NCBI GenBank assembly: GCA_031213475.1
Contig: JARUPZ010000009.1
Span: 1,116,001-1,180,000, forward strand
Source of the DNA: Nereocystis luetkeana
Taxonomy: Eukaryota; Sar; Phaeophyceae; Laminariales; Laminariaceae
Length of the DNA stretch: 64,000 bases
Direction: 5' to 3'
Position 1 is the first letter of the stretch; every line of letters starts with the position of its first letter. This document shows, piece by piece, positions 1-64,000 of this stretch. Position numbers and translations under genes: made by a program. The notes below the pieces were generated by a model. It made no database searches, had not been told where the DNA came from, and saw nothing but the letters and a program-made list of their open reading frames with translations.

Positions 1-1152
1 GTGGTACAGTAGCGCTTCTGTGATGCCAATCGAAGGCATGGGGCCGCGCCATCTATTGAGAAAATGCATACCAGATACCCTAGTAAACAGATCAGACACC
101 GCAAAACGTCGACAGCAATTAATAGACGATTGGGAGACTATCGTTACGGCATCAACACGGCACGGGGCGTCCCCTACCATACCGGGAGACAACACCGCTA
201 CGCTAACTTTCAACGTTTCTTGCTTCAAAACGTCAATCAACACTTCGTTTCTCTTTCGAGTTATTTTACTCTACAACTGTCAGCATCCACGTCCAAATTG
301 AAAATTAAAAAAAAGTTTTTTTACGACCTTGAATGACACCGTTTTTTACACCAATCAGAAAATTCCATTGGAAAATAACGGTCAGTATGACAACTGCGCA
401 CCAGGTACCTCCGATTACAAACTCACTAGCGGGTATAAATATTTGCACTCCTGTAAAAACGAGCAAACTCCAATCCCAAGTACGTAGTGTGCCCCGAAAA
501 AAATGCGTGCAGTTCTAAAGGAGCTAAGAGAGACGATCATGATCCACCACAAACCTCCTTCAACGCCACAGGCAACCAACAACCAACTATACTCATCAGG
601 ATCACCACTGCTGTAGACATCGCACAGCGTGAATACGCTAGAACGCCAAACAAACCCAATATAGACGCGGGCACCCAGCACGCCGAGATGGACGAAAACA
701 GCAAGGTTGCCAGGGGGGCTGGACTTGCAAGTGTCGCTTCGAATGGGAACTTAATTCACTCACGTACTTTAATCCAAGTCGATCCTTACCCACGTGGTAT
801 ATTCTGCGCGCGTAGGTGGCAGTTACGTTATCTACCCGCGCCCCTTTGAACCATCATAAACATTTCGACCTGAAAGCAATCGCTATCACATAATGCTGTC
901 CACCAAAAGCCTTCCTGTAAAGGAAACTCTACCCCATACCTGGTTTTTTATTATCACTCCACGCACTGCACACATGAAGCGAACACTCCGGGACGCAGCA
1001 GCAGCGGTGGGCAACAACGAAATTTTTTTTTGTATATGAACCACGAGGTTTCCAGGTACGACGTCGCACCATTATCCCCGGCAAAGCTACTCAAGCCGAA
1101 CTATAGCTCCCGCCAGCATAAACGCACAGCACACCGCGCCATTTCAGTTTCC
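1..1152. other. Non-genic stretch left of the aureochrome
   Basis: No frame here shows recognisable protein features. The open frames are short and shift with simple base composition. A TACCAGGTA-type word lies near 400 (CACCAGGTACC). It lies beyond the aureochrome stop and could include 3' untranslated sequence, but no polyadenylation signal could be assigned with confidence. Confidence 0.4.
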
Positions 1153-1495
1153 AGCAGGGGTCATCGCTGCGCCTCTATGTCTTTAGCACAGGTAGACAAC
1201 TTTCATCGCGACACGCCCCCCGAAAAATACGAAAACCTAAGCAGCAACCAACTGACAAGCGAACCCCTATATTTAAGCAGGGGTTATCGCTGCATGCCTT
1301 TATGACTCTAGCAGACCTTTACCATCGCAACACGCCCCAAAACAAATATGAAAATCTAAACAGTACCCAACGAACGGACCCCTCGGCCACATATCTATAT
1401 GTGCATGTCATAGCAAGACAGACCCCTGCACGCCCTAAATAACGAACTCCAAAACCTAAAGAGCAACCAACAAACGAAATCCTCAGCCACATCGA
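1153..1495. repeat. Degenerate tandem repeat, unit about 123 bp
   Basis: A segment beginning AGCAGGGGTCATCGCTGC at 1153 recurs at 1276 as AGCAGGGGTTATCGCTGC. Both copies go on through a CATCGC.ACACGCCCC block and an A-rich AATATGAAAA block. A third partial copy (AACTCCAAAACCTAAAGAGCAACC) lies around 1440-1490. It is just beyond the aureochrome stop codon. Confidence 0.7.
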
Positions 1496-1634
1496 CAACA
1501 TGTGCGTCATCGTAAGCCTCCGCGGGTAGGAACTCGTGCAGTTTCTATGCCTGATGCCCTTGTACCAGGCAACCAATCAAGCAACAAATCGCATCTCATG
1601 TACGAGGCAACCAACCAATCAGCCGGCCAGCCAA

Positions 1635-1772
1635 TCACATATCATCCCCCGCGTCGTCGTTCTCGTCCCTCATGAGCTCCTCGGGCAGAGGAATCTTGCG
1701 CAACCGTTCGCGGAATTCTCGATCTTGCGCCTCCTCCTGGACCTCGCCCTGCACCCCCACGTAGTTTACGAT
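1635..1772 (-). CDS. AUREO: Aureochrome exon 9: last LOV strand and C-terminus
   Basis: Acceptor TTTATTTGCCAG, then IVNYVGVQGEV with the conserved glutamine of the last LOV strand, a charged helix (REFRERLRKIPLPEELM), an acidic tail and a TGA stop at 1635-1637. 46 codons including stop, phase 0. A 4.0-kb intron separates it from exon 8. Confidence 0.92.
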   Translation of the reverse strand: MVNYVGVQGEVQEEAQDREFRERLRKIPLPEELMRDENDDAGDDM

Positions 1773-4700
1773 CTGGCAAATAAATACGGTACAAATACCA
1801 TACGCGCATCCCGCAAGTAATCGTCATCGGTCGTGGTGGTAGTGGTATAAAATACTCGCAAGTACCAGGTACCAGGTAACAGGAAACAAGTACAGTAGTC
1901 GTCCATCTATAATGCCGGTGTGTGCCAGGCCAAATCATCGACATTGTACGAAGCGGGCACACGCATTATTCCGCACACTGCAGGTTAATCACATTCATGC
2001 CCAACCGAGGTCATCGGCAATATTAAACCGGCCTTACTGCATACCATGGTACCTGGCAGCAAAGTAGCGCAGCACCTAAATAGCATAGCTGTCGCCAGGG
2101 ACTCGAGCAGCAGGATAGTTGTAAACGCCGTCAACTGATCAAAGATGTCACGAGACAGCATTTTCACCCCTTGACAGACAGCAACTTTTGCCTTGACATG
2201 CCTTGACTGACGCCATACTACTAGGTTTTAGTGTGGAACACTCGGCCGTACACCCTTGACAGCGCATATGTTGCCTTGCTTGACATGTCTCCTGACATCT
2301 ATGCAACTGATAGGCACTGGTTGATTCGGAGAATTTGGAAAATCATGCGTAAATTATGCTGGTACAAGTCTCGCCCGGCGGTCGTAAGACCCAGCTTGGG
2401 CCAGCTCCAAAACATTCATACCTCGGACAGATGGCGATGTTTTTATCTATTAATAATATACTAATATCTACAGTAGGAGTATCTACTGTAGTAATATCAA
2501 CAACACATCATCTATAGTATATTCTAACCTGCCGGTATGAGATGCTGTGCAGGATCTGTGTAGTACAGATCCAACCCAGGAAACATGTCCTAGATCTTGC
2601 AGATGATACGGCTCCCACACGGCAACATGATCTAGTTCATACAGATCGTGCTGACCAGGGATGTATGCACGCACGTACAAGGCGCTTCGCTCCGCGGGAG
2701 ACCTACGCCGCCCGATACGCTCGCTCAGGAAGGAAAAGTACATCAAATTACTATGCGAAGCGGACAGAGGTCCATGATTGAATATAGTTTTTTTATTATT
2801 ATCGTAGTTGCAAACTGGCGACTTGATATTGCCAAGAGCGCCACCGCCATGATTCAGGAGAAAACAGCTCGGACGCCACATATGCCGCATCGCGGGCGGT
2901 TGCCGCACGTACATACCCCAGGTAGGGTTCGTACTTAATTTATTCTTTTGATATGTTGTATGTGCGAAAAAATAGAAAGCACAGCACGGCACAGCAGCAC
3001 CGCAAAACCAACGTAAAACGAAACAAAAAAAATGGGGAAGAAGAAAAAATCCCCGTCCCTCTCCTGCAATAATTTTCTGCCAGATTCGAACACCTTGCAC
3101 CGGTCAAAAAAGAAAAAAAAAAAAAGAACAGCAGAGCGTCTCTCTCAGCCTCGTACGCCGCCCGCCCCTCTCGTGACCACCTCGCCACCGATTCGGTCCG
3201 GGTAAATCATTCCTCACTCTCTGCCACAGTCGGCCCCGTCGCCCGCCTCGCGTGAAGCCCGGTGCTCACCGTGGCCGGCGTTCGCCAGCTCGACAGTATC
3301 GTACTCAGACTGGGAGGTCCCTCTTTCAACTTCAGCGCGGTTGCTAAAATGCGCACCGCTTGAACATTTTCTTGCAATTTCGAACGACCCTTATATCTCG
3401 TACATACTCTATCCAAAATCACAAATTGAGGCCAGACAGAGCCCGTTCATGCGTCCCTCGTGTATCGAGGCACACGCGACGCCTAGGCACGAAAGCGGCG
3501 ACCGCGCTCCTTGCAACCCCCCCTCTACCCGTCAGCACCCGCTGACACCCGCGACGGCGCCGGGCTCTCCCGCCATGCAGTGCTCGGAGTACACGCACGC
3601 ACATGAAACGAAAGAAGAAAAAGGAAGAAATGACCTATAGTGCCAAGAGAAATGGAGAAAACAAAGAACCGCTGGAAAGGTCCGGCAAGTAATAAAAGGA
3701 GGCGGTTTGGAAGTGGGAGCTCTGAGAGGCCAGGGATGTACCAACCGACTACGCTCAGGGATTCGGATCGAAGTAAGGCGTTCTATGTATGTATGTATGT
3801 ATGTATGTATGTATGTATGTATGTATGTATGTATGTCATGTATGTATGTATCTGCCCTGAAATATCTAGATCATCAACTGGGAATAGATTAATAGTCGAC
3901 TATCGATCTCTCCTAGGTGTGCAAGGGTACATACGCATCATCTATCTGTTTTTACTATTTTGACTACCAGGTATTGTATTTATAATTTACACATTTGCAC
4001 CGCCGCCAAAATGTAGGGACGGGAAGGAGGGATCCTTTTGGGCTGAGTGAAAGCCGGAGATCTGCGTCGTCCCACCAAAAATCTGTTGACAGTAGTCTCT
4101 TTCTCTCTTATACGTAATGTATATAATCTATGCTTCTCACCACTCACACAGCAGTCGACCACAGACACAATACCCCGTAGCAAGCTTTGATCGAAGTATT
4201 GTTATTATAGTATCACTATTAAGTACCACACCAAGCTTGCAAAAATGAGTTGCGAGAAAAAAAACGATATCACAGCTGAGGTGTGTTTTGTTTCGGCTTT
4301 CAAAAAGAAATATCCACCAGCTCCAGTTCCTATAAATAGCAGTACTGAGGTTAACCTTGTCTTATTTGCCGAAGGGTCCATGCGCATAAATTTGTCGGCG
4401 TGGCGACACAGAGACTCACAAAAGATGTACAGAAAATATACGAAGAAATAAAGAAAGAAAAAAATCATGTGTACACAACTAAAAGTACAAAACACGTACA
4501 GAAACGTGCAGAAAATGTGTAAAACCCACCTAAAATCAGTCGAAAATCTGACAACGTAGAAGAAAAGAGAAGCTACAGAGAAGTTACAGAGAAGCTGAGA
4601 CAAACGACCAGATATGAATGGCCCGGTAATATTTGTGGTGCTGATACCAGGTGTACTGCCGTACTGAACTGTATCAGAATCCGATCGAGTGGCGGGATAG

Positions 4701-7700
4701 GGGTGGCAAGTGAATTTAGTTTCCATTTTTTGGTTAATTTTCATCACCTTTGAGTGCCCGCTTAACTCGGAGGATAATTGGATAAGCAAGAAGACCATCA
4801 ATTCCAACACGAGTACGGAGGATAACAAGTATCTTCGTTGGCCTCATAGGCTATAAATACAATGCTTCAAATGGAACCAACTTTAAATATTTACGTGCCT
4901 TCCCCACTGCGCAAACTGCAGCAAAAAAAAAGGAAGCAAACAAACTACCGTGCTAACAGGCCAAGACATGACTCAATACGGGACAGTAGACAGTAGTAAT
5001 GCCACCACGATACAAGAATAAGCCGCCGCTCGGAATACACCCCATCAGGGATATAATTAGCTGTTGCGCTGGCGCAACCTTTTGGGCAAAATGGCCGTTT
5101 TCCGCAACAGCCGCGGAAGACCTGGTTGCGCGCAGCGCGCAACGATATTGGGCGCAGGCGCAAAAAATGTTGCGGGCTGTTTTGTTCGCCGCAGGCGCGG
5201 AAACAAATGAAACGCTATTTTTCAACTTCGTCTTCGGCGAAAAAAACAAACAGCCCCCTTTTGGGACTCGCCGCAGATGTTTCCTATTTTAGACCCTTTT
5301 TCTATAGTAGAACAAAAGAAATTAAGGTTCTGATCCCGATACACGCTTTTTCGAGGTTCGGGAGGCGTTTAAAACGCACTTTGTTACTTGGTTTTCGGGC
5401 ATACATTCGCGCATATATCACCATTTTTTGCGCAATAGACACCAGACAACTATATCCCTGCACCGTATTCAACAGCAGCACTTTACCGTTTTGTACGCAC
5501 TATATCGTATCGTATAATACGTTACCGTACTGTTGTTGCGCCGTACTTTCCCGTACCGTACAATATCATATCGCACCGTTCTTTACCGCAGCGTACTACT
5601 GCACCATATTCTAACGCGGCGTTGTACTGTTGTGTACCAAACCGCATTTGACCGTACCATGCTACTAATAATAGTGTATCATTCAATACTTCTACCATAC
5701 TACCAGGTACCTGGTATGCCGTACCACACCACTGTACCGTACCATGCCGTACTCTACCGCACCGTAATGCTGTGGCATACTGCTGTGCCGTACCTTGTCC
5801 GTGTCGTCCCTCAGCGCGGCAACGAAAAACTGGTTCCAAAACGGGGTGCCGTCCGCCTTGTAGTTCATGAGGCAGACGCTCGTGTCTCTGCGAATTGTAT
5901 GGATGGGGGCTGATGATTGGTGTACTCAGCGTCAAGGCAGACAGGTCAACGCAGGTCAACGCAGGTCACTTCAAGGCAAGGCAAGGCAAGGCAAGGCAAG
6001 GCAAGGCAAGGCGAGGCAAGGCAAGGCAAGGCAAGGCAAGCCGAGGCAAGACAAGGCAAGGTAAGGCGAGGCAAGGCAAGGCAAGGCCTATTGCTGTCGA
6101 TGGAGTAAACTCACCGCCCCTCGGCCACCCCTCGACGGATGATGTCGATCGCTCTCGGGTCCGTTCCAGGCCCCTATCGCGGGAACAACAAGCAATACAA
6201 CAAAGGCAGGCCCAGCCAGCCAAGCGAAAAAGCGACCAAGTGTGCATTTTATCGGCTTTCGTTTACTGTCAGGTAATAATTAAACAACTACCAGGGAGAC
6301 TATAACACAATAACATCAATCGCCGACGCGAAGTCAACCTCGATAAGATCATCCATTGCCACTTCATCATCTACAGATCGAGGCATACAGACATATCCCC
6401 CATCTTTTACGTAAGATCTACAGCCGGAAATCATGTTGCCGAGTGGAACCAGTAAAACCTGCATGCCTGATCTAGCACATGTTTCTTTAGTTGGATCTGT
6501 GCTAAGCACCTCCTGCACAACGGCAGGTGAGAAACTATTACTAGATCATCTAGATCATGATATGTCCTACAGCAGTAGGTGTGAAATGTTACCACAGTAA
6601 GACAATACTACGATGATATTGCCCGAGGGGAGATCTTGTCCATGACAAACAACCAGTCAATAAAAGTATCTAGTACAATCGACAACCAACAGAACCGGAT
6701 TCATCGAGGACACCAACGTGGTTCCAGTACTTCGATTGGAATTCATTTACTTACACAATGCGCGCCTCATCATTGCTGATTCAGAAGACCGAACGCTACA
6801 CTATAGAAGTAGGAAACAAGGAAACACTGAGCGATACCAGGAGCAAAATGTCGTCGCCCTCGAGGACCACGCGTTCAGGAACGCGCACGCACGGGGGTAC
6901 CACTCGGGTGCCGACGGTGGCCACGACGGCGCAATTGCCTCCCGCAGCGGAGTTGTCGCCACTACCCAGGGACCCGTCTAGCCCCGACTTCGACACGGCG
7001 ACCTTCCTGCCCCCAAGCACTCACTTCGTCGGCCTTCTCTGCATGTCTGAAGTGAGCCTGGGGGCGGCGCCTTTCTGTGACCCGGCCCGCGTCTAGAAGG
7101 GGGGTGGGGTGCTGTGCAGCGGATCCGTGGCTGGCCTGCTCGGTCGCTTGTTCTTGAGCCATAACCGCCATGAATTCCGGCGCGCCCCACAGAGGGGGGA
7201 CCGTTGTGAGCAGAAGACACAAGCGGAACGATAGCTCCACGCGAGTAGAGAGCTCCCCGCGTCTTCCGACGCTGCACAGCACCCCATGCCCCGCAAAGGC
7301 GCGAGCCGGGTCACAGAAAGGCGCAGCGTGAACGTGACTACGCGACGGCTATGGACTGGCCACTTTCCCCAGCCTTTGAGGAAGACTTTTTGGCGTGTAC
7401 AATTAATACGTGGTACCGGAGACACGGTAAGTTTGGGCAAGCCAACTGACACGAGCTAAGCGGTCAAAAGCGGGAGACAGAGACGTGAGGAAGTATGGGT
7501 AGGACCGTCGACTGGGGCAGGAGGCCTCGTCTAAACCAACTAGTACTACAAATAGTCGGTGAAGACGCAGAAATACTGGAGTAATTTGTTGCTACTCGTG
7601 CTGCCGATCGGTGTGGAGCCAACGATGACCGTCTCTCAGTACCATAGACCATCATACCACCACACACCAAACACCAAACATCACACCAAGAAAACATGAC

Positions 7701-10700
7701 GTAGCTCTATATGAAAAATCCCAGATTGCCCATCGACCGTTCGGCTGCGCTCGCCAATACACTAGAAACACTATGGACTGTACCAGGTACGTCATAAAAC
7801 AACAAATCCAAGTACTGACCCTGCAAGCGACACGAAAAAGGTGTAGGGAGCACGCAGCAGCACAACACATTAACACAAACTTATAGCTTTCACAAAGCAG
7901 AACGCTTGCTATTTTCGTGATCATAATACAATGAACGAACAAGGCAGCAAGGCTGCTATCGATCGACCTTTTACCCGTCCTTACCTGCTGAACACACCCT
8001 ATATTTACATACGTCCGGCAATATTTCCCGAAACATTCACTGGCACTGCAACGGCTACCATACGCGATGCCCCAAATTCACCTGCAGGAAGCGGCAGTTT
8101 CGCCCGATGACGTTCTGGATTGTGTAACCCGTCAATGTCAAAAAGCCCTGAATGATAAACAGAAAAAGGGAAGGAAAATAAACGGAAAGGGAAAAGAAAT
8201 GGCAAAACGATCGGGAACGGCCTCGGCATGCACTCCACTGCCTATTGGATAGGCTGGCAAGGCTGGCAACCGCCGGAGAACACGCGATCGGAATGTTTTT
8301 ACCGACGAGCACGGTGATGAAAGGTGATGAAAGAACGACACGTCGAAATACGGTAGAGGGCCAGCGATGAAGTCAGGTTCGTGAAATCGGCATTTTGCGC
8401 TTTGAAGCACACGGCCGGTACCGCCACCAAGCTGGTGAAAATAAATACGAAGTGCATCAACAACTGTTAGTAATAATCCATACGGTCAAGAAGAAAATCA
8501 ACGGGAACCACGGCTGGTTGCGAAGACAGACGTGACAACTTTGGCGTTCCTTTTGCATGCATACTCCCGCTTGTGTTGCCGCTCCCGTAGAATCTTCGAT
8601 AATATCCTATCCCATCATATCATACCCTGCTACCCTACCCTACCCTGTTCTTCTCTACCGTACCCTACCCTACCCTATTGAACCCTTTCATATACTATCA
8701 TATCCCACCCCAGCCCCCCTTATCCTATCCTGGCTTATCCTACCCTACCCTACCCTACCCTATCCTATCCTACCCAATAGCATCGCTATCAGAGCGTAGC
8801 TGTCCTTGCTGCGGCTACTGATCAAGTGGCGAGCGAAGCCTCTCCCTGGGAAGTTATCAGCTCGGCACACAGCCCCCAATAGTGCAAGAGTCCAGTAGTC
8901 TATTAGCCCGATATCCGTAGCGCAATACGAGCATAATGTAAGTAGTAGGATGCGATAGACTTGCATACGAAGTAAAACATCATGGCATGATGACATGACA
9001 GCACATCATATTAGTATTGGTATTAGTATTAGTATTAGTATTAGTAGGGTGGGTGGGTGATGCTACGGTACGGTAGGGGTACTGGGACACATTGCAACGC
9101 AAAAACAACCCTCGTTGCCAGGGCTCCTAAACTGAGGACCTGCCGAATACCTGGTATACTTGAATCGGGCGTGATTTTCACAAACTTAGTCGTTACCTAC
9201 GGTTATGTATCGGGCATTGCTTGCAATTCGTCTACAAGTTGGTTGTTGAGTGAGGTCCTAATAGTACGAATAGTACTAATAGTGCCAATAGTAAGGAAGT
9301 CCTCCAATCAAAAGCTTCACAAAAACTTAGGTGCTACCTTTACGGTAGCACGCGTCTCACGCTACCGTACCAACTACTGCAGCACACGACAGCGGTGCCA
9401 CCATACTGACACACCCCCGAAACATAAAAACAGATGACTCCAACGAATCATTCAGTACTGCCTGCGAACATGCTCGGTGCTGCGCTTGCTTACTATCAAG
9501 TGCTTCACTGATGTACAACACGATGCTGAGAAATCGGAAACTGTTTCGGACAAGCTGCATGTATCAACACTAACATTAACATCAACATATTCGCTGACAA
9601 ACAATACGAGCAGCCTCACGAGCGGCTAGCTCTGGTTTGCTCGAGCAACCCACCTGGCAAGCGTAAACGATGGTGCACATGGAACGATATTAGTATTTCT
9701 TTGGACACGCTACCAACATTAACATGCCTGCTGACAACTAATCCGCAAAGCCTAACAACTACTGCCTTGACCTGTCTTGCTTGAGCAACTCACCTGGCTC
9801 GCTTATTCGATGGCGTTCAGAACACGAACGCAATAGACTCGAGACAAGCTACCAACACCGACATACTCAACATCAATATGATTGCTGACCACTATTAAAA
9901 ATCGAAAGCCTTACTGCTGACCTACTCTGGCTTGCTCTACTCTAGCAACCAACTCGCCTGGCTCGCGTAGACGATGGGGTTGTCTGCCATGCTAGGGTCT
10001 GAGATCGTGAAGTTCTGCTGGCTCTCCATGAGGGCCTGCATCAGCTGGAAGTCTGGCTCTAGCAACAGGCAGTTCGGCTCCTTCGATTCGTCCTCGTCGT
10101 CTGACTGGATGGCTTGCGCCGAATCCGTGCCCTGATTGGATAGAAACGCCAAAAGGTTTCCACAGTTGAAACGCAAGCATACCACTCGAACCAAGCCTTG
10201 TACGACCCGCCAGAGGCACAATATTTGATTGCCCTCGGCCATGTTCGAGGGGGGGTTAGCCGATCCACCCGGGTACAGCATCCGCCCCGTGTACTTATTG
10301 CTGGTATTTATAGCCGGTACTGGTACTGGGTACCGGAGGGGGAGGTAATGAGCCCAAGTGCAGCCTAATTAGCATACCTGTTGTACTGCAGTCTCATCCA
10401 CGATCGGGACCGGTAGAGCTATTGCTGTGCTACTGTACTTCACTCAGACTACACTGCAGGAGCAAGCTGGTGATGACCAAAGGGAGGCAGTGACTACTAC
10501 TCGACTACAGTAACTACTGTAGTAGTTTTAATCTCCAATAGTCGCCAACTGGGTGCAAAATGAAGGGACGCAGTATCAAGCCGATACGTATAGCAAAATA
10601 GGGTGAAATAGTTCTCGCTAGGAACTCGCGCTGGTGGATACTAGGTACCAGTTACGTATTGATTTGTAACTGATGTGGTCAACGGTGTGCGTTGAGGGGA

Positions 10701-13700
10701 GGCAGAAGGGAAAAAAATCGGAGATTTTCGGTAGGATGGCGCATATCTTTCGAAGGCTTCAACCATTATATAGAATTTCCCGCTTCACCCAGCCGAAAAG
10801 TAATGCATACCTGTACCTGGTATGCCCTATAAGGCATGCCCTACATTTTAGGCGGGCTTGTAGATTAAATAGCAACTACAGTGCACCTGTAAAAGTAGTA
10901 AGCTTACTGCAGTCTTCAACACCCGTCAAGAGAGTGCAATTCAAAGAAACGCAATGCATCATACCGTATTATGTTAATAGTTGCCTTGGTCTTCAATAGT
11001 CGCCAAATGATCACCGAAGAGACGCCGCGACTATCAATAGTTATATCAATAGTCATGGGGTTCACTAAAAAAGTAGTGTTCAATACGTACCTGGTAGTAT
11101 TCAACAGCTGATAATGTTGAAGTGTTCAATAGTGTTCAACCGTGCTCGATAGTGTTCGACGGCCCAATCGTGTCCAATAGTGTCCCCCAGTGTTCGCTAT
11201 TATCGAGGTCCAATCATGTTCCATCGCGCTGAATAGTACCGCCATTCAACAGTGTGTAATAGTGTTCAATCGTGACCACTATGTAGTGTTCACTAAGTAG
11301 TGTAGAGTAGTGTTCAATATTAAATTGGTACCCGGTAGTGTTTAATACCTGGCAGTGCTTAATACCTGGTAGTGTTTAACAGTCCTCACCTTGCCGGAGA
11401 GCGCAAGGGCCTTCTCGTGAACACACTTCTCGAACACCGTTGCGGCCTCGTTCGGCATGTGCTCTTTCACCACCTGCAATAAATAGCCACACGACATGAA
11501 ACATAAAACCACACCACAGACGGAAACGGCAACACCCCGTGGTGCCAACCAACACACGCCGATAACTCAGTACAGCAGTAGCCGGTTACGTCCGTCTGTC
11601 TGCCGCAAGCAGCTAGCACGGTATACACGGTATACTAAGTGCGTCGTGAGCCACCCCCGCAAAATCGCAGTCGTCTGCTCATCGCCAAAATAAAGCCCAT
11701 GGTCACACCAGACAAGGCTTTGAACAATCATGAAGTGATGGGTGAGTTTGCACGATACCGTGGCGGCATATTTCATTCCTTTTCCTTGGCTTACCAGATA
11801 CGCGGAGGCGGTGCGATGACCGCCAAGCAGCAAAACCAAGAAAAACGTCATCTGATACGTCTTGGCCCACCGTGCTACGCGGTGTTACTGTTGGTACTAT
11901 TTACCCGGTACCGATTACCTACAGTAGTACCACTATTACCAGTATCTTGTAGGATTCACCTAGTACTCGTGCGTACGTACCAGGAGCGTAGCGCCATCCA
12001 AGGCCTACTGTAGTCACAAAACTGGTGGGGCTCGGAATAAAAGGCAGCTGTCGTAGGCGCCAAATGTATATACGGGGGCAATCGACTTTCGACCACGCGT
12101 ACTATTAATAAACGCACTACCGCCACTACCGCTACCTTGCTCGCATGCTTCGGTCTACCTGTCTCAGCGCCATATTCTGCTTTCGCATGGCGAGGAGCTG
12201 CTCCTGTAGACACTCCAACATGAACTTTTTGCGAATTCGTGATCTCTTGGCGTGCTCCCTGTTTCGCTCCTGTAGTGTCGGCAAGCAAGCATACATCCAC
12301 AACATGGGGGTTACCAGTCAGCACAGACAACATGGGGCAGAAATAAAAAAGAGTATAGCTGTCGCTAGGAACTCACGCACTTGCGCAGCAAGATTGTAAC
12401 TGAAGTCACCTTGTGTGTCACATTGTGTGCGGTGCGTTGGTTGATTTGCAGAATCGTAGATCTCGGTCGGCGGTCGGTTGAACGGCGCGCCAGAGACAGC
12501 ACGACAGCTTACCAGAAGGAAACAAAAAAATACACAAAGGTAGCTGTTGCTATGAAATAACTCGCACAACAGAATATATTTGTAGCTGCTTTCGTCAACG
12601 TGTACTTTGGTTGGAGAAATAGAAAAACCGTACACCTCGGGCGACGGTCGGTCGAACGGCATCACTCAGCAGTGACCAGGTACCATGTACCGGTTGGAAT
12701 AAACAATAAAAAGAGGGTATAGCTATCGCCAGGAACTCGCGCAGCAGGATACCGTGTTGGCCCCCCAGCAAGCGTCCAGAGACCGGCAGATGGGTACTAA
12801 AGTGCTGGCGAAAGCGAATCTCGTCCGCAACGCGTTGCCGTCCTTGGATTGTACCTGGTAGGCCTTCATAAGCTGAATACTGCTTATTAAGCAGAATAAT
12901 GCTACTAAGCAGAATAACGCTTATAATGTGCTCCTACGTAAATGCTACTGTAGCATTCATAATCCCGAAGTCTATCAATACAGAGGGGTTCGACCCAGAG
13001 ATTGCTGACGAGATTGGACGCTTCGAGCTCCAGGGTACTGCTTGTATGCCGGTACCTGGTATGTTTTGTTCGTTAGAAGGAACTACCTCTTGCTGTATAC
13101 TCTATAGGGCTGTGAATTGGCTGACTAATTATTATTAATAGTTGGCTAGGCACTATAGTTAGTTGGGTAACTACAAGTCGTCGACTAGATAATAGTTGGC
13201 TAAGAACATGGGGCCTTGAGTTGGCTGAAAATAAGTCACCCACAAATAATAGGCATTAGTTGGCTAGGTAGGACGGTGAGCTGCCTGGCTATAAGTCGCC
13301 GACTACTTATTATTAATAGTTGGTGAGGTAGGTATTATGCTTGCGTGCGGCAATCTGCGGAGTTCGGCGTCTTCGTGTCTCGCGGCGCGTTTGGGGCTCG
13401 GATTGGGTGTGGGTGTGGGTGTTTTTGGTGTTCGTAAGTACGAAAGGAAAAGGTCATTTTGTCGACATATTTTGCCACACCCAACTAATCCAACTGATCA
13501 CATACCTAGCCGTCAAGTCCAGTAAATGAAGAGCCCCATCTGTCGGGCTACTTCAGTCTCCACTATGATTAGTTTTGACAAGTCTTCACTATTAAGTAGT
13601 CTTGACTCGAGTAGCCGAAGAGGTATGAATAGTCATTGATAACGAGCACCAACGCTAACAGTCACGATAGACAATAGCAGGTATGAGCAAATATCATCGT

Positions 13701-16700
13701 TCAAGAAAGAAAGGAGAATCATTATACTGAGGTGTACCATTTGCTTCAGTTACTATTATAGTCTAGACGTATTCTTTTTGCTTAATTTTTGCTGAGGTAT
13801 TCTTCCACTCCAGAGTTATTGGCGCCTGTCCTGTGCCCACGGACTGACTGTTAGGTGTGCGCGTGAGGTCCCTTTTATAGCCGGTACCAGCAATATCGGT
13901 GCCCATTGAATGTCGTGCGCCGTGATGAATTTCGTTTTTTTCGACCAAGCACAACGAAGAAAATTGACAGCAGCCCTCATCATTTTTTCCCATTAGAGAT
14001 CAAAGCCCAAAAGCCTGAAGCAATCGAGAACTAGAGAACAAAGAAAAACCTTCGTATGGGATATAAAAAGGTAGGATGAGCAGCAGCAACAGACAGCGCA
14101 GCGGCGGGAGGAGGGGGAGATGGAAAGTAGCAATCCATCTCCTCCGACAGCCTCGCCACCCTCGCCACCTCTGCCCACCTCCGCCCCTCCTCGACTGCCA
14201 GCGCCGCCAGTGCTGCACGCGTATCTGCCTCCGCGTGCGGCCGCTGTTGGCGCTCCTCGGACAATTTTGCTGCCGTCCCAAGTCGCAGGCGCTCCTCGGT
14301 TTCCATTGGCAGTTTTCACTCCTCGGCTAAATCCTTGGCCGATTGGCGAGCTTCGGCCTCAGCAGCACATTTTGACCACAGCCTCGTCGCGAGTGTACGG
14401 GCAGCACCGTCATGACGTCGCTCCAAAGCACGATAGTCGCGGCGCTCCGCTATGTTCTCAGCGCGCTTGTCTCGCCCCGCTTCTCCTATTGTTTTCCCCG
14501 TGCGGGCGAAGAACTCCTCGTTCTCTTTATTTTTCAAAGCCTCCTGTAGTCCTTTGTTTTTTTTGTGTCGTGTCATGTTTCCCATCGTATGATGAGTAGA
14601 AAAAACTACCATTTTTTGACGGGATGGTACTCTTTACTCAAGTGTACGATTGGAGTGGGTTTTGTTTATCCGTGTGCGGCATACCACGAACTAGGTTTCT
14701 GTAGCCTCGATTTTTACTATCAGTCGATGCGCTCTACAGCGGGGTACATGATGCCGAAATACGCTTGAAATCACATCTATCCCTGTTTTTGAGGTCATAA
14801 TCAAACGGGAAAACATTCCGGTTGCTAAATTTGTTTCGAACATATGCTTTTACACGTCTGGGCACACTTTGGGCAGCCAATTCATGACGTATCAGGAGTT
14901 AAGAGCGATGCAATGCTGACCTTCCGGTATACTATATTCAATTTATTTTGGAGCGCCATGACAGTTCGGCATTGCTGACAATCCTCCAGTCTGTTGGTTG
15001 TTACGTTTGGGGAAAAAATCATAATATTCACCATGCCACCGATTTCTGGTCGATACGGACCTCACGCGCACACCCAGCTGTCGTGATAACTGATAACGTC
15101 ATCGAGCAACAACCGGGATAATGATGTGTGGTGTCCAAAATGGCCGGTGTGTACGACGCACATTTAATTGTGAAGGTCTGGTCGCAGTTCAATGCTGGCG
15201 ATCGACTAAAAAAACTTGAGCTAGTGCAGTCTACGCCTCGGCGGCTGCCATTAAGCTTCTTTCAAAAGAAAAAACAACAAAACGTATCATACCAGGTGAA
15301 ACGTACCAGGTGTACTGTTAGGGGTGCGCTTTTGTGCGTAGCGACCACAAAAAACGACGACAGCGACCAAAGATAAAAATTATATCCCCGCGAGAAAAAC
15401 ACGCCTTCGGCTACCGTAGAGTTACTTGACTTTAGTGTGTATAATTCCGTAATGATGGACCTAGTGTGGGACGCCACGTATGATGATACTGCAAACTATT
15501 AATAATAGTATGTCTGCAGACACGCTAGGTCGCCTGAACGCTCGAATCGAAGCTTTAATTGAAGAGCGTGGAAAGAAAAATGATCGAAAAACTCGGTTTC
15601 TTAGGGTTTTTCAAGGTATATTTAGTGTTGTATTTGAATCACCATATGTAATAAATACTCCGACTTCAGCGTTTTGCACGCTGTGACACAGCGCATCCAA
15701 CAAAGCAATCTGCACACAAATCGCACAAATAGCTGACTCACACTGGGTGTATAAAAATCGACAAAATGGCTAAAAAACGCAAGCCTTCCTTTGGGCCACG
15801 CTCGAGAAGGGCAGCAGCAAAGCAAAAGGCAATCGCGTATGAGAGCAGGACCAACGGCAACAATATCCACCAAGCGGCGGGGCGTACAGCCAACGACAAC
15901 GCCCTGCGGCGTGGTGGCCTCGAAGCTGCCGAGCGAAGCCGAGACAAAGCACCGCAGGAGCGGGACAAGGGCCGTGTGCAAGCAGCTGATGCCGAAGTGA
16001 AGAGCCGCAATGCAGTTGGAACAATTCAGAGATGAATGCGAGCGTGTCTTCGGAGAAAGAGCTCAGGCTTACGGCTGAAGCTGTCAAGATGAAGGCGGAA
16101 GAGGACAGGCTGCAGGCGGAGTTGGCAATGCGGTCAGAGCGGCAGCGTCGGCTTGAGCTAGCTGAGGAGGCGGCCGCATCCAAGGCGGATGCGGAAGCCT
16201 TGCGCAAGCACGTTTCTAACCTGAGGCAGCAAAAACTTGACTTCCTGGTTGCTGGCGGTACGGGCAGCATTCCTTGGCGAGGACGACGGCAGTTGTTGAG
16301 GGATCGGCGCTGATGGCATTTCGTCCGCAGGCTCGGCGGTCGACATGCCGAGTCCGCGTGCACAAGGCCGTTGAGCTCGAGAAGACTGCTGCGGTGTTGC
16401 CTTTGCCGATCTTTTACACTCCGATCGATGCTCGTGCGGTGCTCCAGGTCAACCCAAACAAATCACCCCTACCTTCGAGTGGAGTACTTAATTAATACCA
16501 GGTATGCTTTGGTTCTCACAAATTGTATTGGCCTTACTAACTATGCAATATCGGTTCTGCTGCTGAGTACCATTTGCGTTGGCCTATTCCGCCATATTTA
16601 GTGATGTGTGTGACGTTTTGCTGTCTTTTGATTGGCCAGGCATGATGAAATTTATTTGAATACGTAAGAACGACCAAAACCACTTTTTTAGCCAAAAATA

Positions 16701-19700
16701 TTGCAAAAGCGCACCCCTAACTGTAGCGGTCACTATTAATAGGAACACGCCTAGCAGGATATTTCTAGGTGTTGTCAACGACTTGTGTGCGTTGGTTGGA
16801 GAACTTGAGGTAATCGTAGGTCTCGGCCAGCGGACGGTCGAAAAATCATGGCCCTGGAATCCCCCTTAATCTCTCTTCGACCAGCTCGAAAGGGGTCCCT
16901 GTTGGTCCCTTTGGGTCCCTTTTGGTCCCTTTTGGTCCCTAGTGGTCCCTATTGGTCTTTAATGGTCCCTGTTGGTCTCTAACAGTCCCTATTGGTCCCT
17001 ATTGGCCTCTCATGGTCCCTATTGGTCTCTTATGGTCCCTATTGGTCTTTAATGGTCCCTATTGGTCTCTAACAGTCCATATTGGTCCCTTTTGGCCTCT
17101 CATGGTCCCTATGGGTCTCTAGTGGTCCCTATTGGTCTTTAAGGGTCCCTATTGGTCTCTCGTGGTCCCTATTGGTCCCTTTTGGTCCCTTTTGGTCTTT
17201 TTTGGTCCCTAGTGGTCCCTATTGGTCTTTAATGGTCCCTATTGGTCTCCAACAGCCCCTGTTCGTCCCTTTTGGCCTCTCATGGTCCCTATTGGTCTCT
17301 AATGGTCCCTAATGGTCTTTGATGGTCCCTATTGGTCTCTAATGGTCTCTATTGGTCTCTAATGGTCCCTAATGGTCTTTAATGGTCCCTATTGGTCTCT
17401 AATGGTCCCTACTGGTCTTTAACAGCCCCGATTGGTCTCTATTGGTCTTTAACAGTCCCTATTGGTCTCTAATGGTCCCTATTGGTCCCTATTGGCCTCT
17501 CTATTGGTCCCTATTGGTCTCTAACGGTCCATATTGGTCTCTAATGGTCCCTAATGGTCCCTAATAGTCCCTATGAGGAAAGGACAGCCCATGCAGTGTG
17601 GTGCGTGGTCCCTTTTGAGCTCCATAGTCCGATCGTGTCATGGAGCGGGAGCTGTAGCTTCGGGAGAATGTTGCACCGCCCGCTTGCAGCAGGGCCATCA
17701 GAACTCCGTGAAAGGCATGAACAAATTCCTTACTTTTCTTTATTGTATCCCTCTTCGTATATATTGTGCCTGTTCTACTTCTACGCCTCCTCCCTTTCTT
17801 AACTGAGATCTACTAGTAGTGAAGCTATCAGTACGATCACATTCCTCTTGTCACATTCCCCTTGTCCCGACTACGGTGCGTGCCTTCGTTTTATTCTAGA
17901 CTAGAGTTGAAAAATTTCTTCCCTCGCCGATTGGAGTTGAATTGTGGGTACAAGCCGGCAGTCATTTTTTGTTTTTTGCGCTAGAAAAAGTTCCTCTCGG
18001 GAGGCTCGAACTCGCGAAATTGACTTTAGCAAGCTACAAGGTGTAACCGCTAGATCACAGGGTGTGCCGTGTGGGCATGTAGTAATCACAGAGTAGCAGT
18101 TGCACTACCGGCATTGCAAGGTACTGTACTGTGCTGTAGTTAGGCGTAGGTGTACACCTTCACAACGTAAACATGCCACCAACTTGAAGACATTGAGAGA
18201 GGAAATAGTGAAACAAAAATGCAAGGATGCAAAGCCCGCAAGGAAAAAGAAAATAAGTGAACTGCCCTCCTAACCCTCAAATGCGGTTGGACTGCGTTCT
18301 TATTGGAGACGTTTTCCCATAATGTCCAAATTTTGAGATTTATATCAAGATACGGAAGCGTTCTGTCACGATTGTTAACAGTGAAATTCTTCAGAAGAAA
18401 AAATATCAAGAAGGTTAAAGTTCAAACAATTGGAATAAAAAACAGGAAAATCTGAAATATGTAATTATTGCGCGGGGAAAAATCTGGAAAGTCTGGAAAA
18501 CAGTTCTTCGATAACAAAGGCCCTGAGGAAAATGACTGGGGTTTGTTCTGCTGTACGCAGAAATACCGAAGTTTAGCCCCGGTATTCGGTAAAACAGTAT
18601 GGGAGCCCTGGCGTTTTCCAACTGCACAGGTGAACACAACACACGAGCACTGAATGAACAAAACCCGAACTCCTCGGCTTTTCACGCCCCCACCCCGCCC
18701 CCCCCCTCCCCAGAATCCGACCAGCACAAAATAACTCCGCTACAGCGCACCCACCCACACTCACCCGCCTCTCCAGCTTCTGCTACTCCGACGTTGACCT
18801 ACGCGACATGGCAGAACACAAAACACTCAACATAACCCCGAGCCTCTCGTTTTCATTGCAACCCGACCCCGCACGCACACCCAAAACCACGCCGCCACAC
18901 CAGACGCACCCTCACTCACCCGCCTCTCCAGCTTCTGCTGCTCCGACATCGACCTGCGAGACATGTCCCCCTCCAAGCTCGGGCCACTCCTCGCGCCCCC
19001 ACCAGCACCTGCAATATTAGAGTCGCTCAGCTCCCGCTTCATCCCGCGGTGGGCGGTAGCCGCGCCGGCCGCCACGCCAAGACCGATCCCGATCCCACGG
19101 CTCCCCCGAGTGCTCGCAACCCCAGCAGCGCTCGCGCCTGGTCCTCCTGCCGACGGCTGCGCTCCTCCTGCCATGGCCCCTAGTCCTAGCCCTGCGCCGA
19201 GACCGCCGCCGAAGGTGCTGCCTGCGTCGCCGAAGCCCTCAACGTCAAGGGTCTCACCTGCGCTTTCGTTGGAAGATTCTCCAGGTCCGGCTAGGGCTGT
19301 TTGCGACGGCACGTCTTCCGCCCCGCCGAACGCAAAGTAGCAGTCTTTTATTGCAGCGGTTATTGTTGATCCGTTTGATTGGTTTGATCGGTTTGATTGG
19401 TTTGGGATCAATTTTGATACCAGCAGCGGCATGTGACAGCGGTACAGGCAGCGAAGGCGAGGGTTGAACTCGGGGTCAGGCGCTCGAAACATAGTACGAG
19501 TATCATACGGAACCAGGTATTGTAAATAGTGACTGCCGCCTACACACAATCGCGGCCGCGTCTACTGCCTGGTGTTCATTAATAGCATGCACTGCTGCTT
19601 CCTATTGTTGCTGCTGTTGCCGCTGTACGAGTAGTTGGCTGGCTTCATAGTGCTTCCGTTCTGGTGTCACGGCTTTGGTGTTTACAACAATCCTGCAGAA

Positions 19701-22261
19701 TGCTAAATTAAATACCAGGCACTGGTATATTGATGCTTATGTTTGTGACTTTTTGGTACTTTTTCGAACTTTTCTCTTCGTACGAGCACTTTTTGGCGAA
19801 GTTGTCGACACGGAAAGTCCGGCCGGACACATCGGTCGAGATCCGGGCGCGACCAGTGCAATCTGGAGCGCGTGGCAAGCGCTCAAAGTTCTTTATTCGG
19901 CGGGAGTGGATAAGGCGATTTCCCTGGTTTCAGTACGAGAGGCCGGATTTTGTAAGTAGTACCGGTAAAATGTTGGGGGGTTTTCCTACCGTAGGCTCTC
20001 ATGAGCACAAAGCCCAGACATATACCAGGTACCAGGTGGACAGCAGACAACATGCACAGGGCACAACGTTACAGCGCTGCCGCCCATACGCCGTGCGTGT
20101 GCGACACGCCCATATGCGCTGTACTGCCGTGGCCGGTTGTGTAAATCGGAGCCTGTGGTCCGTATTCCACCGTTTGCCTCTCTTTGCTGTTGCTATATAG
20201 GGTGGCAGACCTACTGTATGACACGCACACTCTGGACGGAAATGTCAGGGCCGCCTGGATTGAATATGAGTACCTCAACTGTTGTCCTTACAAAACCGAC
20301 GTTGCGTGTTTCTCGTCCGAGGCACTCTACACACATCACAAATATACTACCAATACCACTCTACACATCAGACAAAATGCAAAGAAGACAAACAATGGTG
20401 TGACCCCGCCTATTAATAGCAGCACCGCGCGTGTCGCAGGTCTGTGGTGCACTGTTGTGGCTAGTTGCTTTATCGGGGGTTGCCGCCCATCATCTGTCAT
20501 CACAACCTCTCTCTCTCCCTTTCTCTTCTGATGTGCTGCTGTGCATGTGTGTGCGGTGGGTCGTGCGCGCCGCGAAAAATAACACCAAGGTACCAGGTGT
20601 TGCGGATCTATGACAGTACATATACAAGTAGAGCAAAAAAATCACGATGCCCGATTTTGGACTTTAAGGCGCGAGTTCGGCAGATATCAGGCCTATTTAT
20701 TTTCACGTTTGTGATCTGATTGATTTTATTGTAAATATGGTGTACGTAACCAAGACACCACAGACAACAAACAGCACATGATCAGGGGAGGGTGCGTGCT
20801 ACCACCAGCTGGCTATAACGCTATACACGCCTGACGCCCGCTAGCAGAGAAGGAAGGAACATCACGCGTGTGCGGTAGTTGTCCGTGCTGTATTTTTGTG
20901 GCTGCTGATTCATACTCGAGTTGCTTTTTTATCGGACCCTACGATCTGGTGAGCTGGGGTCTCTGCTCTTGTGTGATACATGCTTGCTGCCACAGGTACG
21001 ACAACACTGCTGCTGCTGCTGCAGAGCGATTTTCGTGGGCAGCTGAGTGTGGTCGAGACTTCCAGCCCCTTCTTCGATGTATCCTTTTCTATTTCCGTAA
21101 ATATTATCCCACTAATGTACTGCTGTGTTCCGTGTGTCACACGTGTGTGTGCGTTGTGTGTCCTGTGTCACTCGTGGAGTGCTTTCAAACCTTTTTTGGT
21201 CGGCAGTCCTTGGTTTTGCTCGGCAGAGGCCTTAATCGCCAAGAACATCACAACAAAGCCATCTATTTGAAACTATTTGAAGTATTGATTGACAGCGTGA
21301 TGCCCAATTTATAACATCATTATAGCATTACCTCTAATACCAACTTGTTTAAAAAATATATACCTCACATACTCCAGAATCAACTTTTGTAAGCTCCCTT
21401 CGTGCAACGTAAAAAAAAATGTATCTCTCAGACCTATGCCAATGGGAAAGCGAAGTATCAATAAAAGTTTGAATTTCAAAGATACCCTCCAAAACAATTT
21501 AGAACACGCTTCCTATGGGTATAGCAGTACTCGTAAAATATCATGCGCTAGAGCATGTACGGAGAGACGGACCCAAATGTCACACGTCAACACGGGCCGT
21601 TCGTCGAAAACAGCCGGAAAGCGAAATACGCAACGTAAAACTTCGTACAGCAGCACTGGTTACTATTATTAATAGTACCAGTAGAGCACTATTAATAATA
21701 ATCTATTAATAATAGTGTACCTGGTATCAGGTATTTGAAGGGGTGAGAGATCGACAAATTACTTCCATTGTCTTGTGTACCTTCGCGTGTCGATCTGCTG
21801 TTTCAGTGTACGAAATGCTTGAAGTATTATCGCCTCGTCGACCCTGGTAGCATCCAGGGAAGTCACCAATAATGGAAAACGCGCGATCGGTTCACGCGGC
21901 TTGCAAAATTGAGTATCGATCGATCTGCCGATTGGTTGGACTCACAGCTGACGTACTCTTTTAGTTTGCTCAAAATTCATGTTTGCAATCTTGGTGTGAT
22001 ACTTGTACCTGATACTATTATTTAATATTAATCCTCGTACTGCTGTTGTGCTGTTCTACGAGGCGTGTGTACGTAGGTTTTCAGAGTTCAAAAATGAGAA
22101 ATTATCTCAGGTTTGAAAGCAACGAAATCCCTATCTATGTAACACAACACACGCAAGCACTGTCTCGCGACAAGTGGAGAACTCTCACCTGAGAAGACCT
22201 CGTCCAGATCAATACCTTTAGAAAGCATAGAACCCGCTGACCCGAACACAGGGGTCACCAT
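1635..22261 (-). CDS. AUREO: Aureochrome: bZIP-LOV blue-light receptor transcription factor (nine coding exons)
   Basis: Exons in transcription order: 22189-22261, 18920-19344, 12159-12269, 11390-11473, 9958-10131, 8082-8147, 6115-6173, 5794-5887, 1635-1772. They sum to 1224 bases, 407 codons plus stop, and all junction phases agree. Residues 1-166 are a Gly/Ala/Ser-rich N-terminus. The bZIP basic region ERNREHAKRSRIRKK is at 167-181, followed by the zipper. The LOV domain runs about 258-372, with GRNCRFLQ (adduct cysteine 307), flavin-contact asparagines 339 and 349, and VGVQ (glutamine 370) on the last strand. A short acidic tail follows. Aureochromes are nuclear dimers whose FMN-cysteine photoadduct changes DNA binding, and the order bZIP then LOV is diagnostic of photosynthetic stramenopiles. 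All borders are GT-AG except the GC donor after exon 5. The first ATG is uncertain: a further 5' exon near 22690 is possible. Exon assembly is my inference; the domain motifs are read directly. Confidence 0.88.
2468..2491. repeat. Short inverted repeat CTACAGTAG / CTACTGTAG
   Basis: Two 9-base arms at 2468-2476 and 2483-2491 are exact reverse complements around a 6-base spacer. The arms contain TAC(A/T)GTA, one of several TA-flanked palindromic words that recur here. It lies in aureochrome intron 8. Confidence 0.7.
2678..2938 (+). repeat. Dispersed repeat family A, copy 1
   Basis: This copy matches 23187-23455 almost base for base: GGCGCTTCGCTCCGCGGG, ATGCGAAGCGGACAGAGG, CAGCTCGGACGC, and an end in ACATACCCCAGGTAGGG. 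The copies differ by small indels. No coding capacity and no clear terminal inverted repeats, so the class is unknown. Confidence 0.8.
2939..5057. other. Interior of aureochrome intron 8
   Basis: Intron sequence between exons 8 and 9. Open frames at 3207-3422 and 4205-4828 (minus) have no recognisable features; the latter is rich in Phe/Leu/Cys from T-rich DNA. Apart from the TATG run I see nothing that must be coding. Confidence 0.4.
3784..3851. repeat. (TATG)n microsatellite
   Basis: About 17 units of a TATG tetranucleotide with one interruption near 3836, inside aureochrome intron 8. Confidence 0.9.
5058..5280. repeat. GC-rich cluster of short perfect palindromes
   Basis: The stretch holds GTTGCGCTGGCGCAAC, GTTGCGCGCAGCGCGCAAC, TTGGGCGCAGGCGCAA and similar hairpins, much richer in GC than the flanks. 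Open frames across it follow the repeated GCGCA words and are not convincing as genes. Confidence 0.6.
5441..5793. repeat. GTACGG-rich degenerate array directly at the exon 8 donor
   Basis: On the minus strand the exon 8 donor GTACGG is followed by repeated variants (GTACGGCACAG, TTACGGTGCGGTAG, GTACGGCATGG, GTACGGTACAG) that fade toward 5440. The array starts at the splice site itself. A perfect 16-base palindrome TACCAGGTACCTGGTA sits inside it at 5701-5716. Confidence 0.75.
5794..5887 (-). CDS. AUREO: Aureochrome exon 8: LOV beta strands
   Basis: Acceptor AATTCGCAG, completes Arg, then DTSVCLMNYKADGTPFWNQF, FVAALRDDTDK, donor GTACGG. NY..DG..FWN holds the two asparagines that bind FMN. 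Phase 2 in, phase 0 out. The donor hexamer GTACGG is repeated many times in the intron that follows. Confidence 0.95.
5972..6088. repeat. (AAGGC)n pentanucleotide array in intron 7
   Basis: More than 20 units of AAGGC with a few AGGCG variants, preceded by three units of GCAGGTCAAC. It fills half of the 227-base intron 7 and begins about 25 bases beyond the exon 7 donor. Confidence 0.9.
6115..6173 (-). CDS. AUREO: Aureochrome exon 7: LOV helix
   Basis: Acceptor CCGCGATAG, then GPGTDPRAIDIIRRGVAEG and two bases of an Arg codon, donor GTGAGTTTAC. This is the usual GP-x-TD-x(2)-A-(I/V)-x(2)-I-R stretch after FLQ. Phase 0 in, phase 2 out. A (CCTTG)n array begins some 25 bases beyond the donor. 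Confidence 0.93.
6174..8081. other. Aureochrome intron 6
   Basis: GC-rich in its middle (6850-7450), where overlapping open frames occur on both strands without recognisable domains. No repeat of note besides a TACCAGGTAC word at 7788. The start of the intron shows one possible short duplication of the donor (TGCAGGTGAAT and TGCCAGTGAAT, 46 bases apart). Confidence 0.4.
8082..8147 (-). CDS. AUREO: Aureochrome exon 6: LOV core with the photoactive cysteine
   Basis: Acceptor TATCATTCAG, 22 codons GFLTLTGYTIQNVIGRNCRF then LQ, donor GTGAAT; phase 0 both sides. The GRNCRFLQ motif contains the cysteine that forms the FMN adduct (residue 307), and the motif is intact. Confidence 0.95.
8603..8776. 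repeat. (CCTAC/CCTAT)n pentanucleotide array in intron 5
   Basis: Imperfect array of CCCTA-type pentamers with TATCC variants. It gives a Tyr-Pro-Ile repeat open frame on the plus strand that is a product of the array. Confidence 0.9.
9010..9046. repeat. (TTAGTA)n hexanucleotide run
   Basis: Six units of TTAGTA/TTGGTA followed by GGGTGGGTGGG, in aureochrome intron 5. Confidence 0.9.
9620..9985 (-). repeat. Exon 5/donor border present three times in tandem
   Basis: The last exon bases plus donor recur downstream on the minus strand. Junction 1 is at 9958/9957 (GCGAGCCAG then GCGAGTTG), junction 2 at 9794/9793 (GCGAGCCAG then GTGAGTTGCTC), junction 3 at 9654/9653 (GCTTGCCAG then GTGGGTTGCTC). 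CATCG precedes each and GAGGCT/TAGGCTT-type sequence follows each. Periods are 164 and 140 bases. The copies are degenerate, so the event is old. Confidence 0.85.
9958..10131 (-). CDS. AUREO: Aureochrome exon 5: linker and start of the LOV domain
   Basis: Acceptor CTATCCAATCAG, 58 codons: an acidic Asp/Glu linker, then EPDFQLMQAL, QQNFTISDPSM and NPIVYASQ, the canonical first strands of a LOV domain. The exon must end at CCAG because the frame meets a stop nine codons on and the next exon supplies GFLTLTGY. The bases at the donor are GCGAGT, so this is a GC-AG intron. Two further copies of the same border, with GT, follow within the intron. Confidence 0.9.
11070..11385. repeat. Degenerate TAGTGTTCAA-type array at the exon 4 donor
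   Basis: About 25 variants of a roughly 10-base word (TAGTGTTCAA, TCGTGTCCAA, TAGTGTTTAA). It starts within a few bases of the exon 4 donor at 11389 and fills the first 300 bases of intron 4. TACCTGGTA words are interspersed at its donor-side end. Confidence 0.8.
11390..11473 (-). CDS. AUREO: Aureochrome exon 4: zipper end and linker
   Basis: Acceptor TTATTGCAG, 28 codons VVKEHMPNEAATVFEKCVHE then KALALSGK, donor GTGAGG; phase 0 both sides. In the family the helix after the zipper carries a similar I/V-V-x-E-x-(I/M)-P segment. The intron that follows opens directly into the decamer-like array at 11070-11385. Confidence 0.85.
12159..12269 (-). CDS. AUREO: Aureochrome exon 3: bZIP basic region and zipper
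   Basis: Acceptor ACACTACAG, then 37 codons beginning ERNREHAKRSRIRKKF and ending NMALRQ, then donor GTAGAC. N-x(3)-A-x(2)-S-R fits the DNA-contact signature of bZIP proteins, and the combination with REHAKRSR is typical of aureochromes. Phase 0 on both sides. The frame is too short to stand out as an isolated ORF. Confidence 0.92.
12330..12760. repeat. Dispersed repeat family B, three tandem-like copies
   Basis: A block reading (TA)GCTGTCGCTAGGAACTC then GCGCAGCAGGAT occurs near 12355, 12540 and 12715. The first two are followed by GGTTGG...TCGG(T/C)CGGCGGTCGG-like sequence. Related blocks are at 2085, 10605 and 16717. No coding role recognised. Confidence 0.65.
13135..13340. repeat. Degenerate TAATAGTTGGCTAGG array
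   Basis: Five spaced copies of a (TATT)AATAGTTGGCTAGG word with ACTA/CGACTA spacers in aureochrome intron 2. Two copies are preceded by TATTATTAATAG. Confidence 0.65.
14031..14612 (-). pseudogene. Coiled-coil-like open frames, unknown origin
   Basis: Two adjoining frames (14612-14316 and 14306-14031) read as a Lys/Arg/Glu/Ala-rich protein: MTRHKKNKGLQEALKNKE at the start and TEERLRLGTAAKLSEERQQ later. Composition suggests helices or coiled coil. One in-frame stop and a frame change separate the parts. They lie inside aureochrome intron 2 and do not fit its splice phases. The related style of the frame at 15766 suggests a mobile-element or retrogene relic. Confidence 0.3.
15766..16313 (+). 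pseudogene. Second coiled-coil-like open frame pair
   Basis: Begins MAKKRKPSFGPRSRRAAAKQ and, after a frame change near 16030, continues as KMKAEEDRLQAELAMRSERQ and EEAAASKADAEALRKHVSNL, clearly helical and heptad-like. It resembles the minus-strand pair at 14031-14612 in layout (basic start, then Glu/Ala/Arg helices). Function unknown; it sits inside aureochrome intron 2 on the opposite strand. Confidence 0.35.
16700..16850. repeat. Repeat family B copy carrying an extra TATTAA
   Basis: Reads TAGCGGTCACTATTAATAGG, AACACGCC and TAGCAGGAT, then GCGTTGGTTGGAGAAC and CTCGGCCAGCGGACGGTCG. It is homologous to the blocks at 12330-12760, but those have CGCTAGGAAC where this copy has CACTATTAATAGGAAC. 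Confidence 0.65.
16894..17574. repeat. Minisatellite of 10-11 bp GGTCCCT units
   Basis: About 60-65 units of (A/T)(A/T)TGGTCCCTA and variants (TTGGTCTCTA, TTGGTCTTTA, AACAGTCCCT). The open frame with repeated Trp-Ser-Leu-Val-Pro is a by-product of the unit. In aureochrome intron 2. Confidence 0.95.
17878..18066 (-). mobile_element. tRNA-derived SINE, copy 2
   Basis: On the minus strand a tRNA-like head (A box TGATCTAGCGGTTACA, B box GAGTTCGAGCCTCCC) is followed by a body GCGAGGGAAGAAA...AAAACGAAGGCACGCACCG. The body matches the SINE at 26591-26941, but the head differs. The left limit is uncertain: no poly(A)-like tail is visible. Confidence 0.6.
18066..18764. other. Part of aureochrome intron 2
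   Basis: AT-rich intron sequence with frames that run through repeated Phe/Ser codons. No domains and no strong repeats. Confidence 0.35.
18765..18815 (-). repeat. Duplicate of the aureochrome exon 2 end and donor
   Basis: ATGTCGCGTAGGTCAACG... AGAAGCTGGAGAGGCGG then GTGAGTGTGG repeats the last 50 bases and donor of exon 2 (junction 18920), 155 bases downstream in the intron. The copy keeps the GTGAGT donor but has an in-frame TAG in its exon-like part. Confidence 0.8.
18920..19344 (-). CDS. AUREO: Aureochrome exon 2: low-complexity N-terminal region up to the bZIP
   Basis: Starts after CAATAAAAG with CYFAFGGAEDVPS, runs through a long Gly/Ala stretch, then MKRELSDSN and SMSEQQKLERR, and stops at CGG before a consensus GTGAGTGAGG donor. 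Length is 425 bases (2 + 141 codons), exactly what the phases of exons 1 and 3 require. The open frame continues for dozens of codons past the donor, but that part is intron. The 3' end of this exon with its donor is duplicated 155 bp into the intron (18765). Confidence 0.8.
19802..19956 (+). pseudogene. Possible TTF/hAT-type transposase N-terminal scrap
   Basis: The plus-strand frame reads SKFFIRREWIRRFPWFQYER and meets a consensus GTAAGTAG donor after PDF. The pattern W(I/L)..FPW..Y resembles the start of TTF-type zinc fingers of hAT-like transposases. No metal-binding cysteines are seen nearby. It lies inside aureochrome intron 1 on the opposite strand. Weak call. Confidence 0.25.
19960..21432. 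other. Aureochrome intron 1, no gene recognised
   Basis: Open frames such as 20868-21314 (plus, 148 codons, Cys-rich) lack recognisable features. TACCAGGTACCAGGT at 20024 and CTATTAATAG at 20410 are further copies of the two window-wide words. Confidence 0.35.
21433..21525 (+). repeat. Repeat family C terminus (AGACCTATGCCAATGG)
   Basis: AGACCTATGCCAATGGGAAAG...GTTTGAATTTCAAAGATACC...ACACGCTTCCTATGGGT matches the reverse complement of 43255-43348. It also shares its start with 42460 and 30411. It appears to be one end of a terminal-inverted-repeat element. Confidence 0.7.
22189..22261 (-). CDS. AUREO: Aureochrome exon 1 (first recognised)
   Basis: The exon opens at an ATG directly after TTGTTCAG and ends TTCTCAG before GTGAGAG. 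It encodes MVTPVFGSAGSM followed by SKGIDLDEVFS. It ends in phase 1, and the spare G joins AC at the start of the next exon to give Asp. Because the ATG sits right after an acceptor-like AG, it may be an internal methionine: a short coding exon ATGGCAGAT before GTGAGTG lies near 22690 on the same strand. N-termini of this family are poorly conserved, so this exon rests on phase and splice sites. Confidence 0.6.
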
Positions 22262-23186
22262 CTGAACAACGCAGCAATACAAGGCGCATGCGCAATACAA
22301 AATACAGCACCATCAGCACGAGAGATGGTCGGCGGCGGAGGTGTAGCATTGTTTGTAGCATTTGATTCGATTTCCTCCGTCCTCCAACCTTTCTCAGGAA
22401 CTGCACGAAACTCCCAGGATACTCCTGTACAGAGTCACAGTACTACTACTGTATTCCAAGACGCAAGCTATTGCCACGCACGGCAGCAGCGGTGTGGGCG
22501 CCACAGCAGTCTACGGCAGTGAAGGTATCTATCACGTCAGCGATGGTATCTATCACGTCAAGACAAATCGAAAAGCGAGCATCAAGGGGAGGCAGAATAC
22601 CTGCAATACTCGCGGTGAGGCCCCCAACGTCAAAAAGCTAGGCGAAACCATCACTCTTGCGGTCTCGTATACACTCACATCTGCCATGATTGCTGCTCGG
22701 CCGCTCCAGTCACTGTATATTGCCAGGTGAAGCTGGCCGGGCCTCGAGCTTGGCTTGTACACGAGCGTAAATTTCAGGGGTCCCTGATCAGTACGGCCTC
22801 CATACCACTGAAGCCTCGCATTTACTGATCGGCTACGATCGGATCGGAGATCGGAAATCGGAAACCGGAAACCGGAGATCGCGAAATCATGTTTCCTTTC
22901 CTGCCGCAGGTACCTGTCCTGCCTGTGGGCTGTGAATATCTTGGATGGGTCCGATTTGCTCGACGGAAGACTACGAGGATACCTGGTAGTATTGTTGTAG
23001 GTTATGATGATGTTATGAAGTAAGCGGGTGCCTACAAGCAGTATACATCTGGAGCCTGGAGTTCATCATCATATCACCACCACTACTGACTGTGGTGTCA
23101 GCAGTCACTCGATACAAAGTCGGTCGAGAATGATTTTTGTTTTTGTACCTGGTGCCACAGAGGTACGAGGTACGAGTAGTATATAC
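22262..23186 (-). other. Region upstream of the recognised aureochrome exons
   Basis: Upstream DNA of the aureochrome. A candidate short first exon (ATGGCAGAT before GTGAGTG) lies near 22690 on the minus strand. GATCGGAGATCGGAAATCGG-type short repeats lie at 22845-22890. No TATA box can be assigned. Confidence 0.35.
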
Positions 23187-23455
23187 AGGGCGCTTCGCTC
23201 CGCGGGCGGCCTACGCCGCCCGCTACGCTCGCTCAGGAAGGAAAAGTACATATAATTACTATGCGAAGCGGACAGAGGTCCATGATTGAATATAGTTTTT
23301 TTTATTATGACCGTAGTTGCACACTAACTGGCGACTTGATAATGCCAAGAGTCTCGCCGCCATGCTTCAGGAAAAAACAGCTCGGACGCGACATACGCTT
23401 CGCATCGCGGGCGGTTGCCGCACGCACGTACGTACATACCCCAGGTAGGGTATTT
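23187..23455 (+). repeat. Dispersed repeat family A, copy 2
   Basis: Near-identical to 2678-2938. It contains GGGCGGCCTACGCCGCCC, a perfect hairpin stem with a 4-base loop. It ends in ACATACCCCAGGTAGGG twenty bases before the Copia LTR. Confidence 0.8.
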
Positions 23456-23474
23456 AATTAATTAATTTATATTA

Positions 23475-23903
23475 TGGTATTTGCGTTGTACCCTGACAAT
23501 GCAGACAGAGGCTGTGTCCTCGGTGTTAGCCGAGAGATGACACCGGGCAAGCGTTGGCCCTGGAAGTAAGATACTCCCGTGCGGTAGAGAGAAGAAGACG
23601 TGATAACACGTAAACACTGGCGCACAGATGGCCAACACACACAGATGTACTCCACAGAGAATGCAAGAGTCCAGACGACGGCAGCTTCCAGAGATGAACA
23701 GGCAGCTAAGATGCCGTCAAGATCCGGGTAGAGATCCCTTCAAAGAATGAGATACTCGATCCTGCGAGAGAAGATAAGATACGGTTGCTATTCCTCCGCA
23801 TAATATACGTTACATGCCGAGATGGTACATAGACTATGATCTACGATACAAGAGTAGTGCTACTTGAGCATTGACTCATACATGGGCATGTACTATTCCA
23901 TCA
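23475..23903 (-). repeat. Copia 3' LTR (complete, 429 bp)
   Basis: Bounded by TG...CA (plus-strand reading TGGTATTTGCG ... TTCCATCA) next to the polypurine tract. It matches 30140-30418 over the shared part. Confidence 0.9.
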
Positions 23904-24041
23904 CACTCCCCCTCAATGTTTAATTTGCTGATAGAAAAATATACCAGGTAGTCATAAAAAACAAACCAAGTCAGTGATAATAGAAGAATTCAAGAAACAA
24001 CTCCATACTGCAAGCAAGCAGTTCATTTGATGCGTCAACTA

Positions 24042-24153
24042 TTACGGGGGGGCATACCAGGTAGTTAATAGGACCAAATATTGTTAGTAAAAATGGTGAA
24101 ATATATAGTGTTTTATCTATACCGTGGGTCCTATTAACTATGGTCCCCTGTAA
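24042..24153. mobile_element. MITE family M1, copy 1 (TA target, TTAC ends)
   Basis: Inverted ends TTACGGGG..., GTTAATAGGACC and GGTCCTATTAACTATGGTCC ending GTAA, flanked by TA on both sides. The left end carries an extra CCAGGTA compared with its own right end. Same family as 41214-41366. TA duplication suggests Tc1/mariner-type mobilisation. Confidence 0.8.
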
Positions 24154-24419
24154 TAATAGTAGAAATTGTAACATTGTTTCGCGCCTTACGTGCATACATT
24201 TATGTGCTTGCAAAAGTACTGCTATCGTATCCTGCACAAACCAATTTTACCATAAACCTTAAATCCTAAATGAAATAGTGCAAGACCGAATGTTGACTAT
24301 TGAAATAGCAAGCTGATTTGCACAAATAACAGATTCACAAAACAAACACACAAACACAAACACAATGTTGATGACACAAACATATAACACAAGATGTTGA
24401 CGACGACGTTAACGTCAGA

Positions 24420-25620
24420 AGTTGCTGATGATGTCTAGTACCTGCTGGAAACGCGGCTTGGCGCTTGGTCCCGATGTCGGCGGGGTTGTCTTTGGTGGAG
24501 ATGTAGTGAGTCGAAATCGTCCCCTCGGTGACCAGCTCGCGGATGTAGAAGTAACGAGGTGCAATGTGCTTGGTTCGAGAACTGTATGAACGGTTTCCAA
24601 GCGCATGCCGAGTCGCAGTGTTGTCGCAGTGAAGCGGCACTTGAACGAACTGCTCCCCAAACCCTAGCTCCGTCAGCATGTTCATGCAGAACACGGCTTC
24701 CTTCATCGCGAGTGCCGATACGACCAGCTCAGCTTCCATTGTGGACATGGCTGTAAGGCTTTGAAGACCAGACTTGAAGCTGATGGGAGCCCTGGCCAAC
24801 ATCATGATGTAGCACGACGTCGACTTGCCGTTATCCGGGTTGTTAGCCCAGTTATAGATCGAGAAGGCCGTGAGCTTAAAGCCTCCCTTCTTGTACACTA
24901 TGCTGAAGTCAGTGGACCCTGCCAGGTACCGCAGAATGTGCTTGGCCGCCACCATGTGCACTTTCGACGGATTTCACATAGCACGAGATATTTGACTCGA
25001 GCTGTACTTAAAGTCATACCTGAGAACAGTGGTCAGGTACATGACCGTTCCTGCGATCGCTTGGTACCTCTGCTTTTCGTCAGCGTTCAGCAGTGTCTCC
25101 TCCGGCTGCTTGGTGGAGAAATCAGGTCCGTAACCGGGGGTTAGCATAGGCTTACAGTTGGCGAAACCAAATCGCTCCAGGGCGGACTTGGTGTAGTCCT
25201 CCTGGTCGATTTTGAGCGTCTTCTCCGCACGGTTGCGGGTGACCTGCAGCCCAAGTACACGCGACGCATCGCCCATGTCGGTCATGTTGAACCTGTCCAT
25301 TTGCTGTGCCTTAATCTTCTCGATCACTTCGATGTTGCCACCAATCACAAGTAGATCGTCCACGTACAAGGTGAGGATGACGGTGACACCCTTATGCTGG
25401 TATATGTAGATGCAGGTGTCGGACTTCAGAGGGATGAAACCTATGACCTTAAGAACGGGGCCAATGGCGTGGAACCAATTCCCGGGGCTTTGAGATAGCC
25501 CGTAGAGGCTTTTCTCCAGCCTCATGACCAGAGGGCCTCCATCCTTGTCTTTAGTCTCGTAACCAGGCGGCTGTGCTACGTACACTTCCTTCTCAAGATC
25601 AGCATTCAGAAGATCGCGGA
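24420..25620 (-). pseudogene. Copia reverse transcriptase and RNase H region (fossil)
   Basis: Reverse transcriptase hallmarks include VYVAQPPGYE, KSLYGLSQSPGNW and YVDDLLVIG; RNase H features include the ANNPDNGKSTS stretch and the SLTAMSTMEAE stretch. These lie in the order expected for Copia, downstream of integrase. Confidence 0.9.
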
Positions 25621-25769
25621 ACAAGCTTGTAAACTCCTAGCTCGTTAAGACTAGTAATTTCCTTGTCTGCAGCAGCTCCCCAAAATTTAGCGTCTGAAAG
25701 CTTCATGACTTCGGCATACGATTTCGGAACTCCCGGTTGCAAAGTCTGCACGGCATACGCATACTCAAC

Positions 25770-26914
25770 GAATCGAGACATACCGTCCTTGTGAGCGACG
25801 TCCTAACACTCCCCCTTCGTGAAATACGCAAAACCGAGCCGTCTCAGGTTTGCTGAGGGTCCTGGTGTTGGGCTGGCTCGCGGCAGATCTGGTGACGGCC
25901 GGTGTAATCGCGCGACCTCCGCACGACGCAGAATTACCACGTGAAGAACCACCACGCGAAGAACTACCGGGCGCAGCACCAGATGGCGTAGATCCCGATG
26001 GCGAAGCGGACGGTGGAGGGCCAGGTGACGGAGAACTCTGATCGCAAGGGCTCACTCCCCCAGGCACAACAGGCGGGGTAGGAGCAACAGGGCTCATGCC
26101 AAGGTCGCGGTCGGTGACATCACGGATTTTCCCCAAAAGGTCAGTCTCGAACGGCTCTGCAGCGTCTAGGTTAGGAGAAGCCGAACCGATTTCTTGGTTA
26201 GATGTGTATTCGCGCACATCTCTTACCAAGTCGTCACTCTCGTCGTACGTGAAATTTCCGTCGTCAAAACCACCGACCTCCACGCGAGGTAGTGCAGAGG
26301 GGGTCTCAATGAAGATAACATTTCGAATCTCTCTGACACGTTTCGTCGCTGGATTGTAGACCCGGTAAGACTTGCTATCCGTGCTGTATCCAACCAGGCG
26401 TCCTTCCCAAGCACGCGGATCCAATTTCTTCGTGTGGGTCTCTACGTGTACAAACGACCTACCAGGTAGCTTGTTCCCGAGGTAAGCATCGTTGCCGTAG
26501 AGTGCCTTGTAGGGCGTACAATTGCTCAACGCCGCATGTGGGACCCGGTTGCTCAGGTAGACAGCTGTCAGCATCAACTCCCCCCAGAGGCCGGTCGCCC
26601 CGGTGGTTCAAGTGGTTAACCTCGAATTCTACTTGTTTGAGTCCTGGGTTCGAGCCCTAGGAGGGTCGGACTTTGACTTTATTTGCAAAAATAAAAAAAG
26701 GGATTCAATTGTTGAGAGCGCCTTGCAGCGTGGGTAGGCACAATTCGATGCGAGTCGACGAGGGAAGAAAAGGCTGAAATCTTCTCGCGATAAAAAATGA
26801 AGGCACGTACGGTAGCGGGAAGGGGGGAGAAGAGCCTGCTATGTGACCCCGGATCTGAGTTACGAGTTGGAAGGAGAGAGAGAAGAAGATGTGCGAAGAT
26901 AATGAATGGGATGG

Positions 26915-26947
<33 letters not shown>

Positions 26948-27620
26948 AACTCGGGAGACCCGAATCAGCAAGCAAACAGCGCACGATACCAGCAAGCGTT
27001 CGACCTGCCCGCTCGTTCGCGCCGATCTGCTGAGGGGTGTTCGTAGACGCAAACTCCAACTTGACGCCGATGTTCAGACAGTATCGGCGGAACTCCTCAC
27101 TCGTAAACTCCGTACCTTTATCCCCTCTCAGGCGGACTAAGCGCTCTACGGATGGAATCACGACGGCCTTGTTGAACAGCACGAGGGAGTCGATAGTGCG
27201 CGTCTTGCTCTTGATGAGGAAGATCTCCTTCCACTCCGTCAGCCGGTCAACAAACTTGGTGACGTAGGTGTAGCCACCCAGTGCCGGAAGGTTGATGGGC
27301 CCTATGGTGTCAACAGTGACATGCTCAAACGACCGCTGGATGTCATACGACGCTTGCTTCGGGTGGGGGTGTTGCTCACTCTTGCCGAATGGGCAGACGT
27401 CGCACGGCGTCAAGTTACCGTTGTATTCGACACCGCTGTGCGGCATCTTCCGCAGAACTTCCATGATGTTGCGGTTGGCATGACCCATGCGACGATGCCA
27501 CAGGTCAGCAGAAACCACCTTTAAGGCAGCACCGTCAGGCTTCACGGAGATCCCAGCACGGTTTTCAAGCACCACAGCGGTGTAGCACGTATTTTGTCCG
27601 GTCGTAGCGTCGACACCCAA
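25770..27620 (-). pseudogene. Copia integrase region (fossil), interrupted by a SINE
   Basis: A zinc-binding H-x(n)-CDVCPFGK motif, the core segment DTIGPINLPALGG, the YLSNRVPH segment and a C-terminal RLVGYSTDSKSYRV stretch are visible. A tRNA-derived SINE (26591-26941) sits inside. Confidence 0.9.
26591..26941 (+). mobile_element. tRNA-derived SINE, copy 1, inside the Copia integrase
   Basis: The tRNA-like head has A-box-like GTGGTTCAAGTGG and B box GGGTTCGAGCCC, then a unique body, then a 28-base poly(A). It is flanked by the 5-base direct repeat AGAGG (26586-26590 and 26942-26946). About 350 bp, apparently full length. It is younger than the Copia element that hosts it. Confidence 0.9.
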
Positions 27621-27849
27621 GGTTTTCATCGGCACAACGAGGCCGCCCTTCTCCAACCGCGGTTTGCCCTGGTAGAACAGTGCGGCCATCCCCTCTACCA
27701 TGGCCAGGGAGGCGGAGAACAGGTTCGTCCCCAGCCCAGGGACGATGATTGCACGGAAGGAGAAGTCCCGCTTGTCCCCACCGTCATCGGTATTGGTGCC
27801 GTTGATGGTTACCGCAGCTACCCCGTACAGGATGTGCTTTCCAGCCGCG

Positions 27850-29270
27850 ACGATCTGGTGAGGAACCTGTAGAGGTTCATAGTCCCATATTGAGGATAGC
27901 AGTCCCGGAGTCAGCTCCGGATCGACGAAATTGAATGATGCCCCGCTGTCCACTAGCAGCTCAATATAGGTGCCGTCGGTGAGAAGCCCACCTTCACCTG
28001 ACAGGTCGGGAGTGCTCGCCATAAGCGCTAGGAAGACCCCATCGGGTAGACGGTAGTTCGGCAGTGATGCCGCTGGAGCAGACGCAGGTTCCGCCGGTTC
28101 AGCACCGGACTTCGCGGTGAGAGCCCGACGAGACGGCGTGGCCGCCGCTGGCAGGGGCACGCCCATCGCGGTGAACGAGTAGCCAAAATTGTTCTGAGTC
28201 TGCGGAGGAGGCGGAGCCACGGGCGCGCTCCCGACGTGAGCGAAACCAGCAACCCCCGACGGTGGTTGAGGAAGAGCGGCCTGGTGTGCGCTCCTGACGT
28301 GAGCGAAACTGCCTTGCCGCGGAGGCTGCAGCATCGCCAGGCGCGCAGTCAGCGACTGGATCTCTCACTGAGCCTTCCACTCATTGTCGCTGTGACTGGT
28401 CGTCTTGTGGTAGCTGCACCACTTTGGAGAGGGGTCTCCGCCGCCTTGCTTCCCCTTGTTCTTCCACCGCGACTTTCCCGGCTTCGACCGGCTCTTCTTG
28501 CCCGGGTTAGGGCAGTCGCGCTGGAAGTGGCCGTACTCGTTGCAGTGGCGGCATCGGTCTTTGTTGGTCGCGGCCATTGCTGCACCACGGCCTGAGACCG
28601 CGGGCCTCGACGACTTCCTCGACTGTGCGTCGATAAAGTAGTTTACGGCTGTCCGCTTGATTTCCGCGACGTTTGGGAACGGTTGCCTGCAATGCATGTC
28701 CCGCAGGAAACTGCACTCTGACGAGAGGACGAGGGCATTTAACACCAGGTCCTCCAATCTCTCCTTCGGTGTGGACTCCCCCATATCTTCAAGCCGAAGC
28801 TTGAGGTCGTCCATGGTCGCCAGGAAGTCGAGGACGTTGACCATGTCGGAGCTTGGCGGCGTGGAGCTGCTCCCTGAGGACTCGCCGGGATTCTTTGGTG
28901 TTGCCGGCGAAACACTCCTTGAGGGTCGCCCAGGCCGCAGCTCCATTGCCCCTGTCACCCCCAGACTTGCCCTGGAAGGGCTTCGTGGTGATGTTGGCAG
29001 ATTCGACGGTGAAGAAGTAGATAAGGGAGTACAACTGGTTGTTACGACGTTTCCAGTTGGATGCTGCTGTGGCAGCGTCGGTTCCCTCGCCTTCAGCGCA
29101 CATTTCTCCGTCGAGGATCTTCAGAAGTTCCTGTGAATGGAGACCCAACCCAATACGAAACTTGTCCGCCCATTCTCGGTAATCCCATTGATCCTTGCAG
29201 CGACCCACGGTTTCGAGCGTATTTTTCAACGCGGTGTAGGACGATTCTGCCATCGCCTCCCGACCCTTAG
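27850..29270 (-). pseudogene. Copia gag and protease region (fossil)
   Basis: Gag carries the zinc knuckle CRHCNEYGHFQRDC. The aspartic protease motif LLVDSGASFNFVD follows. Pro/Ala-rich linker between them. Confidence 0.88.
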
Positions 29271-29274
29271 TCAA

Positions 29275-30139
29275 GGACCGAGGCTACGTGCAAGGCCTGC
29301 CGGCTTTTCTAACACGTATGACGCCGCGAGTACCTGAGTAAGCTCGGCGCGCAAGGGACGGTGCAAGATAGTTTTGCTACACGGATGTAGGCTTTGCAGG
29401 ATTGCAGCCCTGAAGCTCACAACCCTAGTCCCCCGGACACTCACCAGTATCCGCCCAGACTCCTATGCTCCGGGAGACACACGAATAACCTACCACAGGT
29501 GACTAAGCTGCGGTATATGGCGTCGGAGGTGTCAACTCCGGTCACGTCCTGCAGTCACACGGGTCAGATGCACTGCTCAGACTGGTCGAATCCTCAACCT
29601 TGCGTATGCACCACAAACCGGTACGAGAAGGTAGTCTTGGATGTAAACCCTACCTCGCGTGACGACGCACGCGCAGGAAACGTGAAGCACGTTGTATTTA
29701 TTTGATGAGGCTGCCGCAACGGATGCTCCCAGCCTAGCCAGATCTTCACCCGAACACACGCTACTAAGTCGGCACCCAGCAGCTGGAAGGTATCTTGAAC
29801 AGACTACGCCTCGCGACACGACACGTAGGCGATTTCGAGAAGTCAATTACACACACGCGAGACGCCTGAACGGTACTCTGCACGTGCAACCAACAACCCT
29901 GCAAAACTCTACTCGCCGATCTGAATCAACGCCTAGAAGTTATGCCCCCGTGTGCTTTACACACAGCAGTAGCGCAGCGAATGTGCAGCCGAGAATCCAG
30001 GTGATTAGTCCAGCTCCAACAGCAGACGGGTTTACCTAATGTAGACCCCCAGCAGAAAGCTCACTCCGGCAGAAGGTGCCTCGGCAGAAAAGATGTTTAT
30101 GCATACTACTAGCAAAACGCGAGGCTCACTAACCTACTA
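29275..30139 (-). other. Copia untranslated leader
   Basis: Between the 5' LTR and gag. No open frame of note and no recognisable tRNA-complementary site next to the LTR. Confidence 0.5.
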
Positions 30140-30418
30140 TGGTATTTGCGTTGTACCCTGACAATGTAGGCAGATGCTGTGTCCTCGGTGTTAGCCGAGA
30201 GATGACACCGGGCAAGCGTTGGCCCTGAAAGTAAGACACTCCGGTGCGGTAGAGAGAAAGAAGACGTGATAACACGTAAACATTGGCGCGGAGATGGCCA
30301 ATACACACAGATGTACTCCACAGAGAATGCAGGAGTCCAGACGACGGCAGCTTCCAGAGATGAACAGGCAGCTAAGATGCCGTCAAGATCCGGGTAGAGA
30401 TCACTTCAGAGAGTAAGA
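30140..30418 (-). repeat. Copia 5' LTR, shortened
   Basis: Matches the first 280 bases of 23475-23903 (plus reading), then gives way to repeat family C sequence. Confidence 0.88.
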
Positions 30419-30545
30419 CCTCTGCGAATGGAAACGCGAAGTTCAAAAGTTTTTTCAAATATATTGCTTTCAAAGAACCGCCGAAAAAATTCTCGTACCA
30501 CCGCTGTGGGAAACAAAGAGAATTTATTTTTATTTTTTAATGTAC
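30411..30545 (+). repeat. Repeat family C end that cuts off the Copia LTR
   Basis: AGACCTCTGCGAATGGAAACG...GTTCAAAAGTTTTTTCAAATAT...CCGAAAAAATTCTCGTACC closely matches 42460-42590. The junction with LTR sequence is at about 30418, so the two elements meet by insertion or deletion. Confidence 0.75.
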
Positions 30546-31612
30546 GACGATGGTGGTGCTGCTGCTACAGGTGCTAGTGCTGTAACCAAACCGCGGAAGG
30601 TTAGTACTAGTGGGACATGACACAACACAACAAAACAACAACGGATCAACACAACAACACAACAACACAGTGTCGAGAGGCATACGCTCGGGATACAACA
30701 CAACAACTATCATCAGGGATATGAAAGCAGGAGCAATAGAGTAGGAGGAAGGGCCGTAATAGAAGTTGAACAGTCACAGTTTTTTAACAATTCGCCAACG
30801 GTGGGCGCTGACATCTGCATACCGTGTTGTGACTTCGTTGGAAGGATTTGGCTGTCCGGCTAGGCGGTCAGACCATCCAGACTCAGGACTTACGAACACT
30901 ATATTATAACCAGGTACCAAGAAGTTGGGGCCGACAAACTGTGAGGGTCTTAGTCCGTTGGGCTAAAGGTAAAAGGTTAACCAATCGCCTACCCAATCTA
31001 AGCCTCATAACCCAGGCAATCACCGGGCGTTCAGCCTCATACAAAGCAGTATCATAACAAAACCCAAAATAGTATGAATGCAGACTTGCATCTAAAAAAC
31101 GTTGATAACGTTGGAACCTGAGTGCCGGTATACTGTATCACACACCACAAGCAGTCACAAGAAGACAAGCAAGACGTGCTGCAAGTCTGTTGCGAGTACG
31201 TGGAATATCACGCTGCTTGCAACATTATGAATCGATTAGTTTCTTTGGTGAAGCTCGTCTTTCACTATAGTATTCATTATAGTATTTTGCGAATTATTTG
31301 GTTGGGTTGGGTTTCTTGTAGCCTGTTTCCTACATAATTGAAATCCCGTACAACGAAAAATAGACTGTTGTGGGAAAAAGTGACCAACGACGTTTTTAGC
31401 CGAACTATTCTTGGGTTGAGCAATTCCGCGGATTGATGAGCGAACTGAGCTACTTCTAATCGGCTAGCGCCTTCGGATTCACGTGTGTAGCCAATCAGCT
31501 CCTCACGTTTGCCAGTATTCAGCTAATTTTTATAACCCAATCAAATTGTATTTCGAGAACACCCTAACTAAGGCTACGAAAATGCATCAACTCAAAAGTG
31601 AGGTCCCACTAC
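30546..31612. other. Non-genic stretch with CAACA simple sequence
   Basis: Contains ACAACACAACA-type runs (30620-30700) and an ACCAGGTACC word at 30910. No recognisable protein. Confidence 0.35.
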
Positions 31613-31902
31613 AATCTGGGAGAAGGGATCTTTAGGTTGATAGGCTGTTCAGAAATTTTGGTTCCTGTTGGGATCAAGGTACGGGCGAAGACCCAACCCA
31701 ACCCTGACCCTAACACTAGCCCTAACCCTAACACTGACCCCAAACCGCAACCCAAACGGGCCACAACTGCCCACAAACGCGGCGCAGCCGCGTTTGCATC
31801 GAACCAGGAAATTTCTCAATTGCGGACGACGATTCCGAAGTGCAGACCGCGCTACACATTTTTCAAGTCAAAAACAACCCTGAAGATCCCTTCTCCCAGA
31901 TT
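31613..31902. mobile_element. Inverted-repeat element enclosing telomere-like repeats
   Basis: Left end AATCTGGGAGAAGGGATCTT (31613) and right end, reversed, AATCTGGGAGAAGGGATCTT (ending 31902) are near-perfect over about 26 bases. Weaker similarity continues outward (ACTCAAAAG/ACTTTTGAG). The inside holds CCCTAACCCTAACACTGACCC-like sequence (31690-31745). No transposase, so a MITE or foldback. Confidence 0.65.
31690..31745. repeat. Interstitial telomere-like (CCCTAA) degenerate run
   Basis: AACCCTGACCCTAACACTAG, CCCTAACCCTAACACTGACC: about eight degenerate units of CCCTAA, close to the TTAGGG-type repeat. Too short and degenerate for a chromosome end. Confidence 0.7.
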
Positions 31903-32021
31903 TTGCTAAACCTACTCTCAAAAGTTCAGTTCGTTGTTCCCAAAATCGTGTATTATAGTGAAGGTGGGTTTGTTTTTAGTACATGGGAGCTTCTACGCGT
32001 AGGGTCCGGTGACGGTTAGGG

Positions 32022-32855
32022 CTAGGGATGTTCGGCGTGGTGACCGCTGTGAGCCAAAGCCGAAAACAACGAAGCCATATATAATCGATGGTCAAGCTCG
32101 TGGAAATGCATGGAAACTGATAGAAGCTCGTGGGAGCTGGTGAAAGATCGTGGAAAATTCCATAAGCTTCCACTTCCAGCCTTCATGTATGCTTTCACTA
32201 CTGCAGTTCCAATACAGTACCGGATGAATGTTTCCACCCCTTCGGTTGAAGCTTCCAGTACAGTACCTCCATGGAACTTTCCGCTATTTGCATTGAAGCT
32301 TTCAGTTCTTCCAGGGAAGTCTTCTATGGAAGTTTCATGTGCTTCCACGCAAAATACAGAAATCTTGGGGGCACCGACGAACCGCAGCTGCCTATCAATC
32401 GCTGTTGGTGTTCCATGGCGTGGTATACAGCGTGTAGGTCGAAGGCCGATCGTGATCGGGTCGGAATCGTCGTGAAAAGTGCGGAAAGCGAGCATAGCGG
32501 TCACTACACTAGTATTTTCTCGAGATGAGTTATGATACCACCCCAGAGGACCAGGAACAATGGATAATATACTGTAGTACGTTGCCGGAAGTTTCATGCC
32601 CGAGGTATCGTACTCCTGTAGCAGGTAGATGGAATCCACCCTCCAATGAAAAGGGGCGAGCAATTCGATCCTGTGGGTTTCGTACATGATGGCGGCGATA
32701 ACACCGTCTTGCTCGCGAATCAGCTCGTGACTCGTCATCTGTTCGGCCTGCAGGTGTTCGGGGGATAGCGACAAACCGTCGAAGGCGGCGTGGTAAGCGG
32801 TTGACGACAGTATTTTGCGAGGTTGGCCCGTAGATGAAGGGATGTGGGGGTCCAT
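32022..32855 (-). CDS. Unrecognised open frame, 277 codons
   Basis: A long uninterrupted minus-strand frame starting MDPHIPSSTGQPRKILSS. No membrane segments, signal peptide or motifs recognised. Its 3' half lies in DNA enriched for GGAAGCTT-like words, which may keep the frame open by chance, while the first 120 codons are of normal composition. It lies downstream of the Gypsy integrase scrap on the same strand, so it may be part of an old element instead of a host gene. Confidence 0.25.
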   Translation of the reverse strand: MDPHIPSSTGQPRKILSSTAYHAAFDGLSLSPEHLQAEQMTSHELIREQDGVIAAIMYETHRIELLAPFHWRVDSIYLLQEYDTSGMKLPATYYSILSIVPGPLGWYHNSSRENTSVVTAMLAFRTFHDDSDPITIGLRPTRCIPRHGTPTAIDRQLRFVGAPKISVFCVEAHETSIEDFPGRTESFNANSGKFHGGTVLEASTEGVETFIRYCIGTAVVKAYMKAGSGSLWNFPRSFTSSHELLSVSMHFHELDHRLYMASLFSALAHSGHHAEHP

Positions 32856-33696
32856 TCTTGTTTAAGGCATATCGAAAGGAGGGTGCAGGTGGAGGTGACG
32901 AGGCCTGCTTGTTTTGTAAGGACGGCGACCATGAAGAGTGCCGGATGCCACAGCCCAGCCGGCGGTGAGTGCCTGAAAGGGACTAATGATGGTCCAATTT
33001 AGAGAGAGTTTCGCCTTGCCTTGAGCATAGCTCAATCAGCACATTTCCTGGCACCTCGACGGATAGTACGTAGCAGGTGCACATCAGACCCACGCCCAAG
33101 CGTCCACAACCGTTTGGGGAGACTTGGGCAGGGCGTCCATAAGGAGTTAATTACGACGTTGCAAACGCTAAGTATTGTGGGCGTGATTGCAGTGGATGAT
33201 GCGGCAAGAGCGCTGCGTTAACGGTCAGCAATGACGCTTCACTACAGTACTACCGTACGAGGCCAGGTGGTTACGACCTACTGTAAGTTGACATACGCTT
33301 TGCGAAAAACAGGGCGGGGAAAACGTTGTATGCAACTCATGTGTGATTAAGTCTTCGTTAGGAGCAGTCTCGTCGCGGCGTTAAAGTTATTGATGAAGGC
33401 TCATATAGCGGAGGCGTTCTACGATAGAGGTTCACCCAAACTTTTCTGAGGCTCCTCACTTGAGCAGCTCTATACCTCACCCGCCGAAACCTGGCTTCAG
33501 CAAAAATCAAATGGTATCCCGATCAATAGACCCAAGGCCCAAGCATACAAAAATGACATTTTTTTAAACAAGATTGGCATTCCGACGATTTTGGGTTAAG
33601 GAACCCCGTCATTCATAAAACATGTCAGCAGTAATGTGCTATCTCTAACGTAGAACGCGTCAGCGTCAGTTGTGCACTTCAATTAGTCTGACACTA

Positions 33697-33830
33697 TCAA
33701 TAGCTACTATAGTCAACCATCGCGAACACCTGGAGCATCGTGTGGTTGATGCCCTCGATACCATCATTGGTGCTGGGGTGGTACAGTAGGAGTTCGCGGT
33801 GATCTTGAGCCTTATCTGCAGTAGGTGGTG
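33697..33830 (-). pseudogene. Ty3/Gypsy-type integrase fragment (fossil)
   Basis: Reads YHPSTNDGIEGINHTMLQVF, close to the YHPQT(N/D)G..ER.N.T.. end of the Gypsy integrase core. Only this end is recognisable. Old and badly broken; no LTRs found. Confidence 0.5.
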
Positions 33831-36800
33831 TTATGTGGCGCTGGAAAGTTTGGAGCAGAGTTCTTGCAATCCCTTGCCGAAAAGGGCAACACTGCGCAGT
33901 CCTAGACTGGGATGTACGTCGCCTTCGGGACAATCCGGTTTTTCTGCCCAACGACACCATTGGTAAACCCAGTCTCCGTCCTGTTTCTTCATCGTACTGT
34001 AGAGAGAAGCACATCATGTTGACATAGACTGAAACTTCTGTTGTAGCGTACGATGAATGCAGCGTTTGATAAGTTTGTCCGACGTGCCTGTGGCGGTATA
34101 GCTTGCGTCGTTCGCGGTTGGAGTCATGGCAGTCATGACGGTGTGACGATTGTGAACCTGTCGTCGAAAGGAAGCATGCTCACATGCAGTGTACCTGCTG
34201 TCACGCGTGGGGTTGTCTGCAGATGTGTATCAAAGTTATCGGCACTGTCATGAGGACAAACAACACCGGGGCTGTTGGGGACCCGGCATGAAAGGAGCCC
34301 GCCAGCGGATCGGGTAGAGATAAAAACTACGCGTTTGGCACTTGAGGCAACAGCGAATCCATCGAAGAAAATGAGCGATTGAGGCAATAGCCATCCGTCA
34401 ACGATGAAAATCCATCAGACAACACTCGGGAGGATGCTGAGGTTACGGGCGGTGCCCAGGTGATAGCCGGGGTGTCACACGCAAAATCTAGATCCAACGG
34501 CTGCATCAACAGTTCAACGTATACATGAGGACCGTGGTTGATGGTGTTGAAAATTCGTGATGAAGGACGTTACCTGTTCGAGTCGGATGTGTATGTAGCT
34601 TTGAACAAGGAGAACGAAGTTTTCTTTCAGGGATCTGAATCCCTACGCAGATCCCTGTCAATCACGCTATAAGCTGGGAAAAAAATCACGCACACGGCCA
34701 GCCTATCTCTCTATCTCCAACCGGCTAGCGTTCCCATACGGATGTGGTTGTGCATAGAAGGGTAGGCAGCAAAATATTGGCCTTGCGAGTACTCAAAGTC
34801 AAACCCGGTTCATTTCTCACCCGGCCAGCTCGTGAGGGAGTTTCATTTATCCCCCTAAACCCGTTTTCAAGCATTTTCACCGTGTGCCGCACGCTTGACC
34901 CTTGTCAAGGAGCTTCGGTCTACGGAAGCAGAAGAGAGCGGTGCCGATGCCGCTTTAGTGTGAAACTGACCTTAGGTGGCGAGGGAAAGACTTTGGAAAG
35001 GTTTGTGGGCGGTAATGCGCAGGGCTTATATCCAGTCAGCTTTGCCCGCGGTGGGGAAGGGAGGACGAGGGGAAAGTGTGAAATGATGGTGGCAGAGCAC
35101 CGAGGTCGTTGCGGTGCTCAGTAGTGCTGCTCAACAAGCCACCTCCCTTCACCCGTGTGTGTCTGGCGCCCACCGCCGGGACAAAGGTGGAGGTCGACAT
35201 CAGTCTTGAAACAGGCTCTGGAGGGGAAAATAAAACTAATGGAGGCTGAGCAGGCAGAACCGTCGAAGCCAGTCTCGTGACGACGGAAAAATCAAAAAAA
35301 TTGGGGACGGGGTAATAGCTCTCGTGGCCATCGTGGCAATAGAGACCGGCGCGAGGAATTCAAAGGGACAAAGAGAGACAGCGAAATAACACCCTGTCAT
35401 GCCAGCCGTAGGTGAGGTATTTTAGCAGCGGTGGGTGGGCGGTGCCGGGTTGGCTGCGCCGAAAGCTGGGGGCTTGGCCATACGTGACCCGCGCAACCAA
35501 AACCATGTCGGTTACTGTCCAAGTTGTTCCAGCGGCGGCAGTGTGGTGACAGGTCCGAGGATGAAATGGGCCTAACGAAGGCTAAGGACCGGCTTGACCA
35601 GACGGGTCAGTCGCGGGTGGTGGGAGTACGGGCATGCGATAGGTCTAGCAAGCCCTCCGTGCATCGAACAATGCTTACTCGCGGACAATTGCATAAATAA
35701 TGCGGGGAGAAACTACTGCATGGAAATAGAGTTGGACATACATAACGCAAAAGTAGGAGTGAATCGAATGTACGAGTGATTTCCCCAAACATCAATTTTC
35801 TGCAGCCGATCGCCCCGGTTATCTACGTACAGCAGAGGGAGCCAACAGGACTCGATGGTGTGTTTTGTTTCCATCATGAGGTCGATTCTCGTTGAAAGGG
35901 AGAAATGCTTCGTAAACATCGCGCGTCTATTGAGGACTGCGGTCAGCGTCGATACGAGAGCCGAAGACATAAAAGCGGCAAACTTGGATGCAAGCAAGTC
36001 GACGAGCGCTGAGAATGCCGAACTCAAAGCTCAACTAGAAATACGAGGCATGAAGGGAGGGGGGGGGGGGGTCGGGGAACATAATGCCTAATACTCGTAC
36101 TCCCGGGTTAGAGTACGCGCTCAAGGCCTAAACGGACCGATTGATCATTTTACTTGTGCCATTTATGCTCAAACAGGATCCGTTAAGAATCTCTCAAGAA
36201 AAAATAATAACCTTCTACCCAACAGATGTATTCCTTACACCGGTATACCGTATCACCAACCGCTCAATGAAAAAAATGGTGAGGCCCATCGTGAGACCAT
36301 CAGAGCGACACCAGGCAAGGCGGTTGGTGGTGTTGGCGTATTGGCAAGCTCCTTCAATAGGGTCCCCCCTGGAGCCTTGCTCTACACTGATATCCACGTG
36401 TTCTCACAGCAATCAATCCAGCCACATCAAAGCCGTGCATGATACTGTGAAGTGATAACCAAAGTCCAATGGATTATGAAAGTATCATATTTACTATTTA
36501 CGGAGGATCCGTGGTCCGAAGAAGGCAGACAGACCAGAAAACAGTAGTAGTCTGCATGCAGACAGACGGCAGTCTGCAAGCGGAGACCACCCAAACAAAA
36601 TACGCCCTCCTATGTAGGGATATGACCAAGCTACAATCATCAGACAATTTGAGACCAAAGTTTAATTAACAACAATCAGACAAGGAGATCACAGTTTTCG
36701 ACTTCCCCGGACAAGTTTTCCATACAGAGCCCGCACCAGTTTTACCGATCGACAAGAACTCCATGGAGAGCCGCAACGATTGTACTGCCGTCTGCACTCA

Positions 36801-37221
36801 GTTCCATTTCTGCCACCAACACCGGAAGCACCTACAGTTACGCCACCTCAAGTGCGGTCTTTAGCGACGAAACCAAGTAAGACAGAGACCAGGGGACGAT
36901 GAGTGGGCATTGCTAGTGGTTTTACGTACGATCTGAGTACGGGCCTACTTAGTCCGAAGCTGTGGGGGAAACACCAGGAAACAGAAGCAATAAAAAACCG
37001 GCCACAAATAATACAAAATCAAGTGTTCCGGACGCATGAGCACCTCCCCATTTCCAGATATTCGTGTCCGAAGCATGCCCACCCTGTGTCCTCTAGATTC
37101 ACCGCCGCTTATCCACGAGAACCGCTCTCGGCGAACGCCGAAAAAAAATACCTTACGGTCGGTCCCACTACGGTGCACCATCTACACACCCGACGGTCGC
37201 AAACCAAGGTATCACTGTCTG
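33831..37221. other. Gene-poor stretch
   Basis: Scattered frames of 60-126 codons without features. A plus-strand stretch at about 36730-36880 could be an exon (it ends before AAGTAAGACAG) but nothing identifies it. A 12-base G run is at 36060. Confidence 0.3.
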
Positions 37222-37289
37222 TGGACGGAAACATAAGGACCGTTTGGTCACTGACATTAATACACCAACGGTCCTTACATTTCCGTCCA
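37222..37289. mobile_element. Tiny foldback (68 bp) with 24-base inverted arms
   Basis: TGGACGGAAACATAAGGACC (37222) against TGGACGGAAATGTAAGGACC read from 37289 on the other strand, with a loop of about 20 bases. A minimal MITE or palindromic scar. Confidence 0.7.
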
Positions 37290-37659
37290 GATTGATACGC
37301 GGCAACCCCACAAGCCGACAAGTGACGACAAGTCTTCTTTCAAGGAAGCTGAACCACAACCGACCAATCATCAGTGACTGCCAAAAAGGATCACCCTCTG
37401 CCTAGTCGCTGCTGCTTGCTGCTGCCTGCTGCTTCCAAGTGATCTCCATCAGTCGGCCACATTCGAAAACAAAAAAAAACAGGCAGAAACTTCTACACAG
37501 CCACAGCACACCTGCTCCGTACGTACGAACTAAAGGCTTAGTATAGTACCGAGCTGGTTTTGAAAACAAACCAGGTACATGATGCGCGAGGAGAGCTCAA
37601 TCAACCACACCTCTTCCCGCAACGCTTTATTACTATTAATAGTCGACTCCATAACCCCT

Positions 37660-37890
37660 CAAGACTATACCAGGTATACCAGGTATAGGAGTAAACAGAC
37701 CCGATCTCCATATATACCCTCTCGTGTCAAATACCAAGTACCATGCATGTATTATAGATTCAGTCGTAACCTACGTTTGTATGAACCAGGTACCAGGTAC
37801 CCGGTTCGAACTACCAGGTACCTGCTGCATATACATATCTGGTACCTGGTACCACTACGTACGGACTGCCAGGTACCGGTACCTGATACG
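37660..37890. repeat. Densest cluster of TACCAGGTA words
   Basis: At least nine copies in 230 bases: TATACCAGGTATACCAGGTA at 37670, AACCAGGTACCAGGTACCCG at 37787, CTACCAGGTACCTG, TCTGGTACCTGGTACC, GCCAGGTACCGGTACCTG. Confidence 0.85.
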
Positions 37891-38121
37891 CAAAAACAAT
37901 CCCACTATAATTCCAAGTACTTTGTCCCGAAAAAAACTGTAGTAGTGGCTGCAGTTCTGAGGGTCAACGAGAGTGGGCAACGAGGTATGCACGCCTGATG
38001 CATCGCACCATGTGACCCAAGTGTTGTACTGCTGTACACCGCCAACCCAGCCCACCTGTCATTCAACCAGATCAGAGAAGGTATCACCCTGTTCGCCTTA
38101 GCTTATCGTGGGGGCAAGCGT

Positions 38122-38226
38122 TCAAAGATGGCCCTGCGCGTGCGGGCCGGGTAAGTACGCTATGCCCTGCTGTAAGCTCAGATTGCTGGGAACGCAACTA
38201 TTAATAACACCCTGGCCGTGATGAGG

Positions 38227-38260
<34 letters not shown>

Positions 38261-38772
38261 GCTGCTGGACTCGATGCCACCGATCCCGTTGCAGATGACT
38301 TCCAAGTCTTGCGACGCCGCGACGAAAACCTTAGGCCGAGCTTCTCGAGGTTGTCGAAGAGGGTCGATCTCGGCATGCCCAAGGCCGTCGCAAGCGAGCG
38401 CTGCGAGGTGCGGTTCTTCATGGGGATCTGTGCCAGGGCCTCTCGAAAGTGCTCCAGGTCAATTCCCTTATGTCCCGAATTTCCCTTGCGCCGACTTGAC
38501 AGGTCCGGATCAACCACGCCATTGCTCTTCTGCTTTCCGTACTCTTTCCACAGCTTCGCGATGGTAAACCTGTTCGTGTCGAAGATCTGGGCAACTCTCG
38601 TGATATCGCCCCTGGCTAAGGTGCCCTTGTTGCTGCCTGTGAGGAGCTCGGATATCACAGCCCGCCGCTCCGGGATCGTCAAGTTTTTCCTTTTGGCTAT
38701 CGGAGGAAGATCACTACTTCCAGTCCCACTTCCAGCCCCATTGCCAATGCCAGGCAAGTTGTAGGAGGCCAT
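38122..38772 (-). pseudogene. Mariner-like transposase N-terminal DNA-binding region
   Basis: Frame of 216 codons. Residues about 28-160 read KRKNLTIPERRAVISELL, an ITRVAQIFDTNRFTIAKLW helix-turn-helix, then SLATALGMPRSTLFDNLEKL. This matches the paired helix-turn-helix start of mariner-like transposases of plants and stramenopiles (L-(T/S)..ER..I...L, R..IRSLA..L..S.STL). A poly-Ala run and a short tail end the frame, and the DDE catalytic domain is absent on either side. A truncated transposon or a host gene built from one. It could relate to the TA-target MITEs here, but that is inference. Confidence 0.6.
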
Positions 38773-40255
38773 GACAAGTCACTTCAATTGCGCCAAAAGG
38801 AATTACAGCTATTGCGAACGCGGATTGGGCGATGGGTCAGGTTTGAGCCGCCGAACGAAGGTCTCTCCAGTCTCTCTCTCCTCTCAGGGCCCCTCTCAGA
38901 TTGAGATTAGGGTTTCCACTGTTTGTTATCGCGTTCTGGTTCCCGGCCTTGAGCTCGGAAAGGCATCAAGAATCAGCGATTATGCAGCGACGACGATATC
39001 AGCAGACGTGGCGCGGGAAGCAACACCAGCAGTACCGCGGTTAACAGACGGTCGTTTTAGACGGAGCAAACAGCGTGTCATTGACGGCCCACAGAACGGT
39101 TCCTACTCGAACGAGTAATGCAGCAGTGCAGCTTTGGCTATCCGCCTAAAATTCGGACTCCGAAAAAAATATGGAGGTACTACCCAAAACAGATTCGTTT
39201 TTTCAAGTCTAAAAAAAGCAAGGCAAACCAAAAACAGAATCGTTTTTTATTTACACCGACGAAAACGACCAAACGCAATCTCACGGCATCCATTCTACAG
39301 CAAGTAGTCGATCTCACGGCATTTTCGTTCTACAGCAGCAGTCGTAGTAGTACCGGTAAGTAGTAAGTATCAGGCATGTAGGAGTACTGTAGGAATCACG
39401 AAGTACACAGGTATACTCGTACGGCACAACCAACCTGTGTTACTTTTCCTACCCGTCGACATCCAGCACGACTGGGTCAGTCAGTCCGTGCCGATTCTTA
39501 TTCTTCAATCCTAAATATATATACTCGTGGAGCATACTGTGTATCAGATACCTGGTACAAGTTACAAGGTTCCCCGCCGGGAGGTGTCTAGGGGAGTGTG
39601 GCGCAAGAATAATACCTACCTGTCGTTTGCAATATATCTGCGCAGCTGTCTGTTTAGAACTACAGTAACTGTTTGTGGAAATAGTTTGGGATCAATACTA
39701 CGATTATTATTACGTACAATAATAAATATAAAAGAGGGTATACGCAGTAGTAGTAAGAGGGGATGCTGATTGATCCTATAACAGGTGACTCGCGGCGATC
39801 AATCCATCCAATGCTTGCGGCGTAAACGTGAGTACAAAAAGTTGTGCGAGGTCGAGGTTGCGACATGATACTTTGTGGCCGGCAGAGTAAAATCCGGCAC
39901 ATACAAAATACATTCCCGCAAAATACCAGGTAGGTAGTAAATATTTCTTGGCGCTCAAAAAAATAAATAATAAACAACAGTAAGTAAGTAGCAATATTAT
40001 AGTGTGTGGGGGGGAAGGGTCGGAGAATAAGGTGGAAGAGCCGCAGGAAGAGCGAGACGGCAGAGACTCTCTCCTAGGCACTACCGATAGCAGTGTAGAC
40101 CAGCAACACCACACGACCTTCTTCGCCTTGAAACATACATGCGTGTAGCAGTAATAAACCAGCCATTTTGATGGACAGCGGGTGTTTGGTAGATGCTTCT
40201 TCGGGGGAGTGGTCGTTTTTTGGTGGACGAGATGGACGAGGGATGTTGGTTGTAG
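38773..40255. other. Non-genic stretch
   Basis: T/C-rich CTCTCTCC run at 38870, A-rich stretch at 39150-39260, several TACC(A/T)GGTA words (39548, 39925). No protein recognised. Confidence 0.35.
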
Positions 40256-40412
40256 TAGTCTCTTCTTGCTGCACATTGTCGGATGGCAAGAGAAATAATA
40301 ATAAACGGGTTTCTTTTTGTTTCCGAGGTTTTCTTCTTTCGGGAAAGTTATGAGTGATCCATGTTGAAGATCATGCTGCACATTGTCAGATGGCAAGAGG
40401 AATAATAATAAT
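40256..40412 (+). mobile_element. LINE 3' ends, two short copies in tandem
   Basis: CTGCACATTGTCGGATGGCAAG then AATAATAATAA at 40267-40308, followed at once by a second copy from GGGTTTCTTTTTGTTTCCGA to CAGATGGCAAG and AATAATAATAATAA. Both match the 3' end of the LINE at 45642-50925; strongly 5'-truncated. Confidence 0.8.
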
Positions 40413-40843
40413 AAACATAACATCGAGATAATGAGAGTACTCGCAGTACATACTCCTCGCAGTATAATACATATCCCCGAAATACTGCCAGTCAGTGCTG
40501 CTGTAAAAAAGTATAGTTGATTGAGTGTTGTCCCCCACCCGTCGGACCATCTGTGAGTGTGATTTGTGCCGAACAATGGGCCTGAGAATTGTCGACACGT
40601 TGCACAGAAGGTCGAAGTATATATATATTACTTCATACTCCAAATATATTACTCTGCGTGAGAGCCTTCTTGCAGTATACGCGCATCAGTGCAGAACCCC
40701 GAGAGATACACGAAGCACTCGCAGTATGTGCTGCAGTACAATACACCCGAAATAAATACTGCGAGTGCACGAAGTAGTACCTACCTGGTACAGTGTTTTC
40801 TCGAGCATACTCTGCTTCAATCCCAAGTATTGGGAGCAACTGT

Positions 40844-40931
40844 GAAAGGGTGAGGTATAGGTATACGCACGCCGAAAGGGTGAGGTATAGGTATACGCAC
40901 GCCGAAAGGGTGAGGTATAGGTACGCACGCC
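40844..40931. repeat. 30-bp tandem repeat, three units
   Basis: GAAAGGGTGAGGTATAGGTA plus TACGCACGCC at 40844-40873 and 40874-40903, third unit shortened by two bases (40904-40931). Confidence 0.95.
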
Positions 40932-41041
40932 ACACACATAATAAGCGCGCCCAAACTCCGCGGTCTTCCTTGCGTAAAAACATACCAGGTACCACAACTT
41001 GTATTGTATCATACCTCGTGCAGTACGTATAAATATTATTA

Positions 41042-41190
41042 TTTATTTTGTCATCCGACAATGTGCAGCATTATCTTCAACACGGATCACTCATAACTTT
41101 CCCGAAAGAAGAAAACCTCGGAAACAAAAGGAAACCCATGCACCAAGTCTACCTCCCTTCCGTGCCAACTTTCGGCTTGTTGTCTACCTG
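41042..41190 (-). mobile_element. LINE 3' end, 5'-truncated copy
   Basis: The reverse complement begins GTAGACAACAAGCCGAAAGT, runs through TTTCCTTTTGTTTCCGAGG and ends CGGATGACAAAATAAATAATAATA. About 85-90% like the LINE 3' end at 50790-50925. Confidence 0.85.
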
Positions 41191-41213
41191 GTACTCTATT
41201 TATTTGCTTAATA

Positions 41214-41366
41214 TTACGGGGGACCACATAGTTAATAGGACCAAATACTGTTGTTAGCAGTAACTAGTTAATAAAATTGGTTAAATATATATACCAGGTA
41301 CGTATTACCTGGTATAGGTGTTTATGTATACCATAGGTCCTATTAACTATGTATGGTCCCCCGTAA
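41214..41366. mobile_element. MITE family M1, copy 2
   Basis: TTACGGGGGACCACATAGTT ... ACTATGTATGGTCCCCCGTAA, flanked by TA. Relative to copy 1 (24042-24153) it carries an internal insertion made of TACCAGGTA and TACCTGGTA around a 5-base centre (41291-41317). Confidence 0.85.
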
Positions 41367-42459
41367 TAGTAGGTCAGAAAAGCAAGGTGGATGCACTCAG
41401 GTACAAAATAAGTAAGAAAAAGGTGAAAATAAAAAAAGACGCGAAGATCGTGGGAGTTGAACGCCGGAGACGCAAACCAAACATAATCAAGCGCAGGTTA
41501 TATCATCTACTACTACCTGGTACCTGGTATGCTACAGCAACAGCAGTATACAACTGTAACGGTATATATATTTTTCGTAATCTAAAGAAACATTGCAGGA
41601 TCTTTTAGAGTAGCTTGTACCCAGGTACAACTGCATGTATGTATGTATGTATGTACAGCAGTACTGCTGTGAAATGCCTATATATAGTAAGATACGGCAG
41701 CCGAAGATAAGCGTACTGCGATAAAGGAACGTGTCCTGCTGTGCTCTTTCAGCTGTTGTTGGCGCTAGGACCTAGCTGCAGTACTATAGTATACATTATG
41801 TGTGTTTATGCTTATATCTATAAGCAGAAAGTAGATAATGCAATACCTGGTACCAGGTACCAATCATATACTTACAGGAGAGTACGGAAAAGTATGTATA
41901 ATATAATAGATGTGTTTTGTCAAGTTATTGTTATTAATTCATGTGTGTGCCTTCTTCCGACGATGTGCACCGGGGGCATTACTCGCGCTCATTCAGAATG
42001 AAAAAAAAACTGACGACACAATCCGTCGAATACCACCAACATGCGTATATAGTCAATTGTCCTGGTATAATAGGTGTGTGTACTTGTCACATTAAGCCGT
42101 TCTTTCTACTCGGCGACATCCAGCACAACCAGTGTCCGTGCCGATTCTTCAATCCTAGAGAGATGCAAATTGTTTATGTGGTCACAAAACTACGTGACAG
42201 AGATACCAGGTTGTTACGTATGTAGTAAAGCACAGCAGTAGACATTGCAATACCATGTCATCATACTGGATGTGACAAGCACACGACATACACCTATTAT
42301 TGAAGAAGAGAGAAAACAGAAGAAAACAAAGAGAAAACAAAAATAAAGAAACCCACTCGAAATACAAGAAGAAAAAACTGTGTCGCGTGCCTCCCCGCAG
42401 GAGATGTGGCAGACACTTGAAAAAAACAAGCTAAAGAAAAAACACAACTACTTATAGAG
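41367..42459. other. Non-genic stretch with many short palindromic words
   Basis: TACCTGGTACCTGGTA (41514), TACCTGGTACCAGGTACC (41846) and a TATG run (41636-41656). No protein recognised. Confidence 0.35.
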
Positions 42460-43348
42460 CTATGCCAATGGAAACGCGAAGTTCAAAAGTTTTTTTCAAA
42501 TATTTTGCTTTAAAAAAACAGCCGAAAAATTTCTCGTACCGCCGCTGTGCAAAAAAAAGAGAAAAATGTTTTATTTTTCATTTTTTCCCCCCCAACGGCT
42601 GCAGGCGGCGCAATTTGTTTTTTCTGGTTGCAAATTGTCAACACGGTGATAGAAACCAGCTCGTGCGACGATCGACGCTCGATCTCGACATAGACTCAGC
42701 CCACGGCCAACCCGCTCGGTATCTGGCAAGGCCAACGAATATGAGTGATCCATGTTGAAGATCATGCTGCACATTGTCGGATGGCAAGATAATTAATAAT
42801 ATAGATGACGGGGCCTCGAAGATATCAGGTGGATCCTTGGTCTAGGGGGCGAAAGCTTGCCAGCGGCGTCCTACGGTATCCTCCCAAACCTGAAAAAAAG
42901 TCTATTTTTTGCCATTCGAGCCGGATGGACTCGTTTTGTCTTCTGTTTTGTGCAAACCAGCGGCCAAATGTGTTTTTATCATACGCCTGGTCAGCTCCCG
43001 CCACATGACACCGGCCATGGTGTGAAGACGGTGGCCCTAGGGTGGGTCGTTGCCCCTAACGAGCGCACTCCGTTCAGAATTCATGACGCAATCGTTGGTT
43101 TTGTTGATCGATGTCTGTCGAGGACTCAGAATCTCGCCGCTTCGAACCAAAGATCGGCCTGAGTTTTTCTCAAGCCGATGTTGGCCCAACATCGGCCCCA
43201 TATTTGCTTTTTGCTTTTTTCGGGCTTTTCCAAAAGTTAGGAGCTTCTTTTTTTTTTTACCCATAGGAAGCGTGTTCTGAAAAAATATGGCGGGTATCTT
43301 TGAAATTCAAACTTTTTATTGAAACTTTGCTGTCCCATTGGCATAGGT
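42460..43348. mobile_element. Repeat family C element, about 890 bp with inverted ends
   Basis: Left end CTATGCCAATGGAAACGCGA and right end, reversed, CTATGCCAATGGGACAGCAA show inverted similarity over about 50 bases. A LINE 3' scrap (42738-42795, CTGCACATTGTCGGATGGC) is inside. Other ends of the family lie at 21433 and 30411. No transposase seen, so non-autonomous. Confidence 0.6.
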
Positions 43349-45641
43349 CTTAGAACCAGAGTAAATACTAAGAACCAAGGGAAAACAACCAGGCAAACCG
43401 AAGCACAAAGCACCCTCTCCAGGTAGCCGCAGCAGTTTGTGGTACGAGTATAGCATAGCCAGGTTCTCCCTACTTAGTCCGCCTGGTACCTGGCTACCCT
43501 GCCTGCCGTCTCCGTCCTGTGTTCGCCAACTATGCCCCACCCCTCGGCGTCTGACAATACGACACAACAAGCTATGCAGGCTCGTCATCCACCCACACCA
43601 CACGACTCCTTCCATATGGGGCTATTAATAGAAGAAAGGAAGAGAATGAAAGAAAATGAAAATCACAGCGCAAAGACGTAGAAGAAGACAAAGGAAGACC
43701 ACGTTCGAACCCGCTGCACCAGTGGGCGGCACGAGCAGCATAGGCATATGTTCTACTACCTAGTCGGCCTGTTGCCTTGCTACCCTGTCTGCCACCTGCT
43801 TTCGTCCATCGCTGTTTCCCTTCTACTCCTCCTGTTCCCCCCCCTCCCCGCCTTCCCTTGGTCGGGTTTCCTTCCACTCCTCCTGTTACCTTCCCTCCTC
43901 CCATTCCCTTGGGCGCCACCCATGACGGATGCGCGGCGCTGCCTACTCAGCTGTGCTTCACCCTCGTGCCACCTCACCATGAACCGTTCGGCCGCTTCGA
44001 GGACCCCCCGGTACCACTTCCCCGCCTTTTATGCTGCCGTGGATCTCAGCGCGGTCTCAACTCCAACACCAAGGGGGCAAGTTCCGTTGACCCTTCGGTG
44101 GCTCGGAACTCCCTAAGGTCTTCGACTATGAATCTATGCCAAGTCTCAAACTGTCCGCCAGGTCTCGGGTTCTCCCCACCAGCCATCGTCCCGAACATTA
44201 CCCGACTGGGTAATCGCTCATTGCTTTACCGCGCCACGGCCTCTGCAAAGAAGAGCCGCCGTTTACGAATGGTCGTTTCGATGTATTCATCATGGTATTC
44301 GTGCCATTCTGTTTGTCAGTGTTTTTCCCTTCACCATTTTCTTGCCACGCTGCATGCCGCGTATGTAGATCTTTTTATTCTTTGAGCCCAATTCGGGACA
44401 ACCCTCTGCTTTTCACACGACGAATGCAGTTTCTTTTTGTTTAACCTTGCAAGTTATAGAGGTGTGGGTGTGGGTTTGTGAAGCGCCGTATCTTCGATCT
44501 ATTTCCCAGAATTTTCTGGATGGGTTTTGTATACCCTCCTGATTTAAATTCGCATCAGTACGTAAAAGTACATATATACGCCCCTTCACAGTTCCAGATG
44601 GGCTTGTGCCATGGTATTCATGGTATCCTGTTTCCTCCTCTATTGCCGAGGAGGCGTGTTTTTAATGAAACACGCCAAACAACGAAATTATATATATACA
44701 ACCACCCCCCCCTACTGCTCCCCTCTGAGAGTCAGGAAAGTGGGAACCATCTAGATAAGACATCAAACTATGTGAGTAACTATACGCGTCTTAGCTCGAC
44801 CTGCATTACAGTATAGTCGGACCAGCCCCATACTGTCCCTTTTGTTATCCGGTAACCAGCCTCTACCCAGGTATACTATCAATCAATCAATTGAATACGC
44901 ACTACTGTACGTACATATTATAATACCGGTAGGGGGCAATTCACACATTCTATGGAAATACAGAGATTGTTAAGATCAGCAGGCGGGACACGTTGTATCC
45001 CTAGACAGGTCTGACAATCAAGTCGGACAAGATCCTATCAACAAGGACGGGGAGATGTCTGTGACACTTGATTCGTTCTGCGAGCTGTACGAGGTACGAG
45101 GTTATTACAAGAAACCCCTGGCAAAGTATTAGAATAATGTATTGAGCTCTTTGAAAACCAAGGGGATCTATTTACTTTCACGGGAACTACTTTTTGGCAC
45201 CGTGGTTTCTGATAATTGAAAAAAAAATCTGGCAATGTTCTTCTTCATGACCAGACAAAAAAACACGAATACACAGCAGTGTTATTTTTCGGAGATACTC
45301 CAATAATTTTTTTTCGTCCGTAGTTTAGGCTCAAAGCTGCCGAAAAAAGTCTGAAAAATCGTTGTAGTCCGCGTCCAGAAGCAAGAAAATAAACATATTT
45401 CTTTAAAGGCCACTGGGGCTTTTTTGTCTTGCCATGAGAAGCCACCCGACCAAAGTTCGTTTTCCAACTCTCAAAAACCATCGTGCAAATGTTTGAAGCC
45501 GAAGTGTTTGGCGTGTCGCTGGAACCAGCTCGTGTTATAGCATCATCGGGTGTTGCGCATTGCATTGCTTTATTATTATCGTAACTATTTTATTCGCCGT
45601 GCGTCCTACCAATAGGAGTACTCCGCATCTACAATTAAGAC
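43349..45641. other. Non-genic stretch
   Basis: A duplicated block TA(C/T)TTAGTCCGCCTGG / TACCTAGTCGGCCTG with CTACCCTG.CTGCC (43470 and 43762) and a pyrimidine-rich CTCCTCCTGTTCCC stretch (43810-43900) that opens a 202-codon frame (43777-44385, plus). Nothing in that frame is recognisable. Confidence 0.35.
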
Positions 45642-46277
45642 ATGCAGTTCGCCGACCTCCTTCAACGGGACGCCCCAGGACCGGGGCCGGCTAGTTACCT
45701 GACAACCGGCGTATACAGCTCATTCGAGCACATGGTACGTGCTCACGGGAGGAGCCCAACCTCTTCGTTCCTCTTGTGCTCCCTGTTCAGCGATGCTCTG
45801 GGCCTGCCTCAAGCGGCCTACCTTGATTTCCCGCGCTCGAGGGAATGGGAAGTGGCCGTCGGCTGCTACCGTACGCGGTTCGCCGCGCTCGGGATTCGAT
45901 CGCAGGATGTCCTGCTTCGATTAACTAACCGGAGGCTCTACATTGGGCACCATGTTCAAGAATACTTAGCGGGCCTCGACGCTGAGTGTGAGGAACGCTT
46001 GACGAGATGGACCCTCGGCGTTCAAAACGCGCTGGCGGAAAGTAGCGCACTCCCTTCCTTTCCGGTGGAGGCGGTGCCCTCGCCGGGAGGAATGGGGCCG
46101 GCGCTACAGGGAGATCCGATGATAAGAGGGCAGCTGGAGCAAGAACGAGGGAAGCCGGGGTACCACGCCAGCAGAACAACCCAGAACGCCCTAGACAAGG
46201 TCCGAGGCAGCGTCGACAACCCCCGGACCGACAGTGCCAACCAACGTGAGGGAGGGGGGAGCGATCGCAAGGGGTAG
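45642..46277 (+). pseudogene. LINE N-terminal frame (ORF1-like), 211 codons
   Basis: Starts MQFADLLQRDAPGPGPAS; GC-rich codon use like the rest of the LINE and unlike the AT-rich flank. Ends in Ser/Asn/Gly-rich sequence at the polypurine tract. No motif recognised. Could be a separate gene just upstream, but composition and strand favour the LINE. Confidence 0.45.
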
Positions 46278-46384
46278 ACGAGGCCGATCGAGAGGTTCTG
46301 GGAGGGGTCCACGAGGAAGCAGTGCAGGGAGAGGGGCCGACGCGAGTACGGGGCGAAACGCCAGGCGGGGGGGTAGTGCGCCAC

Positions 46385-47060
46385 CCTCTTGAGCAGGCGG
46401 GGGGGGGGAGGGGGGAGGGGGGGAGGGAGTGGGGGGGGCGGAGGGAGAAGGGGAAGCGTGGGGACCGGGAGAGACAGAGGGATCGGGGGGAGCGGGGGAG
46501 GAAGGGGGAACGGAGGGAACGGAGGGAGCGGAGGGAGCGGGGGGAGCGGGGGAAGCGAGGGGAGCGGAGGGAGTGGAGGGAGTGGAGGGGGCGGGGGGAG
46601 CGGGGGGAGCGGGGGGAACGAGAGGAGCGAGGGGAGCGGGAGGAGCGAGGGAAGCGATGAGAGCGGGGAAAGGCGGTAGTGCGCCACCTTCGTCAGCAGG
46701 CAGGGGGTGGGAGGGGGGAGCGGGGGCGGGGGGGGGGGCGAGAGAAGCGAGGGGACAGGAGGGGGGCGGGGTGGAGGGAGTGAGGGAGGCGGGGGAAGCG
46801 GGGGGAGGGGGGGAGGCGGAGAGAACGGGAGAGGCGGAGGGAGTGGGGAGAGAGGGGGGAGCAGATAGGGCAAGGGGAGTGGAGGGCGAGGGGGGCGGGG
46901 AGGGGGCGGAGGGGGAGGAGGGAGCGGAAGGAGTGGGGAGGAGTACCAGGAGCGAACCTACCAGAGAGGAGAGAGATAGTGAGGGTAGAGGAGAACCGGA
47001 AACGGGAGGGCCGCGGAGTGGTAGGGGAAGAGGGGGGAGAGAAGGGAGAGAGACGAGCCA
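46385..47060 (+). repeat. Polypurine (GGGGGAGCG-type) low-complexity tract
   Basis: About 670 bases of almost only G and A on the plus strand with occasional C or T, units such as GGGGGGAGCG and GGAGGGAGCG. It yields long Gly/Glu frames on plus and Pro-rich frames on minus, neither believable as proteins by themselves. Confidence 0.9.
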
Positions 47061-47084
47061 AAGAGTGGAGGGAGAGGAGCCGCA

Positions 47085-47468
47085 ATGGACGACAGGGGGT
47101 CTCGGATGCCAAACGACGAGGGTCCAACCGGAGGATCTCCCAGGGCGTTGGGGAGGAGACCCGGGGACGGGGCGTGCCCCAGGGCCTTCCTTGGCGACAC
47201 CACAGGGGAAGTGGCGTGCGGGGTCTGCGGTGTAACGCTACTACTCGGGCATCGGGCGGTACGCTTTCCATGTGGACAAGGGCGCCACGTGCTTCACGCT
47301 CGTTGTGTGGTGGAGGCCCTTGCGAGAGGCGCAGCACCGGCACCTCTCCGCTGCCCAGCAGTCAATTGCGGAGCACAACATCCAAGACGGGAAGCACTGC
47401 AGGCAGCGGTTTCCAAGCGGACCCGGGGCTTCGTAATCGGGCCGCGAGGATGGGAGGGGGGACCATAG
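47085..47468 (+). pseudogene. RING-like Cys/His cluster of the LINE
   Basis: CGVCGVTLL ... FPCGQGRHVLHARCVVEAL ... PLRCPAVNC: cysteine pairs, Cys-x(4)-His-x(3)-His-x(2)... and a final Cys pair as in RING-type fingers. It precedes the reverse transcriptase, in another frame, and probably is its N-terminal zinc domain. Confidence 0.5.
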
Positions 47469-49304
47469 GTGATGAGGACCTTCGCAGCCGGGGGCTTCGG
47501 TACGGGTGGGACCAGAACAGCTTGGGTATAGGGCCATCACTTGATGCCGTTTCCTTGGATGACCTGAGCCAACGTTTCGCAACCGGGAAAACAGTGCAAC
47601 CACAGTTGGCTGGCGCACACGCGCGCATTAGCATTCACGTGCTCGGCATCTTCAACCACGCTATGGGTGAGCACAGGCCGAACCGAGAGTCGGCGACGCC
47701 GAACTCGCTCCTACGGGCGATCAAGCTATGGTACCTCATGCCAGCCCTGCTCCACTCACCGGACGGCCGAATCAAGAGGCGACAGAGGTTCGCGTTGGTG
47801 GAGAGCGGGGATTTAGTGCTCCTGCTCCCATGGCTGATAGCATTCACCAGGGGAGGGGACCTGAGGCGACGGGATGCCGCCCAAGAAGATTCGGAGGAGA
47901 CGAAGTTTGATCGGGCGTCGTCGGCGTGTCGCCACCCGGAAGGGGTCAAAGTGGCAGCTCACAACCTGCTAGCAGAGCCACGATCAGCTGGAAACGAAAC
48001 GACGTGGAGCACACTGGTGGCCAAGTTCCCCTCCGAAGATCGCGCCGCAGTGTCCGCGGCGGCGGCTGCGGTGTTGGCGACCGCCACCGAGGTGGAAGAT
48101 GGAAACGCCCCTCCGTGGCGCCCTGACGATGAGTACGCCTCCGAGGTACTCTTCAACGTCATCAGCTCCCGCAGTGCCCTTTCAGGCCCCGGAAACGACG
48201 GTCAACGCCTTGCGCACCTGCAATCCATCATCCACACCGACATCGGGCGGGAAGAGTTCGGAAAGGGCATTACAGCCTTCTGGCGGAGAATCGTCGACGA
48301 GCCGGACGCGTTCCCGCCAGAATTCTGGCAGCTCTTCTTGCAGTCGAGCCTCACTGCCTTGGGGGAAAAGTGCCGGCCGGTTTGCGTGGGCATGACATGG
48401 AGGCGGCTCATCACCGCGGGGGCTATGCGACAGTGGCGGCCGCGGTTGGAGGTGGTCAACCGAGAGGTGAGGCAGTTTGGGGTCACCGTACCCGGAGGAG
48501 TGGAGCATGTGGGACTGAGGGCTGGGACGTTACACGAGACGCAACAGGGTCGTCCTAACGGACTCCTCCAACGCCTTCAACACGGTTAAACGGACGGCGG
48601 TGCTTGAAGAGGCGGCCAACTGCGTTCCAGCGCTCACGCCGTTTGTGGCGAAGTGCTACGGCACAAGACCCGCCGATGTGTATTTTCGGATGGACTCAGG
48701 GGAGACCAGGACGATCGCTTGCTCCAGCCGTGTCCAGCTAGGGGACCCCGTGGGGCCGGCAATGTTTTGTCTGGCATTGCGACCGGGGCTGAAGCGTTTC
48801 CGACTGGAGTTCCAAGGAGAAGGAGTGGAAGCCTTCGCCTACATGGGCGATGTATCTCTCGGCCTTATGGGGGTCACGGCCAACACAATTAGAGCTTTTG
48901 CCTTCCTCCGGCGAGAGCTAGACGACATCGGCATTGTGGTCAACCCCGCCCAGACCGTAGCACTACCACCCATAGGACACGTCCCGACGGCGGAGGAGAT
49001 AACGCTCCTGGAGAACGTTGACGTCCGCATCGCAGACGAAGGAGGGGTGGCGGTGGTGGGTGTTCCGATCGGCTCGGATGAATACGTGCTGGGGCGAGCA
49101 ATGGAGGTAGTGAGGGACGGAGGCGCGGACCGCCTTGCACGCTGCCTCGCTAACATGCCAGACAAGCAAGCGGCGGCCCTCATCACCGTCGAATCCCTCG
49201 GGCAGCGGACGGGTTACCTCGAAAGGGCTCTGGACCCGGGGCTACCACTCGAAGCATGCCGAAGGGCCGACAACGGGGCTCAGTGGGCCTACGAAATATC
49301 CTAG
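47461..49304 (+). pseudogene. LINE reverse transcriptase (frameshifted)
   Basis: Frame one (to 48589) carries GPGNDGQRLAHLQS, RPVCVGMTWRRL and QFGVTVPGGVEHVGLRAG. A frame change near 48540 leads to TDSSNAFNTVKR (motif A, aspartate intact), QLGDPVGPAMFCLAL and FAYMGDVSLGL. The active-site YxDD reads YMGD, so the first catalytic aspartate of the pair is lost. Confidence 0.85.
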
Positions 49305-50731
49305 AGCTACCGGGAGCGGCGGACGCACAGTCGTTTTTCCAGGAGGGGTGCCCGGCCAGCCAACTGACCCTAAAACCCTACCAACAAGCCCAAGCACGCC
49401 TTTCTACGGGAGCAGGAGGGTTAGGGCTGCCGTCGACGGAAGCGAGGCGAATGTCTGCCGCAATAGGGAGTAGGGTGGGCATCCTGCCGGAGGTTCTAGC
49501 AGACCTCACGGGCCCGCTAGGAGACAGGGTAAAGAGGGGTCTCCCTCATTCGATCATCATTGCTGAGCTCGGTGGCAGCCTGCGAGAGATTCGGGACACG
49601 TGGGGCGTGACTAAAGAAGCGATGGAGGGCATCGTCCACAGATCCTGGCTGGAATGGAGCATGGCTGCAGAGGGGGACCTGGTCCCAGGGCCCCCTGAAG
49701 CCGACATGCTGGCGGCTCATGATGCCGTAACCACTAACTCCCGGAAGGCTCAACAGAGGTTGGGCAAGCTGGTGAATCAGGGTCGGCACGCTGCACACAC
49801 AGTCTCGCTGGAGGGGCTACCGGAGATTGCACGCCCGCCTGGACCAGGTGACCCGCTGGGGGGGAGCGAGACCAAGGCCTTCGCCAAAGCTCGCTACAGG
49901 AGTCTACAAGGAGCAGGAGCCATTGCTTGCCTTCGGGCGAGGCCAACAGACTCGCTCCGTGTCATACCAGCAGAAGAGTTCGTGGGCATGGGAAGGCGAT
50001 TCATAGGTATCGAGGAGCACGTGGCGGTGAGGTGCCCCTGCTGCGAGGCAGTCGACATAGACACACGCCACGCACGCTCTGTCCCAGAGCAGGGGCACAG
50101 GTAAACCAACATCAACCGTTGGTGCACGCGATCTCCCGCACGCTGAAGCGGCTGGGAATCCCTCACCAAGTGGAGAGCGGCGAACCGTTCACTGCCGACC
50201 GGAACCTGCGGATGGACATCGTTGTCAGGAGAGGAGGTCTTCGGGACGCTCCTAGCTGGGAATACAGGGAAAAGTCCATCCTGCTGGACGTCGCCCATGC
50301 AGACCCGCAAGCGCAGGTCCACCTGCGAGGAGGCAGCGCTGATCATGATGGATCAGCTGCCTCTACCTCCGAGGCGCGCAAGCGCCAACACTGCGCGTCC
50401 GGGACATGTGTCCTTCGACGAGCGGAGCCACAAACTAGCCACCTTAGCGGTGGAAAGCTTTGGGCGCCTCGGGGTAGAGGGCAGCAACTTCATCGACCAG
50501 CTTGCAGCTAGCGTCGTGGGGGGGAAAGATGGTGGGTCGATGGCAAGGAAGGGGGTAGTGAAGGAACGCCTGCTCCAAATCGTCTCGGTGACCACTCAGG
50601 TCGCCATTTCGAGGAGGGTGTCGAGGTTCAAGCTCCAGCTTAGGGACCGCCAAGAAGGAAGAAGGAACAGGGAGGGGAGGGACGACAGACCCACACCGAT
50701 GGCGTGGGGATGGAGCTTGGACACAGCTTAG
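49256..50731 (+). pseudogene. LINE C-terminal part: zinc knuckle and restriction-like endonuclease (frameshifted)
   Basis: Frame 49256-50104 holds a Gly-Leu-rich thumb region (LSTGAGGLGLPS), AKARYRSLQGAGAIACLR and the knuckle CPCCEAVDIDTRH. Frame 49927-50511 continues with RMDIVVRRGG and KSILLDVAHADPQAQ, the D...D core expected of a restriction-like nuclease. The last frame has AVESFGRLGVEGSNFI. Two frame changes are visible. Confidence 0.7.
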
Positions 50732-50943
50732 GATTTAAGAATAGAACGTAATGACAAGGAAGGAGCAAAGACAGCAAATAGAGTAGACAAGCCGAAAAGG
50801 GGGGTAGACTTGGTGCATGGGTTTCCTTTTGTTTCCGAGGTTTTCTTCTTTCGGGAAAGTTATAAATGATCCACGTTGAAGATCATGCTGCACATTGTCG
50901 GATGGCAAGAGAAATAATAATAATCAAGATATCAATATTCTTA

Positions 50944-51464
50944 CGAATGTGAAAGTATTACCTTCTGAGGTATTCAGGGCTAAAAGGCCGATCGAATTCC
51001 CAGCCCAGGGTAGTCCTTACAACACTCTTCCCCCCTCTGCGCGGCGAGATCTTTGGGGCGTCGGTATCGTATACGGCCGTACGCTGACCTACCCGCTTCG
51101 TTTTAATACCTGGGGAACCAGGGAGATATGTCCTTCGATCGGGTTTTCACTCCTATAGCTCAGTAGGTAATACCTTTACATTTGACGTCGTCGAGGACAC
51201 AGCTTCGAATCTTACTTTGAACGTTTCTTTTAGAGGAACGCTTGCGCGTGCGGTCCCTAAAGACACGTCTCCCTGGTTCCACAGGTATTGAAACGAAGCA
51301 GGTAGGTCAGCGTACGGCCATACCAGGTACTGGTATACGGTACCGACGCCCCAAATATCTCGCCGTTCAGAGGGGGGGGAAGTGTTTTAAGGACTACCCT
51401 GGGCTAGGTATTCGATCGGCCTTTCAGCCCTATATAGCTCAGCAGGTAATACATTTACATTGCT
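50944..51464. repeat. Foldback of tRNA-like sequence, arms of about 190-200 bp
   Basis: The arm 50944-51133 and the reversed arm 51260-51464 match over nearly the whole length (GGCCGATCGAAT, CAGCCCAGGGTAGTCCTTA, GGGGCGTCGGTA, GGCCGTACGCTGACCTACC, GGAACCAGGGAGA). Both outer ends and the centre contain a tRNA-like A box (TAGCTCAG(T/C)AGGTAATAC). The right arm has a 13-base extra TACCAG/CTGGTA insertion at 51322-51335. Confidence 0.85.
51149..51222 (+). other. tRNA-like segment (pseudo-tRNA or SINE head)
   Basis: CTATAGCTCAGTAGGTAATA then CCTTTACATTTG and the B box AGCTTCGAATCTT have tRNA spacing. The acceptor and T stems do not pair properly. A partial second copy (A-box half) is at 51428-51468. 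Not a functional tRNA gene as far as I can fold it. Confidence 0.45.
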
Positions 51465-54400
51465 GCATTTCTTTCCTGCGCTGCTACTAATTCTATGTGC
51501 CTTGCCCCCAAAATGTGTTAGTGCGCTTCTAAAGGGTACACCTGGTAAACGTGAGGAGGTCTATATATGATACAGTCTACAGCAAAGTACGATATACCCT
51601 CATCACACAGACAAATACCGGTACCAGGTACGGCATATGTCTGGTATGCACCTGGTGGTAGTGTTTTTGGTAAAGAACGCGCAACTAGATAAATAGATGA
51701 ACAGCCCCGACCTGGGCTAGTCCTTTTACTAATAATGCTGTGTTGTAGGTGCGTGACACCCGACTGCCGAGGGCACCCAGAGAATAAAATCGTCACCTAG
51801 AACGCAATAATACACAATAACACACAATCACACACCCCACCCCCTACTTGAGGAATGAAGACAATACACTCATATCAGATATCAGATACCAACTACCAGG
51901 TATTCATATTTGCAACATAATATCGCCATAACAACCTTCTACTGCAGCATTCTGCCCATTCAGGCATGCACAATGAAAGCAACGCTTTCGGGCACCGATT
52001 TCCGATAAGGTGAGGAGGGGTATTCGACCCTCCAACGGCTGAAAGAAAATATGCGCATTCGGGTTCCACACAAATCGCGAAGCTTTCGTGGGCGAGGGGG
52101 TGTAATAAGAATGTCAAGCATCGCCTACTCAGAGATCACTAGATTTAAGCGTATAGCTTATCCCACCGCGAGTCCCGCAGCGAAAACACGCCAATCACTG
52201 AGTGAGATAGACAAAAGTCGTTTTTGTTGGTTTGTCTTTTGACCGTCACCATAGCTACCGACGAAGGTAGATCATTTGTGTGGGGTGGAGAACCTTGACT
52301 CCGCCCAAGGGGAAGGATCGTATCACCTACCGCATGCAGTGTAGACCTGGTATATACGGGAAGGCACCCACGGTAAGGCAGGTACATATTCCAGGTATCG
52401 TATGCCCACTGCTGTCTCTGAAAGTGACCACACCACAAAACAAATCAACTCATTCGACGCTGTGACATCTATGTGCAAGAAATATCGCCTCACAAGCGGT
52501 TCTTAGTGGGATGCAGCTCACCCTTCAGGCGACACTCGCCGAACACCTCACGGTACTTCGTGCTTGGTGCTGACATTATCTACTTGGTCTGTGAACACCC
52601 GGCGTGCTCTGTCTCGGCATTGTAGGGATGCGAGGGTCTATGATCGTACGATTACGGCCTTTCATGTGAGTACTTCTCCCCTCTGCCCCCGGAGGGCCAA
52701 ATCCGAAAAAAAGGGAGTGTTTGTCCTAGTTGGTCATGCTTTTTATTTGGTGGGCGCCTCTGGGACCCTGAGACACCTTCTAAGAAAACGAACACTAAGA
52801 ATGGCAGGGTGAAATGGGCAGAGATATAATCAAGTGTGGACTTGTTATAAGTGTATAGCACCCATTCTCAAATAAGAAATCCAGTCTGGACCAGTTATCC
52901 TGTCCCCTACTATTAATAGGTGTCATGGATATATGTGATATGTGGCTTACTAAATGGAATTTTTGAGTGTACTGCTGTATCCCCTTCCAGGTTTGCCTAT
53001 TTAGCAGACCCCTTGTGCTACACGTATGTGTGCTGCGTGCTTGTATAGAAAAGCATTGTTTTGATAACCAATCCGAGGGCAAAATAGGTCTGATGAAAAG
53101 GGGGGGACTCTCGGGTTTTACCTCGTCCACAACTCAAGTTCCATACCTGCTACGTATTATTCGTATTGTAGACCTCCCAAGTAATATGCCGTCCTTTCTC
53201 GCATTCTCAATTCCTGGGAAATACCATAACACTAGCCCACTCTGAAAAGTGGTAAAGGCAGAAATGTGGTAGGTTCGGGGAAACACCGGTGTCACGACTA
53301 TTTCGTAATAAAGCACGGAAGCTTTCCCTTGTCGGTTTTACTACTTTGTATGGGACTGTTTAAGAATGGTCAACGTTGAAGTTCGTGCTATTGATAGCCC
53401 ATTGTCGGGTGGCAAACACCATAATAATACGGTACCTTGATCGAATATGTGGTTCTAAAAAAACGCTCGAGGGAAGCCACCTGGAGGAACTCCGAATGGG
53501 GAAAAGGAAGGAAGTCTACTCGCAAGCTGTAAGGAGTCCGAAAAAACGAAAAAAACGACAGACACCGAAGGGGGGAAGGAGGGGGCGAAAACTCATCCTT
53601 CAAAACGAAATAACACAAGCTACAACCACATGAAGTCGTATTTCGTACACAGCGAGGGGCGGGGGGTGAAACAATGAATTACGACCAGAAGAGCACACCC
53701 TACACGATATCTCCAGCAAAAGGTGGCGGGGGGGGCGAAACATCATCGTCAACAATCCCACAACCAGACACTATAACTAGCGCCCGCGTTGCCATGAGCG
53801 GGGGGGTGACGACAGGACAAAAAAAAATGAGAGAACGCGTGTGACTAGCGGTTATGGCCGATGGCACCAATTGTAATGGGATTGCCAGGGACACACACGC
53901 GTCCCCTGCCATCGTCTCTCCTCGCGAAGATACCTTCATATATTTATAAAATGCGAGCAGGCATTTGGCAGATGATGGGTGGTGTGGGTGTGCCAACCTC
54001 TCGTCCCCGTCTCCACAGGAGCTAGCTACATGGGATAGGGATACCGAACCAAGCTTGCAGTTTATTTATTGTCGAGGTCACAACTATTTCGGAAGGCGAT
54101 GTGTGTGGGCCTTCAAACACGCATCGATGGAAATTGAAACGGCGCGTCGGCGGGACGTAGGCCCCAACTATATCTATACAAAACAGCATACCGTGTGCCA
54201 AAAAAGCCATGTCTGCGGGACTTGAAATACGAATCGATGGAACGGATGACTGGGCACTAGGCCAACACATGAAGATCAGATTGGGCCTGGAGGATATATC
54301 ATAGTGCGTGCCAGAAGCTGAGAGTAGCGGCCGACTCGATGCAATCGTGTGGTGGTGTACAATGGCGTATGTGGGTGGGCGCGGTGAGGGTGGGAGAACG

Positions 54401-55443
54401 AAGCAAATGTTCGCGACGGTTATTGTTATAGGGAAGTAACGCTGAAAAAATATTCAAAGGCATGTTTGTAATCCTTACACGGATCTGCTTCCAAAATCCT
54501 ACTGGACAGGGTGCTTCAAACAACTCAAGTGAGTATACGTTCAAAACAGAATACTGCCGAGAGGGAAGGGCAAATAAAATATCATCTTCGGAGTAACGCC
54601 AACATCTGGAAAGGATGGGAAGTGCTTGAAAGTTCGAATCAGCAGCACGACGTAAATGGCCGTTTATTCCTGGCACGCCGACGACAAGAAAGGGAGCTGT
54701 GAGTGCCCCCCCCGACCCAACAAAAAAAACATTTTGTTTTGGTGCGATCAAATGCCAAGAAAAAGTCACTGCTCCGATACTGATATACCTGGCAAATAAA
54801 TACTGGTAATAAAATGAGTCCTCCCCATTTTCCGATGGATGTTGCACGTTGCTACACTATACTTCGGGCACCCTTGTCGAAAGGATTTATTCATATATAC
54901 GAAGGTGTTCTTCTTGACCTACCCGCTGGTACAGTAGTTGTCGCACGTACCCCCGCAATACGACGTACGCGCCGAGTACAGCGATATTACGTGCAACTGT
55001 ACCGGCACCAAGATATGTATTCTTGTGTTGTACATTTGAGTTGGGTCTGACACGACTTTGGCATCTTGGAATATGGTTTCACGTTGGATCCTTACGTCAT
55101 ACGTTGTGTGCATTACCTCCTCATGCATCATTGGACTGGGCGAACATGCTACATTTAGGGTTAGCATGTGGATTACTGTAGACTCGCGCAGGCGCGTGTG
55201 TGAAGTACGTGTTATACCTGTAGTTTTCATTCACGCCAGTAGACTGTTAGACTATTATACTACTATTTACAGCCGAATATTCCATCCACGCTACTTGCCG
55301 AAGGACTGATGTGCACCGTGCGCTCAAGAAAAAAAATTGTCCGTTAATTAACGTGCGCCAGCGACGTCCTGCATATGTGCCACAGGTAAAACCTTGCCGG
55401 GAACCGACTTGCGTTGCTGTGTGCGCAGAACGCCTACGTACTC
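51465..55443. other. Gene-poor stretch left of the SPEF2-like gene
   Basis: Contains a diverged LINE tail (53362-53432: CAACGTTGAAGTTCGTGCTA ... CATTGTCGGGTGGC), TACC(A/T)GGTA words (51618, 51895, 52345), TACTATTAATAGG (52907) and an unrecognised 182-codon minus frame (54299-54847, MQHPSENGEDSFYYQYLF). A plus-strand acceptor-like CCGTCTCCACAG at 54008 is followed by a short open frame without features. Confidence 0.35.
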
Positions 55444-55578
55444 TCAGGAAGGGATATTTTTCTCCGGAGTCTCAGATGCTTTTAGATGATCTTGGATGCT
55501 AGTAGATGCGATGGACGAAACCACCTTCTCCACCTCCACCTGCCCGATATCGTCCGGATCTAGAACCCTTGTTGCGAA
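55444..55578 (-). CDS. SPEF2: SPEF2-like exon i with stop
   Basis: A strong polypyrimidine tract (CCTCTTTTTTTCTTATGAAG) precedes FATRVLDPDDIGQVEVEKVV, then a Ser/Lys tail and TGA at 55444-55446. LDPDDIG..E is EF-hand-like. An internal GGGCAG/GTGGAG could be an alternative donor, so the tail may be one of two ends. Confidence 0.65.
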   Translation of the reverse strand, partial: FATRVLDPDDIGQVEVEKVVSSIASTSIQDHLKASETPEKNIPS

Positions 55579-57718
55579 CTTCATAAGAAAAAAAGAGGGG
55601 GCATAAAGCAAAAAGGAGCGTCGCAGACCATGTAAAAAATAATAAAGGTTAGCCGGATATCAGATGCTCTTGTTCATGGCAGGTCACTCAATGGCGCTGG
55701 CCTACAATTCTATAAATATCGACTGTCACCTCGCCCGACAACCAGCGGCGGCTGAGCTCTTTTGCAATAGGGTAGCTCTCATCCGGTACAGCGCACAGAA
55801 GTGCTTTAGCGTGTACACAACCAGTAGACTACCGGTGTTTGTCAGAAGGCACATTTTTTTGAGACGGGCGGCTGACGTCATGTTCGGTACATTCAAATGA
55901 GATACAGCATGTATACACACTGCAAAGTGCAAACGTGACTAGGGTATGCGGGTATCTCTCGTTTCCCACTGTGCTTCAAATGCTTGAAGCAACAGAGGCG
56001 GACACCAGCTCCGCTTCACCTGCATCAAGTGTTCCTTCGACGCACACGACCAGCATTCTGGGAGTGCTCCTTCCTCCTCCGACAATCTGCCATCATAGTT
56101 ATATTAATAGTCATGCGTACGTATGAGGATTAACACGTTGAGAGGAGCAATCACGCGAAACTCCTAGGGTGGGTGGGGGATTTGCACAGTAAGAGTAATA
56201 GCAATATGAGCATGCTGTTGTAGTAGTATTAGTAGCATGCTGTTACAGCACCTATTGCAATACACTCGTAGACCTATATAGTCCTACGGTAGATATATGT
56301 ATCACCTACAGACTGCAGTGTAATACAATATGAGTGTCCTCCCTTGTGGAACGCTACACTTGCGAGTCACCCCACGGTAGGGGTTGCACTTTTTGGGCCA
56401 AAGGTTTCTGACCAATTGAGTTCCTTAAGTGAGGAACTACCAGTTGGGATGAAGTTTTTCCTCGTATATTCGTAGTAGGACTAGCGCATACAAGTGCCGG
56501 TCGGGTGGCACGAACGATTTTTTTCCAAGTATTGTATCGGGTGAGATATTGAGCTCCTAATGTGAGGGGTTCAGGAACTTCTGGTGCACCCCTACCTACT
56601 ACTGTGGGATGGCTCTTGCCGTAGGACACAACAACACAACGAAGACGGCGAGGGAAATCTATGCTAAGCCCGATACCCAAGCCCACTGGCTAGGTACAGT
56701 ATAAAATATCTAACTAGTGATGATAAAAAAGCACGTCAGATCCGCTTTTGGTAGTGTGATGTTAAAAGTAATTGTAGTTGCTGCAGTATCATAGGAGCTC
56801 AACGGCCCCGTCGGTTAGAAAGGTTTGAGTTGAGTATGTTTGAACTCAGCATGTATCACCCCTACGGTTGCACGGCTCTCTGAACCCCCTTGCGTCGTAC
56901 TTCCGGGTATTCAGTATGTATCACCCCCTACCGCAGAAGCGCCGGGATGTTGCTACATACGTTTTTGTTTGTGTTGCCTCCTCGAGTACCCAAAGCGTTA
57001 AGACGCCCTCTTAACAGAGTTGGATCTCGTTCGTGGAAGAAATGCAGAGCCCCTAATGTCAAGTATGATACATGTGTGGTAGATTTTTTACGTACACGGT
57101 AGATGTTCATCACACATGGTCGAGAATCCTGGCCGGTGCATTGTGAAGTAGGCGTCAACACGGACGGTCTCAAAACGCTAACAGTACGTAGGAAGTCTGG
57201 TTACATGGACGTGCGTGATCATCAGTCGCTGCACGACGGGGATGCGCTCACTACACGCTTATTATACTCATACCAGGTAGTATATGAGGTCCCCTGAAGA
57301 ACAAGCGAACAAGCGAGCAAGCGAACAAACGCAACCATTTGATACCGCGGCGCGAACAAGTTATCGTAGAGTACACCCTAGCAGGGATCACCAACATGAA
57401 AGCGACGAAAGCTACCATACCGTACCTGAGCAAGGCATCCACCACATCTTCAGGTGCGACAACCGCTAGCTCGTCGCCCCTTCTACCCGTATGCAGGATG
57501 GAATTAAGCGCGTCTTGTAGGCGGAGCACTTGTGATTCGCTCAACACCCCCTCGCTCTTCTACAATAAGGTGTAGACAAGCCGAAAGTTGGCACAGAAGG
57601 GAGGCAGAAGACTTGGTGCATGGGTTTCCTTTTGTTTCCGAGGTTTTCGTCTTTCAGGAAAGTTATGAGTGATCAATATTGTTGAAGATCATGCTGCACA
57701 TTTTCGGATGGCAAGGGA

Positions 57719-57770
<52 letters not shown>

Positions 57771-57788
57771 GTAATAATAATAATAATA

Positions 57789-57831
<43 letters not shown>

Positions 57832-60800
57832 TAATGATAATAATAAGGACACAAACAACGCACGAAAATAACGGGTATGTCATCAGATGCCAACAACTGG
57901 TTGTGCGATATCGAACGATTCCACTCTCTTGGCTTATGTCTGGGCTGCATCCACGCGAGGCGTGCATTTCTTGATAGCTGGACTGAACTCTGCCTTCGCT
58001 GAATGGTCGCCCTATTCTTTGGTCCTTCAATTAGATTGCCTCGATGAGTACCAACGAGTAAAGCGGGTCGGGCTTGCCCGAACCAACGAGTGACACCAGC
58101 TACCCCCACCATTTCGCATGAAAATACACAACTCTACTCTGCGAACACAACTGGAGTGCAAATATAGGGTCTGATCACATTGCTGCAAATTGAGGGGGGG
58201 CGGGGTTTCGTTCAAACAAAAACAAAAAACGCCCTGACTCTTGACGGCGATAGTATATTGGTATCAGCAATGATCAAGCCGATCGTACCATCCAACACGT
58301 ACAAAAAGCGCGGGCCCTATTCAACTCGTGAGCGAAAGAACGTAGGAATAGCGGTGGTGGCTGTCGAGTTCCGTGTGGGTTCCGCTTTTCTACCAACACG
58401 ATTGTGTTCCTTCGGCGCACTTGTAGTATGGTTATCGAGCCCTTTAACCCTTTTAGAAACCGCACTCCCATATGTGGGGACAAACCACTCTAATTATAAG
58501 TAGTTTGCCCCCAAAACGGGACTGGGGTCCTAAAAGGGTTAATCAGAGTCCGAAGTACCTTTTTTTCCTTATTTTGGCGACCTGCGCATTACGATAGGCT
58601 TCGGCAAGACCCGCCACTACACAGGAGATGCGTATCTCACCTCTGGAGCGGCGCTGAATGGAGGACTAATTTCGGGCATCGGCACCAGCCGAAAGCTCTC
58701 GTCCACGCTAAACGACCCGCCCTGCAAGACAAGAACGTGGGCAGCCATCGTCAACTCTTGCACACGGTGGGTAGATCAATCAACATCATAGCACAAATCA
58801 TCACAAATCACCACAAATCCCGATTTTATTCTCTAGATAGTTCGTGACAGACATATTCTTGAGGTCTATTTTCTGCACAATCTACTGTAGATATATCTAC
58901 AGTAGATCATGGTTGCCGGGTGGCGATATCTATGACACGGGTCTTACGCACATGTTTGACGAATGCTACGTACAGTATCTGTATTAAACGGCTCTTTCAC
59001 ACACACCATGGCGTAACGGCTTATATAGAGAACACATGTAAATAGCCCTCGTGCTGTTTCGTAGATCGTAATCTATCCGATGTGTCGATCCTTACAATAC
59101 ACAATACACCATCCATTGCACCACAAACAGGCGCAAATTGACGGCGGAGGATGGCGATATTTACCTCTGTGGAAGGGATAGGGTATAAACACAATATTGT
59201 ACAGCACAGTTCTACATGGTATGGTATAAGTATGACCTTCGCCAGTGCTACGGTAGGTGCGCTAAATTGTGCCTAAATGGTGCGGAGGTTACTATATGAA
59301 GAGCATCATATCTTGATACAAAGTATATCACACAACAAACTCACTTTTAGAAATTGAACAAGTGCCTCGCCTACCCTACTATTGAATATCTATGTATATG
59401 TATCCAATAATATCGTAAATCACATGATATACCAAGTACGTATGGGATTTCTTAGATACTGGTAGAAGATAAGGCATGCCTTATGGCCCTAGTGGGCAGA
59501 TGCTCAATACATCAGAATCTCCGTCAGTTGGAGACAGATGAGACAGAGGAACTAGATGGGCTCCAACAATATTAATAGTACGGCCTTCCTTCATGGCCAT
59601 CTCCGTCTTCTTCTCCATCTCCGTCTCCGTCTCCATCTAGAGGTCCCGACCAGAGCGGGGTACGCGAATATGCCACATGCTTCACCTCCTCAACGTGAAA
59701 ACAATGTACCGCTGATACAGGAGTATGATAGAAGCAACTACTGCGTCGTAGCTCTAGGCCTGACCTGAAGCTGCCACTCGTGCTCGACGAAAGACTGGCA
59801 ATCGATGTCATCCCTAGCCTTTGCCATCGCCGTCTCCACCGCCGTCGTTTCTTCCAGCACGCGGGCGTCCAGGCAGCTTTGTAGCTCTGAATAGACCTGG
59901 ATTGGCACCAGGGTGCGGATGATTCGCGTGGGCGGGTGTGCTTGCGCCGTGTCTGCCGATCATTGACGGTCCCGCAGAGAATAACTCGCGAGCAACCTAG
60001 CATTTGAAGTTGGTCGCGATTACTCAATGACCTGCTTTTCGGTGAAAAGATCGGAAATTCCGTACTATGACAGAGGGTGCTTCTCCACTCAAAGCTTTGG
60101 AGGGTCTCGTATTGATCCGAGTCTGGGTTTATATGGCTGCGCTCGGTGCACGAGCCCAACCACCTGCGTGACTACAGTCTCTTTTTCACTGTGAGCGAAC
60201 AATCTGCGACGGAGGAGAGACACTTAGTCGATGATGGACACAGTTCCAGCCTGGGTGGATATCATAGATGGATACAATAATTAAACGCACGTAGAACGAT
60301 CGTTTTTTCGTTCCACCTCGCGTCTCCTATGCCATCAAGTTAGATATAGTGAGTGTACGAGTATAGGTTTCCTTGTTGATTTCCCCTTGATCTTCGCCTT
60401 CTCTGTGAGAGTGTTTAGCGGTTGTCGACGTTGGCAAACACGATGACAACACGTGTAACATATTCTCACCATGTCAGCCTTTTTCTGGATTGACGACGAA
60501 ATGACTTCTCCTGTTCTCAAAAGGAGCTGGCATCTTGTCGCCAGCAAATCAGCCTGGGCCCAAACCGCTCGATGACGTAGCAGCGGGCTAGGCGGCGGCT
60601 TACGTGGCCTGACCGGTTCCCCATCGGTGGCGGTATCGGCTGCAGTAGAAAACTCTTCCTCTGTTTCCTCAGGGACAGGAAAGCCTTCTGGTCCCCACGC
60701 GTCAGCATAATCCAGGACCATAGATAGTGCCGCGGCGAGGGGGGGCTTTGCTTCCTCGGTCTGACAAAAAACATGTGACGCGAAAAGTGGTGTGCATATA

Positions 60801-63800
60801 TATGTAGTTAGCCGCATTCGGTACAGCAGATGCCAACACGTGCCAGTCAAATTCCTGCTAGCGTCCGGGCGCATTTGGTCATACAGGTGCAGACAAGGAA
60901 ACCCAGAAGTACAGTAATATGTACCTGGTATGCCGTTAAGGGTACGGGTGACTCGAAATACCTAAATATGCAGCTGACTTCCTTGAAGACAACTTCCTGC
61001 CTGGAAACGCCCCTACAACGCGTCGGACAGGCCTCGTACCCAGGGATCTGTGTCCATGAACATCTGAATCGACCGTGCCTCTTTCCAGTCGAAACACTTC
61101 GCTTGGCAACAAAACAACGCTAGGTGGACGATTCGGGTGCCACGCATACTATTTTTATGTTCGAGAACGACTATCCATCCCACACTGCACGTGTTCAGCA
61201 AGTTAGCTTTGCCGATAGGCTTCTTTGGCGCCTAGAGAATTTACTTCGCAAAAGCTACTGTACATGGACGATTCGAGTGTCGCGGATACTGTTATTGTGT
61301 TCGAGCATGACTATCCATCCCACACTGCACACCTTCAGCACGCCAGCTTTGCCGATAGGCTTCGTTGGCGCCTACTATACTTTGAAGTATACCATCATAC
61401 TTGGCAAACGATAAGCGGACGGCTCAAGTATCTCGCATACGAATGTGTTCGAGCACGATCGACTGTCCATCCCACACTGCACACCTCGAGCGAGTCGGTT
61501 TTTCCTCCAGTAGGCCTCTTTGGTGCCTTTTTGTTCCTGTCCCCCTTTCCCTTGCCTTGTCCGACAGGAGCACCGCTTTCTTCGGCCTCCGACACGAGCT
61601 GTGTTCGACAGCAAACGAAGCGGACGACTTTTCTTTGTTATTTTCGAGGTTAGCCGCGGCAGACAATGGGACCGTGCCCACAAGGTGACGTTCATCACGT
61701 GTACTATGCTACGTTTTTCCCGTGTTATGATACTGAGGAGCTCTGTATGCCACAAACCGACCCTGAGGAAAAATAGAAGATTTAATCCCAACCCGAACGA
61801 GCAATACGAGTGCTACCGGTACCATAGCACGCGTCAGGTACCATCGCTGAACCTTGCGGAGGCCTTCCCTTAGCGCCAGGAGAGAAAAAGCATATGCATG
61901 TCAGACGTTTCGCTTGAACAGATTAGCTACATATATGCTTTAGACTATACTGACAATGCACACCACACCACACCTTACAACGGACATGTGTACGACACAA
62001 TATGGGCAACGAGAAGCAACACGTACGGTAGCTTCGTTCTATGTTTTCTGGACAACACGCAAAATGCGGGCGGCAACCATAACGAATACTGGTAGCTTCA
62101 TGGCAACCATAGCGACCGACCGCATTGAAGCTGCACGGATCGCACCCTGTCGGCACTGTCGTTAGCGAGCACGTTACCAACACGATAAATAGCAGGCCTG
62201 CCAGTAGTAAACAGCGATATGGGTAACTGACACATTGCCGATGCCACTGGGATGCGAAAAGGATAGCAGGCAGATAGCCGACACTATATGGGTAGCAGAC
62301 ACAATACCGATAATCTGGAAAATATTATGGATAGCAAGCACAACACCGATGCTGTATATGGATAGCAAGTACAGTAGACAAAGCTGTGGCTAGTAACCAC
62401 AATCTCTGATATGTTCTGCTTGCCTGTGAACTGCCGCCGGCAACGATGACTTCCACCAGGGAGGGCGGCGTAAGACAAGGGGGCAGAGCGGTGCGAGCGC
62501 CACGTGGACCTGACGGAGGCTCCCCCGACACGGTAGACTTTCGTCGTTTAGCCCCCTTACCCTCCTGCTCCTTCTTCCCCCCCCCCTTCCCATCTTTGTC
62601 TTTCTTTCCGACTGTTTTGCGAGGCGGTGCGCCCTTCGGTGCGGTTCCTTCCGTGTCTGGAGGCAGGAGTGGCACCTGTGAATAGAGAAAGGAATGTGGG
62701 AGGTATTGTAGTATTGGTAACGAGCCGTGCTACATTCGGTAGGTACTGGGGTAATGTAACACTTTTGGTGACTTTTGAGCCCAGAAAGAATACTACCAAC
62801 TGAGGAACTGTAGTACCTGATATCGATATCGCTGGAAACCGATCGATCAATCAAGCCGATTATTTTACTTTTCTAGTGGACATATCCCCGGCCCGTGGGA
62901 TGGTACACCCAGTAGAGGTTACGCTTTGTCTCAAAATCGGTTGCCGGGCGGGGGTAGTGAGCTCCTCAAGAAAGGAAAGAAACCATCTCCAGAAAAAGTA
63001 GACGCTATATACCTTAGTGCAGACATACATGCCTACAGTAGCACGCGTCCTTCGCCTCTGCTCTTTTCGGTGGTACGTTCGCGTTTAGTTGGGCAGAATG
63101 TTGTTGAGTGCAGGAGTGTGGAGGGGGGAAGTGCTTTGTCCATCGTGTCTTCCTTGATAAATTGAGGTACAGCGACACAACTGCTAGTTTCTCGAGCCGC
63201 AACTTCGTTATCAATGTTCGTCGATCCGGTATTTACAGGGTCAGTCGAGTAACAAGATACGCACACTGCGTGCACGATATACCATGTGACGCATAAAATA
63301 CGACTTGCCATATCGCTGTTGTATATAGAGCATCGATCGAATAGGATACTACCGCATAGAGTATATCTATCATTGACACTGTCGATGGACAATGCGAGTA
63401 AAGTAGGGTGGAGGGGAAGAGCGCTTCGTTAATTATTATATCTTCGGTGGTTTTTGCTTGGACGATAGACGCTCGGTCTGGAATCGTCCCGGAGCTGCAG
63501 CGGCCTCTTTCGAACGGACGACTGAGCGCCGATTTACCGACGCCTCTTTTCGCGACCAAAAGCTGTACATCTGCACGTAGCCGCACGACCAGAAAAAGAC
63601 GAGAATGCCCAATCTATTTCCGGTGCATAATAGGACAAACCTATGATTGCGATAGGCGGTAATTGCACGCAAAGCGTATGCTGATGATGGACGAGCTATT
63701 TTCTCGATCGGCTAAACAAATCCAGATAAAAAAGTACCCAGCGCACAGCCTATTTACGTCAGGGGGGGGGGAAGGAACCGCTTACCAACACGACCGTGTC

Positions 63801-63937
63801 TTCGCGTGCAACCTCCTGCGTTTTGATGTCGTGGTAATCATTCAGTAACGTCGTGCCGGCGTGGAAACGTTCAACCTCTGCCTGCATCAGTATGATCATG
63901 TGATTCGAGATCATGCCCTTCTGCCGCTCCAGCCACC
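55444..63937 (-). CDS. SPEF2: SPEF2/CPC1-like flagellar central-pair protein, C-terminal part (nine exons)
   Basis: Exons in transcription order: 63786-63937 (start uncertain, gene continues beyond the window), 62424-62675, 61485-61598, 60470-60760, 59765-59896, 58641-58721, 57426-57559, 56020-56086, 55444-55578 with TGA stop. Exons 2-9 give 401 residues and all phases agree. Order of features: WLERQKGMISNHM with LMQAEVERF and LLNDYH, a Lys-rich low-complexity linker, helices (YSELQSCLDARVLEE), FSVDESFRLVPMPEISPP, an EF-hand-like end (ALPECW and LDPDDIGQVEVEKVV). This order resembles the C-terminal half of SPEF2/CPC1, a protein of the axonemal central-pair projection; the adenylate-kinase-like domain would lie outside. 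The exon chain is well supported by splice sites and phase; the family name is from memory and less sure. Confidence 0.6.
56020..56086 (-). CDS. SPEF2: SPEF2-like exon h
   Basis: Acceptor ATGATGGCAG, one base completing Arg, then 22 codons LSEEEGALPECWSCASKEHL then MQ, donor GTGAAG. LPE.W....(K/E).L is typical of this C-terminal region. Confidence 0.7.
57426..57559 (-). CDS. SPEF2: SPEF2-like exon g
   Basis: Acceptor CACCTTATTGTAG, 44 codons and two bases: KSEGVLSESQVLRLQDALNS, GRRGDELAVVAPEDVVDALL, donor GTACGG. Phase 0 in, phase 2 out. A LINE tail was inserted a few bases upstream of this acceptor (57571). Confidence 0.75.
57571..57841 (+). mobile_element. LINE 3' end with long (AAT)n tail, in intron f-g
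   Basis: GTGTAGACAAGCCGAAAGTT through TTTCCTTTTGTTTCCGAGG to TTCGGATGGCAAGG and about 40 AAT units. Flanked by AATAAGG on both sides (57564-57570 and 57842-57848), a target duplication. 5'-truncated copy of the family at 45642-50925. The long Tyr/Ile frames over it are products of the AAT run. Confidence 0.9.
58448..58538. mobile_element. piggyBac-type MITE, 91 bp
   Basis: TTAA on both sides (58444-58447, 58539-58542) and inverted ends CCCTTTTAGAAACCGCAC / CCCTTTTAGGACCCCAG that stay similar for about 40 bases (TGGGGACAAACC / TGGGGGCAAACT). TTAA target and CCC ends are the piggyBac signature. In intron e-f. Confidence 0.85.
58641..58721 (-). CDS. SPEF2: SPEF2-like exon f
   Basis: Acceptor CTTGTCTTGCAG, 27 codons GGSFSVDESFRLVPMPEISP then PFSAAPE, donor GTGAGATAC. 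Phase 0. The F.V...F.L.P.P...PP pattern is the part most like SPEF2. Confidence 0.75.
58880..58907. repeat. 28-base perfect palindrome
   Basis: Both halves read ATCTACTGTAGATA from their outer ends; no mismatch. In intron e-f. It contains TACTGTA/TACAGTA, a recurrent TA-flanked word. Confidence 0.95.
59765..59896 (-). CDS. SPEF2: SPEF2-like exon e
   Basis: Acceptor GTGCCAATCCAG, 44 codons VYSELQSCLDARVLEE, AMAKARDDIDCQ, EHEWQLQ, donor GTCAGG. Phase 0 both sides. Helical and acidic; the downstream plus-strand CCATCTCCGTC run (59600-59640) is intronic. Confidence 0.65.
60470..60760 (-). CDS. SPEF2: SPEF2-like exon d
   Basis: Acceptor TTTTTTGTCAG, 97 codons: TEEAKPPLAAALSMVLDYAD, an acidic part (PEETEEEFSTAAD), PRKPPPSPLL, then a helix AVWAQADLLATRCQLLLRTG and KKADM; donor GTGAGAATATG. 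Phase 0 both sides. Confidence 0.75.
61180..61495 (-). repeat. Exon c/donor border present three times in tandem
   Basis: On the minus strand, junction 61485 (CTCGCTCGAG then GTGTGCAGTGTGGGATGG), 61333 (CGTGCTGAAG then GTGTGCAGTGTGGGATGG) and 61192 (CTTGCTGAAC then ACGTGCAGTGTGGGATGG). The exon-side sequence (GGC(A/G)CCAA.GA.GCCTA) and about 90 intron bases are also shared. Periods 152 and 141. The third copy has lost the GT. Confidence 0.85.
61485..61598 (-). CDS. SPEF2: SPEF2-like exon c
   Basis: Acceptor TCGAACACAG, 38 codons LVSEAEESGAPVGQGKGKGD then RNKKAPKRPTGGKTDSLE, donor GTGTGC; phase 0 both sides. The end of this exon and its donor recur twice in the intron that follows (61333 and 61192). 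Confidence 0.6.
62424..62675 (-). CDS. SPEF2: SPEF2-like exon b, Lys-rich
   Basis: Acceptor CTATTCACAG, 84 codons: VPLLPPDTEGTAPKG, then KKDKDGKGGGKKEQEGK, then a Pro-rich part ending VIVAGGSSQ before GCAAGC. The donor is read as GC; a GT donor 83 codons-worth earlier is not required. An earlier end at TCCGTCAG/GTCCAC is possible. Confidence 0.55.
63105..63440 (-). repeat. Diverged tandem duplication, period about 300 bp
   Basis: GAAGACACGATGGACAAAGC ... CCCCCCTCCACACTCCTGCA (63105-63165) and GAAGATATAATAATTAACGA ... CCCCTCCACCCTACTTTACT (63405-63440) on the minus strand share about 70% of bases. Both lie in intron a-b. Confidence 0.5.
63786..63937 (-). CDS. SPEF2: SPEF2-like exon a (start uncertain)
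   Basis: Frame WLERQKGMISNHMIILMQAE, VERFHAGTTLLNDYH, AREDTVVL, then donor GTAAGCGG. A possible acceptor CCTCGTCACAG would place the start at 63937. The frame stays open to 63992, so the exon may be longer. Confidence 0.6.
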
Positions 63938-64000
63938 CTGTGACGAGGGCATTCGTCGAACACGACGCGGTTGGACGGAGAAAGTGCGACATGTACCGTT

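Follow-up and report, generated by a model that had tools for sequence, protein, structure and literature searches.

The 64-kb stretch of Nereocystis luetkeana DNA analysed here (the window) raises the question of why one short palindrome, TACC(A/T)GGTA (TACCWGGTA), recurs in it so often. The initial annotation had read the word as the repaired excision mark of a TA-target transposon, and its copies are called scars below. Exact counting gives 40 copies, 22 centred on A and 18 on T; only 2 versions of the word have C or G in the centre, in agreement with the A/T centre that had been described. Among odd palindromes that are flanked by TA and have a half-arm of two bases, it leads by a wide margin, the runner-up in the window reaching 3. 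In 100 dinucleotide shuffles the 9-mer occurs 0.30 times on average and at most 3 times, and an order-3 Markov model predicts about 1 copy, so the ordinary background frequency that would have spoken against a scar is missed by far. Genome-wide (465,085,209 bases), the 16-mer double form TACCWGGTACCWGGTA has 15,917 occurrences and its reversed control has 2. The over-representation is real, as claimed. A sample of 190 kb (19 regions in all, one of 10 kb per contig from C2 to C20, taken at 0.5 Mb; a twentieth, picked for a stacked scar, was excluded) holds 58 single copies, which suggests, by rough extrapolation, about 140,000 (~142,000) in the genome. A scan of IMG/VR with the 16-mer returned nine stretches with one place each, which may be chance matches.

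The positions listed at the outset were largely accurate: 19 of the 25 (the range 37670-37885 being entered as both its ends) lie at most 7 bases from a true 9-mer, and six do not. Positions 398, 15290, 30910 and 52345 have only ACCWGGT, without both TAs; for 11341, which adjoins TACCTGGCA at 11346, and 37885, the nearest exact copy is 22 and 42 bases away, respectively. The features of the window are as follows (no strand assigned):

1863-1878, double scar TACCAGGTACCAGGTA
3965-3973, scar, A centre
5701-5716, double scar, A then T centre
7781-7789, scar, A centre
9148-9156, scar, T centre
10814-10822, scar, T centre
11088-11096, scar, T centre
11363-11371, scar, T centre, within a 17-bp tandem array
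12852-12860, scar, T centre
13053-13061, scar, T centre
15315-16723, 1.4-kb element with CWG-TTAGGGGTGCGCTTTT terminal inverted repeats, TA-flanked (15313-15314, 16724-16725)
16496-16504, scar, A centre, within the CWG-ended element 15315-16723
20023-20031, scar, A centre, then a degraded second unit
21718-21726, scar, T centre
22980-22988, scar, T centre
23942-23950, scar, A centre
24055-24063, scar, A centre, in a MITE copy; the paralogue in locus L011 has an empty TA, an exact 7-bp step
26460-26468, 9-mer within a Copia reading frame, scar or chance
37668-37685, two scars 9 bases apart, TATA target
37791-37799, scar, A centre, cluster member
37812-37820, scar, A centre
37843-37851, scar, T centre
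39549-39557, scar, T centre
39924-39932, scar, A centre
40782-40790, scar, T centre
40983-40991, scar, A centre
41185-41193, scar, T centre
41209-41371, MITE copy with ends TAATATTACGGGGGACC / GGTCCCCCGTAATAGTA, of the family used as empty/scarred reporter
41292-41300, scar, A centre, within this MITE copy
41306-41314, scar, T centre, within this MITE copy
41514-41529, double scar TACCTGGTACCTGGTA
41844-41859, double scar, T then A centre
51321-51329, scar, A centre
51622-51630, scar, A centre
51894-51902, scar, A centre
57271-57279, scar, A centre
60922-60930, scar, T centre

Since the scar at 11363-11371 sits in a tandem array, it may have been copied with it. The element at 15315-16723 is a candidate maker of the shorter word TAC(A/T)GTA and serves as a comparison case.

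Insertion, stacking and decay of the word at TA sites

The scar word adds exactly 7 bp at a TA that is left empty in related repeat copies; the empty paralogues have one TA and the scarred ones two (net +7 bp). The presence/absence comparison that the initial annotation had called for was made between paralogous copies in place of strains, and it bore the proposal out. Among clean indels of 3-40 bp between paralogues in 276 kb, the CCWGGTA unit is the commonest (12 records, read as seven distinct sites, one of which is a double versus a single scar); the 14-bp double unit was additionally found.

One TA in an abundant MITE was used as a reporter. Its unscarred form is GGGGGACCATAGTTAATAGGACC. 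Genome-wide, 595 matches have 1-30 bases between the fixed flanks of this site, and among the 100 matches listed 46 inserts are exact single scars, 2 are double and 1 is triple. A further 18 of the 100 are, by reading, one-step relatives such as TACCGGTA; they include TACCCTGG (6), TACCGG (5), TACCAGGG, TACCAG and TACTGG. At one MITE site, GTTAATACCAGGG outnumbers GTTAATACCTGGG by 16 to 2. By eye, no longer fragment of an element end stands out in any of the 100 listed inserts, the pattern being limited to 30 bases, where a full element could not show. The same MITE carries scars or variants at two different places, one of them mirrored in the MITE palindrome. As a MITE may be copied together with its scar, the scars within MITEs are not all independent events.

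Nested forms, likewise claimed initially, exist: doubles in 7-base steps lie at 1863/1870, 5701/5708, 41514/41521 and 41844/41851, four among 40 copies, most units being single, and the pair 37668/37677 is set 9 bases apart with TATA in common. Among 59 listed matches to double scars, all within the first 2.9 Mb of contig C1, 40 have the same centre letter twice and 19 are mixed (p 0.009); at the MITE site, T exceeds A by 34 to 12 among the single scars in the 100 inserts listed. The centre letters are not purely random, which indicates that flank-dependent resolution, 7-bp slippage or MITE copying is also at work.

The flanks of 86 unstacked scars have a symmetric 16-bp preference, mirrored on both sides (avoidance of T at position 1, A at positions 3, 5 and 6, and W at position 7), and are at background level further out. 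The p values, uncorrected and with some copies related, are 7.3e-7, 8.6e-4, 2.0e-11 and 1.5e-15 at positions 1, 5, 6 and 7 and, more weakly, about 4e-3 at positions 2 and 3; from position 8 outward they are at least 0.13. One-substitution forms of the word number 133 versus 57 expected, and transitions prevail in the excess (55 of 76). The scar copies decay at ~9% per site, in a neutral-looking manner.

Search for a source element and its transposase

Full elements with CCAG ends had also been predicted, and here the search came back empty. Paired-end scans (TACCWGG...CCWGGTA with matching inner repeats, within one locus, at most 9 kb apart, ungapped, and blind to elements exceeding the 3-10 kb of a locus) gave no intact CCWGG-ended element with exact ends in 276 kb of the 465 Mb, and none with one mismatch per end allowed in 312 kb; none of the 12 junctions read, from 35 candidates, had an insertion, all being small variants. 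The strongest candidates comprised a local cluster of repeats (L008), MITE pairs (L011), a repeat (L012) and the window segment 51107-51287. By sequence, BLAST and fold, the last of these is the interior of a longer foldback whose core is tRNA-like, and it was rejected as the source because the inverted arms of the foldback extend past the scar word. The TACCTGGGGTATGTACG family (6 copies) was rejected as an element end; this repeat runs on at both sides. The large insertions seen between paralogues were all, as judged by eye, MITEs or repeats that had been rearranged.

A DDE_3 (PF13358) profile search of the genome gave no match among 30 candidates. In the window, the open reading frame 38122-38778 matches DUF7769 (E 4.6e-10), which is presumably linked to mariner-like transposases; terminal repeats bounding this fragment were not seen in the 37.7-41.9 kb scar cluster beside it. 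In the literature, no mention of DUF7769 was found; the scar word led to no transposon paper by title among the matches listed, and its combination with 'footprint' or 'transpos' led to matches unrelated by title.

Probable excision repair and competing explanations

TACC(A/T)GGTA is probably the excision repair footprint of a TA-inserting cut-and-paste DNA transposon. This reading, put forward initially, is supported by the excess, the A/T centre, the 7-bp step, the stacking and the symmetric, target-like flanks, though not so far by full CCAG-ended elements. The spectrum of variants and the neutral-looking decay speak for it as well. The transposon would have inserted at TA, duplicated it and later left. 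Its putative ends, near-palindromic, would read 5'-CCAGG (or CCTGG); with 5'-CCAGG, TACCAGGGTA (with its reverse complement TACCCTGGTA) is expected above TACCTGGGTA, and the two stand at 6 to 3 over the whole sample. The transposase may make a staggered cut, flush with the element's end on one strand and five bases into the element on the other, which would keep a 5-nt 3' overhang on each flank. Such overhangs, complementary at four of five positions and thus able to anneal, would be joined with a single mismatch, A:A or T:T, that repair could turn into either base pair; the product would be TA+CCWGG+TA, with a net gain of 7 bp. A further round of insertion and excision at a TA within an existing scar would stack a second or third unit. 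As each jump would leave one mark and cut-and-paste adds few copies, ~140,000 marks could go together with intact elements that are rare or extinct. It is also conceivable, if unlikely, that well over 100,000 excisions are recorded here, made by an unprecedented 5-nt staggered cut at self-complementary ends of an element now all but absent, either burned out or efficiently removed from the sequenced tissue; removal would resemble the germline-to-soma clean-up at TA sites in ciliates, but with a scar left.

A functional palindromic motif under selection, i.e. a regulatory, replication or recombination signal comparable to HIP1, the very abundant short palindromic word of cyanobacteria, could account for a high-copy palindrome with an additional symmetric flank preference. 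Yet the exact 7-bp insertion is missing from paralogous copies, whereas a HIP1-like word would be conserved without such insertion/absence polymorphism; the word moreover stacks head to tail, occurs within MITEs and has neutral-looking, transition-rich mutated forms, which leaves this explanation very improbable. Spread of a heptanucleotide tandem repeat, (TACCAGG)n, by slippage is scarcely credible: it would be unable to create the first unit, a single unit comes and goes at TA with the TA remaining, only four 7-step doubles occur among the 40 window copies, units of different centre lie side by side in 19 of the 59 listed doubles, and the window has mostly single units in place of homogeneous arrays. 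In its favour, bacterial MAGs hold heptamer arrays (40 stretches with three units), and the excess of same-letter doubles (40 of 59 listed) is compatible with some slippage. The prokaryotic matches to the triple unit are such arrays, a different thing from dispersed scars. HIP1 and the bacterial heptamers share with the present word its form, short, palindromic or heptameric and very abundant, but here it is a dispersed TA insertion with empty paralogues.

TA-flanked palindromic words can also occur in terminal repeats, and the word might belong to such a repeat in elements that are still alive. There is very little chance of this, given that the flanks are at background past 7 bp on either side and that, by eye, the sole extension of TACCWGG in more than two copies is one repeat (6 copies) continuing on both sides. 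A transposase without mobile cargo, acting in abortive events or, if domesticated, cutting and rejoining very short or circular substrates, would leave scars with no full element, as would fit the failure to find one in the 276-312 kb scans and the 12 junctions read. Ordinary rarity or extinction explains the same absence, far less than 0.1% of the genome having been read, and to our knowledge such scars are without precedent; this origin is improbable.

Related systems and implications

The excision footprint proposed here resembles that of Sleeping Beauty, whose scar TAC(A/T)GTA is likewise palindromic around a single central base that ends up as A or T. According to the available parts of the respective papers, Sleeping Beauty and mariner cut three nucleotides inside, giving 3-nt overhangs repaired by NHEJ (PMC7827188), and excision of Sleeping Beauty leaves a CAG footprint plus the TA duplication (PMC8151067). 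TA target and duplication are shared, as would be an overhang-derived footprint repaired by NHEJ, whereas five bases (CCWGG) stand here in place of three (CWG), and a single genome would hold some 140,000 copies of natural origin. Insertion at TA with TA duplication, seen between the paralogues, is as in Tc1/mariner, and the near-palindromic, A/T-centred form of the scar is compatible with a footprint made of terminal element bases; the footprints of that group measure 2-4 bp (stagger 2-3 nt) in the accessible text of PMC7913693, as against five bases between the TAs here. Such uniform repair is unusual in view of rice, where excision was perfect in only 8 of 94 cases (PMC4423477, in part). 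Stowaway elements in Triticeae genes left natural TA footprints, with TIR-fragment variants and new insertions into the TA of earlier scars, as far as the available text of PMC1925063 describes. The footprints and the reinsertion are matched here; in contrast, those scars are asymmetric TIR fragments of 1-4 bp in a gene or two, with elements still at the site in some plants, and not a symmetric, near-uniform word genome-wide. In Ectocarpus, almost 12,000 Tc1/mariner copies, most of them non-autonomous, have been described; that paper (PMC12477816) does not contain the words 'excision' and 'footprint'.

In the portions of the literature at hand, excision scars have been studied at between one and roughly a hundred sites, and most of them are ragged. 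The present scar would point to a transposase of the Tc1/mariner type whose stagger exceeds what the cited sources describe in those portions. A near-uniform, high-copy scar would allow jumps, instead of copies, to be counted and would give a direct readout of target preference; its variant spectrum would measure the fidelity of end joining, and stacked and decayed scars would serve as a clock of transposon activity.

Abundance of TACCWGGTA

The initial annotation had proposed a window-wide excess of TACC(A/T)GGTA, and the over-representation is real: by exact count the window holds 40 copies of TACCWGGTA (22 with A and 18 with T at the centre), compared with 0.30 in shuffles and approximately one under an order-3 Markov model, and only two of TACCSGGTA. 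Among odd palindromes bounded by TA whose half-arm has two bases, the word leads in the window with 40 copies vs 3 for the runner-up; where the half-arm has one base, TACWGTA ranks first (35 copies, 7 to 10 expected). The source is a eukaryotic assembly of 465 Mb in 1,987 contigs, throughout which the 16-base double form TACCWGGTACCWGGTA, two units stacked in a step of seven, occurs at 15,917 places and its reversed control at 2; as a side control, 2.9 million IMG/VR contigs contain TACCWGGTACCWGGTA in just 9 stretches. Each of twenty sampled 10-kb regions carries 1 to 8 copies of TACCWGGTA, and extrapolation from the nineteen that were each placed 0.5 Mb into one of contigs C2-C20 yields a genome total of ~142,000. 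In the window the copies are clumped, with a variance-to-mean ratio of 2.7 over 4-kb bins; in the sampled regions they are slightly so (1.3). Open-licence PMC papers were searched for the words themselves, TA or palindromic excision footprints, brown-algal Tc1/mariner footprints and kelp genome elements; judged by title and the start of the abstract, none of the papers listed describes TACCWGGTA or a comparable genome-wide scar.

Arrays of the heptamer, (TACCWGG)n, are also seen in prokaryotic MAGs, with a uniform centre letter across the triple in 36 of 40 stretches (L046-L085); Acidimicrobiia bin10049 and Chitinophaga MsE-30jul19-177 have six heptamer stretches each and Deltaproteobacteria C24 bin.128 has five.

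Empty and scarred repeat copies

The key test is the comparison of the same repeat with and without the scar. In an all-against-all comparison of 276 kb, CCWGGTA is the most frequent clean indel of 3-40 bp, with 12 records that read as seven distinct sites, three of them within a single repeat cluster of locus L008. The anticipated presence and absence of the scar is found between repeat copies as an exact CCWGGTA step, the shorter copy retaining a single TA at five of the seven sites; near 8828 in L008 the shorter copy has one scar and the longer two, and in the L012/L017 pair the shorter copy has TG. The most frequent 5-bp indel unit is CWGTA (seven records, not collapsed into sites).

An abundant MITE of ~109 bp, seen in the window at 41209-41371 and at other loci, has TTACGGGGGACC ends flanked by TA. 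It is near-palindromic and therefore offers the same scar site twice per copy. A search at one TA of this MITE, with 1 to 30 bases between fixed flanks and longer inserts outside its range, returned 595 matches genome-wide. Among the 100 listed, 46 are exact single scars, whose centre is T in 34 (TACCTGG) and A in 12 (TACCAGG); two are double, one is triple, and 18 are one step away from the scar, most commonly TACCCTGG (6) and TACCGG (5), with TACATGG, TACCAG, TACCCGG, TACTGG, TACCTGA, TACCAGGG and TACCTTG seen once each. An unrelated CCCTTT variant accounts for 11 and a different footprint for three (TACTCCGGAG twice, TACTCCGAG once); among the residual 19 are a double in which one unit is shortened, two longer forms with a CCTGG end, and inserts that are short and A/T-rich or unclear. 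None of these 100 inserts, inspected by eye, contains a longer piece of an element end. A scarred MITE can be copied, so not all of these scars are independent events; the mixed centres, stackings and variants, and the occupation of two places of the MITE, one mirrored, by scars or variants suggest that many are.

The MITE site also carries another palindromic footprint bounded by TA, TACTCCGGAGTA / TACTCCGAGTA (C2:1545935, C3:1739692, C3:3616376), which is reminiscent of Stowaway-type CTCC ends; TACTCCGAGTA or its reverse complement occurs in 12 copies per 264 kb.

A model of excision

PMC7827188 describes how Sleeping Beauty and mariner are excised: the first strand is opened three bases within the element, the other strand at the element's tip, and the flanks retain 3-nt overhangs joined by NHEJ; CAG ends under this scheme produce the Sleeping Beauty footprint (PMC8151067, available text). 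By the same logic, CCAGG ends with a 5-nt stagger would leave TACCWGGTA, and partial joins could give the observed variants, in which the centre is missing (TACCGGTA) or one base is added (TACCAGGGTA and TACCCTGGTA). At the MITE site, TACCAGGGTA/TACCCTGGTA vs TACCTGGGTA stand at 7 to 0 among the 100 listed, and a separate count gives GTTAATACCAGGG 16 vs GTTAATACCTGGG 2; of five GTTAATACCAGGG junctions read (of 16), four run on as TACCAGGGTA and one otherwise. This bias hints at transposon ends of 5'-CCAGG; it could also come from the copying of one scarred MITE, and over the whole sample the same ratio is 6 to 3 only. That the scar works like those of Tc1/mariner elements is well supported, but published footprints of that group measure 2-4 bp (PMC7913693, available text), so that strict membership fails on length.

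The same centre occurs twice in more than half of the listed doubles (40 of 59), and the mixed ones are AT in 14 cases vs TA in 5; judged from the mixed doubles and the MITE site, the centre letter seems to depend on the flank. The same-centre doubles, the T surplus at the MITE and the clumping in the window suggest mismatch repair biased by the flank, a degree of slippage, and local hopping or hot spots; they count against excision of a TA-target transposon, yet do not overturn this model.

In the flanks of 86 unstacked scars (some related; p uncorrected), the bases depart from those at TA sites overall at positions 1, 5, 6 and 7 counted from the TA and more weakly at 2 and 3. No departure is seen from position 8 outward, so that there is hardly space for a hidden terminal repeat. 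The flank pattern resembles that of a preferred target site. Single-substitution forms of the scar exceed expectation by 76, 55 of this excess being transitions; set against 103 intact copies above chance, the divergence is about 9% per site. Imprecise repair might contribute to these forms. The scars are old, built up over time and apparently free of selection.

Candidate elements and neighbouring features

The window also contains Copia pieces, microsatellites and, in one frame, a weak reverse-transcriptase match under the Pfam cut-off; it has no tRNA, and none of it reaches an Rfam gathering score. Similar reverse-transcriptase proteins suggest that the host may be a brown alga. A long imperfect foldback at about 50946-51461 has, by eye, a tRNA-like core with A and B box-like stretches, and its 185 inner bases give a fold z of -6.95 (as DNA). 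Positions 16894-17574 form a tandem array of ~10/20/90-bp units, e.g. GGTCCCTATTGGTCTCTAAT. The TA-bounded palindrome TAGATCATCTA, found 17 times vs 0.08 expected in the sampled regions and window, could be another scar or a single repeat family.

The full elements with CCAG ends expected by the initial annotation did not appear: no intact CCWGG-ended element was found in paired-end scans of the sampled loci, in the large-insertion comparison of paralogues or at the 12 MITE-site junctions read out of 35. A profile search of the genome for PF13358 scored none of its 30 candidates. A 218-aa window frame contains DUF7769, which we take to be a mariner-type DNA-binding domain. One element of the window has CWG ends:

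15315-16723 (15313-16725 including both TAs): 1.4 kb long, flanked by TA, found once in the sample

Its inverted ends are CWG-TTAGGGGTGCGCTTTT; read inward, the outermost triplet is CTG on one side and CAG on the opposite side. This element is a plausible candidate for the maker of the shorter TACWGTA word, and footprints of two lengths may therefore coexist.
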